DNA of 64,000 nt from positions 1,984,001 to 2,048,000 of the forward strand of contig OY744470.1 in assembly GCA_963556145.1 (NCBI GenBank), read 5' to 3'. This document shows positions 1 to 64,000 of the stretch, piece after piece. Each line of letters begins with the position of its first letter. Within the stretch, counting starts at the first letter, position 1. Source of the DNA: Hygrocybe punicea. Taxonomy: Eukaryota; Basidiomycota; Agaricomycetes; Agaricales; Hygrophoraceae. The notes beneath the pieces were generated by a model. That model was given only the letters and a program-made list of their open reading frames with translations. It ran no database searches and was not told the origin of the DNA. The position numbers and the translations under genes are program-made.

Positions 1-2167
1 GTCCAAAGAGCCTGCGGTCACCGAGTTCTATCAACAAGCAACTGCACACCTTTGCTTACCGGTTGCGTCCACCCTTGCCCTACATCCAAAATACGGCAGA
101 TGGTCAAGTTTATTGCGCTGGAGTGTGGTACCCAATGCTGGCGGGTTTGCCATATCGGATGGATCACTCCGACTCACAGACATCGACGGTGGAAACGAGA
201 CACAGAGGAAGATCGGTGACCAAGTTAAAGCTAGCATGACTCTCGATATGATCACCACTATTCGCAAGTTAAGGTCGACGTACCCAGATCTTGCTGTCTG
301 GGAAGTGAAGAGTCTCACAGTCGGCAGTGCAGATGTCATGGTTGGTGTCAAATCGTTTGCCAATAGTGGTTTACCCTTCCCGTGGGATAAATGTCTTTGT
401 GATGGTGAAACACACCAATCAGACAAACAAGATGCCGTGCATAACACTCGTGCTGGTCCTGACGCTCGCGTCAGTCCCTGGACCCTTCCTGAAGTCTACC
501 ACGAATCCACACAATCTCAGGATGCGTCGGCATTAGATTCTAACGGCGACAGTCGTCGAAATATCGGGGGGAAGGAGAGCACAAGGGCAGAATCCCCCCC
601 AATCACGGCGGGACCATCGTGTCCAACAGTAACTGTGTCTCACGTGTCTGGCGTGACTCCGCAGATGTCAAGTCGCAAAAGGAAAGGTCGCGTAGCGGAC
701 TCCGGTCCTTCCACCCAAGCTGGAAAAGCAAAAAATCATGACGATGACACATACAAACCTGCGAATGTCTTGACTGCTGAGTCCTTCCTGCAACAGGTAA
801 GTAAAGGGCTTCAATGCTAGCGCTCTGACATACTAGATGCTGATTTATTGATAGGCCTGGGCTCAGGCTGTACGAACAGATTCTACTATCATTGTCCTGC
901 ATGCAGGCAATTATGAATACGTGGGTGTCCGGCATCGCAAATCCAGGACTCTTTATATTTCAGATATCGTTCACCCGCCGACATGCAAAGTGCCTGCATA
1001 CGGAAAGCTTCATATCGGCATTTACATTGCGGCTATCAAGGACGCCATCGACCGGATGGAGTATGCTGAGACTCTTCCTGAGAATCGGCGGTCCAAGATA
1101 CCGGCTAATCATGCCGCATTCAACAGGAAGCGTGATAATAGTGATGGCGATGGCGGGAATGACGGCAATGATACACCTGGCGATGGCGGTGGCGGTGGTG
1201 GTGGGCAGGGTGGGGGAAGCAATCAGGATAGTCATCCAGGTGATCGTGGCAGCAAGCGCCCGAGGAAGAGAGGTCCCTCGCGAGGTGGCAAGGGAGGGTC
1301 TAGATCCCAATCACGACGGAAGACGAGAGGTTCTCAAAGGCTCAAGCACGAACAACAGGCTGTGCGTATTGGTTTTCAATCATTGTGCGACGCATCTCAT
1401 TGTAATGTCAGAGGACCATACAAGAAGCCAATCAGCGGAATGTCCTCATCGTCTTTCTCTGCTATGGGGTGTACAACTCACCCAACCCTGCTGCCTTTTT
1501 CCGTAAGGCCCCACCCATTATGCCTGCTGGTCAAACGCCCACTCCTCCGCCAACCCCTAAGCTTAAAAAGACATATACACCGGGGACGTATTCATCTGTT
1601 ACCTTGACATCCGAAATAGGAGAGGGGTCAACGGGAAAGGTGCATGGTGGTACACTCACCGTGCATGCAGGTCAAGAATTCATCGACTTGGATGTCGTTG
1701 TTAAGATTTCATTCGAGGATGAAGAGCAAGAGCGGCTACAGCATGAATATTTCATCTACCGTGACCTCAACTCCAAAGGGGTCAAGGGAATCCCGACTGC
1801 ACTGGGACTCTTTTTCGACCCCGAGGTCGGGACATCTGCACTGGTGACCATTCATGCCGGTCGGTCCATTTACAATAGAGTCACGGAGCTTGAGTATTTC
1901 CAACGGTGGGGTCCTCATATTTGTGGCATCGGGTTCATGGTATTTGATCACTTCATTCACAGGGATGCCTTCCTGGCAACACTGAAGGCCATCCATGCTG
2001 CTGGAGTGGTCCACGGCGATATCCGTTCTCCAAATTTTCTGATAGACAACGATGGAGAAGCTACGATCATAGATTTTGATCAGGCTGAAAAGAACGACTC
2101 AGAACACCAGAAAAGGGCTGAGCTCATGCAGCTACAACAACTTTTAAATGGGCAACAGTTGTATTGA
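1..2167 (+). CDS. Kinase-like protein with short C-lobe (5' partial)
   Basis: The frame is open from base 2, so the start lies left of the window. Four exons join in one frame: 1-796, 855-1361, 1412-1905 and 1963-2167, with GT-AG introns of 58, 50 and 57 nt. The last ~210 residues show protein-kinase signatures: glycine loop GEGSTGKV, lysine in VVVKIS, catalytic loop HGDIRSPNFL (HGD in place of HRD) and DFD in place of DFG. The protein ends only ~30 residues after DFD, so most of the C-lobe is missing; from memory this resembles a large Agaricomycete kinase-like family. Exon 2 has a glycine run followed by a basic Ser/Arg linker. The part before it is a conserved-looking domain I do not recognise. 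Kinase activity is possible because the catalytic Asp and Lys are present, but no substrate can be inferred. Confidence 0.72.
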
Positions 2168-2242
2168 TGACCTTCTCTGCCATGCATTTTTATATACTTC
2201 CCATACTAAGCCCTACATTCTGAAAGTAAGTTGAACAGTGTC

Positions 2243-2407
2243 CACCCCCCTCCTTTCTGTAACTTTGGGAGTAATCGACATTTGGTCTGGTACCAATGTC
2301 TGGTACTCTGTGTATCTGTAGAGATCATTGTATCGATACCACATCAAGCTTCATATGCTAGTCCTGCCATTGAATATGCTTTTTTATGACATTCAATGTT
2401 CTAAGTT
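2243..2407 (+). repeat. Orphan copy of a 3'-UTR sequence (copy 1 of 3)
   Basis: This stretch matches the 3'-flanking DNA of the two related genes at 4641-5227 and 13284-14381. It includes the motif AATCGACATTTGGTCTGGTA and the palindromic TATCGATA. Here it follows an unrelated kinase-like gene and has no coding part of its own. Confidence 0.8.
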
Positions 2408-2409
2408 TA

Positions 2410-2833
2410 TTGTCTATTTCAAGCAAGTTGGCGGAGCCTAAAAAAATGTCTAAAAAAGCAAATCCACCGGAAAAAACTTGCAACTTGCTGAAGACATAAT
2501 GGATTGTCATCGGAGCAGTACCAAAATGTTTGCAAAAATTGATATTATGAATCTATTGTCTACCGAGGCCTTAAAAATGTGGTATACCTTCCCAAAGTGA
2601 CTTTTTACCATGATTGATGGTACTGTGGCTGCCGAAATCCAAAATTTGAGATTCACTGAGAACATAACTTTCTGAACCTCGGTCAGTGACAGACAGGCAC
2701 CGTCTGGTCTCGGATTGAAAAAAATGTCATTGCATTTCTATTCCGTTGAATATTCGGCGAGATATCTCAAATATCCGTTTGCGATTTATTTCGGAGTTTT
2801 TTTAGGCTCCGCCAACTTGCTTGAAATAGACAA
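2410..2833. mobile_element. 424-bp MITE, Tc1/mariner-type (TA target duplication)
   Basis: Inverted ends of about 37 bp start TTGTCTATTTCAAGC and end with its exact complement; TA flanks both sides (2408-2409 and 2834-2835). The element sits inside the orphan 3'-UTR repeat. The related sequence near 5395-5410 (AAGTTCAATAATATCAC) lacks the insert and so serves as an approximate empty site. No reading frame of note; it would need a transposase from elsewhere. Confidence 0.85.
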
Positions 2834-3050
2834 TAATATCAGACATCAAATAATCACACTTCATCAAGTCCGAGCCAAATTTGTTCTGTCCACTGAGATC
2901 AGATGTAAAAATATTAATTTTAACCAGAACAGCCCCTGGGCCATAGATTACAACGTTGACTGTGACTTTAGATTCATACAAATGTATAAACTGATGAATG
3001 GAAAAAACAAGTTTGATTGACTCCCTGAGTCTCCCTCCGCTGCGGATGCT
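2834..3050. other. Short intergenic stretch, no feature seen
   Basis: AT-rich DNA between the MITE and the 3' end of the WD40 pseudogene. No coding, repeat or RNA signal was recognised. Confidence 0.5.
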
Positions 3051-4640
3051 TCATGTGTCTGTCTCACCCTCAACAATCAAAGAGTCTGACTCCACAATTA
3101 TCTTACCCCTGGGGATTGGAACCCATACCAGCCTGCTCCCAGTAGACGTACAGATCCACCCGCTGACATTGACATAATCAGCGTAACGCAAAGTGTCCTT
3201 GAGCAGAAGAGAAGATTGATTGTGGGAGTGGTCCATGAGGACAGGGGATGGCTGTGGGCAAGGCGTGAACGTAATCCTCTGTGGTGGTTTGATGGCCCAA
3301 ACGTGAACTGTTTTATCATATCCACCACTTGCAATTTGCCAACCATCAAAGGAGAATGCAACAGAACAGATATAACCCCTATGACCTTGAAGTTGGCCAA
3401 TGCAGTCTCCGGTGCACAGGTCCCAGAGTCGGATGGTCGCGTCCCAGTCAGCACTGGCAAGTTTTGAACTGTCAGGGGAAAAGCCAACAGATGTGACGGC
3501 TTTAGAATGGCCTTGAAGCTGGAGAACTGTGTGTTGTGTTCGTGCATCCCACAAGTGAATTGAGCAATCACACGACCCACTCGCCAAAAGAGATCCATTT
3601 GGTGACCACGCAACAGACAACACCAAGTTTGTATGTCCTTGCAGAGTTTCACCGATAGCGATTCCCAACTCTGCATCCCACATTCAAACTGTTGTATCAT
3701 CTGATCCACTCATGATCTGTTTTCCCTCTGGTGAAAATATGACGCAATTGACGTCATCCGTGTGTCCGGTGAAAGGTTCGCCAATGAGTTTTCCTGTATT
3801 CGCATCCCAAATGCGAATCTCTCGATCAGCCGATCCACTCACAATCCGAGATCCATCTGGCGAGTATGCGACACACAAAACCCAGCCACTGTGTCCAAGT
3901 TCACTAACCAACTTTCCTGTATCCGCATCCCACACATGAATGGTCTTATCCCTTGATCCACTTGCTATCCTTGGAGTGGTGGGTGAAAACGCAACAGATT
4001 CGACATCACTCGTATGCCCTCGAAGGGGCTCACCAACAAGAAGCCCCTGCCGTGCATCCCAGATCTGGACTGTGTTATCGTCTGAACCACTGACAATCCT
4101 CGAACCATCAGGTGAAAATGCAACCGAACGGACAACCTCTGAATGCCCCAGCAGGATTCGTGTACACGACCATTCCGCATCTGATGATACCACACAAGAC
4201 CACTCGGTAACAGACTTGGTGATATAGCTCTTGGACAGTAGTGTGTCAGACGATGCAAGCGGCAACGCTGATATATATGTATGTAGAGCTGCTGTGGAGA
4301 TGACTTCGGAGAATGCGTGAATGAACTCATTCGAGGTCATTACGATGAGTTCCGAATTACAAACGACGTGTCGCTAAACAGGTGTTTCATGAATCTATAT
4401 CTGTATGCGCAAGATTGAATAATAACATACCCCCAACCATTTATTGAGACCTTTCAATGACTCCAATGCCTCATCGAGTTGTCCCATCAAACTCGAGAGC
4501 TCAATCCAATGCAAAAAGTGCTCAAAAAGAAATTGACGGAGCAGCTCCAATATTCCCCTCAGATTATGCTGCAGATCGCTATTCGTAAGGTGGGCTATCC
4601 AATGCTGGGACGCAAATTGAAGGCACAGCGGGACAAATCG
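3051..4640 (-). pseudogene. NACHT-WD40 (NLR-like) gene, 5'-truncated and nonsense-mutated
   Basis: Reading leftwards, an exon from ~4640 to 4431 encodes the helical linker of fungal NACHT-WD proteins (FEHFLHWIELSSLMG, then LKGLNKWLG). A 57-nt intron (4374-4430) follows, then seven WD40 repeats (GH...WD spacing) and a tail ending in GSRLVWVPIP. An in-frame TGA at 3684-3686 interrupts repeat 4 exactly where TV(R/Q)xWDA is expected; the frame is open on both sides, and CGA to TGA is the simplest change. The NACHT ATPase and effector part is missing: at ~4640 the sequence switches to an unrelated gene. Intact family members are thought to act as intracellular receptors; this copy cannot make a full one. 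Confidence 0.85.
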
Positions 4641-5227
4641 CCCTTGCAACTCCCAACGGCCGCCTTTGGTCCCACGTCGTCTCAATCTCTCAATTGAACG
4701 ACAAACCCAGTGGAGGCTCAAACGGCAGTGACACTGAATCCGATAGTGATAACCTCTCCGACAACGGCAGCGCCGTCTCCCATGACACCGACGTCCAGAC
4801 TTTACGTCTCTTCCTCCCACCCATTCCAAATGCCAACGCTAATGACGCAGACCCAGTGCAAGCCACTCTCTCTGCAGACCAACTCCTCGCCGCCCGCGAC
4901 TTCCTCTCCTTCCATGGCCACCCACTCGCCTGGGACCCCGCGTCTGAACCAAACACCTATCCCTCATCCCACTCTTCTGCATCTACACCCTCATTGGATG
5001 CGAAGAAGGGACCTACTTCACCTCCTTTTCGCCTCCTCGTCACAGCCCCGCGTAATCGCCGCGCCGACGCCATCTCCGTCGCACTCGGTTACATCGCCTT
5101 CGCTTTCAGCATGCCTGTCGATACTCTCCTGCGTGACCTTCATGTCCGCCGATCCTGCCTGTCTATCTGGAAACGCACTCTCTGTCCAGAAGGCGCCCAA
5201 TTCATCGAAAGCGTCGTGGCAATGTAA
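4641..5227 (+). pseudogene. 5'-truncated copy of the gene at 13284-14381
   Basis: Nearly the same DNA as the last half of the complete gene on the other strand, starting at the shared GCCCTTGCAACTCCC. It encodes roughly the last 185 residues (Ser/Asp-rich acidic stretch, then LLVTAPRNRRADAISVAL to the stop). I see about eight amino-acid differences from the complete copy, including G/C in (G/C)YIAF and S/P in L(S/P)IWK. The first in-frame ATG of the remnant is inside the acidic region (4694). No promoter or N-terminus of the parent is present, so expression as a useful protein is doubtful. Confidence 0.8.
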
Positions 5228-5233
5228 TCATAT

Positions 5234-5402
5234 TTCCCGCCTCCTGTCTGCAACTTTGGGAATAATCGACATTTGGTCTGGTACCAACGTCGACTCTGTG
5301 TATCCATAGAGATCCTTGTATCGATACCACTTCGAGCTTTGTACGCTAGTCCTGCAATTGAATATGCTTGTTTATTATGACGTTCAATGTTTAAAGTTCA
5401 AT
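5234..5402 (+). repeat. 3'-UTR repeat (copy 2 of 3)
   Basis: Direct 3' continuation of the truncated gene copy; same sequence as 2243-2407 and the complement of 13130-13280. Confidence 0.8.
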
Positions 5403-5536
5403 AATATCACTGAGCAGTGTATGTTATCTTTCAGTCTGCAAGAGACTTGAGAATGGTCAGTGCGTCGGTAATCCACGGCTTGCTCCGCACTATTTAATCG
5501 TGACCATCACGCACTTCAAACCGCTCCCAGTTCACC

Positions 5537-6281
5537 ATGAACAATTCCCAGCCTGGAGAAGGTATCATAGACCGCAGAATGGTTTTTTGCCCAACACTAC
5601 AAACGAATTTCAACACAAACGAACTCATCACGTCCTGTCCCGACTGTCTTCGGTTCTTCGTCCTTTGTTGCCCGCATTACAATGACTTTATATGCCACCA
5701 CTACCGACTAGTTTTCACAGATGGTTCGTGTCTCGATAACGGCGGCATAGGCGCAACTGCAGGCATTGGAGTCGCCATTGGTCTTACTGGAGAAGGCAAG
5801 GATCAGTGGTCCACCGCCGTTGACAGCACGATCGATTCTCATCCGAAAAGAACAAGCCAGCGCGCTGAACTTTTGGCCGCACTGGAGGGCTTGCGTCTCA
5901 TCAGCAACACAGATCGACTTTCGCACCCTGTGACGAAAAAAAGACATGAAGACATGTGCTGGGTCGTCGCAACAGATTCAGAGTATGTAGTCAAGGGGAT
6001 GTCTGAGTGGGTGCGCGTCTGGAAGGTGGATTTCAAACCGAGGTGCTACCCTGTCATTCTAAGCTATCTTCTTTTAGGAGAATGGCTGGCGCACCGCTCG
6101 AGGCTCCCAACCATCAAACCTCGATTTATTCCAGCGATTAGACTCCATGATCGAGGTTCAAGAGCAGATGCACCACGTCAAGATCGGATTCTGGCATATC
6201 CCACGAGAATACAACGAACTCGCGGACTCGCTCGCAAGGAATGCCGCTCGCACAGCAGTAGCAGCAACAGTGGCAGAGTAA
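5537..6281 (+). CDS. RNase H-domain protein
   Basis: Two exons, 5537-6025 and 6078-6281, around a 52-nt GT-AG intron; together 230 residues. The C-terminal ~170 residues are an RNase H type 1 fold: FTDGSCLDNGG (first catalytic Asp), RAELLAALEGL (Glu), WVVATDSEYVVKGM (second Asp), and after the splice WHIPREYNELADSLAR with the final Asp. The splice is needed to restore the ENGWRTARGS...FQRLD helix. The first ~55 residues have several Cys/His (CPDC, CC, CHH) without a clear zinc motif. This is the stand-alone cellular type seen in many mushroom genomes; there is no RT domain or retroelement context next to it. Confidence 0.82.
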
Positions 6282-7014
6282 GGGGCACGATATGTTATGT
6301 TTTGGCAAACTTTTGATGATGACGGAGGAGATCACTCGTGGATTGTTACGCGCAATATTAATGTGGGCGGGAAATGCGACTTGTCGGGTATGTATTTGCA
6401 ATAGTCGGGGACAGGTTGTTTGGGCAAAAACGGTTATCGATGTAGCTTCTGAAACCAGAGTCTCTAAATGCACAGGTTGACTGACCATCAGGTCATGTAT
6501 ATGTTGAAGACGCTGTCACTCACTAACTGCCAGGCTATATAGTTGTAACCCTCTGGAACGTTTGTCCACGGTTAACCCTATCAATAGTATCATGTTCATC
6601 GCATTGATGACCAACAGCAGATACAATACAAGATATTGCTCGAATTCGGCCTCAAAATCAGGAGATGGACACGGTGATTACTGTAAGAACGACGAATTTA
6701 CGGTTGTCCGCTAGTTGGTGAAAGTCAGAGGACGAAGGCATGAGCGAGATGGCGTTCAGGGAAGGGGTCTGAGTATTGTTAATACTAATAGAAAAGCTGG
6801 AGAAAGACGGACTGATTAACGCAACCGCCCGCCAGGATGAGCAAGGATTCTGGGTTCGATAAGCGCCTAGACGGGAGGCAGAATTGGGCAGAATTGGGCC
6901 CAGTACCTGTAACATTGTAGCAATGTTCAGTAACATCGTTCCCGAGAAATATTAATATGGACTGTTGCAAGACACTGGCTCAAATTATTGATTGTTTAGC
7001 CGCTACGCTCATTG
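6282..7014. other. Intergenic, no gene recognised
   Basis: Between the RNase H gene and the M28 protease gene. Only short open frames without codon-like conservation or recognisable motifs; presumably terminator and promoter DNA of the two flanking genes. Confidence 0.5.
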
Positions 7015-10000
7015 ATGAAAATATTAATCCTGGAAGTAATTTCTGCTGTTTTCGCATTCAGAACGGTCCCTGTCACTGTGCTCCTCGTCCTGATCTATGC
7101 ATCCATCTTCAGCGCCGTTTTCTTCACCGACGAGTTGTCCGAACCGCCCACAAGCGGTCGTCTTGACCTCGACGAAGCCTATGCCAACCTCCACCAAGTA
7201 AGCATCCATGTTCTCGCCTTTGTTGTCTTATCCCCCTTATCCCTCACTGCAGATAGCTGCTCGTCCTCACCCCTTCAATTCGCACGCCAACGACCATGTT
7301 CGGTCCTTCATCCTCTCACGTCTGCGCCGACTCGCTGCTGGTCATCCGCACGTCCACATCGCCGATGATAGGGTCTCTAACGCTTCCTGGGCTACTTCAG
7401 GCCAACACGGCGTTTATTTCGAGGGCACAAATGTTCTAGTCAAGATTGACGGCTCCGACCCGAACTATTTGAACCGCGGTGGTGTGCTGTTCTCTGCCCA
7501 TTACGACTCCGTGTCAACAGCTCCTGGTGCAACGGATGATGGTATGGGCGTGGCGGTGTTAATTGATATGGTCAAGTACCTCACCACGGCACGACCAAAG
7601 AGAACCGCCGTTTTCAACATCAATAATGGTGAAGAGGATGGGCTTCATGGAGCACACGCGTGGGTCAACCAGTTCTTACAGGGTTACCGTGTTATGATAT
7701 CCCATTGCGTAAACGACAGGTTCCTGGAACATCCTTGGTCCAACATAACCGATAAATTCCTCAATCTCGAAGGTGCCGCAGCTGGAGGGTAAGCTTATCC
7801 CAACCCCTTTAGATATCTCAGAGCTCATCGTTTCCTCCAGTCGACCTCTGCTCTTTCGAGCGACTTCAACTGCTGCCCTACGTTCATTCCAGAACAAAAA
7901 TGTCCTGCACCCGCACGGGAACGTCCTAGCCGCAGATGCATTCGCACGTGGCCTCGTTCGGTCTGGAACTGACTACTCAGTCTATGTCAAAGGCCTCGGC
8001 ACAGGAATGGATGGTCTGGACTTAGCCTTCTACAAGGGTAGGAGCAAGTATCACACCAAATACGACTCCGTTCCAGGAACCGAGGGAGGGAAGAAAGCAT
8101 TGTGGGCCATGATGGAGGCTGCCAGGGGTGCGGGAGATGCTTTGCTGAATGACGACAACACCAGTAAGGACTGGCGAGAGGCAGGGAACGCGGTATACTT
8201 TGATCGTGAGCTCATCATTTCGCCACATAGGCCACATTACTCACTACTGATACTTGTTCCTCTATAGTTTTTGGAAGGACACTCATTGTATTTCCGCTCC
8301 GAGGCCTTCTCGCCTTCAATATAGCCCTAGCTGTGTTCGGCCCCTTGATAACCATTTTACTGGTTGCTATCCAGTCGCTGATAGTGTACAATCGTCGTCA
8401 TCGTCAAAATGGTGGTGCTGACCATGACCATTCGCGTGGTTGGAGGTGGGAACTACTGAAAAATTGGCTCACGGACTTGAATTGGCTCAAGACTGTCTGG
8501 AGGTGGGCCAAGTTTTGGCTAACCCTAGTCTTAACCGTGGGACTTCAGATCTTGCTCATTTTCGGCTACATTAACCTAAACCCTTTCGTGAGCCATCATT
8601 TCGCGCCAAAATGCAACAGTTATTAACACACGACTCATCGCCTGCAGATCGTATACTCTCAGCCGGTGTTGGTGCTCATATCGAGCCTCACCCTTGCCTA
8701 CCTCTCTACAGTGCTCACCCTGCGTCTCCCCATCGGGATACGCGGACCCCAATTGGCAGAACGGCAGAAGCTCACAGTGCTGCTGCAGACCTACGTCCTT
8801 ACCTGGCTGTTCCTGCTTGCGTCGACAATCGCCGTGGGTGAACTGCGCGTGGGTGGAGTGTACTTTATCAGCGCTTGGAACGCTGTGGCACTACTTGGCA
8901 GCGTGCTCGGGTGCGTAGAGGTTATGCTGAGAGCGCAGGCTATGGAAGTAGAGCGGGTGGTGCGGTTCACAGCGCCAGACGAGAGTGAAGAAGGTCCTGG
9001 GCCACTTGAAGAGGTGGTCGAGGAGGAGCCGACCGAGCAAACACCACTCATCCAACGGCAGCACTTGCGTCCATCGTTGAAGAGCGATGAGGGCGGTGCA
9101 ATTGGGTGGTGGATATTGCAGGTGGCGGTTATGGTGCCGGTGCCTGTGATCTTGGTTCTGCATATCACTGTCCTGCTGTTGGCCAGTTTGTCGCAGACAT
9201 TGGCAGATGGGAGTAGTCCCGTTATCGGTGCGTTTCCCTTACTCGTACCTCTCTATATATTCTCTCTGAAACAAGGGATGTTGTCACAATACAGTTTATG
9301 GCGCAATTTCGTTACTTTCCGTATTCATAGTCCTCCCACTTGCCCCCTTCAGCTTCAAGTTGCACCGCTACGTGACGTACATTGTCGTGGTATGTTTCAT
9401 CGCCACAACCGCATACACCTGGCTGGCGTTCCCTTTCTCCCAGGATGCCCCCCTGAAAGTCTTCTTCCAACAAAAGGTCGCGCTTGACATCGACCAGGCC
9501 CTGATGGTACGACCCGTAACTCGGACATCGCTGACGGGTGTCAAGGAATACTTGGAGCATACTGTGATCCCGCACTTCCCGTCGTCGTGGGGGAGTGATG
9601 TTGTGTGTGCGGAAGCGCGCCGCCCGGGGTTGTATACGTGCGAGTGGGAGAGTGGGTTGGTCCCGGAGCCGGGGTACGTGGGATTCGGTGTCGGTGTCGG
9701 TGTCGGTGTCGGTGCAGGTGCGGGAAACGTGAGCGGGAGCGCGAGGTCGTGGTTGCACGTGCGGACCGAGCGCCTCAGGCCCACTGCAGCGCGCATTGAG
9801 GTTGGTGGCGTGAATACGCGGGCATGCAGGGTGTATTTTGATAACAGGGCTATCTCGGGGTTCCATGTGTCTCGAGCTGGCGGTGATGGTGGCGGGAAGA
9901 TGCAGGCCGGGTATGAGATAGGGAAGGCTGGGCTTCTGGAGGTGCGGCTGTGGAGCCGGACATGGGGACGGAAATTTGTTGTTGATGTGGAGTGGGAGGG

Positions 10001-10208
10001 AGACAGCGGGGGAGGGGAGGGTATGGGTCTGACTGGGCGCGTAGCATGCGAGTGGGCAGAGTATGAGAGTGGGCGGGTTGGGGACGAGAGTGGGGAGGGT
10101 GGCAAGATCCCGGCGCTGGAGGAGGTGCTAGGATTTTTGCCGATGTGGGCGGTTGTGACCAAGGCAGATGACGGGCTTGTGGAGGTGTGGCAGGAGTTTG
10201 GAGTGTGA
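7015..10208 (+). CDS. Vacuolar membrane M28 zinc metallopeptidase
   Basis: Seven exons (7015-7197, 7253-7659, 7720-7788, 7841-8205, 8268-8587, 8648-9227, 9295-10208) add up without a frame break to 945 residues, a normal length for fungal vacuolar membrane proteases (Pff1 type). An N-terminal membrane segment is followed by the lumenal peptidase: SAHYDSV, TDDGMGV (bridging Asp), NNGEEDGLHGAHAF (catalytic and zinc Glu), LNLEGAAAGGRP, and KYHTKYDSV (last zinc His). Then come clusters of hydrophobic segments, an acidic loop (EEVVEEEPTEQTP) and a large C-terminal lumenal domain. The third exon is 69 nt and all introns are 52-67 nt. All metal ligands are present, so the enzyme is probably active. 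The C-terminal third has a glycine/valine repeat (VGVGVGVGAGAG) caused by a GGTGTC microsatellite. Confidence 0.92.
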
Positions 10209-10722
10209 AAACAAAACACAGACAGAGACTTTGAAATAAAATATATAATGTGGAGGCTCGTCTGGCTATAATATTCTCCCTCCAATTTCGATAGCAGAAG
10301 AAAGCCTCTGTTTTTGGTTCGCTTTCCCTGCACACCCTCCCGAGAATCGTGATAGGCGACTACGCAGCCTGGAAAATCCAATGATCACTTCCCCTCGTAC
10401 CTCCCACGATCACCATTTCCTGCGCCTTTGGACATGACATATACCGCCCCCCGAGACCCGAATCTCACCTCCCATTTTGCATCCTTTTTTACCATCAGCT
10501 CATGCTACCAACTTCGTCTCAGCTTCCCACTACTATCATCACTCAGTGGAAAATTTTTATCGTTGTAACCTCGTGTTGATTTATTTTCTACCTACTGCTT
10601 GTTGAGTACCATAGCAATGTTTGACTACGAAATTCCTGAGCTGACATAGCACTCAACAAGTGAAAGAAGGAAAAGCGAACCTTTGTGGCAGGGTATTATT
10701 TTTGACACAAATCGCCACATCC
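10209..10722. other. Intergenic between convergent genes
   Basis: Space between the protease gene (+) and the gene at 10723-11322 (-), which run towards each other. No coding signal was recognised; it presumably holds both 3' ends. Confidence 0.5.
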
Positions 10723-11322
10723 CTAAGCTGCAACCCATTCAGGGTCCACAGCACTTTGGAATTTCTCCACCCACTTATCCTGCAGATTGGTCACAAGGCA
10801 GAGGTGTCTCTGGGACAATGTGAGGCTGACAATGACAGCGCCCTCCTCACCGAGGAACTCGGCCAGCCGAACGAGAACAGAGGGTGCACTGACATCCACG
10901 TGGAATCGGCGGAAGACAGAGGGGCTTGTCTCGTCGTCGAGGTTAAGGACGGTGATGTGAGGCTGCGTGATATCCATCATGTCCTTGGTGTCATCATTCA
11001 TGGGATGTTGCGGTCGCTCCCGCTTCTGTGCAGGAGGTCCAGCGGTCTGCATGTCGCCACGCAATGCAGCGTCCGCACGCTCCGCCCAATGATCATTGAA
11101 TGCTGCGACGACGCAAACATTCTCTGGCGCAATGGATAGGCTGATGATCACTGCGTCCTCAGCCTCGAGGAAACGAGCGATTTTGGCGAGGACAGCGGGA
11201 GAACTGCTTGCGGGGACAGTTGAACGAAAGATGGAAGGTGTGGTGTTCGTTTCGATGTTAACGATGGTAATTTGCGGCTGCGTAACATCGACAACGTAAC
11301 TGCTGCATTTGATAGGATGCAT
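10723..11322 (-). CDS. Small protein made of one ~75-residue domain twice
   Basis: Single-exon frame of 199 residues starting at ATG 11322-11320. Residues ~10-86 and ~116-190 are clear copies of each other: DVTQPQITIVNIE... / DITQPHITVLNLD..., then SPSVFRR..., FLxxExAVIxSL, and (F/L)xDxW. The linker between them is basic and polar. The repeated unit has a beta-alpha-beta look and no catalytic motif that I recognise. I do not know the family. A duplicated unit of this kind could form an intramolecular dimer, but that is only inference. Confidence 0.6.
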   Translation of the reverse strand: MHPIKCSSYVVDVTQPQITIVNIETNTTPSIFRSTVPASSSPAVLAKIARFLEAEDAVIISLSIAPENVCVVAAFNDHWAERADAALRGDMQTAGPPAQKRERPQHPMNDDTKDMMDITQPHITVLNLDDETSPSVFRRFHVDVSAPSVLVRLAEFLGEEGAVIVSLTLSQRHLCLVTNLQDKWVEKFQSAVDPEWVAA

Positions 11323-13129
11323 ATTTGAGTATCGGCGGTTGGTGTATAAAGGGAGAATCGAGTCACATTGGCGCGAGAAGAATGATCGGGTCCGACGATC
11401 ACGGTTTAGTCCGTATTTCAGGAGTCACCATGAGGGCATGGATTGCAGTGCTGCGCACTCCGCCGAATGCGAATTTGAAACGCAGCCGCCACTGGATACC
11501 AACACTTGAGAGGCAGAAGACCACCAGGTTACGTCTCGGCAACCGTCAAACGCCCTCCTAGGATAGCGGTGCCGATAGCCACACTCAATGCCGACTACTG
11601 ATGAACTATGTGGGCCCACTTCGGACAAAACAACATTTTCGTGTACTTGGGGTTTGCATTCTCCCTGTAGGATGTGACACTGACTCAGTATAAGCACCCA
11701 CAATCTGCATCAACTCTCGACAGACCGCGGTAAAAGAGTAGTAAAACAAACCGATTTAACAAGCGAAGGACATGATCTGGTACAAACGGACCGCCGAAGT
11801 AGACAGGGACCTGGAATATATCTTCATCATCGTCATCGAGAAATTGGTCAAAGGCTTCTGAAGCTCCGGAGGCATGGGAGACCGGGACGATTGCCAGGTG
11901 GAGGTTTCAGAACATCAGGTCAAGGAGTGTGACTTCACCACCGCCGGGGCCAATCCCAAAGACGACTTCTTCATCTTCAAGCCTGATAAAGGGCCGGTCG
12001 AGCTATTCGGTAATGGTAACTATCTGGTATATGAATTCAAGATCACAACTGTATATTGAAACCCACTTTATTATCAGTGGACGTCGCCTCGACAGACCAG
12101 GAGCTTAACCATCGAATCGTGGGCGAAGGTCCAGCACATTTTTAGGATAGTTAACAAATTTCTGGCCTAATCGCGGAATGTGTCTGTCTAGAGAAATACA
12201 AGAATAATCGAAACGGCGTTATCACAGAGATTGGTTAGTTTTGAGTGGGTGGCGAACGGGACGATATATGTGCAGCGGGCGATCACAGGCCCTGGAGGGA
12301 CGAAAGATGCGCCTGTGAGAGGGAAGTTGAGAATGACCTGTACTGTAGCCGACTTGAGCCCAAAGAATGGTCAGTCAACTGTCAAAACATGCCAGATCCC
12401 TCGAAGCCGGTTGGCCCTTGTGAATAGTGGCTTTTGCTAATAATTCCTGGATCTCCTCGATGAGATTAAGGATGGGTTGGATGAACAGAATCTTGAGGGG
12501 TCTTAAATTTGCCACCGAGGTGGCTTCTTTTGAAAAATCCGCGATACGTACTATTTCTGGTCTCCCGGTTCCTGGAGTCGTTGATAAACTTATGCTGCCC
12601 AGTTACCTGGAGTCTCGATGCAAGTGAGCTTGACAATAATGACACTGGGACTCGCCGTCGACGTCGGGGAATGACTCCTAAACACAAACCCGATGTTTCC
12701 ACGTCCCGACTTGCACGCTCTACTAGGAATTCGTTAGCGAATTGTGTCTAGAGATGAGGCATGCATGCCTCATCTCATATGGTCGATCCAAGCAAGAAGA
12801 AAGCGATGTGTTGGTGCGTTGAACACTGTCGATTCCAACACCTGGGGGATCTGAGTCCCAACAGCTGCAAGAGTAGTCGTCGAAAATCCATCCTCTCTTG
12901 GTTCGTGTGTGAATTCGACGGTGACAGGTGAAGGAGTTGAAAATGCTCTGAAGTTCAGGAAATGTTTCTTTTTTCCTACACTTTATGTCAAGACACTGGC
13001 ATCAATGGGGGACCTCAACACCGAGCACATCACGGCAGTCTCGAATTTGGAGATGCCAAGGTTTGTGTCAATGATGTTGGCTTAACGTTGAACGTTGAAC
13101 ATTGAACTGACTCGGATGTGATTCTAATA
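11323..13129. other. Gene-poor stretch with possible gene relics
   Basis: About 1.8 kb without a confident gene. Two short plus-strand frames look faintly protein-like: 11874-12059 (contains DDFFIFKPDKGPVELFG) and 12231-12440 (FEWVANGTIYVQR). They could be pieces of one decayed gene, but no start, splice pattern or family could be established. A 26-bp perfect palindrome lies at 12751-12776. Confidence 0.4.
12751..12776. repeat. 26-bp perfect palindrome
   Basis: GAGATGAGGCATG followed directly by its exact reverse complement, with no spacer. Symmetric dimer-binding site, cruciform or chance; no flanking gene tells which. Confidence 0.8.
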
Positions 13130-13280
13130 GGTTATAAAAAACGGCGTATTCATTTGCAGGACTAGCGTACAAAGCTCGAAGTGGTATCGATACAAGGATC
13201 TCTATGGATACACAGAGTAGACATTGGTACCAGACCAAATGTCGATTACTCCCAAGGTTACAGAAAGGAGGGGGGAATCA
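13130..13280 (-). repeat. 3'-UTR repeat (copy 3 of 3)
   Basis: Immediately downstream of the stop codon of the gene at 13284-14381, on the same strand; parental copy of the repeats at 2243-2407 and 5234-5402. Confidence 0.8.
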
Positions 13281-13283
13281 CGA

Positions 13284-14381
13284 TCACATTGCCACAACGC
13301 TTTCGATGAATTGGGCGCCGTCTGGACAGAGAGTGCGTTTCCAGATGGGCAGGCAGGAACGGCGGACATGAAGGTCACGAAGGAGAGTATCGACGGGCAT
13401 GCTGAAAGCGAAGGCGATGTAACAGAGTGCGACGGAGATGGCGTCGGCGCGGCGGTTACGCGGGGCTGTGACAAGGAGGCGAAAAGGAGGTGAAGTAGGT
13501 CCCTTCTTCGCATCCAATGAGGGCGTAGATGCAGAAGAGTGGGATGAGGGATAGGTGTTTGGTTCAGACGCGGGGTCCCAGGCGAGTGGGTGGCCATGGA
13601 AGGAAAGGAAGTCGCGGGCGGCGAGGAGTTGGTCTGCAGAGAGGGTGGCTTGCACTGGGTCTGCGTCATTAGCGTTGGCATTTAGAACGGGTGGGAGGAA
13701 GAGACGTAAAGTCTGGACGGCGGTGTCATGGGAGACGGCGCTGCCGTTGTCGGAGAGGTTATCGCTATCGGATTCAGTGTCACTGCCGTTTGAGCTTCGA
13801 CTCGGTTTGTCGTTCAATTGAGAGATTGAGACGACGTGGGACCAAAGGCGGCCGTTGGGAGTTGCAAGGGCATCCTTCGCACGGACACCATCCCAAGCTG
13901 CGGTATCGTCCTCGAATGCGACGAAACATCCGGGAATGATCTCCTGAAGACAGCGGGACTCGTCACGCTCGGCAAAGCGATGGGGCAGAAATTGGGGGCC
14001 AAAGAGGTCGTCGTCGAGACCAGTCTCGACGAGTGCGTGACGGAGGTAGGTTAGGGGGTCGAGTGCATCTTCGGGGGCGATGCGAGAACAGACTTGTGGG
14101 CGACGATGGCGAAGGATATTTGCGAGGTTTTGGCCAAGCAAGCTGGGGTTGGAGCAGGGCGGGGAAGTGGGTAGGGAAGAGTCTGGACTGAGAGGCTGAA
14201 CCTGCAGGACTGGGGGAGGTGCGGATGTGCGCTTGCGGCGACGAGGAAGATTGCCGAGGTTGGGTTGGAGAGGACCGTTTGTAGAGACAACGTTGGGCGA
14301 AGTTGAAGGAAAGTTGAAGGAGAGACGGAAGTTGATAGCACAGCGGTCACGGAGAGTACGACGAGTGGGTTGGGATTGCAT
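13284..14381 (-). CDS. Hypothetical protein, possible inactive phosphatase-like domain
   Basis: One uninterrupted frame of 365 residues from ATG 14381-14379. The first ~100 residues are Pro/Ser/Arg-rich and probably disordered. A middle part (HRFAERDESRCLQEIIPGC) is followed by an Asp/Ser-rich acidic stretch. The end reads LLVTAPRNRRADAISVALCY and later VDTLLRDLHVRR. The layout of that end resembles the P-loop helix of dual-specificity phosphatases (HCxxGxxRS followed by a hydrophobic helix), but the catalytic Cys would be lost. That similarity is my inference by eye and could be coincidence. A truncated copy lies at 4641-5227. It is divergent from the MYND gene at 14939, sharing a ~560-bp promoter region. 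Confidence 0.65.
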   Translation of the reverse strand: MQSQPTRRTLRDRCAINFRLSFNFPSTSPNVVSTNGPLQPNLGNLPRRRKRTSAPPPVLQVQPLSPDSSLPTSPPCSNPSLLGQNLANILRHRRPQVCSRIAPEDALDPLTYLRHALVETGLDDDLFGPQFLPHRFAERDESRCLQEIIPGCFVAFEDDTAAWDGVRAKDALATPNGRLWSHVVSISQLNDKPSRSSNGSDTESDSDNLSDNGSAVSHDTAVQTLRLFLPPVLNANANDADPVQATLSADQLLAARDFLSFHGHPLAWDPASEPNTYPSSHSSASTPSLDAKKGPTSPPFRLLVTAPRNRRADAISVALCYIAFAFSMPVDTLLRDLHVRRSCLPIWKRTLCPDGAQFIESVVAM

Positions 14382-14938
14382 TGTTGTTTGGTATTTCGGT
14401 GGGGATTGCGTCGGATTTTATACATGGCAGAAAAGGGGCTCGGATGGTGGAGCGATCACAGGGGTTTCGGGAGAAGACCACGGATCTCTTCGTAGGATTC
14501 TCCTTGGGATTCATCCGTTGGTAAAGTATCGTTGTGACCTTCAAATCCACGTTCAAATCCTTGTTCACCGATGTCTTGGCAGAGAAACATACCAAAGTGA
14601 TCATAAATCATAGGGACACGTGATCGTTCATTGACATGACGTAATCGCGGAATCAGCATCCGTTCCGAGGTCGATCGTGTTGTCATTGGTTACCGCAGAC
14701 TTGCCCGCGTTGTTGGGATGACCGTCAAGGCTTTTCCGCGCAATATTCCTTCGTCTAAAGCACTACTTTGATTTTCTAGATCTTTCATGGCCGCAGCAGT
14801 CACGGCACATGTGCTGGCTCACCGACTTGGACTTCCTTTGTACCGAGAATAGGTTGGTTCACACACGTTTTTTCCTCATGCAACATTACGCTAGAATCCT
14901 TGCATTTCGAGATCCTCCACGCCTTTCTTCCGTCCACC
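14382..14938. promoter_or_regulatory. Shared divergent promoter region
   Basis: The two neighbouring genes start at 14381 (-) and 14939 (+), so this interval must contain both promoters. No specific element was identified. Confidence 0.4.
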
Positions 14939-17900
14939 ATGTCGCATCCGCTTCTGTGGCCAAAGGCAAATTTCTTCTATCCCATCGGTAACACTTCTCC
15001 AATTTGCTTAACCCAGGATTTGTGTCCAGAGGAGTCGGCACACGTCCTCCTTCTCGGTTGTGGCGATCCACGCAACATCTTGTACACGCTTTATGCAGGT
15101 GTAACGTCTCCAGGAAGTGAGTATAACAATCAACCCTTTTTGAATTCAGTGAGATGTGGAACCTCATGCATGTCCTTCCAAGAACCACGCTCCTTGGACT
15201 TCACATGCTGTGACTTCGAGCCAGCCGTCCTTGGTAAGTTCTTCGTGTGGCACAAACCCACATAACAATTGATACCCTTGCAGCCAGGAATGTCCTGCTC
15301 TTCACACTCATCGTGGATGGCCATCCAACTGCTCGTATCTGGAACATCTTCTACCACTTCAAACTCGATGACAGCTCATTGTCGTTGTTGGTCCAACAAT
15401 GTGAGAGGCTTATCGAAATGTCCCGTAATCTCGAGTCTTGGTCATCTTCTCCCTACTCTACTTTTCTGCGTGTATGCAGCCGTCGTACCCTGTCGCAGCT
15501 ACACCGCCTTTGGCAGCTCTATGCACGCACCCGAACATTTTCGAAGCACAAGACGAACTCTCTTTTCGCTGCATTCACTCGTGAATTCGAAGCTCGGAAT
15601 GGTAAAATCGGAAAGGCAGCCAGCTTCAACTTCAGTGCTTCCCGCTCTGCTGGCCCATTTTGGGCGGAGTCAGTCAAGGCCTTAGAGTCGCATTTCAGCC
15701 ATTACTGGCAAACTGGTACAGTCTTTTCCGACCCTGCCGACGTCGCCTCAGCGACTTTCATCAACCCAACTTTCATTTACTCCCAGAGGGGCGAAGGTTG
15801 TGCTGTTCATTATGGGACCTATCCTTTGCAATCATTCCACCTCGCCTCTGCATATGCTCCTACTTCCAGGACCAAGAACGATGTCATTGGAAGAAGTGAC
15901 TTGGTGTCTAGTGCGCAATCCCAGTTTCAGCAATGGTGCCGCGCCTTCAAAGCCGCGGTATCGCGCGCTGCACATGATACGGTCACAATCAGAATGTTTG
16001 CTGGGGATGCACTCGCGTTGTGCCAGACCCTCTATCATTGCCATCTCACATCGTCAACCTCAGCCTCTTTATTCCTCCCGGCGTGGACAGCGGCTGATCT
16101 CATCCTCGACGGTGGGGATTATGGTGTGAATCTGGCATCTCCAGCACCCACCACTTTCAACGTAATCGACACGTCCAACATCATTGATCACGTCGGGCTG
16201 TTGAACGTGCTCATCACAGCGGTCCCTCTTCTCTCTCACAAGCCTTCCTCAACTCTCTATACCGAAGCCCTTCTTGTCACTGGGAAAGACCCCATAACTG
16301 GGTTTACCCGCCGGTTGTGCGCCGAGATACCCGCAATTTCCTTGCTTTGTGGAATCACCCCTACCACATATGTTTCCAACTTCACTTCTCACTCAAACAT
16401 CCATGAACTCATGTATATCAAATGCCATCCCGCCATCCCGCAGTATCATGAACGACTCGCTTATACCCTACCTGGGTGACCCAATGGCTCTTCATGACTA
16501 CACTGAACACAGGTTATATCCTTCATTCGAACCCATGGCCCTTGCAACACTCCTTTTTGACATATACTACCACATGTTTGAGGATGAAGACATAGTCAAG
16601 GGGTTCCAAAATGCCACTAAGAAACGGTCCATCATCCATTATGACAGGGGCACATTTGCAGCATTTCTTGGGCTGGTCAAATCTCGCGTTCAAACGGACT
16701 GGACTTTGGTCATAGATATATTTCTTGATATGATTTATGCAGATGGCAAGCTCATCTTGGGTTCCAACAATTACCAGGAGCTTTGCTGCCAGCTTTACCT
16801 CCGAGGCATATATGCCGTCGACTCGTTCGTCACACCGCCCAGGATCGATTGTCCACAAGGCAGATTCCGAGGATGGGGAGACGTCCCTCCAGTGGTCTGC
16901 CTCATCCTGGTCGTTCCCAGGGACAAGATCAAGGTTCTCGAGGACATGGATTCGAAAACGTTAGGATCCCCCATGCTTCAGTGCGAGGTTCGATCGTCGA
17001 CTTTCCACAACATATTCTCGTCTATACAGCTCGTGTTTGGCACGGTCACCGTTCAGGGTAGCGGGAGCAACGTTTGGGCTGTTGTGAATGAAGACACCAC
17101 CGGATGGTCTGGGACATCCTCTCTGGTCATGGCCGTGTGGATCCCCTCATTCAACTTGGCCATTGATCCCTTGAGAACGGAAATAATCCTGCGTGTTCAT
17201 ACGACGCCCACAACCGCAATGGTACTTAGATCAAAGCTCGGGTTAACGTTGACATTGTTCTCTGTCAACCTGATGGATCGTGACATGATCCACATCGTTA
17301 CTGAATGGCCCAAATGTCCCGCGCAATCTGATCCTTCTCCAACCACTACCAGCACATGTCAGCGGGTCTCTGTTGCCATGAGTAATGCAAAGGTCTCCAC
17401 GCTGGCTGTCAAGTGGGAGATCAAGGACGTCGCACGTACACAGGATGTTCAGGCAGAAGTGCGTTCAGAGCAAGTATCGCCGTGCGTGATGAAGGTGACG
17501 TTAGGTGAGGTTTCGAAGAATTTGGTCTACCCATTCCCTATCAATGGTAAGCAATCAAAGTTGCGCATCGCGCGCAAGTCAGGCTGGATCGAGGTCTGTG
17601 TCATTTTTTCTTCTTCACTAATTCTTTCTCCTGTCGAATAATAATGATGTTGATGATTCCATATTTCAAACTTGATCATTTGTTTAGGTTATCGCTCCTG
17701 TGTCCAGCCCTTGCATTGCGGAGGGTGGCTTTTCGATCAAGAACTTCCCGCTACTGCTCTCTCGAGACGGTCTTCTGACTATTTGGAACGTGCATCGACT
17801 CAATCTGGATCGTCTGCCCGCGATCAATGTGCAGACTCACAAGACGGATTGGATCTGTCCACATGTTTCTCTGGCATTTTCTGACCGCGAGCTTGGACAG

Positions 17901-18719
17901 CGAGAAAAGGGGACTTTAGAAAAGAAACCAGTTGACGTCCTCGTCAACGTCAAGGACAGCCTCCATTGCTTGTTCATGCGATGTATCGAACCGAATGCGA
18001 ATCGGATCTTTGGGTTATCAGACCACAAGGGGGACGGGATATACACCATCATCTTCATCAACCGTCTCTGTCTCGATTTGGCTTCCCACACTTTGGTAGC
18101 AGACACATGCATCTTGCCACTCACACACACCCTGCTGGAAAAGCACGGGCCGCTCATCGCTAAGCTAACACGGAATGGGAAGATGACGGTGATCGTCACG
18201 ACTGGAGACGAGATACCTGCGTGGAAGCAGCTTTTGCCGGTGTTTGTTGAGAGGTGTCGACGTAACTGGAGCCACAAGCCAACAATTTGCCAATACATGA
18301 AAGCGGGGGTGGGCCCGCCGCTGTCTCTTGAAATTGACCAGAATCCCATCTGTGGGTGTGGCGAGGGCGTTCAGCTTGGGGCATTCTCAAAGGTGCAGGA
18401 GTGGAGACAGTTGGCGCCTTTCGTTACGCGGGCGGTCTTCTCACCACTGTTTGCGGTGTCATATCTTGAGAACGTCGGCGCTGAATTTCAGGCCAAACTG
18501 AATGCGGCTCGGAATGGGAGTGGGAATAGGTGTGGTTCAGCCAGTGGTGCTGCTGGTTCTGGCTCGTGTTCTGGTTCTGACGTTTGTGCGTGGTGCAAAG
18601 CGGCGAGTGAGGGGGGCAAGGTTCTCAGGTGTAGCCGGTGCAAGGAGACTAGTTATTGTGGGCAGGCCTGTCAGAATGCTGACTGGGTGCTGCACAAGAA
18701 GAATTGCAAGGTGAAGTGA
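14939..18719 (+). CDS. DUF4470-type protein with C-terminal MYND zinc finger
   Basis: Five exons (14939-15116, 15183-15233, 15284-16475, 16513-17593, 17688-18719) keep one frame of 1,177 residues. The N-terminus MSHPLLWPKANFFYPIGNTS...LLLGCGDPRNILYTLY matches the DUF4470 head common in mushroom MYND proteins. The end carries the MYND finger: CAWC, CSRC, TSYCGQACQ and WVLHKKNC supply the eight ligands, at about residues 1135-1175. Intron 3 is only 37 nt, at the lower limit, but is needed to join the frames (PG|LYPSFEP). MYND fingers bind proline-rich partners; no enzyme motif is visible in the long middle part, so a scaffold role is only a guess. The gene ends 245 bp before the transposon cluster. 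Confidence 0.85.
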
Positions 18720-19038
18720 TTTTTTGATAGATACTAGTAAATAATTTTAAAAATTGTCCTGTCTGCGCTTTCTTGATGTTAGTAACTTGCCATCCTAACA
18801 CATACACCTCATCCTTACTCTATGGAGTCTCTGGATTGATAATAATACAAGAGTTTTTTCTATGCAATGCAATGCACACCAAGGGGGAACAGGCATTCAA
18901 ACCAACCACAGACAAGTTTCAAAAAGGACACTGGCTCTGGCGGCAGAAAAAAAATGAGGAGTACTGTACCAATCCGGTCAATTCGCCTGTCACGCGTCAC
19001 ACAGGTTTCCAAAACACACCTGACCTTCCACACTACAA

Positions 19039-19085
19039 GCCTTATAATAGTGGTTGAACACATGTCTCAACCACTATTATAAGGC
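19039..19085. repeat. Terminal hairpin of the hAT-like element, left end
   Basis: GCCTTATAATAGTGGTTGA, a 9-nt loop, then its exact complement. The same hairpin, with one change, lies at 40208-40254 at the other end. Confidence 0.88.
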
Positions 19086-20029
19086 TCTAAAGTCTTAAAA
19101 CCGCGATCCGGCCATAAATCAGTCTCCACCCTAGCCTCAGTATATAAGTCTTATTAGTAGTTATTAGTAGCATATACTAGTAATGTGGTAGTGTCCTAAA
19201 TACGGCAATAACCTGTTCAGGAATGTCAGGTCTGGTCAGGAACAAGGGCGCTGATGGGCTCGGGCTTTCCCGTCACTGTTGCCATGGCCCCGCCCATCAC
19301 TCACAGGCATACACGCTCGTCGTCGTCGACGTTGAGCACAGCTATTTCACTATCCCGCCGTCTTTTCTTGCAGAATTTTTTACATATCATAGATATATTC
19401 TTATAAATACTGTATATAGACTAATATACATGAAAATAAACAAAATAAAAGAGAAATAAAAGAAGTAAGAAATTATGATACATGGGGCGCTGCCGACGAA
19501 TGGGTGGGTACTCACCTTCGCGGAGGCGCCGGACTGGGTCTGGAATTGATGGCGAAGGGTGGTGGAGGGTGGGTGATGGGAGGGATGGACACTGGGGGGG
19601 CAGGGAAGGGTGCATGGAGAGGGGGGTGGCGATGGGTGGCGAGGAAAGGTCTGGGAAGCAAGGCGGTTGGGGGAAACGGAGAGGGGATGGATTGGGGAGG
19701 GCTCCCGGCCCCAAACGAGTGGCAGGAAGGGGTAAGTATGTGGGGGAAAAGCAGGAGGGGGATGGGTACTCACCTGTACCATTAAGGCCCCCCACGGCCC
19801 CCTTTGCATTCCATCATCGATAAAAACAATGGGGACGTCATATATGACATCCCTGTGGTCCCCGTAGTGGGTTTCGCCGTCCAGATTGGTCCCGCCGTCA
19901 AGTTGCGCGAGGGTGGCGACTAGGGCGGTTGTGACGGCGGTATCTTGATGACACCGCTGCCGTTAACCACACCATCGCCAGTGGCGACTCTCCACAATGC
20001 CCTCGTCACCTTTGTCGCTGTGTGCCCGG

Positions 20030-20186
20030 TGTAGTAGTTGTGCCTGTACTGTCACGTGACTGGATTCCCATGGTTCGTCGTAGTCAGTAGCTGATCTGAT
20101 GTAGTAGACAGTTCCCATCCTAGTCTTTCTGTGCTTTCCAGCTAGACTCTGTCGGAGAGTCCCTCAGCAGCCTCCGACCCTCTCCA
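20030..20186 (+). repeat. Short LTR, 5' copy
   Basis: 157 bp, TG...CA ends; same length as the 3' copy at 23855-24011 with few differences (for example CCCATGG versus CCCACGG). Confidence 0.9.
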
Positions 20187-20189
20187 ACG

Positions 20190-20213
20190 TGGTGATGAGA
20201 GCGGCTTCGAACC
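20190..20213 (+). other. Primer-binding site
   Basis: TGGTGATGAGAGCGG three bases after the LTR, running on into TTCGAACC. Both the TGG start and the complement of a T-loop (GGTTCGAA) are expected for priming by a tRNA 3' end. Which tRNA is not determined. Confidence 0.7.
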
Positions 20214-20567
20214 CTGCCAGCAATTCCCCATGATCTCCCTGCTTTTCCATCTTTTCCTGGCTGTTACATTTTTCAACTCCGCAACTCCGATTCCGACTCC
20301 ACTACCCACGATGACGATTCCACTTTACCATACCTTCCTTTTTCGTTCCCCTTTACCTTTTGTCTTCTTTTGGACATTGTTGTTTATTCTTGTCCTTGTT
20401 CTCTTTTCTTCCTTTCTTCTTCTAGAACAATCCAGACCGACCATGGACACATCCCCACGTTACCTTGCTGTACCCGAATAGTCTCCTTGCCAACGGACAT
20501 CATCGCTATTGTCTTTTCCCTCACCCTGACATATTGTTGACTTCATCCCACGACAAACCGATTCACA

Positions 20568-20738
20568 ATGGCTGTACTCCCGACACAGCTCATTACCGTA
20601 ATTGTTATTGGCAGCATTGCCATCACCTTCCTGATCGGTTTCTACTTTGTTATGATCTATCTTTGGCATCGGCATCGAAACCCTTCTGCCATTGATACTT
20701 CTGACTTCCACCTCAACAATATCTCGACACGTAATTGA
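20568..20738 (+). CDS. 56-residue single-pass membrane peptide inside the LTR
   Basis: MAVLPTQLITVIVIGSIAIT continues through a ~23-residue hydrophobic segment to YLWHRHRNPSA, then a polar tail. The same frame is kept in the LTR at 38099-39750 (39444 to 39274, minus) with two conservative changes. In the third LTR it is cut by the 7.26-kb insertion. It ends in TGA, after which the frame stays open for 98 more codons. Whether it is translated is unknown. Confidence 0.5.
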   Translation: MAVLPTQLITVIVIGSIAITFLIGFYFVMIYLWHRHRNPSAIDTSDFHLNNISTRN

Positions 20739-21035
20739 CAATTGCCATTCCCGGATATATGGTTTCCACTTTCGTATTCTGTGCCTACCATTATCCTCCC
20801 TGACGATCCGATGACATTCCTCACCTGCACGCATGCCCTGGACAATCCTCGATCACGGGACATTTCACTGTTCTCTCTAATCCGACCATTGCCGAAGCAC
20901 ATTCTTTTGGACTTCGACCACAGACCATACGACTTCCCAAACAGTGAACCAACCCCTATCGTATATTGTTCGCACGACACCGCTTCAATGCAGTACCCGA
21001 TGACTTGTTCCCACAGCTTGTCACTCATGCCATGA
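20739..21035 (+). CDS. In-frame continuation after a conserved TGA in the LTR
   Basis: About 98 codons directly in frame after the TGA at 20736-20738 (QLPFPDIWFP... to HSLSLMP). No ATG near its start, so it could only be made by stop-codon readthrough or from another start. Open in all three LTR copies despite several amino-acid differences between copy 1 and the others. Confidence 0.4.
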   Translation, partial: QLPFPDIWFPLSYSVPTIILPDDPMTFLTCTHALDNPRSRDISLFSLIRPLPKHILLDFDHRPYDFPNSEPTPIVYCSHDTASMQYPMTCSHSLSLMP

Positions 21036-22083
21036 CTCGAAACCTGGACCCACATTCATTTAACCTTTTCCATCTTTCATCTTGATACCTCCCACACTCG
21101 TTTACAATGATACCCTTTCTTGGACGAATACCGACATCAGGTGGATTGCATTGTTCCACAGACAGGACAAGACATTGCTCCTCGATACGTCATCGACACA
21201 GACATCATCATCCGGTACAGCTTATGCTGTTCACATGTCTGACCTCGACTATCCCACCATCCTAGTTGGTTTTCCCTCCATACATTCCTTTGTTTTCCTT
21301 TATATCGACCTTTCGCTATGTCCCCGCTACCTCAAGACACTCTCATCACCAATCCTACACTGGACGATACCCATCTTCGACCCGACCGTGCAATGCACTT
21401 GCCAGACTGCGCACTTGCCTGTTACAGCAAGTGTAGACCCCGAATAGGCAATTCTGCACATCACATGATCCGATGACAAATCATCCGAGTCATCCGGACC
21501 CCCTCTATTCCTCAATGACACCTGGGCCTCCAGTTGGATCGCGAGAACATCGACATGAGGACGCCTCATGTCCGCCTCATGGTGAAAACATGGTGTAGTT
21601 GGACATGTTGTAGCTTCATGGTTGGATTCCCATTTACCTCCCCTCAAGTCCATTCACTATATCTACTGTCCTTGTTGTTGGTTCGGACTTTTTCTTCTTT
21701 TCCTTTCCTTACGTTTAGTCTGGTTCTTGGGGCAGACTCATCTTGTTTTGGGTAACCCCCACGGCTCGCAATGACATTAGACCTTGACCCCCCCTTTTTA
21801 GCAGTGTTGTCTTCGCTGTAAGCAACAATGAAAGCTGCTGTTCTCCCCTCTGGAAGCCGATCCCCTGTTAAGTTGATTGTTGCCGGAGCCCGCTGCAGAA
21901 GCGATCCGTAACACTGGCCCTTTCAGCACTTTTTTGAGCCCAGAACGTTGAATACCGAGAACCGAGCCCTTTGTTGTCCAAGAACCGTGAACTTTCAGAA
22001 TTTCGAGCACCAAGAACCGAGTACCGAGAACCTTCAGAACCTGAGCACCGAGAACTGCGAACCCAGCACATTTTCATTTCGCC

Positions 22084-23202
22084 ATGACAAACAACAAAAG
22101 GAAAACTACAAAAAAAGCCCCGGCTTCCATGCCTCAACAAGGACCTGCACCCACCGCTTCAGGTTCCCTATTTCAAGATGGCTTGCTCGTGCGCATGAAA
22201 GACGTAGAGAGATTGGTGGCAGGATGCCTCGAAAAAGGCAGGGCCGAAGGGATCTTACAAGGCATCGCGGAGGAGCGCGTGCATTGGGAGTCAACCCAAA
22301 TGGCCCCACCAACCCGCATATCAGCATCGACGCAGACGAATGCAGCAACCCAGCCAGAGCCGCTCACCGGCACTTCCGTCTCAACGCAAACAGAGCCGCG
22401 TACCCACGCAAACGCGTCAGCCCAAACGCCAACGCTCATCCCGACCCAAACGGCATCCAGCAGCATCTCCACGTCGACCCAGACGGCGCCATCCACCTGT
22501 GCATCCGTTTCAGCGCAGACTGACGTATCTACAGCATCTTCACTAGCACGCACCAGCAAGACCGTTTCAACGCAAACGACGCGGTTGCCCAGCGTCTCGG
22601 TGGCAACGCAGCACGACCTATTTAGCAATGTCACCGCAACCGCACAGACGACACCACTCATCGGCTCAACCGCGGCCGCCATCTTAGCACACCCGCGTAC
22701 ATCAAAAACGATGCACTACGCGTCAACGCCCACTCAGACAACCCTATCCGCCTGCACGTCTGCGTCAATACAAGCGGACGAGCCACCAATGCGCCCACCA
22801 ACACCCAGTGCGCATGGAGACACTCAGACGGCCCCGCCCTTGCGTGAAAACGTGTCCCAACACACCCCAACGCGTCACACACCCACGTCGACCCCAGGTC
22901 CACCACCCCCACCAAAGAACGTGTCCATACGCGTGTCAGACGGCAATTCCAATGCGCCGGCGCCAGTACCCAGCCAGTTTATGCCCCACAGGCCCAAAAT
23001 CCTGTGCCCGTGCACCAAAACGCGCCCAGACGCGCCCCAGACCCCATTTTCCCTCCAGGTCTATACCCACACGCGCCCACATCAGCCTGGAACCACAACG
23101 TCGCCCCCAGGAAGTCGCAAGCGCCAGCCCCATGTCCAGACGACGTCAAAACGTGAGCCGACGCGTACGCCAGGAACACGGAGACACAGACGGCGAGGGT
23201 AG
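22084..23202 (+). CDS. Gag-like protein with repeated TQT motifs
   Basis: 372 residues from ATG 22084. Residues ~35-70 form a short amphipathic helix of the kind found at the N-terminus of Agaricomycete gag-like proteins (DVERLVAGCLEKGRAEGILQ). Then follows low-complexity sequence with TQT at residues 83, 101, 121, 132, 163, 217 and 247, and AQT at about 114, 144 and 188, each in an STQT-like context. The C-terminus is Pro/Arg-rich and basic. No zinc knuckle, protease or RT. The TQT triplet is the core of ligands of dynein light chain LC8; such binding here is inference only. Confidence 0.6.
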   Translation: MTNNKRKTTKKAPASMPQQGPAPTASGSLFQDGLLVRMKDVERLVAGCLEKGRAEGILQGIAEERVHWESTQMAPPTRISASTQTNAATQPEPLTGTSVSTQTEPRTHANASAQTPTLIPTQTASSSISTSTQTAPSTCASVSAQTDVSTASSLARTSKTVSTQTTRLPSVSVATQHDLFSNVTATAQTTPLIGSTAAAILAHPRTSKTMHYASTPTQTTLSACTSASIQADEPPMRPPTPSAHGDTQTAPPLRENVSQHTPTRHTPTSTPGPPPPPKNVSIRVSDGNSNAPAPVPSQFMPHRPKILCPCTKTRPDAPQTPFSLQVYTHTRPHQPGTTTSPPGSRKRQPHVQTTSKREPTRTPGTRRHRRRG

Positions 23203-23228
23203 CTCAGACGAATGAGGAGATCCCGGCG

Positions 23229-23708
23229 ATGAGCAATGATACGCGCCTAGACGACGGGAAGGGCCAACGAGGGACCGCGAATGGCTCGATTCGCATGTGC
23301 AGCCCCACCCCAGCGAATTTGCCTGCACCTACGTTACCACCTCCGCGATTCGACTGGGCCGAAGACGCCGCCGCGATTCCTGTCCATCCCACCTTTCCAA
23401 CGCGAAATCCCCGCGACATGTCTGCTCTCCACTCCAATACCACGAGAAGACCATTTGCTACCCTACGGCACCGCGCTCGACGACGCAACCGCCCATGCGC
23501 CCAATGTTTCTTCACTGCCCCCACTGGTCCCATCGTCACTCGAAACCATCCACGTGGCATTGGTCCAGGACAGCCCATTGTCACACAACCCCTCATGCCA
23601 ACCAGCTCAAAGCCAACCAACTCGATGCACCTTGATTGGGATCGTGACCCCCGCCTTCATGACTTGAGTCGAGCCCTTGTAGCTTTGGGTTGGACAAGGC
23701 CTAGGTAG
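23229..23708 (+). CDS. Second retroelement frame of unknown function
   Basis: 159 residues downstream of the gag-like frame in another phase. Proline-rich, ending in LDWDRDPRLHDLSRALVALG, which looks like real protein rather than chance. It may be the end of the gag-like product reached by frameshift or splicing, but no junction could be chosen. Confidence 0.4.
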   Translation: MSNDTRLDDGKGQRGTANGSIRMCSPTPANLPAPTLPPPRFDWAEDAAAIPVHPTFPTRNPRDMSALHSNTTRRPFATLRHRARRRNRPCAQCFFTAPTGPIVTRNHPRGIGPGQPIVTQPLMPTSSKPTNSMHLDWDRDPRLHDLSRALVALGWTRPR

Positions 23709-23839
23709 AGTCGAGCTTTCTGTCTGGACTGATTTTTGTTTTGTTTTGTTCTTTTGTGTTTGTCGCTCTCTTTTCTTTTCCCCTTCCCCACCTTTCTTTT
23801 TGCTTCTCTCTCTTTGGCTAGCGACGAGGGCGTCGCTAC

Positions 23840-23854
23840 AAGAGGGGGGGCACT
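23840..23854 (+). other. Polypurine tract
   Basis: AAGAGGGGGGGCACT directly before the 3' LTR, the standard second-strand priming position. Confidence 0.75.
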
Positions 23855-24011
23855 TGTAGTAGTTGTGCCTGTACTGTCACGTGACTGGATTCCCACGGTT
23901 CGTCGTAGTCAGTAGCTGATCTGATGTAGTAGACAGTTCCCATCCTAGTCTTTCCGTGCTTTCCAGCTAGACTCTGTCGGAGAGTCCCTCAGCAGCCTCC
24001 GACCCTCTCCA
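23855..24011 (+). repeat. Short LTR, 3' copy
   Basis: 157 bp, matches 20030-20186; followed by the CCGG duplication. Confidence 0.9.
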
Positions 24012-25191
24012 CCGGTCCGCCACCACTGGTTTCGACGTTCGAGGCCATTGGTTGAAAAAGTCGGGCATGCTCCTGTGTGGCTTTGAGGACGTCCGGGGTG
24101 GTGGTCTCTGCACCAATCGTTGCCGTTGTCCTCATCGTCCTCGTTTCTCTTGTTGTTGAGGCGGTGGGGAGTGGGAGTGCAGCGGAATGGGGGATGGTGG
24201 TGGTAAAAGCCTAAAAGGCGTGTGACTTGTTCACTTGCCTTTTACTACCACATGCCCGCCTCCCAACTTGCCTCCTGCCACATTCCCACCGCCTCAATAA
24301 CAACAGAAATGAGGACAATGAGGACAATGGCAACGATTGGTGCAGAGACCACCACCCTGGACGTCCTCAAAGCCACACAGGAGCACGCCCGACTTTTTCA
24401 ACCAATGGCCTCAAATGTCGAAACCAGCGGTGGCGGACCGGGCACACAGTGACGAAGATGACAAGGGCATTGTGGAGAGTTGCCACTGGCGATGGTGTGG
24501 TTAATGGCGGTGGTGTCGTCAAGATATCGCTGTCGCAACCGCCCTAGTCGCCACCCTCACGCAACTTGATGGTGGGACCAATCTGGACGGCGAAACCCAC
24601 TACGGGGACCACAGGGATGTTGTATATGACGTCCCCATTGTTTTTATCGATGATGGAATGCAAAGGGGGCCGTGGGGGGCCTTAATGGTACAGGTGAGTA
24701 CCCATCCCCCTCCTGCTTTTCCCCCACATACTTACCCCTTCCCGCTGCTCGTTTGGGGCTGGGAGCCCTCCCCAATCCATTCCCTCTCCGTTTCCCCCAA
24801 CCGCCTCGCTTCCCAGACCTTTCCTCGGCATCCGCACGGGTAACCCCCGGGTATTTCACATGGACCCATACCCGATCGGACAAATACCCGTACCCAGGTC
24901 ACGGGTACGGGTCAGGCGGTGGGTCCATTTGGATAGCTGGCAGGTTGGACGGGTATGAGACGGGTCGCGGGTAACCCGACAACCTGTGTATTACAATAAT
25001 AAATACATTTTATTAAAATAAAATAAACAGAGGGTGGGGTACTTTTCCCCGCCCCGCCCGTCCTTCGCGTTCACTGACCCTCCTCGTTCTGCTGTCACGG
25101 CTCCACCCCACCGTCCCCATCATCCTCCTGTGTGCCGGTTCAGACGCGGTCTGAAACCCAGACCGAGGTGGGCTCCCATGAGCTCCGTTCT

Positions 25192-25243
25192 CCTCGCGAA
25201 TGGCAGGCATGTATCAATAGATACGGCGCTGCATATCGCGAGG
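25192..25243. repeat. CTCGCGA hairpin of the small hAT-like element
   Basis: CCTCGCGAATGGCAGGC...GTATC AATA GATAC...ATATCGCGAGG; imperfect stem with a 4-nt centre. Same design as the three units in the other copy (62712, 62861, 62962). Confidence 0.75.
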
Positions 25244-25319
25244 TAGATGGGTGCGGGGGAGCCCTCCGGTGTCCCCAAGGGATGTGGAGGGATGGGGGGT
25301 CTTGTCCCGTGGTCCCTGC

Positions 25320-25700
25320 CTGACATTGCCAGCGTTGCTGCTGCTGCCGCTGCTGCTGCCACTGCTGCTGCTGCTGCTGTTGCTGCCGGTGCTGCTGCTG
25401 CTGCCAATGCTGTTGCTGCCAGCGCTGCTGCTGCTGTCGTTGCAGTTGCTGCTGCTGCTGCTGCTGGCCATTGCCGTCGTCGTTGCCTGGTTGCCGTTGC
25501 CTGGTTGCCGTTGCCATAGCCGTTTCCGTTTCCATTGCCGCCACTGGTGGTGGTGGTGGTGGTGATGTTGCGGCTGTCCCGTGGGTGGTGTTGCTGCCAC
25601 GGCTGCTGCTGCTGGCATTGCTGCTGGCCGTTGCCGTCGTTGTTGTTGCCATTGCCATTGCTGTTGCTGCTGGTGGTGGTGGTGGTGTTGCGGCTGTCCC
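25320..25700. repeat. CTG/GTG trinucleotide-rich tract
   Basis: Interrupted GCTGCTG and GGTGGTG runs inside the small hAT-like element. The alanine- and leucine-rich open frames across it are by-products of the repeat. Confidence 0.85.
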
Positions 25701-27439
25701 GCATCTGTTGGTGTTGGTGTTGGGATCCATGTTGTGTGTGGTGGTGTGCTCACGATGTGCTCGTGGTCAAGTTGCCTGTGGCAGGTAATATTAGTAAAGT
25801 TAAGAAAATTTACGAGACTTACCTGTATTCATGAATGCGACATTGTGTCGTGTTCATGGGCCTTGTGTTGTTGTTGGGTGGTTGTGACAGGAAGTCACGT
25901 TTCAGTCACAGCTACCCGTGGGTTGACCACGGGTCACGGGTTTCTCGCCGGTTCGAATTTGGCTACCCGTACCCGAACCCGACGGGTCAGGGGTACAAAA
26001 CCCGCAGGGGTCCGTATACCCCTGCATATGCCTAGCCACCCCCCTCTCCATGCACCCTTCCCCGCCCCCCCAGTGTCCATCCCTCCCATCACCCACCCTC
26101 CACCACCCTTCGCTATCAATTCCAGACTGTTACGGATCGCTTCTGCAGCGGGCTCCGGCAACAATCAACTTAACAGGGGATCGGCTTCCAGAGGGGAGAA
26201 CAGCAGCTTTCATTGTTGCTTACAGCGAAGACAACACTGCTAAAAAGGGGGGGTCAAGGTCTAATGTCATTGCGAGCCGTGGGGGTTACCCAAAACAAGA
26301 TGAGTCTGCCCCAAGAACCAGACTAAACGTAAGGAAAGGAAAAGAAGAAAAAGTCCGAACCAACAACAAGGACAGTAGATATAGTGAATGGACTTGAGGG
26401 GAGGTAAATGGGAATCCAACCATGAAGCTACAACATGTCCAACTACACCATGTTTTCACCATGAGGCGGACATGAGGCGTCCTCATGTCGATGTTCTCGC
26501 GATCCAACTGGAGGCCCAGGTGTCATTGAGGAATAGAGGGGGTCCGGATGACTCGGATGATTTGTCATCGGATCATGTGATGTGCAGAATTGCCTATTCG
26601 GGGTCTACACTTGCTGTAACAGGCAAGTGCGCAGTCTGGCAAGTGCATTGCACGGTCGGGTCGAAGATGGGTATCGTCCAGTGTAGGATTGGTGATGAGA
26701 GTGTCTTGAGGTAGCGGGGACATAGCGAAAGGTCGATATAAAGGAAAACAAAGGAATGTATGGAGGGAAAACCAACTAGGATGGTGGGATAGTCGAGGTC
26801 AGACATGTGAACAGCATAAGCTGTACCGGATGATGATGTCTGTGTCGATGACGTATCGAGGAGCAATGTCTTGTCCTGTCTGTGGAACAATGCAATCCAC
26901 CTGATGTCGGTATTCGTCCAAGAAAGGGTATCATTGTAAACGAGTGTGGGAGGTATCAAGATGAAAGATGGAAAAGGATAAATGAATGTGGGTCCAGGTT
27001 TCGAGTCATGGCATGAGTGACAAGCTGTGGGAACAAGTCATCGGGTACTGCATTGAAGCGGTGTCGTGCGAACAATATACGATAGGGGTTGGTTCACTGT
27101 TTGGGAAGTCGTATGGTCTGTGGTCGAAGTCCAAAAGAGTATGCTCCGGCGATGGTCGGATTAGAGAGAACAGTGAAATGTCTTGTGATCGGGGATTGTT
27201 CAGAGTTCGCATGCAGGTGAGGAATGTCGTCGGATCGTCAGGGAGGATAATGGTGGGCACAGGGTACGAATATGGAAACCAAATATCCGGGAATGGCAAT
27301 TGTCAATTACGTGTCGATATATTGTCAGTAGACCCAGTCGTTTTGGTTAACCCAATCGCAGATATAGTTGCAAAAGGTAGGTACACATAGCGCAGTTGCT
27401 TGCTGGGGGGGTAGGTTAACCCAAAAGACAGCACTTGCT

Positions 27440-29200
27440 GGGGAAATGTGGTGTGGTAGGTTGACCCAGGTACAGCTCTTGCTGGTCAAGGCTGGCTGGT
27501 TGGGTCAACCTGGTGTCAGCTCTGCCATGGAGTCGGTTAACCCAGGGCAGCTATTCCAGGATGGTTGGGTTGACCCAGGCCCAGCTGTTCAAGCCATGTG
27601 GGTTGACCTGGCTGCAGTTATTGTTGCAGCACTGGGTTGACCCCAGTCCAGCTCTTGCTGCAGGCTGGGGTTGACCTAGATGCAGCTGTTGCTGCAGAAC
27701 TGGGTTGACTAGGGCCCAGCACTTGCTGGAGGGTGGGGTGACTGGGGTCCAGCGATTGCTGCAGCACTGGGTTGACCTGGCCCCAGCTCTTGCTGCAGCA
27801 CCGGGTCAACCAAGGGCCAGTTATTGCTGCAGCATGGGGTTGACCTGGCCCCAGCTCTTGCTGCAGCACCGGGTCAACCAAGGGCCAGTTATTGCTGCAG
27901 CATGGGGTTGACCTGGTCCCAGCTCTTGCTGCAGCACAGGGTCAACCTGGGCCCAGCTATTGCTGCAGCATTGGGTTGACCTGGGCCCAGCTATTGTTGC
28001 AGCACTGGGTTGACCCGGGTCCAGCACCTGCTGCAGGGCTTGGGTTGACCAGGATCAGCTATTGCTGCAGCACCAGGTCGACCTGGGCCCAGGTATTGCT
28101 GCAGCATTGGGCTGACCCGGGTCCAGCACCTGCAGGGCTTGGGTTGACCAGGATCCAGCTGTTGCTGCACCACCAGGTCGACCTGGGCCCAGCTATTGCT
28201 GCCGCATTGGGTTGACCTGGGCCAGATATTGCTGCAGCATTGGGTCGACCTGGTCCCAGCTCTTGCTGCAGCATTGGGTTGACCTGGCCCCAGCTCTGGC
28301 TGCAGAACCGGGTCAACCCAGGGCCAGCTATTGCTGCAGCATTGGGTTGACCTGGTCCCAGCTCTTTCCGCAGCACTGGGTCGACCTGGGCCCAGCTCTT
28401 GCTGCAGCATTGGGTCAACCCAGGTCCAGCTCTTGTTGCAGCATTGGGTCAACCCAGGTCCAGCACCTGCTGCAGGGCTTGGGTTGACCAGGATCCAGCT
28501 ATTGCTGCAGCACTTGGTTGACCCTGGCCCAGCACTTGCTGCAGGGTAGGTTGACCAGGGTCCATATATTGCTGCAGCACTGGGTTGACCCAGGTCCAGC
28601 ACCTGCTGCAGGGCTTGGGTTGACCGGGAGCCAGCGATTGCTGCAGCACTGGGTTGACCTGGCCCCAGCTCTTGCTGCAGCACCGGGTCAACCCAGGGCC
28701 AGTTATTGCTGCAGCATTAGGTGGACCCAGGTCCAGCACCTGCTGCAGGGCTTGGGTTGACCAGGATCCAGCTATTGCTGCAGCACCAGGTCGACCTGGG
28801 CCCAGCTATTGCTGCAACATTGGGTCGACCTGGGCCAGCTATTGCTGCAGGATTGGGTTGACCTGGCCCCAGCTCTTGCTGCAGCCCCAGGTCGACCTGG
28901 GCCCAGCTATTGCCACAGCATTGGGTTGACCTCAGCCTAGCTATTGCTGCAGCACTGGGTTGACCCAGGTCCAGCACTTGCTGCAGGATAGGTTGCCAGG
29001 GGCACAGCTCGTTCTGCACCATTGGGTTGATCCTGGACCCACTGATGGGGCAGGCTTGGGTTCACAAGGGTCTGGCTATTGCTCCAGCACTGCGTTGCCA
29101 TGCCCAGCTTTTGCTGCAGAAATGGGTTGACCCTGGCCCAGCTCTCCCTGCAGCATTGGGTTGACCAGCGTCCAGCTCTTGCTGCAATGTGGGCTCATGT
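27440..29200. repeat. 33-34-bp minisatellite, left arm
   Basis: About fifty variant units of the type GGGTTGACCTGGGCCCAGCT + ATTGCTGCAGCA(T/C)T. Each unit carries two short palindromes, GGTYGACC-like and GCTGCAGC. Open frames on both strands follow from the unit length and are not genes. Confidence 0.92.
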
Positions 29201-29691
29201 CGGTCGACAGGCTTGCATCACATCCCACTTTGCCTGCATGTATTTCATGTTCCAAACATTGCCAGAGCCCACACCAGCTCAAGCCAATATTTATTCAGAA
29301 ACTGCCATATAAAGTAATCAAAATTTTTCAACCTGTACATGACATAAATGTACCACGTAATATAATTTGAATGCACTTATTAAAAACACAGGGAATAGCA
29401 AAATTAAAATTTTATTATTTTGACAATGCACAATCTCTTACTTTTACTATCAGTCAGCCATTACAGGAGCTACTTATCCCCAATGACAATCTATGACAAA
29501 ATCAGAACTTACCCCACTTGGAATATTGTGCTTTTCTATTCAATATTGCTCAATTCTCCATTGGAATCAATATATATAACCTCACTATTACTTAAAATAG
29601 ACATAAATTTAATGATTATTTTATCCAAATACCTAATTAAATAGTGAAGGGCAGAAGGCAGGTGAGAGGAAGATAGGTGGGTGTGGAGTGG

Positions 29692-32214
29692 GAGGAAGGT
29701 GGGAGTGGGAGAAGGGAGTGGGAGTGGAGTGGGAGTGGGAGAAGAGGGAAGGTGGGAAGGCAGCAGGGAAGGGAGGGAGACAGAGACGGAGATGGAGACG
29801 GAGACGGAGAGGGACAGGGAGAGAGGGAGGAGAGTGGACTGTACATACGTTCCTGTTGTCCTCGTCGTCTTCGTCTACGTCTCCGCCATCCTCGTCCCCC
29901 TCGTTCCCGTCCCCGTCCCCGTCCCCGTACACGCCGTTCCGGTCCCTGTCGTTCCCGTTCCCGTCATTCCTCTCGTCGTCGTCATCGTCGTCGTTGTCGT
30001 CGTCATCTGCCGTAGTCCTCGTCGTCCGATGGATGGTCGTCGTCGTCTGCGTCGTCCTGTCGTCCCCTAGCTGGCCGTCCCCGTCGTTCCCGTCCCCGTT
30101 GTCCCCGTTCCCAACGTCGTCCTCGTTGTCGTCGTCCCCGTCTCCGTCCCCGTCCTCGTCCTCGTTGATCCCTGGATGGTCGTCGACTCCGTCGTCCTGT
30201 CGTCTCTTCGCTGGCCGTCTCCGTCCCCGTCGTCTTCCCCGGCTGGCCGTCTGTGCCCTCGTCGCCTCTGTCCTCGTCGTTGCCTGCCATCCGCCGTTTC
30301 GGCCCTTCAGTTGGGCGTTGAGGTGACATGGCGCGGGCATGCGTGTTGCGGTCAATTCCAGGCGCGGCAGTGAGAAAGTCCTTCATAAAAACAATAATAT
30401 TAGCTAGCATAGTAATAGTAATAAATTTTGAGAAATATACATACCTTCTACTTGATTTTGCTGCTGTTGCTGTTCTCGTGGACGCATCGTGGAGTAAGCG
30501 AACCCACGCCGGAGGTTGCCGATTGCCCAAACGGGCGCGAGTTGCCTTATATGTAACCAAGATCTTACTTTTCTCAGTGTAATTGCATGGAGCACAACAA
30601 CTGTGTAGCACATTTAAGACCATGTAGGGATAGAATTAGCCTCTAACTACATCCTCCCCAAATTTTGTATTTTATTATGGCATACATAGAGAGATATCCA
30701 TGATTCATTGATACCTCCCTGCCAATTTCGGACCCTTCAAATGCTACTTTACCAATATTGCTCTGAAAAATATGAGAATAATTGTGAAACTACTATGTAA
30801 AGTATCTATTGTATTGATGATCAGTGCCTGGCACTTGGTGGTCCCAGAATCTGTTGTAGCCAAGAAATGAAAGGTTCAAAGTAAAGCTGAACTTGAAGCT
30901 TGAAGTTCGGACTTGGTTGATGGGTCAGCCACAATGCACAATTCTGTGCATTTGCTTGGCTGAAACAAAGGTCCTGGTCCACCAACAATCAGGCACTTAT
31001 GTGTACCACAATGAGTACTCATTCAAGTACTCCTTAGATTAATTTCAGATTTTTAAGACAAAGTTAGATCATTAAGGGTCCAATTCTGGCAGAGGAATGG
31101 AATAAATTGTGAATAGCTCTTGATGCAGGGCCGAATAAAATACAAATTTTGGTGTGAGGGTAGATATACCATATTTACACCTTTTGAGGATCTCACTTCG
31201 GGTATGCATGCATTGTTGTGCATGCTAGAAGATTCAAAAGCTTCAGCGACACTTCCATGTTTGGCAACTCGAACCCGTTTGGGAAATCGGCAACTGCCGG
31301 TTGGCTTTCCCGCGCGAGTTCAAACATCGACTCGTTTTCAACAAGAACGTGTCAACGACAGGAGACGGGTGCAGAGGAGCACCCGAGGTAATTTCTGATT
31401 TTAACTTTTTGGTATTCTTTGCTAATTGTTGACCTTTTGCAGGTACCCCACGCCAAACAGGCGATTCCGAACACCCAACAGCAGAACACAACGCGCCAGC
31501 AAACAGAACGGAAGCCGACGAAAACGGCCACCGTGAGGATGCCGCGAGGCCGGGTACGAGGATGCGCCAACGACCAGGACGGACGGCCGAGACAACCACG
31601 ACGGCAACGACGAGGACAGTCGACGAGGTCACAGACGGCCGGCGAGGGGACGTCGGGGCGGAGAAGGATAGCGACGGGACGACAGGACGACGGAGACGAC
31701 GACGACCATCCGGGGGACGACGACAACCATCCAGGTGACGACGAGGACGACGACGGGGACGGAGACGCGGATGACGACGACAACGAGGACGATGACGACG
31801 AGGACGGGAACGACGGGAACAGGTACGACAGCGACGGGGACGACGGGGACGAGGACGGCGGAGACGCAGACGAGGACGACGGGACGAGGACGACGGGACG
31901 AGGACGACGGGACGAGGACGACGGGACGAGGACGACGGGATGAGGACGACGGGACGAGGACGGCGGAGATGCAGACGAAGACGACGAGGACGACGGAAAC
32001 GCGAGAGGTATGTACATCCCACCGCTGCTCCCTCTCCCTCTCCCTATCCCAGTCCTCCTCCATCTCCATCTCCCTCTCCCTCTCCCTGCTGCCCTTCCCT
32101 CCTGCCTCCACCTTCCCTCTTCTCCCACTCCCACCCCCTTCTCCCACACCCATCCCCTTCTCCCATTCCCACCTTTCTCCACTCCCACTCCCCACTCCCA
32201 CTCCCACCGTCTTC
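29692..32214. other. Centre of the 7.26-kb element
   Basis: Outer parts (29692-30330; 31540-32214) are GC-rich, imperfectly inverted runs of CGTCGTC/GACGACG and CTCCCACTCC. Next inside is a shared inverted motif GTTGCCGATT...CCCAAACGGG...CGAGTTGCC (30508-30545; 31262-31297). The loop 30620-31240 is AT-rich and unique. No gene recognised. Confidence 0.6.
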
Positions 32215-32705
32215 CCACTCCACACCCACCTATCTTCCTCTCACCTGCCTTCTGCCCTTCACTATTTAATTAGGTATTTGGATAAAATAATCATTAAATT
32301 TATGTCTATTTTAAGTAATAGTGAGGTTATATATATTGATTCCAATGGAGAATTGAGCAATATTGAATAGAAAAGCACAATATTCCAAGTGGGGTAAGTT
32401 CTGATTTTGTCATAGATTGTCATTGGGGATAAGTAGCTCCTGTAATGGCTGACTGATAGTAAAAGTAAGAGATTGTGCATTGTCAAAATAATAAAATTTT
32501 AATTTTGCTATTCCCTGTGTTTTTAATAAGTGCATTCAAATTATATTACGTGGTACATTTATGTCATGTACAGGTTGAAAAATTTTGATTACTTTATATG
32601 GCAGTTTCTGAATAAATATTGGCTTGAGCTGGTGTGGGCTCTGGCAATGTTTGGAACATGAAATACATGCAGGCAAAGTGGGATGTGATGCAAGCCTGTC
32701 GACCG

Positions 32706-34466
32706 ACATGAGCCCACATTGCAGCAAGAGCTGGACGCTGGTCAACCCAATGCTGCAGGGAGAGCTGGGCCAGGGTCAACCCATTTCTGCAGCAAAAGCT
32801 GGGCATGGCAACGCAGTGCTGGAGCAATAGCCAGACCCTTGTGAACCCAAGCCTGCCCCATCAGTGGGTCCAGGATCAACCCAATGGTGCAGAACGAGCT
32901 GTGCCCCTGGCAACCTATCCTGCAGCAAGTGCTGGACCTGGGTCAACCCAGTGCTGCAGCAATAGCTAGGCTGAGGTCAACCCAATGCTGTGGCAATAGC
33001 TGGGCCCAGGTCGACCTGGGGCTGCAGCAAGAGCTGGGGCCAGGTCAACCCAATCCTGCAGCAATAGCTGGCCCAGGTCGACCCAATGTTGCAGCAATAG
33101 CTGGGCCCAGGTCGACCTGGTGCTGCAGCAATAGCTGGATCCTGGTCAACCCAAGCCCTGCAGCAGGTGCTGGACCTGGGTCCACCTAATGCTGCAGCAA
33201 TAACTGGCCCTGGGTTGACCCGGTGCTGCAGCAAGAGCTGGGGCCAGGTCAACCCAGTGCTGCAGCAATCGCTGGCTCCCGGTCAACCCAAGCCCTGCAG
33301 CAGGTGCTGGACCTGGGTCAACCCAGTGCTGCAGCAATATATGGACCCTGGTCAACCTACCCTGCAGCAAGTGCTGGGCCAGGGTCAACCAAGTGCTGCA
33401 GCAATAGCTGGATCCTGGTCAACCCAAGCCCTGCAGCAGGTGCTGGACCTGGGTTGACCCAATGCTGCAACAAGAGCTGGACCTGGGTTGACCCAATGCT
33501 GCAGCAAGAGCTGGGCCCAGGTCGACCCAGTGCTGCGGAAAGAGCTGGGACCAGGTCAACCCAATGCTGCAGCAATAGCTGGCCCTGGGTTGACCCGGTT
33601 CTGCAGCCAGAGCTGGGGCCAGGTCAACCCAATGCTGCAGCAAGAGCTGGGACCAGGTCGACCCAATGCTGCAGCAATATCTGGCCCAGGTCAACCCAAT
33701 GCGGCAGCAATAGCTGGGCCCAGGTCGACCTGGTGGTGCAGCAACAGCTGGATCCTGGTCAACCCAAGCCCTGCAGGTGCTGGACCCGGGTCAGCCCAAT
33801 GCTGCAGCAATACCTGGGCCCAGGTCGACCTGGTGCTGCAGCAATAGCTGATCCTGGTCAACCCAAGCCCTGCAGCAGGTGCTGGACCCGGGTCAACCCA
33901 GTGCTGCAACAATAGCTGGGCCCAGGTCAACCCAATGCTGCAGCAATAGCTGGGCCCAGGTTGACCCTGTGCTGCAGCAAGAGCTGGGACCAGGTCAACC
34001 CCATGCTGCAGCAATAACTGGCCCTTGGTTGACCCGGTGCTGCAGCAAGAGCTGGGGCCAGGTCAACCCCATGCTGCAGCAATAACTGGCCCTTGGTTGA
34101 CCCGGTGCTGCAGCAAGAGCTGGGGCCAGGTCAACCCAGTGCTGCAGCAATCGCTGGACCCCAGTCACCCCACCCTCCAGCAAGTGCTGGGCCCTAGTCA
34201 ACCCAGTTCTGCAGCAACAGCTGCATCTAGGTCAACCCCAGCCTGCAGCAAGAGCTGGACTGGGGTCAACCCAGTGCTGCAACAATAACTGCAGCCAGGT
34301 CAACCCACATGGCTTGAACAGCTGGGCCTGGGTCAACCCAACCATCCTGGAATAGCTGCCCTGGGTTAACCGACTCCATGGCAGAGCTGACACCAGGTTG
34401 ACCCAACCAGCCAGCCTTGACCAGCAAGAGCTGTACCTGGGTCAACCTACCACACCACATTTCCCC
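32706..34466. repeat. 33-34-bp minisatellite, right arm
   Basis: Exact mirror of the array at 27440-29200, variant units included. Confidence 0.92.
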
Positions 34467-35943
34467 AGCAAGTGCTGTCTTTTGGGTTAACCTACCCCCC
34501 CAGCAAGCAACTGCGCTATGTGTACCTACCTTTTGCAACTATATCTGCGATTGGGTTAACCAAAACGACTGGGTCTACTGATATTGTTGAGGTGGAAGTC
34601 AGAAGTATCAATGGCGGAAGGGTTTTGGTGCCGATGCCAAAGATAGATCATAACAAGGTAGAAACCGATCAGGAAGGTGATGGCAATGCTGCCAATAACA
34701 ATTACAGTAATGAGCTGTGTCGGGAGTACAGCCATTGTGAATCGGTTTGTCGTGGGATGAAGTCAACAATATGTCAGGGCGAGGGAAAAGACAATAGCGA
34801 TGATGTCCGTCGGCAAGGAGACTATTCGGGTACAGCAAGGTAACGTGGGGATGTGTCCATGGTCGGTCTGGATTGTTCTAGAAGAAGAAAGGAAGAAAAG
34901 AGAACAAGGACAAGAATAAACAACAATGTCCAAAAGAAGACAAAAGGTAAAGGGGAACGAAAAAGGAAGGTATGGTAAAGTGGAATCGTCATCGTGGGTA
35001 GTGGAGTCGGAATCGGAGTTGCGGAGTTGAAAAATGTAACAATACCCCCGGAACAAGGACAATACCCCCGGAACAAGGGGAATCGTCCCGATTAACCGGA
35101 AGAACAAAGAACAAGGGAAACAAAGAACAAGGAAAAAAATACAAGGAAAGAACAGACAGTTTAACGACATGATCAAGGTCGGCAAGAAATCAAAGACATG
35201 AAGAAGGAAAAAATGTCAGTCCAAAGGTCATTGAATCATGAAGACGTTACTGAGTTACAAGGGTTTCAAAAGAAATATATCCGGGTTCGTCCAATTGTTT
35301 TTTGTCATTGTGGATATTCAGAGATCATTGTTATTTCGTTATTAAGTCGTCAAGGGTGTCGGGTTGAAAGGAGGTAAAGGTTGTCGGGGTCCAGGTGTTC
35401 ATTCAGGGTTTTCGGTTCAAAGAGAATTAGGTGGTCGGCATTTTTTGGGATGAGGGAGTTCTGGATGTCAGAGAGTTCTGGGTGTCAGAAGTTTATAGTC
35501 ATTACGGACATTTGAATGGGCATAGATTTATATCGTTTCAGATATCGGTGTTGTTGACTGATCGTGGATTTCCTACACTCAAATGGTGTGCGAGATTTCT
35601 TCATATTCCATGAATGCAACAGGGTCTGGTGTCGGTCAGAAGATGTTTGGGAATTCGGGATAAGGAAGATGAAAGAGTTGCCAGTTCCAAGTTATACATT
35701 GGCAAAGGATTTCGGATGGGGATTCATTCTTCATCGTTTCTTTTTCTGGTGCATTTACTGCCTTACTGGTCAGCAGCACATCGGGTTCCTTTCCTATGTG
35801 GGATCGGAGGTCATTGGTTTGAATCAAACCAGTATCCTTCTGGTTCAGTTCTGGTGTCCATAGACATCAAGGTTCATTCTACGGCTTATAGCGATCATGC
35901 ATGCGTCTGGGGGTCATAGATTTTATATCGTTTTGGATATACA

Positions 35944-36024
35944 TCTCTTATTTATATAGCTGGTGAGAGAACCTGCTGCTTCGTCTCTTATTTGTATAGC
36001 CGGTGAGAGAACCTGCTACATGTT
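35944..36024. repeat. Two-copy ~41-bp tandem repeat
   Basis: TCTCTTATTT(A/G)TATAGC(T/C)GGTGAGAGAACCTGCT occurs twice in a row in the interior of the long-LTR element. Confidence 0.8.
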
Positions 36025-36161
36025 TCTCTATGGTCATGTTCCATCTGTCCATTCCATTTCTGTTTCTTCTCTTCTGTTTCTGGGTATTCTGTTTCTTCTT
36101 CTGGGTGTTTTTGTTGGTGTAAATAATGTCGAGGTCGTTTACATACAAGGGAAAGTCCATT

Positions 36162-36653
36162 CTATGAATCATACATGACGGGGGTGTATCCTTTCACAAA
36201 CAACATCAATCTCCAATCCAATCCATGGATGTCATTCTCCTTCCCCTTCACCATACGCTCATGCATTGCACGAAATAAAGCATGACGATGATAATCAGGT
36301 TCTTTGGTCCCATGTCTCGAGCGTTTGTTCTGCATGTTATGGCCGTCAGAACGGTGTGCACGGTCGAGTTTCTTTTTCTGGGATTGGGGAAGAAGTGGAG
36401 AGCGGCGACGTGACTGGGTTTGGAGCGAGACAAGAGGTGGAGAATACAACCATGCTCGGTATTCATCATCCATCTCTATGTGCAGCCGGTGGGTTACTTT
36501 TCGAGGGGGTGTCGGAAGATCAGTGAGACTGTCCATGTACGCATCAAAGTCATCAATGGGGGGAGTCGGATGTTCTTCACCGCAAATATTCACTGCACCA
36601 AAATATAGCTCATTGTCCAGATCATCGAAGATAAAGGGTACGTCGAGACTCAT
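36162..36653 (-). CDS. Retroelement frame B, acidic protein of unknown function
   Basis: 163 residues from ATG 36653-36651. Starts MSLDVPFIFDDLDNELYFGA, acidic in the first half, basic in the second (SRRRSPLLPQSQKKK). Its ATG overlaps the TGA of the upstream frame (ATGA, 36650-36653). Family not recognised. Confidence 0.45.
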   Translation of the reverse strand: MSLDVPFIFDDLDNELYFGAVNICGEEHPTPPIDDFDAYMDSLTDLPTPPRKVTHRLHIEMDDEYRAWLYSPPLVSLQTQSRRRSPLLPQSQKKKLDRAHRSDGHNMQNKRSRHGTKEPDYHRHALFRAMHERMVKGKENDIHGLDWRLMLFVKGYTPVMYDS

Positions 36654-37123
36654 TGTCGATGTCGACGGTGGGGATGGTGTCGAGGATGCTGGACGATACG
36701 TGTGTCACGATGATTCTGGGGTACGGGTGCAAGACGAGGAGCGGGGATGCGAACAACGAATCGATGATGAGGAAGTTCTTCGTCCAAAATGTATTGGAGA
36801 CGCTGGAGGAGGAATTGGCTTCGACGATTTCTTTGCTCAGTGATCCGTAGACCACCCAGGAGACGGTGTAATTCGTCAAGGACCGGTGTCACGGATCGTG
36901 GAAGGAAGACGAGGTGAGGAATGCGAGGATCGTTCCAGCTGATGTAGTCGACCCAGTCGTCAGGTCGGTTGAGGGGGAACCAGGCAAGATCACACTGCCA
37001 CCAGCGACGGGCAGGCCACGGGTAGGGATGGCCTGGAGGGCAGAGGTTGGCCAGGGTGACGACAGGTGGGTGGTTTAAAGAAGTTTTCCGTCTTCGGTAA
37101 TTACCATGCCTCGTTGTCAGCAT
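36650..37123 (-). CDS. Retroelement frame A of unknown function
   Basis: 157 residues; the middle reads like a real domain (GHPYPWPARRWWQCDLAWFP, then DDWVDYISWNDPRIPHLVFL). The last ~60 residues are Arg/His-rich and may be out of frame: the overlapping frame at 36622-36879 (KNFLIIDSLFASPLLVLHPY) looks more protein-like there, so a frameshift or missed splice is possible. Confidence 0.45.
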   Translation of the reverse strand: MLTTRHGNYRRRKTSLNHPPVVTLANLCPPGHPYPWPARRWWQCDLAWFPLNRPDDWVDYISWNDPRIPHLVFLPRSVTPVLDELHRLLGGLRITEQRNRRSQFLLQRLQYILDEELPHHRFVVRIPAPRLAPVPQNHRDTRIVQHPRHHPHRRHRQ

Positions 37124-38098
37124 CGTGTCGGAGTTTCCAGTGATCGATCCATGTACCAGGGTCTTGGTTGCCTCGTGGATTCGTATGTATGATCGGGGAT
37201 CAAACTTCTAGAAAAAGAGGGTGTGTAGCGGGATATCACCTGATATGCCGATCCGCGCTATCCAAATTGGTAAGGAGTGGTATTTCATATGTGTTCCGTT
37301 CATGACAATCATTATAGTCTTGGTCGTTTGTTCATCCATGTTAAACAAAGAGGGTCCCCTTTCATCTGTTCCAACAGACTACTAAGATCAACCACTTCTC
37401 TTTGTTACATGTACAAGTCATCGCAGGATTCGGGGTTTCGTATGCATACTGGCTTTCTCTGGGCTTTCTGCATTTGGTGAGGAGATGGGGGGGAGGAGGT
37501 GGAAGGAAGGCTAGGAAGGCGGTTTGAAGGATTTATTGATTTCGGTTTGTCTAGGGCGAGGGAGTCGTAATATGTCTGGTACAACCAAAACATATTTGAA
37601 TCATGAAAGGTGGGATACCTAAAGTGATTGGTTTGTCTAGCAGTGTCCTTCTACATCTGGGGCAATGACAAGTCTTGTCCATTGCATCATTTCATGTCGT
37701 AATTATCATATCAAGGTATCGGAGTGACAGTGGTGACGTTAGTCAGGGGTTTATTACGATTTGGGTTCCAGGATTGGGCTTGAGCAATTATTATGGATAA
37801 ACCATAAATAATTCGCAGGGCGGCAGTCTTGAGGTTGACCATTCGGAGTATTCAACAATCATTCGGGTCCGGGTGGCTAGTGTACATCAACAGATTTCAG
37901 GTCTGTGTCAGTAACAGGCTAGCATCATTCGTTCGTCCATTCGTGTGGGGTCAGGGTTTAGGGATGAATAAAGTCGAGAGGAGGAGGAGAGGGAGAGGGT
38001 GTAGGGGAGGACGAGGGAGGGATTCGGAAGAGAGGAGGGGGTTCATTCGTTCATGTCGAAAGTTGAATGTCGAGGGAGTTGGGAAACGTTTAGTCTTT

Positions 38099-39750
38099 TG
38101 TTACGGATCGCTTCTGCAGCGGGCTCCGGCAACAATCAACTTAACAGGGGATCGGCTTCCAGAGGGGAGAACAGCAGCTTTCATTGTTGCTTACAGCGAA
38201 GACAACACTGCTAAAAAGGGGGGGTCAAGGTCTAATGTCATTGCGAGCCGTGGGGGTTACCCAAAACAAGATGAGTCTGCCCCAAGAACCAGACTAAACG
38301 TAAGGAAAGGAAAAGAAGAAAAAGTCCGAACCAACAACAAGGACAGTAGATATAGTGAATGGACTTGAGGGGAGGTAAATGGGAATCCAACCATGAAGCT
38401 ACAACATGTCCAACTACACCATGTTTTCACCATGAGGCGGACATGAGGCGTCCTCATGTCGATGTTCTCGCGATCCAACTGGAGGCCCAGGTGTCATTGA
38501 GGAATAGAGGGGGTCCGGATGACTCGGATGATTTGTCATCGGATCATGTGATGTGCAGAATTGCCTATTCGGGGTCTACACTTGCTGTAACAGGCAAGTG
38601 CGCAGTCTGGCAAGTGCATTGCACGGTCGGGTCGAAGATGGGTATCGTCCAGTGTAGGATTGGTGATGAGAGTGTCTTGAGGTAGCGGGGACATAGCGAA
38701 AGGTCGATATAAAGGAAAACAAAGGAATGTATGGAGGGAAAACCAACTAGGATGGTGGGATAGTCGAGGTCAGACATGTGAACAGCATAAGCTGTACCGG
38801 ATGATGATGTCTGTGTCGATGACGTATCGAGGAGCAATGTCTTGTCCTGTCTGTGGAACAATGCAATCCACCTGATGTCGGTATTCGTCCAAGAAAGGGT
38901 ATCATTGTAAACGAGTGTGGGAGGTATCAAGATGAAAGATGGAAAAGGATAAATGAATGTGGGTCCAGGTTTCGAGTCATGGCATGAGTGACAAGCTGTG
39001 GGAACAAGTCATCGGGTACTGCATTGAAGCGGTGTCGTGCGAACAATATACGATAGGGGTTGGTTCACTGTTTGGGAAGTCGTATGGTCTGTGGTCGAAG
39101 TCCAAAAGAGTATGCTCCGGCGATGGTCGGATTAGAGAGAACAGTGAAATGTCTTGTGATCGGGGATTGTTCAGAGTTCGCATGCAGGTGAGGAATGTCG
39201 TCGGATCGTCAGGGAGGATAATGGTGGGCACAGGGTACGAATATGGAAACCAAATATCCGGGAATGGCAATTGTCAATTACGTGTCGATATATTGTTGAG
39301 GTGGAAGTCAGAAGTATCAATGGCGGAAGGGTTTTGGTGCCGATGCCAAAGATAGATCATAACAAGGTAGAAACCGATCAGGAAGGTGATGGCAATGCTG
39401 CCAATAACAATTACAGTAATGAGCTGTGTCGGGAGTACAGCCATTGTGAATCGGTTTGTCGTGGGATGAAGTCAACAATATGTCAGGGCGAGGGAAAAGA
39501 CAATAGCGATGATGTCCGTCGGCAAGGAGACTATTCGGGTACAGCAAGGTAACGTGGGGATGTGTCCATGGTCAGTCTGGATTGTTCTAGAAGAAGAAAG
39601 GAAGAAAAGAGAACAAGGACAAGAATAAACAACAATGTCCAAAAGAAGACAAAAGGTAAAGGGGAACGAAAAAGGAAGGTATGGTAAAGTGGAATCGTCA
39701 TCGTGGGTAGTGGAGTCGGAATCGGAGTTGCGGAGTTGAAAAATGTAACA
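38099..39750 (-). repeat. Long LTR, intact copy
   Basis: 1,652 bp; the element's 5' LTR if its frames set the orientation. Carries the membrane-peptide frame (39444-39274) and its in-frame continuation to ~38977. Confidence 0.93.
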
Positions 39751-40207
39751 CAGACCCAGTCCGGCGCCTCCGCGAAGGTGAGTACCCACCTGTTCGTCGG
39801 CAGCGCCCCATGTATCATAATTTCTTACTCCTTTTATTTCTCTTTTATTTCGTTTATTTTCATGTATATTAGTCTATATACAGTATTTATAAGAATATAT
39901 CTATGATATGTAAAAAATTCTGCAAGAAAAGACGGCGGGATAGTGAAATAGCCGTGCTCAACGTCGACGACGACGAGCGTGTATGCCTGTGAGTGATGGG
40001 CGGGGCCATGGCAACGGTGACGGGAAAGCCAGAGCCCATCAGCGCCCTTGTTCCTGACCAGACCTGACGTTCCCGAACAGGTTATTGCCGTATTTAGGAC
40101 ACTACCACATTACTAGTATATGCTACTAATAACTACTAATAAGACTTATATACTGAGGCTAGGGTGGAGACTGATTTATGGCCGGATCGCGGTTTTAAGA
40201 CTTTAGA

Positions 40208-40254
40208 GCCTTATAATAGTGGTTGAGACATGTGTTCAACCACTATTACAAGGC
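40208..40254. repeat. Terminal hairpin of the hAT-like element, right end
   Basis: Mirror counterpart of 19039-19085; 19-bp arms with one mismatch around a 9-nt loop. Confidence 0.88.
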
Positions 40255-41203
40255 TTGTAGTGTGGGAAGGTCAGGTGCCAAAACGGCGAAATGTCACGCT
40301 TGTCACGCGTCACCTAGGATATCGGCGAATTCACCAGACCATTTCCATTTATGGTATATATGTCTAAATATAGTAATTATGGTAATGAACGATTCAATCG
40401 ACATCGGATGCCTCATTGTCCCAGTGCCGTGTGAAGTCTGAGAAACGGTACAGCCTGGTTGCGACTTTCTTGTGCTTCCCTCTGCCCACCTCCACCTCAT
40501 TTTCACTCTCCTCCTTTTCACCTTCCTCCGAATCCTCCCCCACTCTTTTGGCAGATATTGGTAACACATCCATGTCTTCTGCTTGTGCTGTCACCATCAA
40601 GCCACCATTCTCACGTGTGCCAATGCATTGACGACATCGGGTGTGCAGGGGACTTCGGTGAGTAGTAGCCACAACATCTTTGAGGCTAACATTGCTGTCG
40701 TCCAATTCCTCTTCTTCTTCGGGTTCCGGGATCAAGTCTTCAACGACCAAGGCCCCCATCACTGGCTGGATATGACAGGTGTTCACCTGATTCAATTCAA
40801 TCCAAAAAGGATCATTTTTCGTATGTAAGTCCCTCAATCTTTTTTGCATTTCACGTGATCTCAGTGATCCGTGGGACATTTTTGCAGTCCTTGACGACAC
40901 AGAGCTCGAATGCCTGTTTCACAGCGTTGGTAAGTCTTTGTAGGTTCTGGAGCTAAAGTTCTGGTTTCTTACCTTCACCACGATCTCTGGCTTATTCAAG
41001 GTCTCAAATGCTTTCCATAACCACCTCACACTCACATTCCGGAGTGTTGGCAGCCTGTCATCAAAGGTGACTCCTTTGCCGGCATCAATTTGCGTGAGTG
41101 TGTTTTCCACGACGTCTTCTGAAAAACACTCATTTGTAATGTGCTTGAAGGGTCATTGTATTCCGACATCACAAGGCTGTACCATACTGGTACAGCCTCC
41201 CGG

Positions 41204-41349
41204 TGTGGAGGGACGGAGTCAGCTGGGAGAACTGGGATGGAATCGAGTGATGATAGTGATGATAATCCCTACAACACGAGATCTGTACTACTAAGGAAAC
41301 ACAACCGTGGGAATCCTAGTCACGTGACTGTCCAGGTACATCTACTACA
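41204..41349 (-). mobile_element. Solo LTR related to the short-LTR family
   Basis: 146 bp, starts TGTAGTAGATGTACCTGG on the minus strand and shares GTCACGTGACT.GGATTCCCACGG with the LTRs at 20030 and 23855. Flanked by CCGG on both sides (41200-41203; 41350-41353). Removing it rejoins FMPGGCT of the transposase. Confidence 0.85.
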
Positions 41350-41874
41350 CCGGCATGAAGTCAATGAGGATTGTTGGGTGTGTTTCATGCATCCAGTCCA
41401 AGAATTCTTCTGACAGATGCACAGCCCATACATCAATCTTCCATAACGATCGCTGCTCTTCTGGATAGCCCAATCTAGCTTTGGTCTCATCGAAATAAGG
41501 TGCGAGAATTCCGTTGACAAAATTTTTCATGGTTCACTGATTGGCCCAATATGTCTTGGTTCCAGAAAACTCAAATCGAAAGCCTGCAGTGATTGCAGCA
41601 TCATAGCATGGGGCCTTCGAATCTGGGCACGATCGATCGATCTTTCCTTGATAGACAGCTTGAAACGGAAGAAGGGTGCCGGCACTCGTTACTGTAACCA
41701 TTACGGTGAAGGCCCTTTTCTCATCTCCGCCTATCACTGAGACTTGCTTTGCGCCGGTTTTCGCATACGTCAACTTGTCGCCTGCGGCATATAATCGTTG
41801 GGTCTGGTCTGAGTTTGCATACAACTCCGCTGGAATATTGTATTCTTTCAAAAGGTAGGCTTTCCTGAGAGCTG

Positions 41875-42820
41875 TTTTATTTTTTTATTTTTTTATTTTA
41901 TTTCAGTGTTTATTCTCCTGTGTGGTGAACCATATGTCAGAGAATACAAAACACGTATACTACGTCATGTTCAGAGTCGAAGTTGTCATAAGTAACAAAG
42001 TGGGTCAGCAGTGCCAACCCGGGGTGGAATAATATCCACATAATATAACTACCTATAAGGTGTGAAAAGTATATTGGTGTTTACAAGCGGGTTAATTAAT
42101 AATGAGTAGAATTGAGAATGGAAAAGAGAATGAGAATGAAAATGAGAATGGGAGTCCAAGTAGGGTGGCTGTTCATCGAGCAGATCGGGGTAGTGGGAGG
42201 GCACCGGATGGGTCACTACTCGAGGTCCAATATCGGGATATCCCCGAACGTCGCCTGGAGGTGCCAAGATTCACTAACGAAGCGGAGGATGTGTGGAAAG
42301 TACTTCGATGTGGAGAGGATGCGTTTAATAATGCCTGCATCTCATCCGATCTCGCGCCTTAGCTTCTCTCGCGTGTGATCGTGCACTCGGCAATGCAGCA
42401 GGTAGTGTTCCACTGTCTCATTATATCGCTGACAGCATGGACAGAGGGGAGAGTCAGCGCACTGTATTCGATGGAGGTGTTGATTTAGTCTGATATGTCC
42501 TGTTCGCAGTTGCATGATTATCGCTGTGTGTTTCTTTGGTAGTGAGGCTGTGGCTCGTCAGTACGTCGATGGTGTGAATCCTGGGTCAATGCCCCGTATC
42601 TGTGCAGAGTGCGCTGAGTTGTGCCAGTGCTCTTGCGCTCGCCTTCATAGTTTGTTGAGGAAGGCTCGTCGCACCGCTGATTTGCTATGCGGTAGTGGTT
42701 TGCGAAGGTCGGCCGGTAGTCTCTCTCATGGTGTTACGTTGCCCCCCGCCGCAGCTTTGGCTCTCTCGTCCGCTCGTTCGTTTCCCTTGACTCCTTCATG
42801 ACCTGGTATCCATCTCACGG
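41875..42820 (-). mobile_element. 5'-truncated LINE (Tad-like) inserted in the transposase
   Basis: Flanked by the 9-bp duplication TGAGAGCTG (41866-41874; 42821-42829). Begins (minus strand) inside an RNase H domain, LTVRWIPGHEGVKGNERADE, continues in a shifted frame to LRTGHIRLNQHLHRI and CPCCQRYNETVEHYLLHC (C-terminal zinc knuckle), and ends in an A-rich tail at 41875-41905. The coding part is frameshifted and dead. Excision rejoins the transposase peptide KSALRKAYLLKEYNIPAEL. Confidence 0.88.
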
Positions 42821-45463
42821 TGAGAGCTGATTTATCGCATTGGTCTTCCCGGTTATCAGGAAGTTTGTGGGCAGCACGAGTGGCCTTATGATGCCTCCAA
42901 CCCATGGTCTCATGCAACCACCTTCTCACAAAGGTGTCAGAAGCGTGGAAAGTTGATCCATCATGAAATCGACGCTGCAAGATAGCAGGTTCCTCTCAGA
43001 TAATTGTTGCGATCATGACTCCTCGAGCTGTGATTACTGACACCGCAACCTCGTTGTTGTGGAGCTCAGACAAATGCTCTTTTATTTTCATGACAACAAC
43101 TGGGTAGTTGGACTGGTTTCTGTGAGTTAATTTGTCTGTTATCCACCAAGATGCAGCTCACCAGTATCCCGCGAGGTCCTCCATTCGGGTGGCCCGGCAT
43201 ATTCCCAGCCTTGATCTTGAGCAATGTTGAGTCTGACAACCATGGTTGCAGACCTGATCGATCGATCCACTCTCTGACGGTCTCCCATGCCAGACCCTTA
43301 AAAATAATCAGATACTGTGCCTTGGCAATTTTGACTATCTGCGTTGCACTCATTTTCCATCCTGCAGCTTTAGCAGCTTCTTTGATCATCCTCCAGCACA
43401 CTGGGCTAAACCAATTGTGATACTTGGCCTGACGTGGCATGTGTTTTGCTTTGCGACCCTGAGGTTTCCATTTTTTTTCCTTGATTTTTCTTTCCAATAG
43501 TTGTGCTGGGCGTGTTTCCTCAGCCAGTTCCATGCGGCGTCTCTTCGACAAGCCAGAATCTACTAACTCGGCTGGAACAAGTTTGCGCTTGGTTCCACCA
43601 GGGCTCCGAATTCCAGCAATTATTTCCTGCTCATTCTGTTTGTGGCGGTGTTTGCGTTGTCGCAGCTTGGCTTTCATTTGCTTCCCTAGCAACTGCTGTT
43701 CTTTGGCAACCCGTGTAAGTGTCTCATCGCCCTCCCTGTCATGGACAACCTCCTGTTCCCTTGCGAGATTTGCATCATATTCTTCGGGTGTGCAGGGCTT
43801 GAAGAACTTCAACAGCGGGGCGTTCTTGGCCCCAAGCGCCGTTCACACAGAGGATTCAATCTTGATACGTGACTGTGCTGACAATCTGATTTCAGATCGC
43901 ATTGAATCCCAGGGTAGATCGGCAGGGAGAAGATCTTGGGAGGCTGGCATGCTCTCGTCATCGGATGAGTATTTGGATGAGGATGACTCGTCATTTGTGT
44001 TGCATGGATGTTCAGTGGACCCAGCTAAGTCAGGGCCTGTCTGGACTGACACCACTTTAAAGTCTGAGTCCAATTCCTCATCCGAAGACGAGGTGTTCAG
44101 GATAGGTAACTGGATGTTGTATTCATACGCAACATTGCATGAATGGCCACCCTGTGTCACAAATGTTAATTAATCCAGTGTCGTTTGATGAAAACTGACC
44201 TCCATCTGGTGTTGTTCACAGACACGTAACAAAACCTGGAGCCTGGCTACAGCGACATCTGAAGGAGCTATTAGTGGGTGTTGGATGGGCAGGAAATAAT
44301 GAGAGAGGGCATTCCCCGCAAAAAGACCGCATGAGAAGCTGTCACTTTGGTAAGTGACCAGCATCTTCTTGTATATGAATGTCATTGATGTGTACTCTTC
44401 TAACAACCAGCCAAGGGCCGCTTCGATGTTTGTATCGAGCTTCCAATGTAGGGAATCACCATACCAAATGACACCATGAAGGAAGTCCAACACCATGGCA
44501 ATCCAGTGAGTCTTTCGGGTATTCACAATAGTCCCCAACTAAGTTAGAACTCCAGAGGCCAGTGATTCTCCAATGACATGGATAGCCCTCGGGTGGGTGT
44601 TTTTCCCTTGCCGGTGCTGGTGGTGCTGGTGATTAAAGGCACAGAGGATTGCATCAACGAAGTCTGCATCCTGAATGGTGATTTTATTGGGTGCTATGTG
44701 GTGTTTATTGATGTCATGCTGTAGCAGGTCCAGCATCTGATTCTCATGAGCTGCCATCAGCCAGTTCGAGGTGGCATATTGATGTAAGTAAATCATATCA
44801 CAAGTCTCACGGAAGCCATGGACTGATCCAAACCATGGTAACCAGCTGAATGTGGTGTAGACCCTGTCCACAAGCTCTCGGGTGCCGGCTCCCTGCTTAT
44901 GAAGGTTTTGTAGGGTCTGATTAGCTAAAATCCAGGATTGGTGGTCCTTGTGGAGGTGATGGATCTCGTTCCAGTACGTGATGATCCAGAGGGGAAGATA
45001 TTTTATCCTGGCTGAATCTAGATTGTGGGCTACAGATCTTGGAATCGAGGCCATCGTGGAACTTGACCTGAGGCAGTCGAAGAGGTCTTTGACCACAGAG
45101 AGTAACGGAACTGGAGCTGAAAGAATGGTATAGATATCTTCTGTATGGGTATTGGGTGGTTTGGCCGCAATGACAATGTGTGAAGCTTGATGCTCGGGAG
45201 GTGTACTATTTAGTGGTGGGATCTTGAAGGCAACAAAGGCATTGATGGACAAATTTTGATTCGGGAGGGTGCGCTGGAGAATTTCAGGTGGAATATTGAG
45301 CTCAAGCATCCTCAGAGAAAGAAATTTGGATATATTGCATCTAAGTACTTAGTGGATGAAAATTTCCCCTGTCACGCGTCATGACCATTTGTGGCGAATT
45401 GGCAGATTCACCTTTCATGTCACGCATCACATGGCCTGGCGAATTGACCGGATTGGTACAGTA

Positions 45464-46341
45464 CTTTGATGATATACATAGCCTTATATAGCATGTGACT
45501 AGAGGGCCAAATCCCTGATTGGTCACACATCAGGAATTTCAACATTTAGTCGGGATCTAAAGTTATTTCTAAAGTTAGTAGCAAAATATAATCTTAGGAT
45601 TTACATTTAGGCCAAATCTAAATATTGAATTTAAGTCATGAATAAATAAATGTCTAAATTAATTGTTTTCTCTTGCCTTTAGATTAGTCCTGCAATCAAA
45701 ATAATCATCAGTGCTAAAGTGTGGAGGGAAAGTATAATTTAGATTTGAGTATACTCTGGTTTGTTAGTCCACATTCAGGCATCACTTAAAGACAAACTGA
45801 AAGTTATACACCTGTGTGTCACCGCCAAGCTTACTAATTAGTAATATATCAAGGTCCCTGTTATGTTACTAACTAGGCAGCTTCGCCTGCTGGTGGCGTG
45901 TTCAGCGTTCAGGCAGCGTTCAGCATAGACTTGAGAGGTTTATGGGCCCCATATCTTGGAGTATTCCACCATCTGTGATTAGATACACGCTGTGGCCCAG
46001 ATAAGGCAATCGGGCATTGATCTCAGGGTCTGATGTCATATCAACTTGTCGAGCTCATCGTTGCCAACGATGAGCTCGTGTTTTCCCTCAATTCCATAGA
46101 TAATACCACGTTTTCTTTTTGTCCAATGTACAATACAATGTTCACAACACAATAAAAGTCCTCACTGATGTGTCATACGTTCAATACAATCCCCGAGCTG
46201 TACAACTTCATCACACAATGCATCATCATCCTCTGGGAGGAGCTCTGTGCCCTCGAGATCTTCAAACGTCTGCATGTCAGCACTCCCAACGGTTCCAGGA
46301 ACCCTACCTGAATAGCCCTTCAATTGGTAAATGGCGCTCAG
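45464..46341. other. Intergenic between pogo-like element and KDZ relic
   Basis: AT-rich DNA, no gene recognised. Contains the near-perfect palindrome at 46050-46078. Confidence 0.5.
46050..46078. repeat. 29-bp hairpin
   Basis: CGAGCTCATCGTTG, one C, then CAACGATGAGCTCG: 14-bp arms around a single base. Could mark an end of the KDZ transposon or be a terminator-like structure; no evidence decides. Confidence 0.7.
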
Positions 46342-48434
46342 TCACTTTCGGTGCTCATTGTTGACATGGCGTTGCTCATCGGCAAAGCAACACACCTCCT
46401 TGGCAAGTAGGGGGTTGGTAACAGCTAGACGATTACCAGAATGAAGGAGCTCCCGGTCTTCATGATCAACCCACACTTGTAGGCGGGGTATCTCGATGTT
46501 GGGCACGAAGGATTTTGAAATGCTTGACGGCAACTTGACGGTTTGTGGGAATAGCCCATGGTTTCGTGAGTACATCATGTCTCGAGTACTTGAGGAGCTC
46601 AAAGTCACCCAACCAACCGTACTCTGCAACTTCCGAGTATTTAAGCACTGGACGAGGAGGGTTCTGCAGCAGAGTGAGCTGGTTGTATTTATCAAGAGCA
46701 GTGTGGATGGCAGCGGAACGGCGGGTGATGGCCTTAGAGATGTGCTTGCACAATTTATAGCCTATACAATATCAATATCCTGATTTAATAAGTATACTGT
46801 ATGATACTTACCCGTACCCACCAAGTTAGCCTTCGAAAGTTCAAATAGTCGCTGCACCACCAACCCCTCCAGTTGTTCTACAACACAGATGAAATTCCGA
46901 TTATTGATAAAATGCTTCACTTTGCAGTATTCGGGGTGCTCCGGCGTCCAACGTTCTGTTACACCCAGTCAACGCTCTGTATCATCTGCAGCATTCATTT
47001 GAACTAGGAGTTTCCGATGTGCAGCAGCACGCTCAGCTTCTTGAGCTTTGAGTGCGGCACCGGAGGAAGGGAGGCCACCGGTTCTTGCAAAATCAGTGGG
47101 AGTATATGTCATGAAGTGTACTGTGGAGACGCGACCATAGACTTCCCTAACGACAAGTAGAAAGTCACGATGATAGTAAACAAATGAAGAAAGACTTACT
47201 GTGCTTTTCCGAGGGCTTCTAAAGCTTCAACATAGGCAATTGCCTGCACGTCATATTCTGGCGCAGCGGAGAGGCTCATGAGATACTCCAGTTCTTGGTT
47301 TCTCCACACCTCAAACACATCATCTGGGAGGGAATGTTTTTCCTTGAATGCGTTGACTTCTGGGGTAAATTCCGTGATAATTGAGAGCACCTGCTTATAG
47401 TTATTGTAAAGAAATCTGCCTTTTGAAAATGAGATTAGCGGTTGAAACCCAGATGCAAATACACTCACTGAGCTCTGCATATTTATCTTTGTCCCATTGG
47501 TCGAAATGAAGGTGTAGAAATTGTAACCAGTGGAAATGTGAGGCATGGCGAATCAGGCGAGCAGCGAAGTTTGAAGCTGAAAATATACGTTCGCAGGTTT
47601 CAAGATCTTCAAGGCCAAAACCGCGGAGATACAGTGGGTGATGGCGAAGCTGACAGATACGGTTGTGTGCATAACCATGGAAAGCATTGACGGCGATGGT
47701 AAAGCCATGTGCTTTTGCTTTTTCCCCGATGGAACTTGCAGCAACTGTGGCTTTATGCGCACACCCAATGTCATACCCAACCCCTTGATCATCACCATGG
47801 GAGTCAATAAGCTCGTTGATTGTTGCTAGAGGATATTTTGCACTGCACAACATGTGAGAGTTAATTTACAAAACAAACTAAGTACTTACAGCTCCCCACT
47901 GTGGCGCATCTCTGCAATGGTTTCAATTAATGAATGCCGGCAAGCCGATAAGAATATCCCTGTCTGCTCAAATGCTGTGATAGTACCCTCGTTGATGGAG
48001 TTAGCTACAGTCCAATTCTCGGTGCAGGCAGTATTGGTTTCATTAAAGGGCCGATCCTCGGATTTTTTTGCACCCGGATGCAGGCGTACATCATCCTTGA
48101 AACTGTCCACTTTTGAGACCGAAAGAAAGTAACTACTGTTGTATTCGTGTGGATCTGCATGCCCGGATCCATCCACTCTCCGAGTTGAGCTGTTGCCATC
48201 CATTGCATGCAAATGAGCTGGCGAGAGTTTAGGCTCATCTGATAGCTGTTGAGTCCAGTATTAGTTATGCAATAAACAGAAGATAAAAAGGTAAACCTTG
48301 AATCCACACGGTGGGCATGCATACCAAATACGCCAGTCTGGACCCCGACCAATGGCATCATTTACATGATCTTGGACACGGCGAAGGATGTCAAGATAAG
48401 CATCAAATGCTGATGAAAACTGTGACCTCAAAGA
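46342..48434 (-). pseudogene. KDZ-family transposase, 5'-truncated pseudogene
   Basis: Exons, read leftwards: 48434-48297, 48245-47890, 47843-47468, 47419-47200, 47146-46812 and 46761-~46342, with GT-AG introns of 46-53 nt. Typical KDZ blocks: DWRIWYACPPCGFK, HAMDGNSSTRRVDGSGHAD, CTENWTVANS...FEQTGIFLSACRH, QGVGYDIGCAHK, FHGYAHNRICQLRHHPLYL, GLEDLETCERIFSASN, HFDQWDKDKY, QLEGLVVQRLFELSKANL and KHISKAITRRSAAIHTAL. The CxC2-type cysteine head usual in this family is missing. An in-frame TGA lies at 46969-46971 (CGA to TGA fits), and the last exon changes frame near 46500. KDZ transposases move large DNA elements in basidiomycetes; no matching transposon ends were identified. Confidence 0.88.
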
Positions 48435-48879
48435 CTGCGAATAAGTAATCTATTCCAAAATATAGTCAGATATTATGAGTCCCTATAAGGGAATCGTTCT
48501 ATACGGTGGATTCTCAAACTCAGGGTCAGACTCTAATTTGCCAAGCCGTGGGAACAATTTTGTGAAACTGTGGGAACAATTTTGAAGCCCTGGGAATAAT
48601 TATGAAACTGTGTGACTGGGCGGAGCTGACTGTGAGAATTTGTTGTCCCAATCAGAAAGAACAATAATGCAGCCAGATCACAAGTTCCAAATTGGGAATA
48701 AGTAATACTACAAATTAACGTGAGTGGAAGGCAATGAAGATTGCTCTGTGACGGGTTCGACCAGTGTCCCAGCTGTATTCTGAGGAAGTGCCAGTGTAAT
48801 TGACAACCATATATGAAATGTGTCTACAAATACATATATTGTGCAATAGGGATTAGAATTATTTGCAGGAGGAACATCA
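48435..48879. other. Intergenic, no gene recognised
   Basis: AT-rich stretch upstream of the truncated KDZ gene. The missing KDZ N-terminus is not here. Confidence 0.5.
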
Positions 48880-49770
48880 AACACTGGTCAGACAGGGTGG
48901 ACAGTGTTCAACAAGCTGTTTGACAAGTGTTCAAACTTCAATCTGAAGCATTACAATTGCACAAATAAAGGTACGTACAGTTTATGAGGTGTAGCTAGAT
49001 TTATAATGCCCATTGAATTTATTAATGATGCACTAGTCGAACACCTGTCGAACAGGCCGAACAGTGTTCGACAAGCCATTCTAGAAGTATCCAAGCTTCC
49101 ATTTGAAGCATTACAATTGCATAAATAATGATATGTACTCTATCTACAATATATGAGGGGTAGCGAGATTTACAATGTACATTGAATTTATTAATGATGC
49201 ACTTGTCAAACACTTGTCGAACAGGCCGAACAGTGTTCGACAAGCCATTCTAGAAGTGTCCAAGCTTCCATTTGAAGCATTACAATTGCATAAATAATGA
49301 TACGTACTCTATCTACATTATATGAGGTGTGGCGAGATTTACAATGTACATTGAATTTATTAATGATGCATTTGTCGAACAGTTGTCGAACAGGCCGAAC
49401 AGTGTTCGGCAAGCCATTCTAGAAGTGTCCAAGCTTCCATTTGAAGCATTACAATTGCATAAATAATGATACGTACTCTATCTACAATATATGAGGTGTG
49501 GCGAGATTTACAATGTACATTGAATTTATTAATGATGCACTTGTCGAACACTTGTCGAACAGGCTGAACAGTGTTCAACAAGCCATTCTACCAGTGTCCC
49601 AGCTTCAATTTGAAGCATTACAATTACATAAATCATGGTACATACATTATATGGCATGTAGCTATATTTACAATGCACATTGAGTTTGTTAATGACACAC
49701 TTGTCAAACACTTGTCACACAGGCCGCAAAGTGTTCAACAAGTGTTCAACAAGTCATTGCTTTGTTAATA
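48880..49770. repeat. 169-bp tandem repeat, about five units
   Basis: The landmark GAAGCATTACAATT recurs at ~48944, 49105, 49274, 49443 and 49612; the last four are 169 bp apart. Each unit contains a self-complementary block of the type TTGTCGAACACTTGTCGAAC...GTTCGACAAG. Satellite-like; the short open frames are by-products. Confidence 0.88.
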
Positions 49771-50245
49771 AATTAAGTGGAATATATATTAATGTAGCAA
49801 TGGCTTGTCGAACACTTGTCGAAAAGGCCGAACACTGTTTGACAAGTGTTCGATGAGGAATTCATTTGTCAATAAATTAAGTGTAATATATATTAACCTA
49901 GATGTGGCTTGTCAAACAAGTCAATGCTACATCAACAAATTATGTGGAATATATATTAACGTAGACGCGGCTTGTTGAACACTTGTTGAACAGGCCGAAC
50001 ACTGTTTGACAAGTGTTCGACGTGAAATTGCTTTGTTAATAAATTAAGTGTAATCTATATTAACATAGATGCGGCTTGTCGAACACTTGTCAAACAGGCC
50101 AAACGCTGTTTGACAAGTGTTCAACAAGTCAATGCTACGTCACTAAATTAAGTGGAATATATATTAATGTAGCTACAGCTTGTCGAACACTTGTCAAACA
50201 GGCCGAACACTGTTCGACAAGTGTTCAACAAGCTGTATCTATGTT
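49771..50245. repeat. Second tandem block sharing the hairpin module
   Basis: Shorter, more variable units joined by ATTAAGTG(G/T)AAT(A/C)TATATTAA. Each carries GTCGAACACTTGTC(G/A)AA ... GTTCGACAAGTGTTC, a long inverted repeat around AGGCCGAACACT. Confidence 0.8.
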
Positions 50246-50316
50246 AATATATATTACACTTAATTTATTAACTGCCAACTTTATGGACGAATTAAATGGG
50301 GATACACATAGGAGAC

Positions 50317-51370
50317 GGATGAGGAACTTTTGCCATCAAATAATATTGAGATATCCACTCAAATATTGAAATTATTTTGTTGCTATCATAAGTCCGAAAA
50401 TGTCGAAAACATATCGTTACACAGGGTGCGCAGTAGCATACCATGTCACACAGTATCTTGAAAGTACTTGACAAGTATACTAAATATCATTACCATAACA
50501 TTCAACATGGTATTGTAACAGTATTCAGACATAAACTACAATACTTGTGCTCAAATTCATCTGAAGGTATGAAGGCAAATGAGACTTATACCTTTTCAAT
50601 AACATCAAGCCTTTTGTTTCACTACTTTTACTGTATCTACAGCGAAGTACTGTATAGTTCGGATAGAATACTTGCAGCCTAAGATGAATAAAAGTATTAA
50701 ACTAGTAAGGAAGTTGTGCCACTTTCACTACTAGGATACCTTTTGAATCCTTTCAAGATACAGTGTGAAATAGTATAGTACTATTGCCATATTGTGGATT
50801 TAAGATACTGTGTCAATACTTTTAAGATACTTTTATTATAATAAAAGTACGGAAACAGTATCTTAAAAGTATTGACACAGTATCTTAAATCTACAATATG
50901 GCAACAGTACTATACTATTTCACACTGTATCTTGAAAGGATTCAAAAGGTATCCTAGTAGTGAAAGTGGCACAACTTCCTTACTAGTTTAATACTTTTAT
51001 TCATCTTAGGCTGCAAGTATTCTATCCGAACTATACGGTACTTTGCTGTAGATACAGTAAAAGTAGTGAAACAAAAGGCTTGATGTTATTGAAAAGGTAT
51101 AAGTCTCATTTGCCTTCATACCTTCAGATGAATTTGAGCACAAGTATTGTAGTTTATGTCTGAATACTGTTACAATACCATGTTGAATGTTACGGTAATG
51201 ATATTTAGTATACTTGTCAAGTACTTTCAAGATACTGTGTGACATGGTATGCTACTGTGCACCCTGTGTTATCCAATTTTTACAACATTTTCGGACTTAT
51301 GATAACAACAAAAATAATTTTAATATTTGAGTGGATATCTCAATATTATTTGATGGTAAATTCCTCATCC
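50317..51370. mobile_element. 1.05-kb palindrome (foldback MITE-like)
   Basis: Arms 50317-50843 and 50845-51370 are nearly exact mirror copies from GGATGAGGAA to the centre AAAAGTATCTTAAAAG-like region at ~50844. No credible gene; the paired 79-codon frames (50443-50682 and 51006-51245) are mirror images of each other. No clear target duplication. Inserted at the left edge of the FAS2 relic. Confidence 0.82.
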
Positions 51371-51476
51371 ATCCCCTGTGACAACTGTAACAAATCCCCC
51401 TTGTATGGTGGCAAGCATAACCATCACTCCAAGGAAAGCTATGACTATTCAGTACCGGAATATTAGGTATGTTACG
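51371..51476 (+). pseudogene. FAS2 relic, part left of the gypsy element
   Basis: ASITITPRKAMTIQYRNIRYVT continues across the retroelement into DGVPLLGTTIKPAKQLGSE (61209 onward). Spacing from RK to DGV equals that of the conserved FAS alpha-subunit motif between the ACP-side domain and the ketoreductase. Weak on its own, convincing with the right part. Confidence 0.55.
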
Positions 51477-52270
51477 ATGTAAAGGCGAGGTCGGGGTGGC
51501 TGTGGAATAATAATCCTAAGCCTGTGGGGTCAGCGTAGAAGTGACTAGGAATAGTCTAACAAGCTTCAGTAAGATAATAGGATATAAAAAGTAAGAAGCC
51601 GCCGAGTAAACTACTGAAATCTATCGAGACCGATCGAAGCCGACGAAGCCGACGATGTCGGGTACGGCGGGTCGGGTGTCGGGTGACGAGAAACGTAGAG
51701 ATAAAGGCGGTAGAACGACGGGGAGGGCGTCGAGGAATCCGACGAGCAATGTGTGCGATGGAATTTACTGAGAGACTAATTCTCAGAGAGAGGAAATGGG
51801 GGAACTGGTTTCTTATTTTGAGACGGCACTTGGGGACCGTTTTTTATACTACAAATTTCTGTACCTAGATTCGGACGAGAGTCCTCGGCCGATGAGAGGA
51901 AACAAAGGAGAATAAAAATGGGGAAGTAGGAAGAGCGTTGCGAGGCGACGATGACAGGGAAAATGGGTGGAAGATATAAAAACCGTAAAAGATGCAATAT
52001 ACTTTACTATATCCCCATAAGGGAGACGCTAGGCGTGAATAAGGCAAGTCCGATGTCGGGATCCCAGTCCAATGAGATCTATCTTTGATATTTGAAGTTC
52101 CGCGAGTTTAGGAGATAGACCGACCAGGTACGTGAGCGGCCGTGCTAGTCGGTATGCATCGGGTTGCGTCGGGTTGCGTCGGGTTCAAACGTAGATTGCT
52201 AGAGATGTCGGGTTCGAGCGGATTCGCTAGATATCGATGTTACGGCCTCAGAGGGTCGAGGACCCTCTAC
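51477..52270 (-). repeat. Gypsy LTR, 3' copy
   Basis: 794 bp, TG...CA, matches 60434-61208. Confidence 0.9.
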
Positions 52271-52443
52271 ATCTCCTTGGGTCTTCTAATAGAGACCATC
52301 CGTGGTCGAGAATATGGGGTCTCCAAATGCGGGTCGCGAATGTGGCCAATCACGTGAGCGGCCAAACAACGGCAAAGTAAAAAAAAATAAAAAAAATCTC
52401 GTTTGTTGATCCGACCTTTCCTCTACACCATCACACGCTCACA

Positions 52444-53841
52444 ATGTCCCAAGTCTACAACAACTTCCTCGCTTTCGTCGAAAGCATCGAACCCGATGTC
52501 CGGGCGGACTACGAAGAGGCCGTCAACGCGGTCACCGTGTTTCATAGCGACGACCTCGTAACGATGGTGGACGGCAACGAGGGGATGGCCCAACAATGGT
52601 TGAGCGGCCGCAAGAAAGCGCTGGTGAGTTTTCCCGATTGACTACGCGTGTCCTAAGATAGCTCATGTCGTCCCGCCAGCGTGCTTATAATGGAATCGTT
52701 GCGGAACTCCGAGCTGGTGGTACAAGGCCAGTAACGCCACCGTTATGGGCCGACCGCCAATCGTACGCCAACGATGTCGAAGAGTGGCTGAAAGAAGCGG
52801 CGGACCGAGAGAGGCATGAAAAGGAAGAAGCCAGATGGCGGGCGGATGAAGAAGCGGCTACGCGGGAAGAGGAGGCCAGACGGATGGCAGAGGCAAATGC
52901 ACGAGCGGAGGCGGAGAAAAGGCGAAAGGCGGCAGAGGAAAGGCGGGAGCGGCTTAGAATAGAACAACACGAGCAACACTGGAATCAAGAAGCGGACCGG
53001 GTTGAAAGGGATGGAGCTGCGTATCGGCGGCGGCTCAGCGAAGAACGGCGAGCTGAAGCAAACGCATCGGTCGTGGGTGAACCAAGGACTGAGTCGATTC
53101 CGGAGGGCGAAGCCGCAGTTGAGCCAGAGGAAGGCCCCGTCGACCCGGCACCAGAGACACCGGCCGATGTAGAAGACGTAGATACGCCGGGCGTAGAGAC
53201 CGGAGACTTGGCTGGTACGACGGTGAGTTCTTGTGTCGGTTCATTTGTTCTTTAGTCACTGATCCTGGTAACAGTTCACCGGGCCGTTTCCCCTACAACC
53301 CTGCACCAACTGCGTCAAGGCGCAAGAGGCGTGTCGAGGCGTCACGGGCTACGTGTGCGAACGATGCCGGAGGCTGAAGAAGAGATGTACTAACGCTACA
53401 CACCGGACGGGCGGGGGTCGGCGCAAGGTGGATACCGGAAAGGGCAAAGAGGTCGCGGTCGGCACGAGGAAGCCGTTGTCGTTCACGACAAAGCCCATCC
53501 ACAGTAGGCCTGCCCGGGCCTCAACGAGCAAACCGCGGGTCAAGGACGTGGAGTCGGTCGAGGACAATGACGAAGACGAGTTGGAGTCGGAGGAAGAGCA
53601 GCCGACGAAAAGGCTTAGGACGGCCTCGGCAGCGAACCCGTTCGTTTTGACGATGGAGAATTACGAGCAAGTGTCGGCGCGGCTAGCGGTCCTTACGGAG
53701 GAGCTGGGAGCCCTGGGCACCAACGTCAACTGTCACCTCGTCCACTTCGGTCAAGAGTTCCAGCGGCTTCGCGTCGATCTCGAATGGTCGACCTCAAGGT
53801 TGGCGATGTTGAAGCGGGATTACGAGACCGGCCGCCTGTAA
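52444..53841 (+). CDS. Antisense accessory gene: coiled coil plus Zn2Cys6-like cluster
   Basis: Three exons (52444-52623, 52680-53222, 53275-53841), introns 56 and 52 nt, 429 residues in one frame. Residues 1-60 are acidic (MSQVYNNFLAFV...). Residues ~95-180 are an Arg/Glu/Ala-rich coiled coil (EEEARRMAEANARAEAEKRR). Residues 251-279 hold Cys in the spacing C-x2-C-x6-C-x7-C-x2-C-x6-C (CTNCVKAQEAC...CERCRRLKKRC), exactly that of fungal Zn(II)2Cys6 clusters. A second helix follows (SARLAVLTEELGALG...). It lies inside the Ty3 element but on the opposite strand to pol, with its own ATG, splice sites and TATA-less AT-rich upstream. From memory, similar lone proteins are common in mushroom genomes. 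DNA binding is plausible but not shown. Confidence 0.78.
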
Positions 53842-54045
53842 AATATAAAAAATAACGAGCCCATTGTATATAAAAAAAATATATCGTGTACATAAAAAGA
53901 CGTGTCAGCTTGTTCACCCAGCTAAGGAAAGCCGATCGGCTCCCGAAGACATAGGACTATTCGCATCATTCGTCATATCGTTAGAAAACTAAGAGGAACT
54001 AAATAAAATGGGGGTATAACATGGACAGAATATAAATGAAATGCT

Positions 54046-57000
54046 TTAATCGTCGTCGGGTGAGGAGTCTATAGAGGGCGGGTACGTCGGGTCATCAAGA
54101 TCGTTTGAATCGGTATCGTCGGCATCGGGGTATTGTAAGAAGTCGTCCAACGGTATCGATATTTTTGAGCGGGCATGGTAGGGTACGACTCGGAAAGCGG
54201 CAAATCGAGATTTAGAAACTGCACCGTCGAGTTCGGCGAGTATGTAGGATCCGCCTTCTGTTTTCCTGACGACAACCATGGGTCCAAAGTACCACGGTTT
54301 TGCTTTACGATCGAGAGACATTTTGATACGTGAATTTTGGACGAGAACGAGGTTACCGGGTTCGAAGTCGTAAACTTTGATCGTGTTGGCGTATTTCTGC
54401 TCGAATTGCCGGGCGGACACGAGCCGAGATTTGGTAAGCTTTTTTTTGACCCGATCGAGGTCGGCTTCTCGTTTATGAAGTTGTCGGGCGCGGATGACTA
54501 TGAGGTCGGTCGTAGACATCGTATCTTGCGTTGGAACCATGTACGTAGCTTCGGCAAAATCGAATGGAAAAAGCGGTTCTACTCCGTGTGCGATGTAGTA
54601 GGACGAGTATCCGAGGCTTTTGTGTGTCGTGACCCGTTCGGCCCAAAATACGGAGTGGGTTACGGTGTGCCATTTCTTTTCATCTCCATCACAACTTTTC
54701 ATAATGGCCTCCCGGACATCTAGGTGGCGACGCTCAACGGGTCCGTTCGCTTGTGAGTTATAGGGCGAAATGCGGATGTGCCGGATACCGTAGTGGGAGG
54801 CGAGATAGTCGAGCGCTTCTACGAACGGCTTGCCGTTGTCGGTGACGATTTCTTCGAGAGCGCCCCAACGGCATAAGATGTCTTCGAACAAGAACGAGCC
54901 GATGATGGAGCCGGTCTCGCGGCGTAACATGCGGAACTCAGGGTAGGCGGACAGGGAGCAACGGGCTTGGACGATGTATCGATAGCCGCCAGATCGTGGC
55001 ATAAACATTGTGTCGACATACGCTTTACGAAATAGTGAGGCCGGTGTAGCGACGGTGGGCGGAATATGATGATAACGCATTTGCCGTACTTGGCACTGAT
55101 GGCAAGACTGGACGTACCACTTAACGTCGTGGTCGAGGTGCGGCCACCAGAAACGATCGAGTAGCCGAGCGCGGATGGAGAATATACCTTTGTGGCCGAG
55201 AGAGTCGTGAGCGTCTTTGAGTAACTGAAGCCGGCGGTCGGGCGGTATGACGAGTTTGTGTTTTCCGTGACGGTCTTTGCGCCAAAGCTTGTTATCGGTG
55301 ACGAAGAATTCAAGGGCGTATCGTAAGAACAGATGGTATTCTTCGTCCGTGAAGTTCGCGGGTCGGGTTAGATCTCGTAACCAAGTCTCGACAAGGGCAA
55401 GACGAACGTCGGCCGCGCAGGCTTTATCGGATCGCGGTATGTCAGAAACGGCTTCCTGATTTGTGTAGACGAGGATGGCCGGTAATTCTTGGAGTCGGTC
55501 GGCTGTGGCACGGCAGCGGCCGCATACGGCAATCGGCTTAGACGGTATGGGGACGGGTCGGTAGTTGACGACTTCCATAAAGAAACCGTAGGAGTGATCG
55601 AGCCAATCGTCGGAGTCGTTGATCTCCTCGGGGTCTTCTGCAGCGCGGGGGCGTCGGGAGAGTCCGTCGGGTGCACCGTGTGCGGAAGCGGGTATGTGAA
55701 CGAGTCTAAAGTCAAATAAGAGCACGCCGGCTATCCATCGGTTGATCGTAGCATTGGGCTGAATGTCGGGGTTGTTGAGCATCCCTTTTATGTACTTCGC
55801 GTCGACTTCAACGGTGAGGTTGCGGACGCCGATAATGAAAATCCGATAGGCGCGGAGGGCCCTGAAGAGACCGTAAAGCTCGAGCTTGGACTGAGAGTAT
55901 CGGGCTTCGCGTTCGTTCCACGATATTGAACCAAAACGATTCGGATAGCGCTTTCCGTCGGCGCGGATTTGCATAAGAAAGAAGCCGACTCCAAGAACAG
56001 ATGAATCGACGGCGAGAATCACTTCCCATTCACGCGTGTAGTCGATAGCGCGCAGCGCTGGCGACGTAATGACGGCGTTTTTGAGGTAGTCGACGGCGGT
56101 CTCTTCTTCTTCACCAAATTCGAAGGGTATACCTTTGCCGGTAAGACGGACGAGGGGTTGGGAGTGGAGCGAGAAGTCCTTGATAAAAATACGCAAGACG
56201 CCGCAGATACCGAGAAAGGCGCGAACTTCGGTGAGGTTGGTCGGCAGTGGCCAATCGCGAATCTTCTGTACTTTGGAGTCGTCGGCTACTCTTCCTTCGT
56301 ATGTGCATCGGTGGCCAACAACGATGACTGAGGGTCGACACAACTCGAGTTTTTTGCCGTTGAAGGTACCGCCGACATAGCGGAAACGCTGGATGACGCG
56401 GTTGACACCTTGGAAGTGCTCCCAAATGAAACGTCGGATTGCCGGGTTCTCGGGTATAGTCTCGTAGGTACCGTCGGGTTGCTCGTAGCGGGTTGGAGGC
56501 CCTTTGACGGGAATATCGTCCATATACGGAACAGCAAGATGAGGGATTTCGTCACGGAGGATGTACGTGGAGTCACCGTGTAGGATCTGCGGGGAATTTG
56601 TGTATCCCATAGCAATCCGCGTAAGTCGAAGCGTTCCGAGTGGAGACTGAAAGGTCATATAGTCCCGAGACGAGGGGTGGATGAGGCGTTGGTCGAAAGA
56701 GACGAAGAGGTCGAAGGAAGCGTAGCAAGAGTGGCCACCAAAGGCCTTGGCCAAGTGCTCGGTCATGGGCGGTACGGCGGGATCGCGGATAGTGACGGCG
56801 TTAAGCGGCTGTAGATCGTGGACGATTCGAAGAGACTTCCCGTCCTTTTTCAAAACGCAGAACCAGCGGGAGCGATATGACGAATTCGAGGGTTCATAGG
56901 TACCGGCGTTAATTTTGTCTTTGATGATGCCAATGACTTCGTTAAGGATGCCGGGTGGGATTGGGATATTGCGATGGACCCACGGGTCGTGCGGTACGGT

Positions 57001-57594
57001 GGGAATGTGGATCGGCGGGAAGTAGTCCGTATTGAACTGGCCTTTCTCGGATTCGTTCCAGGCGAAGGCGGCTTCTTGCGTTTTGATGATATGGTGGCCG
57101 AGTTTTTCTTCCTCAGGCCAAAGGAATCCATCTGGGTTCATCGGCATCGCGTCGTGTCGTTCCTGGGTATAGCGGGTGCCGGGTGTAAAGTCGGGCGGGT
57201 GAGTCGGGAGCGTGGGTAAATCGGCTAGCGGGTCGCCGGTGATCTCGCGTATGATACGGTATTCGTCGGGGAGAGTGGTAGAAATTGGGCGGATACGATC
57301 AGCTACCTTCTTATACTTTTTCTTGGTAACGACTCCTTTTAGGTCCCTGGTAGGGGGGGTGGTATACGAGATATAAGTAGCGTGTTCAGTAGAGGCTTTG
57401 TTACAAATATTCGAAGAAGAAATATGTGACACAGGAGCGGAGACGGAACAAGATGAAGGAAGGGTATCGGTAGTACGTAGCTGATTTTGTACATCGGTCA
57501 ACAATGAAATGTACTGGGCGGCAGTCCGAGGCTGAGACGAAGAGAAATCTAAATCGATAGAAAAACATAAGTCCTCTTCTAGGGGAAACGACAA
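54046..57594 (-). CDS. Ty3/gypsy Pol: RT, RNase H, integrase
   Basis: One open frame of at least 1,182 residues; it stays open a little upstream of 57594, where no ATG is present, so it is probably reached from gag-protease by frameshift. RT: WFCVLKKDGKSLRIVHDLQ, ...LTRIAMGYTNSPQ and the active site VPYMDDIPV. RNase H: VILAVDSSVLGVGFFLMQ, SKLELYGL. Integrase: zinc part HDSLGHKG...CHQCQ, core Asp in AYVDTMF, Asp in VTDNGKPF and Glu in NGPVERRH. C-terminal part FEPGNLVLVQNS...KPWYFGPMVVVRKT is the usual GPY/F module. No chromodomain. All catalytic residues present. Confidence 0.93.
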   Translation of the reverse strand: MSFPLEEDLCFSIDLDFSSSQPRTAAQYISLLTDVQNQLRTTDTLPSSCSVSAPVSHISSSNICNKASTEHATYISYTTPPTRDLKGVVTKKKYKKVADRIRPISTTLPDEYRIIREITGDPLADLPTLPTHPPDFTPGTRYTQERHDAMPMNPDGFLWPEEEKLGHHIIKTQEAAFAWNESEKGQFNTDYFPPIHIPTVPHDPWVHRNIPIPPGILNEVIGIIKDKINAGTYEPSNSSYRSRWFCVLKKDGKSLRIVHDLQPLNAVTIRDPAVPPMTEHLAKAFGGHSCYASFDLFVSFDQRLIHPSSRDYMTFQSPLGTLRLTRIAMGYTNSPQILHGDSTYILRDEIPHLAVPYMDDIPVKGPPTRYEQPDGTYETIPENPAIRRFIWEHFQGVNRVIQRFRYVGGTFNGKKLELCRPSVIVVGHRCTYEGRVADDSKVQKIRDWPLPTNLTEVRAFLGICGVLRIFIKDFSLHSQPLVRLTGKGIPFEFGEEEETAVDYLKNAVITSPALRAIDYTREWEVILAVDSSVLGVGFFLMQIRADGKRYPNRFGSISWNEREARYSQSKLELYGLFRALRAYRIFIIGVRNLTVEVDAKYIKGMLNNPDIQPNATINRWIAGVLLFDFRLVHIPASAHGAPDGLSRRPRAAEDPEEINDSDDWLDHSYGFFMEVVNYRPVPIPSKPIAVCGRCRATADRLQELPAILVYTNQEAVSDIPRSDKACAADVRLALVETWLRDLTRPANFTDEEYHLFLRYALEFFVTDNKLWRKDRHGKHKLVIPPDRRLQLLKDAHDSLGHKGIFSIRARLLDRFWWPHLDHDVKWYVQSCHQCQVRQMRYHHIPPTVATPASLFRKAYVDTMFMPRSGGYRYIVQARCSLSAYPEFRMLRRETGSIIGSFLFEDILCRWGALEEIVTDNGKPFVEALDYLASHYGIRHIRISPYNSQANGPVERRHLDVREAIMKSCDGDEKKWHTVTHSVFWAERVTTHKSLGYSSYYIAHGVEPLFPFDFAEATYMVPTQDTMSTTDLIVIRARQLHKREADLDRVKKKLTKSRLVSARQFEQKYANTIKVYDFEPGNLVLVQNSRIKMSLDRKAKPWYFGPMVVVRKTEGGSYILAELDGAVSKSRFAAFRVVPYHARSKISIPLDDFLQYPDADDTDSNDLDDPTYPPSIDSSPDDD

Positions 57595-57695
57595 AAGGGA
57601 AGCATAGTTCGTGGTATAGGTGTGGTCGCTTTCGAGTGGCGGCTTCTCATCTCCTGGTGCGTCCTTCCCGAGAGGTATCTCCGGGTCCTCGACTT

Positions 57696-58472
57696 CTAAA
57701 AATCCGGCTTTCCGGTGTCGGACCGCTCTCGTCGGTTCTTTTGGTTGTGCTCAATGGTGGGCAAGGTGACGACGGCGCCGGTGTTTGGATCCGTGATTGT
57801 GACTTGTTGTTCTCCGTTTTTATAATCCTTCGTAAGGGCCTCGGAAAGCGTGAAGAACGGGCGGCCGATGAGGATTTTGTAGGGGGCGTCGTCGATGACT
57901 TGGACTTGGAGGAAAAGATCGACGTCGCCAAAAGTGAATTTTAGGTTGGCGATCCGGCCGAGGGTGTCGTTGTCGCTTTTATTTGCCGACTGCATCCGCA
58001 TCTTCATATTTTGGAGGCCGTAACCGAGTTTCTCCCAAATATCGCGCCGCATGCCGATGATCATGGAACCGTTGTCGAGGACGCACTCGAATACGAATTT
58101 GCCGTTGATGAGCGGGTAGACCGCACAGAGAGGGACTGAGTCGCGGCCAACGACGAGTGGGACGTTTTCCTGACAGTGTTGACAAGCGCGAGTGGGGATT
58201 TCGGGTGCGTGAAAATGGAAGACCTCGACGTTGTTACTCTTGGCGGTGACCTTTTTCGACGTAGTGAGGTCCTTCATGTGATGGCGGGCGTCGGACGACA
58301 TGGCTAAAAGTTCTCGCTGCAAAATGCAGATTTGAGAATCGAGCGCGCGGTCGATGACGGATTTGGTGATACCGGGATCTTCGATGGGGGCTTGGTAGCG
58401 GTATTTGGGGTGTGATGCGGGAAGGTTCTGGGGAGTGCGCGGTACAAGGGCGGTTGGCTCGGTCGGCCACAT
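57696..58472 (-). CDS. Ty3/gypsy aspartic protease
   Basis: 258 residues from the first ATG; the frame is open upstream into the end of gag (reading INEQPITIVPPSN), so it is likely fused to gag by a -1 shift. The retropepsin core is CVLDNGSMIIGM, with D-N-G-S where D-S/T-G is usual; then LKFTFGDVDLFLQVQVID and ILIGRPFFTL. The Asn at the second position is odd and worth noting, but the element family may normally have it. The end (NGEQQVTITDPNTG) leads to a stop 102 bp before the first pol residue counted above. Confidence 0.85.
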   Translation of the reverse strand: MWPTEPTALVPRTPQNLPASHPKYRYQAPIEDPGITKSVIDRALDSQICILQRELLAMSSDARHHMKDLTTSKKVTAKSNNVEVFHFHAPEIPTRACQHCQENVPLVVGRDSVPLCAVYPLINGKFVFECVLDNGSMIIGMRRDIWEKLGYGLQNMKMRMQSANKSDNDTLGRIANLKFTFGDVDLFLQVQVIDDAPYKILIGRPFFTLSEALTKDYKNGEQQVTITDPNTGAVVTLPTIEHNQKNRRERSDTGKPDF

Positions 58473-58486
58473 GTTCGAAGGGGGGA

Positions 58487-59788
58487 CTATGGTGATCGGC
58501 TGCTCGTTGATAGGTCTGGCCGTTTTCTCGGCGGGTTTCGCGGCGGGGACGGACGTGGAAGTGGCGGGCAGATTGGGAAACGTTTCTCTAGACTTGCCTT
58601 GTCGTCGTCGATGTCGGACGTCGTGGACTGAAAGATGTCGGCGTACTCGGTGGTGACCTCTGGTTCGTAGGTGGGTACTTCGATGGCGGAGACGAAGTTA
58701 GCTTTGACATGAGGCGGCGGGTCGCGTTGGAACGGTTCTGTGGGGTTACAGGCAGGGGGAGCGCAGTTGCCGGGGTTCTGTGCGTGCCACGCGTCGAAGC
58801 GTTCCCTCATATTTTTGCCGACGATAGCCTTTGGAAGATACATTCCGTTAGGCAACACGATGCAGCCGTGCTCGTTCTTGCGGCATATCCCGTCTCGAGT
58901 GTACTGCTCGCAAATAGGACAATCGCGTATACGATGGAACGGGTCGTCGCAAAAGAGGCAGTTGAAGTTGGTGAAACCCTGTCCCACGGTGGTCGGCTTG
59001 GCCCTATTTGCACACGGCTTTGGGGGGTTGTTGCGTTCGGTGAGGGCTTGCGTGAGGACGGCGAGTTGTTGCGAAACGAGACGAAATAGGTCGGATACGT
59101 TAGGTTCGACCGGTTCCGCTTTAGGAATGACCGGGTCATAGCGAGCGGGTGGCGGGTAGCGGGTGGCGGGTTCTATTGGAGTCGAGTACCGGATGGCGGC
59201 AGGCGACGTTGACGATAGACGAGAGACGGTGGACGGTTCGGCCGCAGTTCCGGCCAGCAGGAAGTGGGCGCAATTGTGGAAGTCCTGGAAGTCGTAAGGG
59301 TCGCTATGGAAATGGTTTGGTTTTTGGTACTGCAGACGGGTTTTGATGTCCTTTTTAAGCTCGACATGGAAGCCGTTCTCGTACGCGATGTTGCGTTCTC
59401 GAGGAGAGATTCGAAAGAGGAATCCCGAGATCCGAATGAACTCGCAGTAATATGAGCCAAGTTCGGCGCGGGTACGGATACCGTAAGCGGTTTGGGTGTG
59501 CGTAAGACGGTCGAGATCCGCCATAGTGTACCGGTGATTGTCTTCCGTGCCCGGGTATAGCACGAGTACGCTCCTTTTGAATGCGGCATAATCGACGCCG
59601 GTCGCGCTAGGTAAACTTGCCCAAAGCTCGTAGTCGCTAAGCGACGCGTAGCGCAGACTATGCTTAATGCGTCCTGCGTCGTCGAGAGCGGCATCGGCAG
59701 CAAGTATCTCGACTTCTTCGAAGAAGCGGTTTAAATTGAGCGGGTTCCCGTCGAAGGTCGGGGCCGTGGAGTGACTGCGAGCGGGCAT
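58487..59788 (-). CDS. Ty3/gypsy Gag
   Basis: 433 residues from ATG 59788. Capsid-type helices (TFDGNPLNLNRFFEEVEIL, YTMADLDRLT) and one zinc knuckle CLFCDDPFHRIRDC (C-x2-C-x4-H-x4-C) followed by a second Cys group (CPICEQYTRDGICRK). The last ~35 residues are Pro/Arg-rich and overlap the protease frame, whose reading of the same DNA (PAAKPAEKTARPINEQPITI) looks more protein-like. This suggests the shift to protease happens before the gag stop. Confidence 0.88.
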   Translation of the reverse strand: MPARSHSTAPTFDGNPLNLNRFFEEVEILAADAALDDAGRIKHSLRYASLSDYELWASLPSATGVDYAAFKRSVLVLYPGTEDNHRYTMADLDRLTHTQTAYGIRTRAELGSYYCEFIRISGFLFRISPRERNIAYENGFHVELKKDIKTRLQYQKPNHFHSDPYDFQDFHNCAHFLLAGTAAEPSTVSRLSSTSPAAIRYSTPIEPATRYPPPARYDPVIPKAEPVEPNVSDLFRLVSQQLAVLTQALTERNNPPKPCANRAKPTTVGQGFTNFNCLFCDDPFHRIRDCPICEQYTRDGICRKNEHGCIVLPNGMYLPKAIVGKNMRERFDAWHAQNPGNCAPPACNPTEPFQRDPPPHVKANFVSAIEVPTYEPEVTTEYADIFQSTTSDIDDDKASLEKRFPICPPLPRPSPPRNPPRKRPDLSTSSRSP

Positions 59789-59791
59789 TTG

Positions 59792-60073
59792 TCATGGAGT
59801 AACATGGGGAGCGGTAACGTGGGGAGCGGTCGAGGATCCAGAGGTCAAAGTCATTGTGGGTGGAAGGAGCTGAGATGTCGATGAAGCGGTTGTCGGGTGT
59901 GCGATGAGCAGGTCGGGTAACGTGGACGATGACGGCGTAGGCGAAGACGATGACGGGGATGATGACGGCGTAGGCGATGACGATGACGGGGACGATGACG
60001 ATGACGGATTTTTCGATGTCGAGAGCGAAGACGGAGACGATGACGATGACGGAGTTTTCGATGTCGAGAGCAA
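59792..60073 (-). CDS. Ser/Pro-rich leader frame of the gypsy element
   Basis: 93 codons of (S/P)-rich sequence ending just before gag; underlying DNA is an interrupted GATGACGATGACG repeat (59920-60090). Could be an upstream frame that tunes gag translation or simply a repeat by-product; low confidence as a protein. Confidence 0.25.
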   Translation of the reverse strand: MLSTSKTPSSSSSPSSLSTSKNPSSSSSPSSSSPTPSSSPSSSSPTPSSSTLPDLLIAHPTTASSTSQLLPPTMTLTSGSSTAPHVTAPHVTP

Positions 60074-60413
60074 AGACGTGGACGGGGGTTCTAACGAGGT
60101 CGAAGTCGGGGATGTAGGCGATGCGGGTGTCGAACTGAGATCGGATGAGTCGGGTGTGATGGTAATTATCGGTATATCGACCGATTCGAGACCGTTGGAT
60201 GAAAGATATAGGGGGGTGTTTGACCCTGAGACGAGCGGGAGGTTGTTATGTCGAGCGAGGTGGTCGGGTACTAGCTGGAAGAAGTCGTCGTTGATTGTCG
60301 GGTCGAAGGCGGCTAAAGAGAGTTCTTGTTGAAGAGTTCTTCGAGGAAGATCTCAAAGACGACGGTCAGAGGGAGGGGTACAGGAAGAGGAAGCTATGGT
60401 GGTGCTAGACTAT

Positions 60414-60433
60414 TCCTCGCGGTGGGCTCCAGA
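60414..60433 (-). other. Primer-binding site of the gypsy element
   Basis: On the minus strand the 5' LTR ends ...CTTTACA and is followed by TC then TGGAGCCCACCGCGAGG, a TGG-starting site as expected for tRNA priming. The tRNA was not identified. Confidence 0.6.
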
Positions 60434-61208
60434 TGTAAAGGCGAGGTCGGGGTGGCTGCGGAATAATAATCCTAAGCCTGTGGGGTCAGCGTAGAAGTGA
60501 CTAGGAATAGTCTAACAAGCTTCAGTAAGATAATAGGATATAAAAAGTAAGAAGCCGCCGAGTAAACTATTGAAATCTATCGAGACCGATCGAAGCCAAC
60601 GATGTCGGGTACGGCGGGTCGGGTGTCGGGTGACGAGAAACGTAGAGATAAAGGCGGTAGAACGACGGGGAGGGCGTCGAGGAATCCGACAAGCAATGTG
60701 TGCGATGGAATTTACTGAGAGACTAATTCTCAGAGAGAGGAAATGGGGGAACTGGTTTCTTATTTTGAGACGGCGCTTGGGCACCGTTTTTATACTACAA
60801 ATTTCTGTACCTAGATTCGGACGAGAGTCCTCGGCCGATGAGAGGAGACAAAGGAGAATAAAAATGGGGAAGTAGGAAGAGCGTTGCGAGGCGACGATGA
60901 CAGGGAAAATGGGTGGAAGATATAAAAAACCGTAAAAGATGCAAAATACTTTACTATATCCCCATAAGGGAGACGCTAGGCGTGAATAAGGCAAGTCCGA
61001 TGTCGGGATCCCAGTCCGATGAGATCTATCTTTGATATTTGAAGTTCCGCGAGTTTAGGAGATAGACCGACCAGGTACGTGAGCGGCCGTGCTAGTCGGT
61101 ATGCATCGGGTTGCGTCGGGTTCGAACGTAGATTGCTAGAGATGTCGGGTTCGAGCGGATTCGCTAGATATCGATGTTACGGCCTCAGAGGGTCGAGGAC
61201 CCTCTACA
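60434..61208 (-). repeat. Gypsy LTR, 5' copy
   Basis: 775 bp, matches 51477-52270 apart from short indels in tandem GACGAAGCC and GGGTTGCGTC units. Confidence 0.9.
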
Positions 61209-62711
61209 TCGGATGGTGTCCCATTGCTTGGTACCACAATAAAACCCGCAAAGCAACTTGGCTCTGAAGTTGAGGTGAAGGTGTGGCTGGATAGTGTCGT
61301 CGCCATCTATGCTCAACGATCAGGTATCTCTTTATCGGCTGGAAGTGCTGCAGGGGGCACCGGTGGTGCTGGATCAGGAACCACCATGAATGGTAAAGAA
61401 TTCCTGAAGTTCCAGGCCAAGCAAGAACAATTTGCGGCTCAGCATGTCAAGCTGTACATGCACTATCTCAAACATGACTCTCGTTCTGGTGAAATTGTGT
61501 TTGATAAAGAGAAGGCCAATTCAGCTGCTCTCCAGGCAAGGTAGGACAGCATTGCCAGAGAGCATGGCGACACATACATTGATGGTATTCAGCCGATAGT
61601 TGATCCCCTTAAAGCACATCATTTCGACTCCTCATGGAATTAGGCCCGTCAAGACACCTTACTCATGTATTACGACATCATTTTTGGACGACTCGCCACC
61701 ATAGATCGTGATATTACTGCGCATGCTATCTCTCTTCTCAACCGCGCCGACTCCGAGCTACTCAAGTACATGCAGTACAACATTGGCCAGTGTGATGAAA
61801 AGCGGGGCAAAAACTACAAACTTGCCAAAGAGTTCGACCAGCAACTCCTTGAGAACACTCGAGAGGTCATCGACAAGCTGCCTGTATATAAGAATGGTAA
61901 GCTGCTGCCTAATGTCCACGTCATCTATGTTTTCATATGATTTCTTTTCCAAGTAACTTTCCCTATGGGGCCTCACACTGAAGTCACAGCCAAGGGTGAT
62001 ATAGTATACTCCAAGGTCGTTCGAGAGAATGTCTGCAAACTGGAGGCCTACGTGGAATAAATGGCAAGTGGTGACACTGTCTCAGGCACTGTAAATATCC
62101 AGAAAGTTCAGGACGACGTTCTCAAGCTCTGGACAGTTGTGAAATCGCAACTGGGCATCAGCCTAGGGCAAAAGAATCGTATCAAGGCACTTTACGAGGG
62201 CATAGTCCGTTCTCTTCAAAAGGGTCCTGACTCATAGTTGCGTTTGAGCATGGAACCGTTGGTCCTCATCTCAATTCCTTTGCCCTCAGATTACCAGTGT
62301 TGTGTCTATCTCCACCGACAAAATTCCTCTTTTTCATTTGAAACGCAAAGTCGGCACGAATTGGGAGTACAGTAATAACTTGACCAGTGTCTACTTGGAT
62401 ATCCTTCATGAGATCGCTACTTCCGGCACCACATTCAAGGACATGAACACTCTCTTGACTGGTGTTGGGAAAGGCTCCATTGGCATAGAAATCCTGAAAA
62501 GTCTTCTGTCTGGGGTAGTTAATGGCACGGGTAACCCCCGGGTACAACTGGGTGTACCCGTACCCATACCTGGCTTTACCCGTACCCGTGGCGACGGGTA
62601 CGGGTTCTGGTGGGTATGGGTATGGGTACACCTAGTTACCTGGGGGTATCCCACCACAATGTGGTGGGGTGCTGGTGAGGTGTCACCGGTGAGGTCTCGA
62701 ACCCCCTGCAA

Positions 62712-62764
62712 CCTCGCGAATGCAGCCCAATGTCAATTGACATTGGGGTTGCGTACTCGCGAGG
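62712..62764. repeat. CTCGCGA hairpin, unit 1
   Basis: CCTCGCGAATGCAGCCCAAT...TCAATTGA...GTACTCGCGAGG; long stem with AATT centre. Confidence 0.82.
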
Positions 62765-62860
62765 TGTTGGCCAGGGGGGCGGGGACCTGGGCACTGGTGC
62801 CAGGAACCTCGCACACCGTACCCGTTATCGGCGGGTACCCACCACATTCCATCCTAAGTA

Positions 62861-62914
62861 CCTCGCGAACAACGGGGGTGCATCAATTGATGCGCTCCGT
62901 TTGTTTTCGCGAGG
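62861..62914. repeat. CTCGCGA hairpin, unit 2
   Basis: CCTCGCGAACAACGG...GCATCAATTGATGC...TTTTCGCGAGG; followed by TTGGATGGGGCTGGGGA as is unit 3. Confidence 0.82.
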
Positions 62915-62961
62915 TTGGATGGGGCTGGGGAGTTTCCATGGGCGTCCGCGCGTGCTCACTA

Positions 62962-63013
62962 CCTCGCAAACAATGGGGGCACGTCAATTGACGCGCTCCG
63001 TCTTTTCGCGAGG
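62962..63013. repeat. CTCGCGA hairpin, unit 3
   Basis: CCTCGCAAACAATGG...ACGTCAATTGACG...TTTTCGCGAGG; 101 bp after unit 2 and clearly a tandem copy of it. Confidence 0.82.
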
Positions 63014-64000
63014 TTGGATGGGGCTGGGGATGTCCCATGGGCATCCGCCTCGTTTCTGTCGTCCGTTGCCCCCGTCCCTGTTCCCGTGCTCGCTGTCCTC
63101 ATCGTCGCCATTGTCATCGTCCCCGTTGCCATCATCCTTCTTGTCCCAGTCTCCGTTGTCCTCATTGTCCCGTTCCCCCGTTGTCGTCTTCCCGTTGTCG
63201 TAGTTGCCGTTCCCGCTTTGTCGTCGTCTTCCCGTTCTCACCGTCGTTGCGTTCGTCATCATTCTTGTCTTCGTTTACCCCGTCGTCCTCATTCCTGTCG
63301 TCCTCGTTCTTGCTGTCATGGTCGGCCTGGGTTGTCCCCGTTCTCAGCTGCGTCCCATCTGCTTGTTGCTGTTGCCGTGTTCGCGTTCGTTTGGCGCGAG
63401 GGTGCGGGAAAAAAACCTAAAAGTATTTAAGTAGTTAGTAGAATAAATGAATAAATGAATAGAATGCTTACCTGGGGTGCCCTGGCACCCACACCCGTTG
63501 CCGTGTCATTGTTGTTGAAGGAAATCATATGTCATGGGACCGTGACAGTACCCATGAGCTAACCCGTGAAAACCCGTACCCGGCGGCATGGGTACGGGTT
63601 TGTCACGGGTCCTGATGTGGCTACCCATACCCGTACCCAGGCCTACCTGTAGGAAAAACCCGGACGGGTTCATGTACCCGTGCAATACACTAGTCTGGGG
63701 GGATGTACGTTGTTGTCACGACATCCTGTTACAGCTGTACGACCATTCCACCCACCTTTCAGAACTTTGGAAGCCATGGTTCAGCCTTGACTGTCGTCCG
63801 TGTCGAGGCCTTGGTCAACGATGTTTATGCCAATTTGGGACTTCATCTTAATTACATCCTTCCTTTTGCTGCCGTTCCCGAGGTTGGGTGGGGAATTAAT
63901 GGTGTAAGTGGCAAGTCAGAACTTGCCCATCATATCATGATGATTAACCTCCTCAGGATCCTTGGTGCAGTCAAAAATAAGAAGGCTAGCCGTCACTTTG

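Follow-up and report, generated by a model that had tools for sequence, protein, structure and literature searches.

Nested transposable elements (TEs) are ordinary in the TE-rich genomes of plants and fungi, and chance and survival are usually held to decide which element ends up inside which. The locus described here, contained in a window of 64,000 nucleotides, raises the question of whether this holds for every layer of a nest, as one of its elements seems to follow a rule of a short motif at a fixed offset that directs it to the termini of other DNA transposons. It is this palindromic layer, and not the nesting as such, that is the surprise of the locus. Our analysis confirms that the nest is real and four levels deep, with corrections to its first description, and we consider it quite probable that it was built by successive insertions at this site, with the palindromic layer guided by a GTCAC/GTGAC motif.

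The nest comprises nine insertions (Table 1), eight of which have kept their target-site duplication within the window. An earlier sequence-only reading had proposed a pogo-like element containing a palindrome, itself interrupted by a short-LTR, a small hAT and a long-LTR element, with a solo long LTR and a 7.26-kb element at the innermost level. Much of this arrangement stands: the outer element is bounded by TA on both sides and by matching inverted ends, the duplication of the palindrome (CCAAAAC followed by A or G) shows one mismatch between its two copies, and the short-LTR element, the solo long LTR and the long-LTR element retain their assigned positions with CCGG, CTGGC and CAGAC. The described balance of lengths after removal of the inserts was reproduced by piecewise alignment, with palindrome arms of 1,226 and 1,211-1,220 bp, the latter range reflecting the placement of the left end of the hAT element, and with both long LTRs measuring 1,652 bp. 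Other parts required correction. The 7.26-kb element does reside in LTR1, but its duplication is the 7-bp ATATTGT instead of TATTG; the small hAT element is present in the palindrome, but no duplication is readable at the junctions of the window copy; the empty sites described within the window exist, but number four instead of three; and the count of at least seven insertions rises to nine, since a solo short LTR and a LINE-like insert in the outer element had been overlooked. The repeated target preference of the palindromic layer had also gone unnoticed.

Table 1. Positions of the features of the nest in the window
Feature	Level	Position	Strand	Description
Outer pogo-like element	1	18964..45461	-	inverted ends CTGTACCAATCCGGTCAATTCGCC; transposase pieces on minus strand
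TA duplication of pogo-like element, left		18962..18963	.	
TA duplication of pogo-like element, right		45462..45463	.	
Second pogo-borne gene		44170..45348	-	two adjacent ORF pieces
Solo short LTR in pogo-like element	2	41204..41349	-	CCGG duplication on each side
LINE-like insert in pogo-like element	2	41875..42820	-	0.95 kb; duplication TGAGAGCTG (9 bp, exact)
Palindromic element	2	19017..40277	.	8-bp duplication; ~2.44 kb without its inserts
Palindrome left arm		19017-20029 + 24016-24228		1013 + 213 = 1,226 bp
Palindrome right arm		24229-24824 + 26035-26127 + 39756-40277		1,211-1,220 bp
Palindrome duplication, left		19009..19016	.	8 bp, CCAAAACA
Palindrome duplication, right		40278..40285	.	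8 bp, CCAAAACG
Short-LTR element	3	20030..24011	+	LTRs 20030-20186 and 23855-24011
Duplication of short-LTR element		20026-20029 and 24012-24015		CCGG
Solo long LTR	4	20262..21913	-	1,652 bp; CTGGC at 20257-20261 and 21914-21918
1.2-kb hAT-like element	3	~24825..26034	.	ends TAGGCAT/ATGCCTA or close, in relatives
Middle of 1.2-kb hAT-like element		25137..25876	.	740 bp; piece of another repeat of ~1.15 kb
Long-LTR element	3	26128..39750	+	CAGAC at 26123-26127 and 39751-39755
LTRs of long-LTR element		LTR1 26128-27325 + 34588-35041; LTR2 38099-39750		
Foldback-type element	4	27326..34580	.	7,255 bp; ATATTGT at 27319-27325 and 34581-34587

The four-level arrangement and a usable time order, as had been proposed, are supported by the duplications, by the alignment of the pieces and by empty sites found within this genome; the order is only partial, with sibling insertions remaining unordered. 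The long-LTR and the 7.26-kb layers are predicted to be the most recent. Within the window, the opposite arm of the palindrome provides empty sites for the long-LTR, the short-LTR and the 1.2-kb hAT element, whereas that of the 7.26-kb element is found in LTR2 and the solo LTR. The search for copies of the layers, which had been suggested as a check, recovered relatives of every nest family at other loci of the same 92-Mb Agaricomycete-type genome. Of 46 candidate places, 40 were scored, and at 32 of these the pogo site that holds the palindrome is uninterrupted; the identity of 70-93% implies that distant relatives are among them. One pogo copy (C41) is devoid of both the solo short LTR and the LINE-like insert.

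The TA duplication and inverted ends of the outer element are those expected of pogo / IS630-Tc1-mariner transposons. Pfam searches detected no DDE match in its broken transposase pieces, and none above the cut-off in five proteins homologous to a transposase piece, whereas among 37 homologues of one such piece PF03184 was found in two and PF13358 in one, with three bearing the source name DDE-1 domain-containing. The downstream piece of its second gene shows a likeness to Ulp1/C48 peptidases that lies below the cut-off (E 0.0019). The LINE-like insert contains a zf-RVT match, with an RNase H match straddling its edge. The DNA flanking the outer element on the right leads into another high-copy repeat. 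An Rfam scan of the window returned nothing that reached the gathering score.

Both LTR elements have direct LTRs with TG..CA ends and 4-5-bp duplications, as expected for LTR retrotransposons. Their paired LTRs are closely similar, with 2 mismatches in 157 positions of the short-LTR element and a single one in the 1,652 bp of the long LTRs (1198/1198 and 453/454 identical). Neither the three internal ORFs of the long-LTR element nor, altogether, the six ORFs tested from the internal regions of both elements match any Pfam family, reverse transcriptase included, and both elements are probably non-autonomous. The 1.2-kb element shows the features of a hAT transposon in its free copies, with TAG/CAG ends and an 8-bp duplication in all three copies read, and in the window copy this duplication is lost. 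We have considered its 740-bp middle as a fifth nested insertion, which is ruled out as relatives run past its edges at the seven loci read; since these relatives extend beyond the edges, it is more likely a piece captured from another repeat.

The 7.26-kb family constitutes a further point of interest beside the palindrome. In the window copy, arms that are identical over 2,368 bp contain 34-bp tandem repeats, as is characteristic of foldback elements, and a duplication of exactly 7 bp, as found in hAT7 transposons, flanks 13 of 13 end pairs, including that of the window. About 175 copies were counted by their ends, and the centre is 94-100% conserved across the other scored copies. Its eight ORFs of 88-305 residues consist largely of simple-repeat sequence, without Pfam match, and no transposase was found in them. 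The family is apparently recent and without known partner.

The palindrome, whose ends read CACCTGACC, is flanked, as in hAT transposons, by a duplication of 8 bp that has no more than one mismatch in seven of the 11 copies where both sides are known (one judged from coordinates alone); the other four do not show it, and two of these have mirrored flanks, one of the two beside a run of N. The 191-residue ORF of the left arm has no Pfam match and no transposase was found, and we infer that the element is a non-autonomous transposon. The use of its arms as a clock was ruled out, since their identity, about 98% at the ends, has dropped to some 87% close to the centre, with the same kind of gradient found in the C39 copy.

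The target preference of this element emerges from a comparison of its copies. At the same pogo end, it is found at three positions within 17 bp, with duplications at query positions 44-51, 46-53 and 53-60 (the last taken from overlapping coordinates, with the left side alone read), and these different offsets therefore reflect independent insertions. Further insertions are located at the opposite pogo end, and one resides in a different repeat: the site, once rejoined, is present uninterrupted elsewhere, and this repeat, with eight inverted pairs, looks like the inverted ends of a transposon. The flanks stem from 30 elements, grouped from 40 scored places of 137 candidates, of which 18 were read in a first round and 10 of the 12 then unread in a second, leaving two. 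Pogo insertions are over-represented in this sample, because the query included pogo sequence and only 40 of the 137 candidates were scored. The motif is present in 25 of 28 first-round flanks (24 script lines left once five spurious inner matches were excluded, together with L086, L094 and the two of the window). In the combined set of 37 flanks of 38-60 bp (27 first-round flanks, with L006 dropped as mirror image of L007, and 10 second-round flanks), several of which share target families or an element and are thus not independent, GTCAC or GTGAC is found in 33 and absent in four, with the nearest copy located outside 14-18 bp in 13 of the 33. Both motif and offset were first noticed in these data. 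In the flanks fetched after the motif had been chosen, it occurs in eight of the nine readable by the first script, compared to 5 of 60 control flanks of 38 bp (P ~1.3e-6), and in 9 of 10 if a variant end is included. The motif is contained in 224 of 2,460 tiles of the window and is absent from the outer 250 bp of the palindrome itself. In the sample read, the family thus inserts most often about 15 bp, or 1.5 helical turns, from GTCAC/GTGAC.

Such enrichment could reflect survival only, if insertions were tolerated in transposons that happen to carry GTCAC repeats, without any targeting. The genome is TE-rich and several palindrome flanks belong to repeats, as this explanation would expect. 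However, two other families of the same genome show the motif in only 6 of 60 flanks of 52 bp and 7 of 60 flanks of 60 bp (nearest copy at 12-51; four of the 30 LTR control flanks belong to 3' LTRs, whose left flank is element-internal), and tolerance predicts no peak at 14-18 bp, yet the nearest copy falls there in 20 of 37 palindrome flanks and in 0 of 60 controls. We thus regard survival on its own as unlikely. Still less probable is that pogo took up the palindrome once and that the composite afterwards multiplied, either by transposing or through segmental duplication, in which case the two outermost layers would not have come together here by independent insertion. Although the palindrome lies close to the same end of pogo in several copies in the genome, its duplications vary with position (TTCCAAAA in C39, CCAAAACR in the window, GGCGAAAT at C40:1971 and GTCAAAAT at C40:1865) and the homology of L004 and L008 to the window ends at the pogo end; for the copies read, transposition of the composite is ruled out because the duplications sit at different offsets. 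That the nest is an assembly artefact of collapsed repeats is barely credible, since, although the mirrored, fully identical (100%) flanks and run of N of the relative C2:4825k suggest that repeats of this genome may be misassembled or masked, duplications accompany eight of the nine insertions of the window and copies elsewhere offer empty sites that match the pogo target and share the 7-bp duplication length of the 7.26-kb family.

In the favoured account of successive, motif-guided insertion, a pogo-like DNA transposon first entered a TA, whose duplication is preserved, with no empty site found among 40 scored of 279 candidates. The non-autonomous palindrome next inserted into its left subterminal region upon duplication of 8 bp, and in turn received two LTR elements and the hAT-like element, the last of which has no surviving duplication. 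A long-LTR element inserted into the short-LTR element and later probably collapsed to a solo LTR by recombination between its LTRs, the foldback-type element inserted into LTR1, and the solo short LTR and the LINE-like piece reached the pogo body separately. Likely, the transposase of the palindrome or a partner protein would bind GTCAC/GTGAC and integrate at a fixed offset. Chance probably did not place every layer of the nest, since the palindrome seems to insert time and again next to a short signal close to transposon ends. Clusters of such motifs lie subterminally in pogo and in at least one further repeat that resembles transposon inverted ends, and we infer that the palindrome is a target-specific transposon that homes to other transposons through these subterminal motifs. 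Going further, we give even chances to the proposal that it is a target-specific parasite of transposons, whose machinery for integration recognises TGTCAC-like sites and places the element about 15 bp from them, and which homes to transposon ends because such sites are clustered there in pogo and other DNA transposons, thereby protecting host genes and seeding nests. These sites are possibly bound by the transposases of the targeted elements themselves. If true, nest formation would be partly programmed and TE ends would serve as a sequence-addressed safe harbour, and the motif-offset rule is open to direct test.

The locus shares with nested TEs of TE-rich plant and fungal genomes the successive insertions with duplications, the solo LTRs and the partial time order, and thus does not differ in kind, except that here one layer appears to obey a target rule. 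Among the titles and abstract openings retrieved on TE-end homing, fungal foldbacks and hAT target choice, none gives an account of this palindrome, which is no proof of absence since most subscription journals lay outside this scope. The 7.26-kb element resembles Tetris of Drosophila virilis in its long inverted repeats, which contain tandem repeats, its duplications and a middle domain without apparent coding capacity, with no autonomous copy known for either, and differs in the roughly 175 copies of its family, the extended identity of the arms in the window copy, the 34-bp units and the 7-bp duplication. The latter it has in common with hAT7, hAT transposons of rust fungi, from which it is distinguished by its long inverted repeats, by the absence of a hAT transposase in the sequence inspected and by its Agaricomycete-type host. 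The palindrome itself finds a parallel in Dada, which according to its abstract targets multicopy small RNA genes, both being DNA transposons with a sequence-defined target in multicopy DNA. However, the element described here is palindromic and non-autonomous and duplicates 8 bp, and its targets reside in the subterminal regions of other transposons, where they are specified by a short motif at an offset.

The organization of the window (C36:1984001-2048000 of a 92.2-Mb genome with 42 contigs) supports the interpretation of nested insertions proposed in the sequence-only reading, an observation that is confirmed with corrections. The underlying repeats were re-derived by self-comparison of the window, and both ends of the outer pogo-like element match. 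Two insertions in the pogo body had been overlooked, a solo short LTR and a LINE-like piece, both absent from a pogo copy at C41:4242147-4246270; the claim of seven or more ordered insertions is otherwise supported. The LINE-like piece also has an RNase H match (E 7.4e-8) across its edge, the conserved part of which we place on the inner side. For a gene neighbouring the nest, the relatives with an organism name (Boletus, Ceratobasidium, Collybiopsis and Mycena; 4 of 47 rows) belong to the Agaricomycetes, which points to an Agaricomycete-type host.

Features of the nest and its surroundings (window positions)
Feature	Position	Location	Duplication	Remarks
Gene	15238-16479	neighbouring nest
Pogo-like element	18964-45461	level 1	TA
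Palindrome	19017-40277	level 2	CCAAAACA left, CCAAAACG right
Short-LTR element	20030-24011	level 3	CCGG
Solo long LTR		level 4	CTGGC
Long-LTR element		level 3	CAGAC
7.26-kb element	27326-34580	LTR1 of long-LTR element	ATATTGT
Solo short LTR	41204-41349	pogo body	CCGG
LINE-like piece, 0.95 kb	41875-42820	pogo body		zf-RVT, E 1.6e-7
Second pogo gene	44170-45348 (minus)	pogo-like element
KDZ transposase fragment	47401-47865 (minus)	just outside nest		PF18758, E 2.2e-44
Tandem repeats, 169 and 104 bp	48877-51380			partly self-complementary; adjoin 1.07-kb inverted repeat (94%)
Direct repeats, ~0.8 kb (96%)	51476-61210			enclose long minus-strand ORFs

The more downstream ORF piece of the second pogo gene resembles Ulp1/C48 peptidases below the cut-off (E 0.0019), and the DNA of this region is also present in relatives at 64-74% identity. 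Short, internally deleted, MITE-like pogo derivatives (C2:8126199-8126855 and C35:2641499-2642161) retain roughly 360 bases from the start of the query and 310 from its end, and one copy (C39:2599546-2615780) is interrupted at a single position, the rest of it lying inverted some 10-13 kb away as though an inversion had broken it. The ORFs enclosed by the direct repeats read like a putative Gypsy-type polyprotein, as judged from a motif.

Junctions and arms bear out the palindrome. Pogo relatives without it are abundant, with 32 of 40 scored places (46 candidates; 70-93% identity) continuous across the site, and since the pogo copy at locus L004 reads CCAAAACG unbroken at the target, the left A of the window duplication is probably a changed base. 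The arms balance as claimed, at 1,226 bp on the left and 1,211-1,220 bp on the right, depending on the hAT boundary. From outer to inner part, their identity declines from 98.1% over 93.7% to 87.4%, and in the C39 copy from 98.5% to 75-88%, for which reason the arms were rejected as a clock. A mirror-image region centred on a run of N (C2:4823948-4832635, comprising the palindrome-related loci L006, L007 and L077), whose outer flanks are 100% identical over 1.5 kb, is either a palindrome of very large size or an artefact of the assembly.

The short-LTR, long-LTR and solo long LTR insertions were all recovered with their proposed duplications. Judged by row coordinates, the solo LTR is missing from three relatives of the short-LTR element that measure about 2.3-2.4 kb. 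In a strict script test, a single LTR with an exact 5-bp duplication was found at 13 of 30 long-LTR loci, the window solo LTR included, the remainder being LTRs of full elements or ends not read by the script. The small hAT element is present, but its duplication cannot be read in the window; three of three free copies read carry 8-bp duplications and the ends TAGGCAT/ATGCCTA or close to them. Its middle 740 bp belong to another repeat, about 1.15 kb long, whose copies run past the edges of this piece, which thus looks captured rather than inserted. A relative time order is obtainable, as claimed: the pogo-like element preceded the palindrome, which preceded the short-LTR, hAT and long-LTR elements; the solo long LTR followed the short-LTR element, the 7.26-kb element the long-LTR element, and the LINE-like piece and solo short LTR the pogo-like element. 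This order is partial, with siblings of the same layer unordered. The two LTRs differ at 2 of 157 positions in the short-LTR and at 1 of 1,652 in the long-LTR element, and the arms of the 7.26-kb element, which contain 34-bp repeats, are identical over 2,368 bp; these values fit young inner layers, but the number of changes behind them is small.

For the foldback-type 7.26-kb element, the proposed duplication TATTG had to be extended to 7 bp, a length found exactly in 13 of 13 pairs of the family, including the window pair. Searches for its 28-base end gave 179 forward and 172 reverse matches (≤3 mismatches; control 0), thus indicating roughly 175 elements in the genome. The 1.2-kb centre is 94-100% conserved in 39 other places (40 scored out of 441 candidates), in 38 of them at all or nearly all its length. 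ORFs of up to 305 residues overlap this centre and consist mostly of simple-repeat sequence; a Pfam search of eight ORFs gave no match, and no transposase was seen. The family looks recently active. It resembles foldback elements such as Tetris (PMC4079207), and its duplication is of the same length as that of hAT7 (PMC12730594).

A further feature of the palindrome concerns its choice of targets. Several loci carry copies of it in pogo ends. On the left, TTCCAAAA (C39), CCAAAACR (window) and GGCGAAAT (C40:1971, its right side taken from coordinates) are duplicated at three overlapping yet different sites within 17 bp; a pogo variant at C40:1865 shows GTCAAAAT, and two insertions (C2:1176 and C40:1938) occupy the right end. 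These amount to six of 30 elements grouped by us, a sample biased toward pogo by a query that included pogo sequence. Among the 11 elements for which both sides are known, 7 have an 8-bp duplication. At C34:410k the target is a different repeat, whose rejoined 98-bp site is uninterrupted elsewhere, and its matches include eight inverted pairs, spaced by 3.5-6.5 kb and 78-87% identical, which would be expected of the inverted ends of another transposon.

The flanks share the motif GTCAC/GTGAC, which was located within about 52 bp in 25 of 28 flanks of a first set, with a background of 224 in 2,460 window tiles and 6 in 60 flanks of two other families. Among ten unread flanks fetched as a test, it was found within 38 bp in 8 of the 9 read by the first script, compared to 5 of 60 controls, and also in the tenth, whose end carries a one-base variant. 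It is present in 33 of all 37 flanks, which are not all independent, several pairs being two sides of one element, L089 and L090 mirror images, and L078, L081 and L112 apparently one target family. In 20 flanks the nearest copy resides 14-18 bp from the insertion, in eight it is more distant by roughly one helical turn (23-27 bp), and in five it lies at 9-11 or 20 bp; among 60 control flanks, each 60 bp long, seven contain it, with the nearest copy at 12, 20, 21, 23, 30, 43 and 51 bp. That the same pogo ends were used more than once, together with the motif and its offset, points to a target rule for the palindrome, in a modest and partly biased sample.

We propose that the motif at the target would be bound by a protein, which is probably an unseen autonomous partner's transposase, and that the palindrome would be joined 1.5 helical turns from it. 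The outer 250 bp of the window palindrome do not contain GTCAC/GTGAC in either arm, and self-recognition is thus not an obvious explanation of the preference. More speculatively, the transposases of the host transposons themselves may bind the motif, in which case the palindrome would be a hitch-hiker on transposon ends. Nests of transposons are ordinary as such; what sets this one apart is the putative target rule of its palindrome layer.
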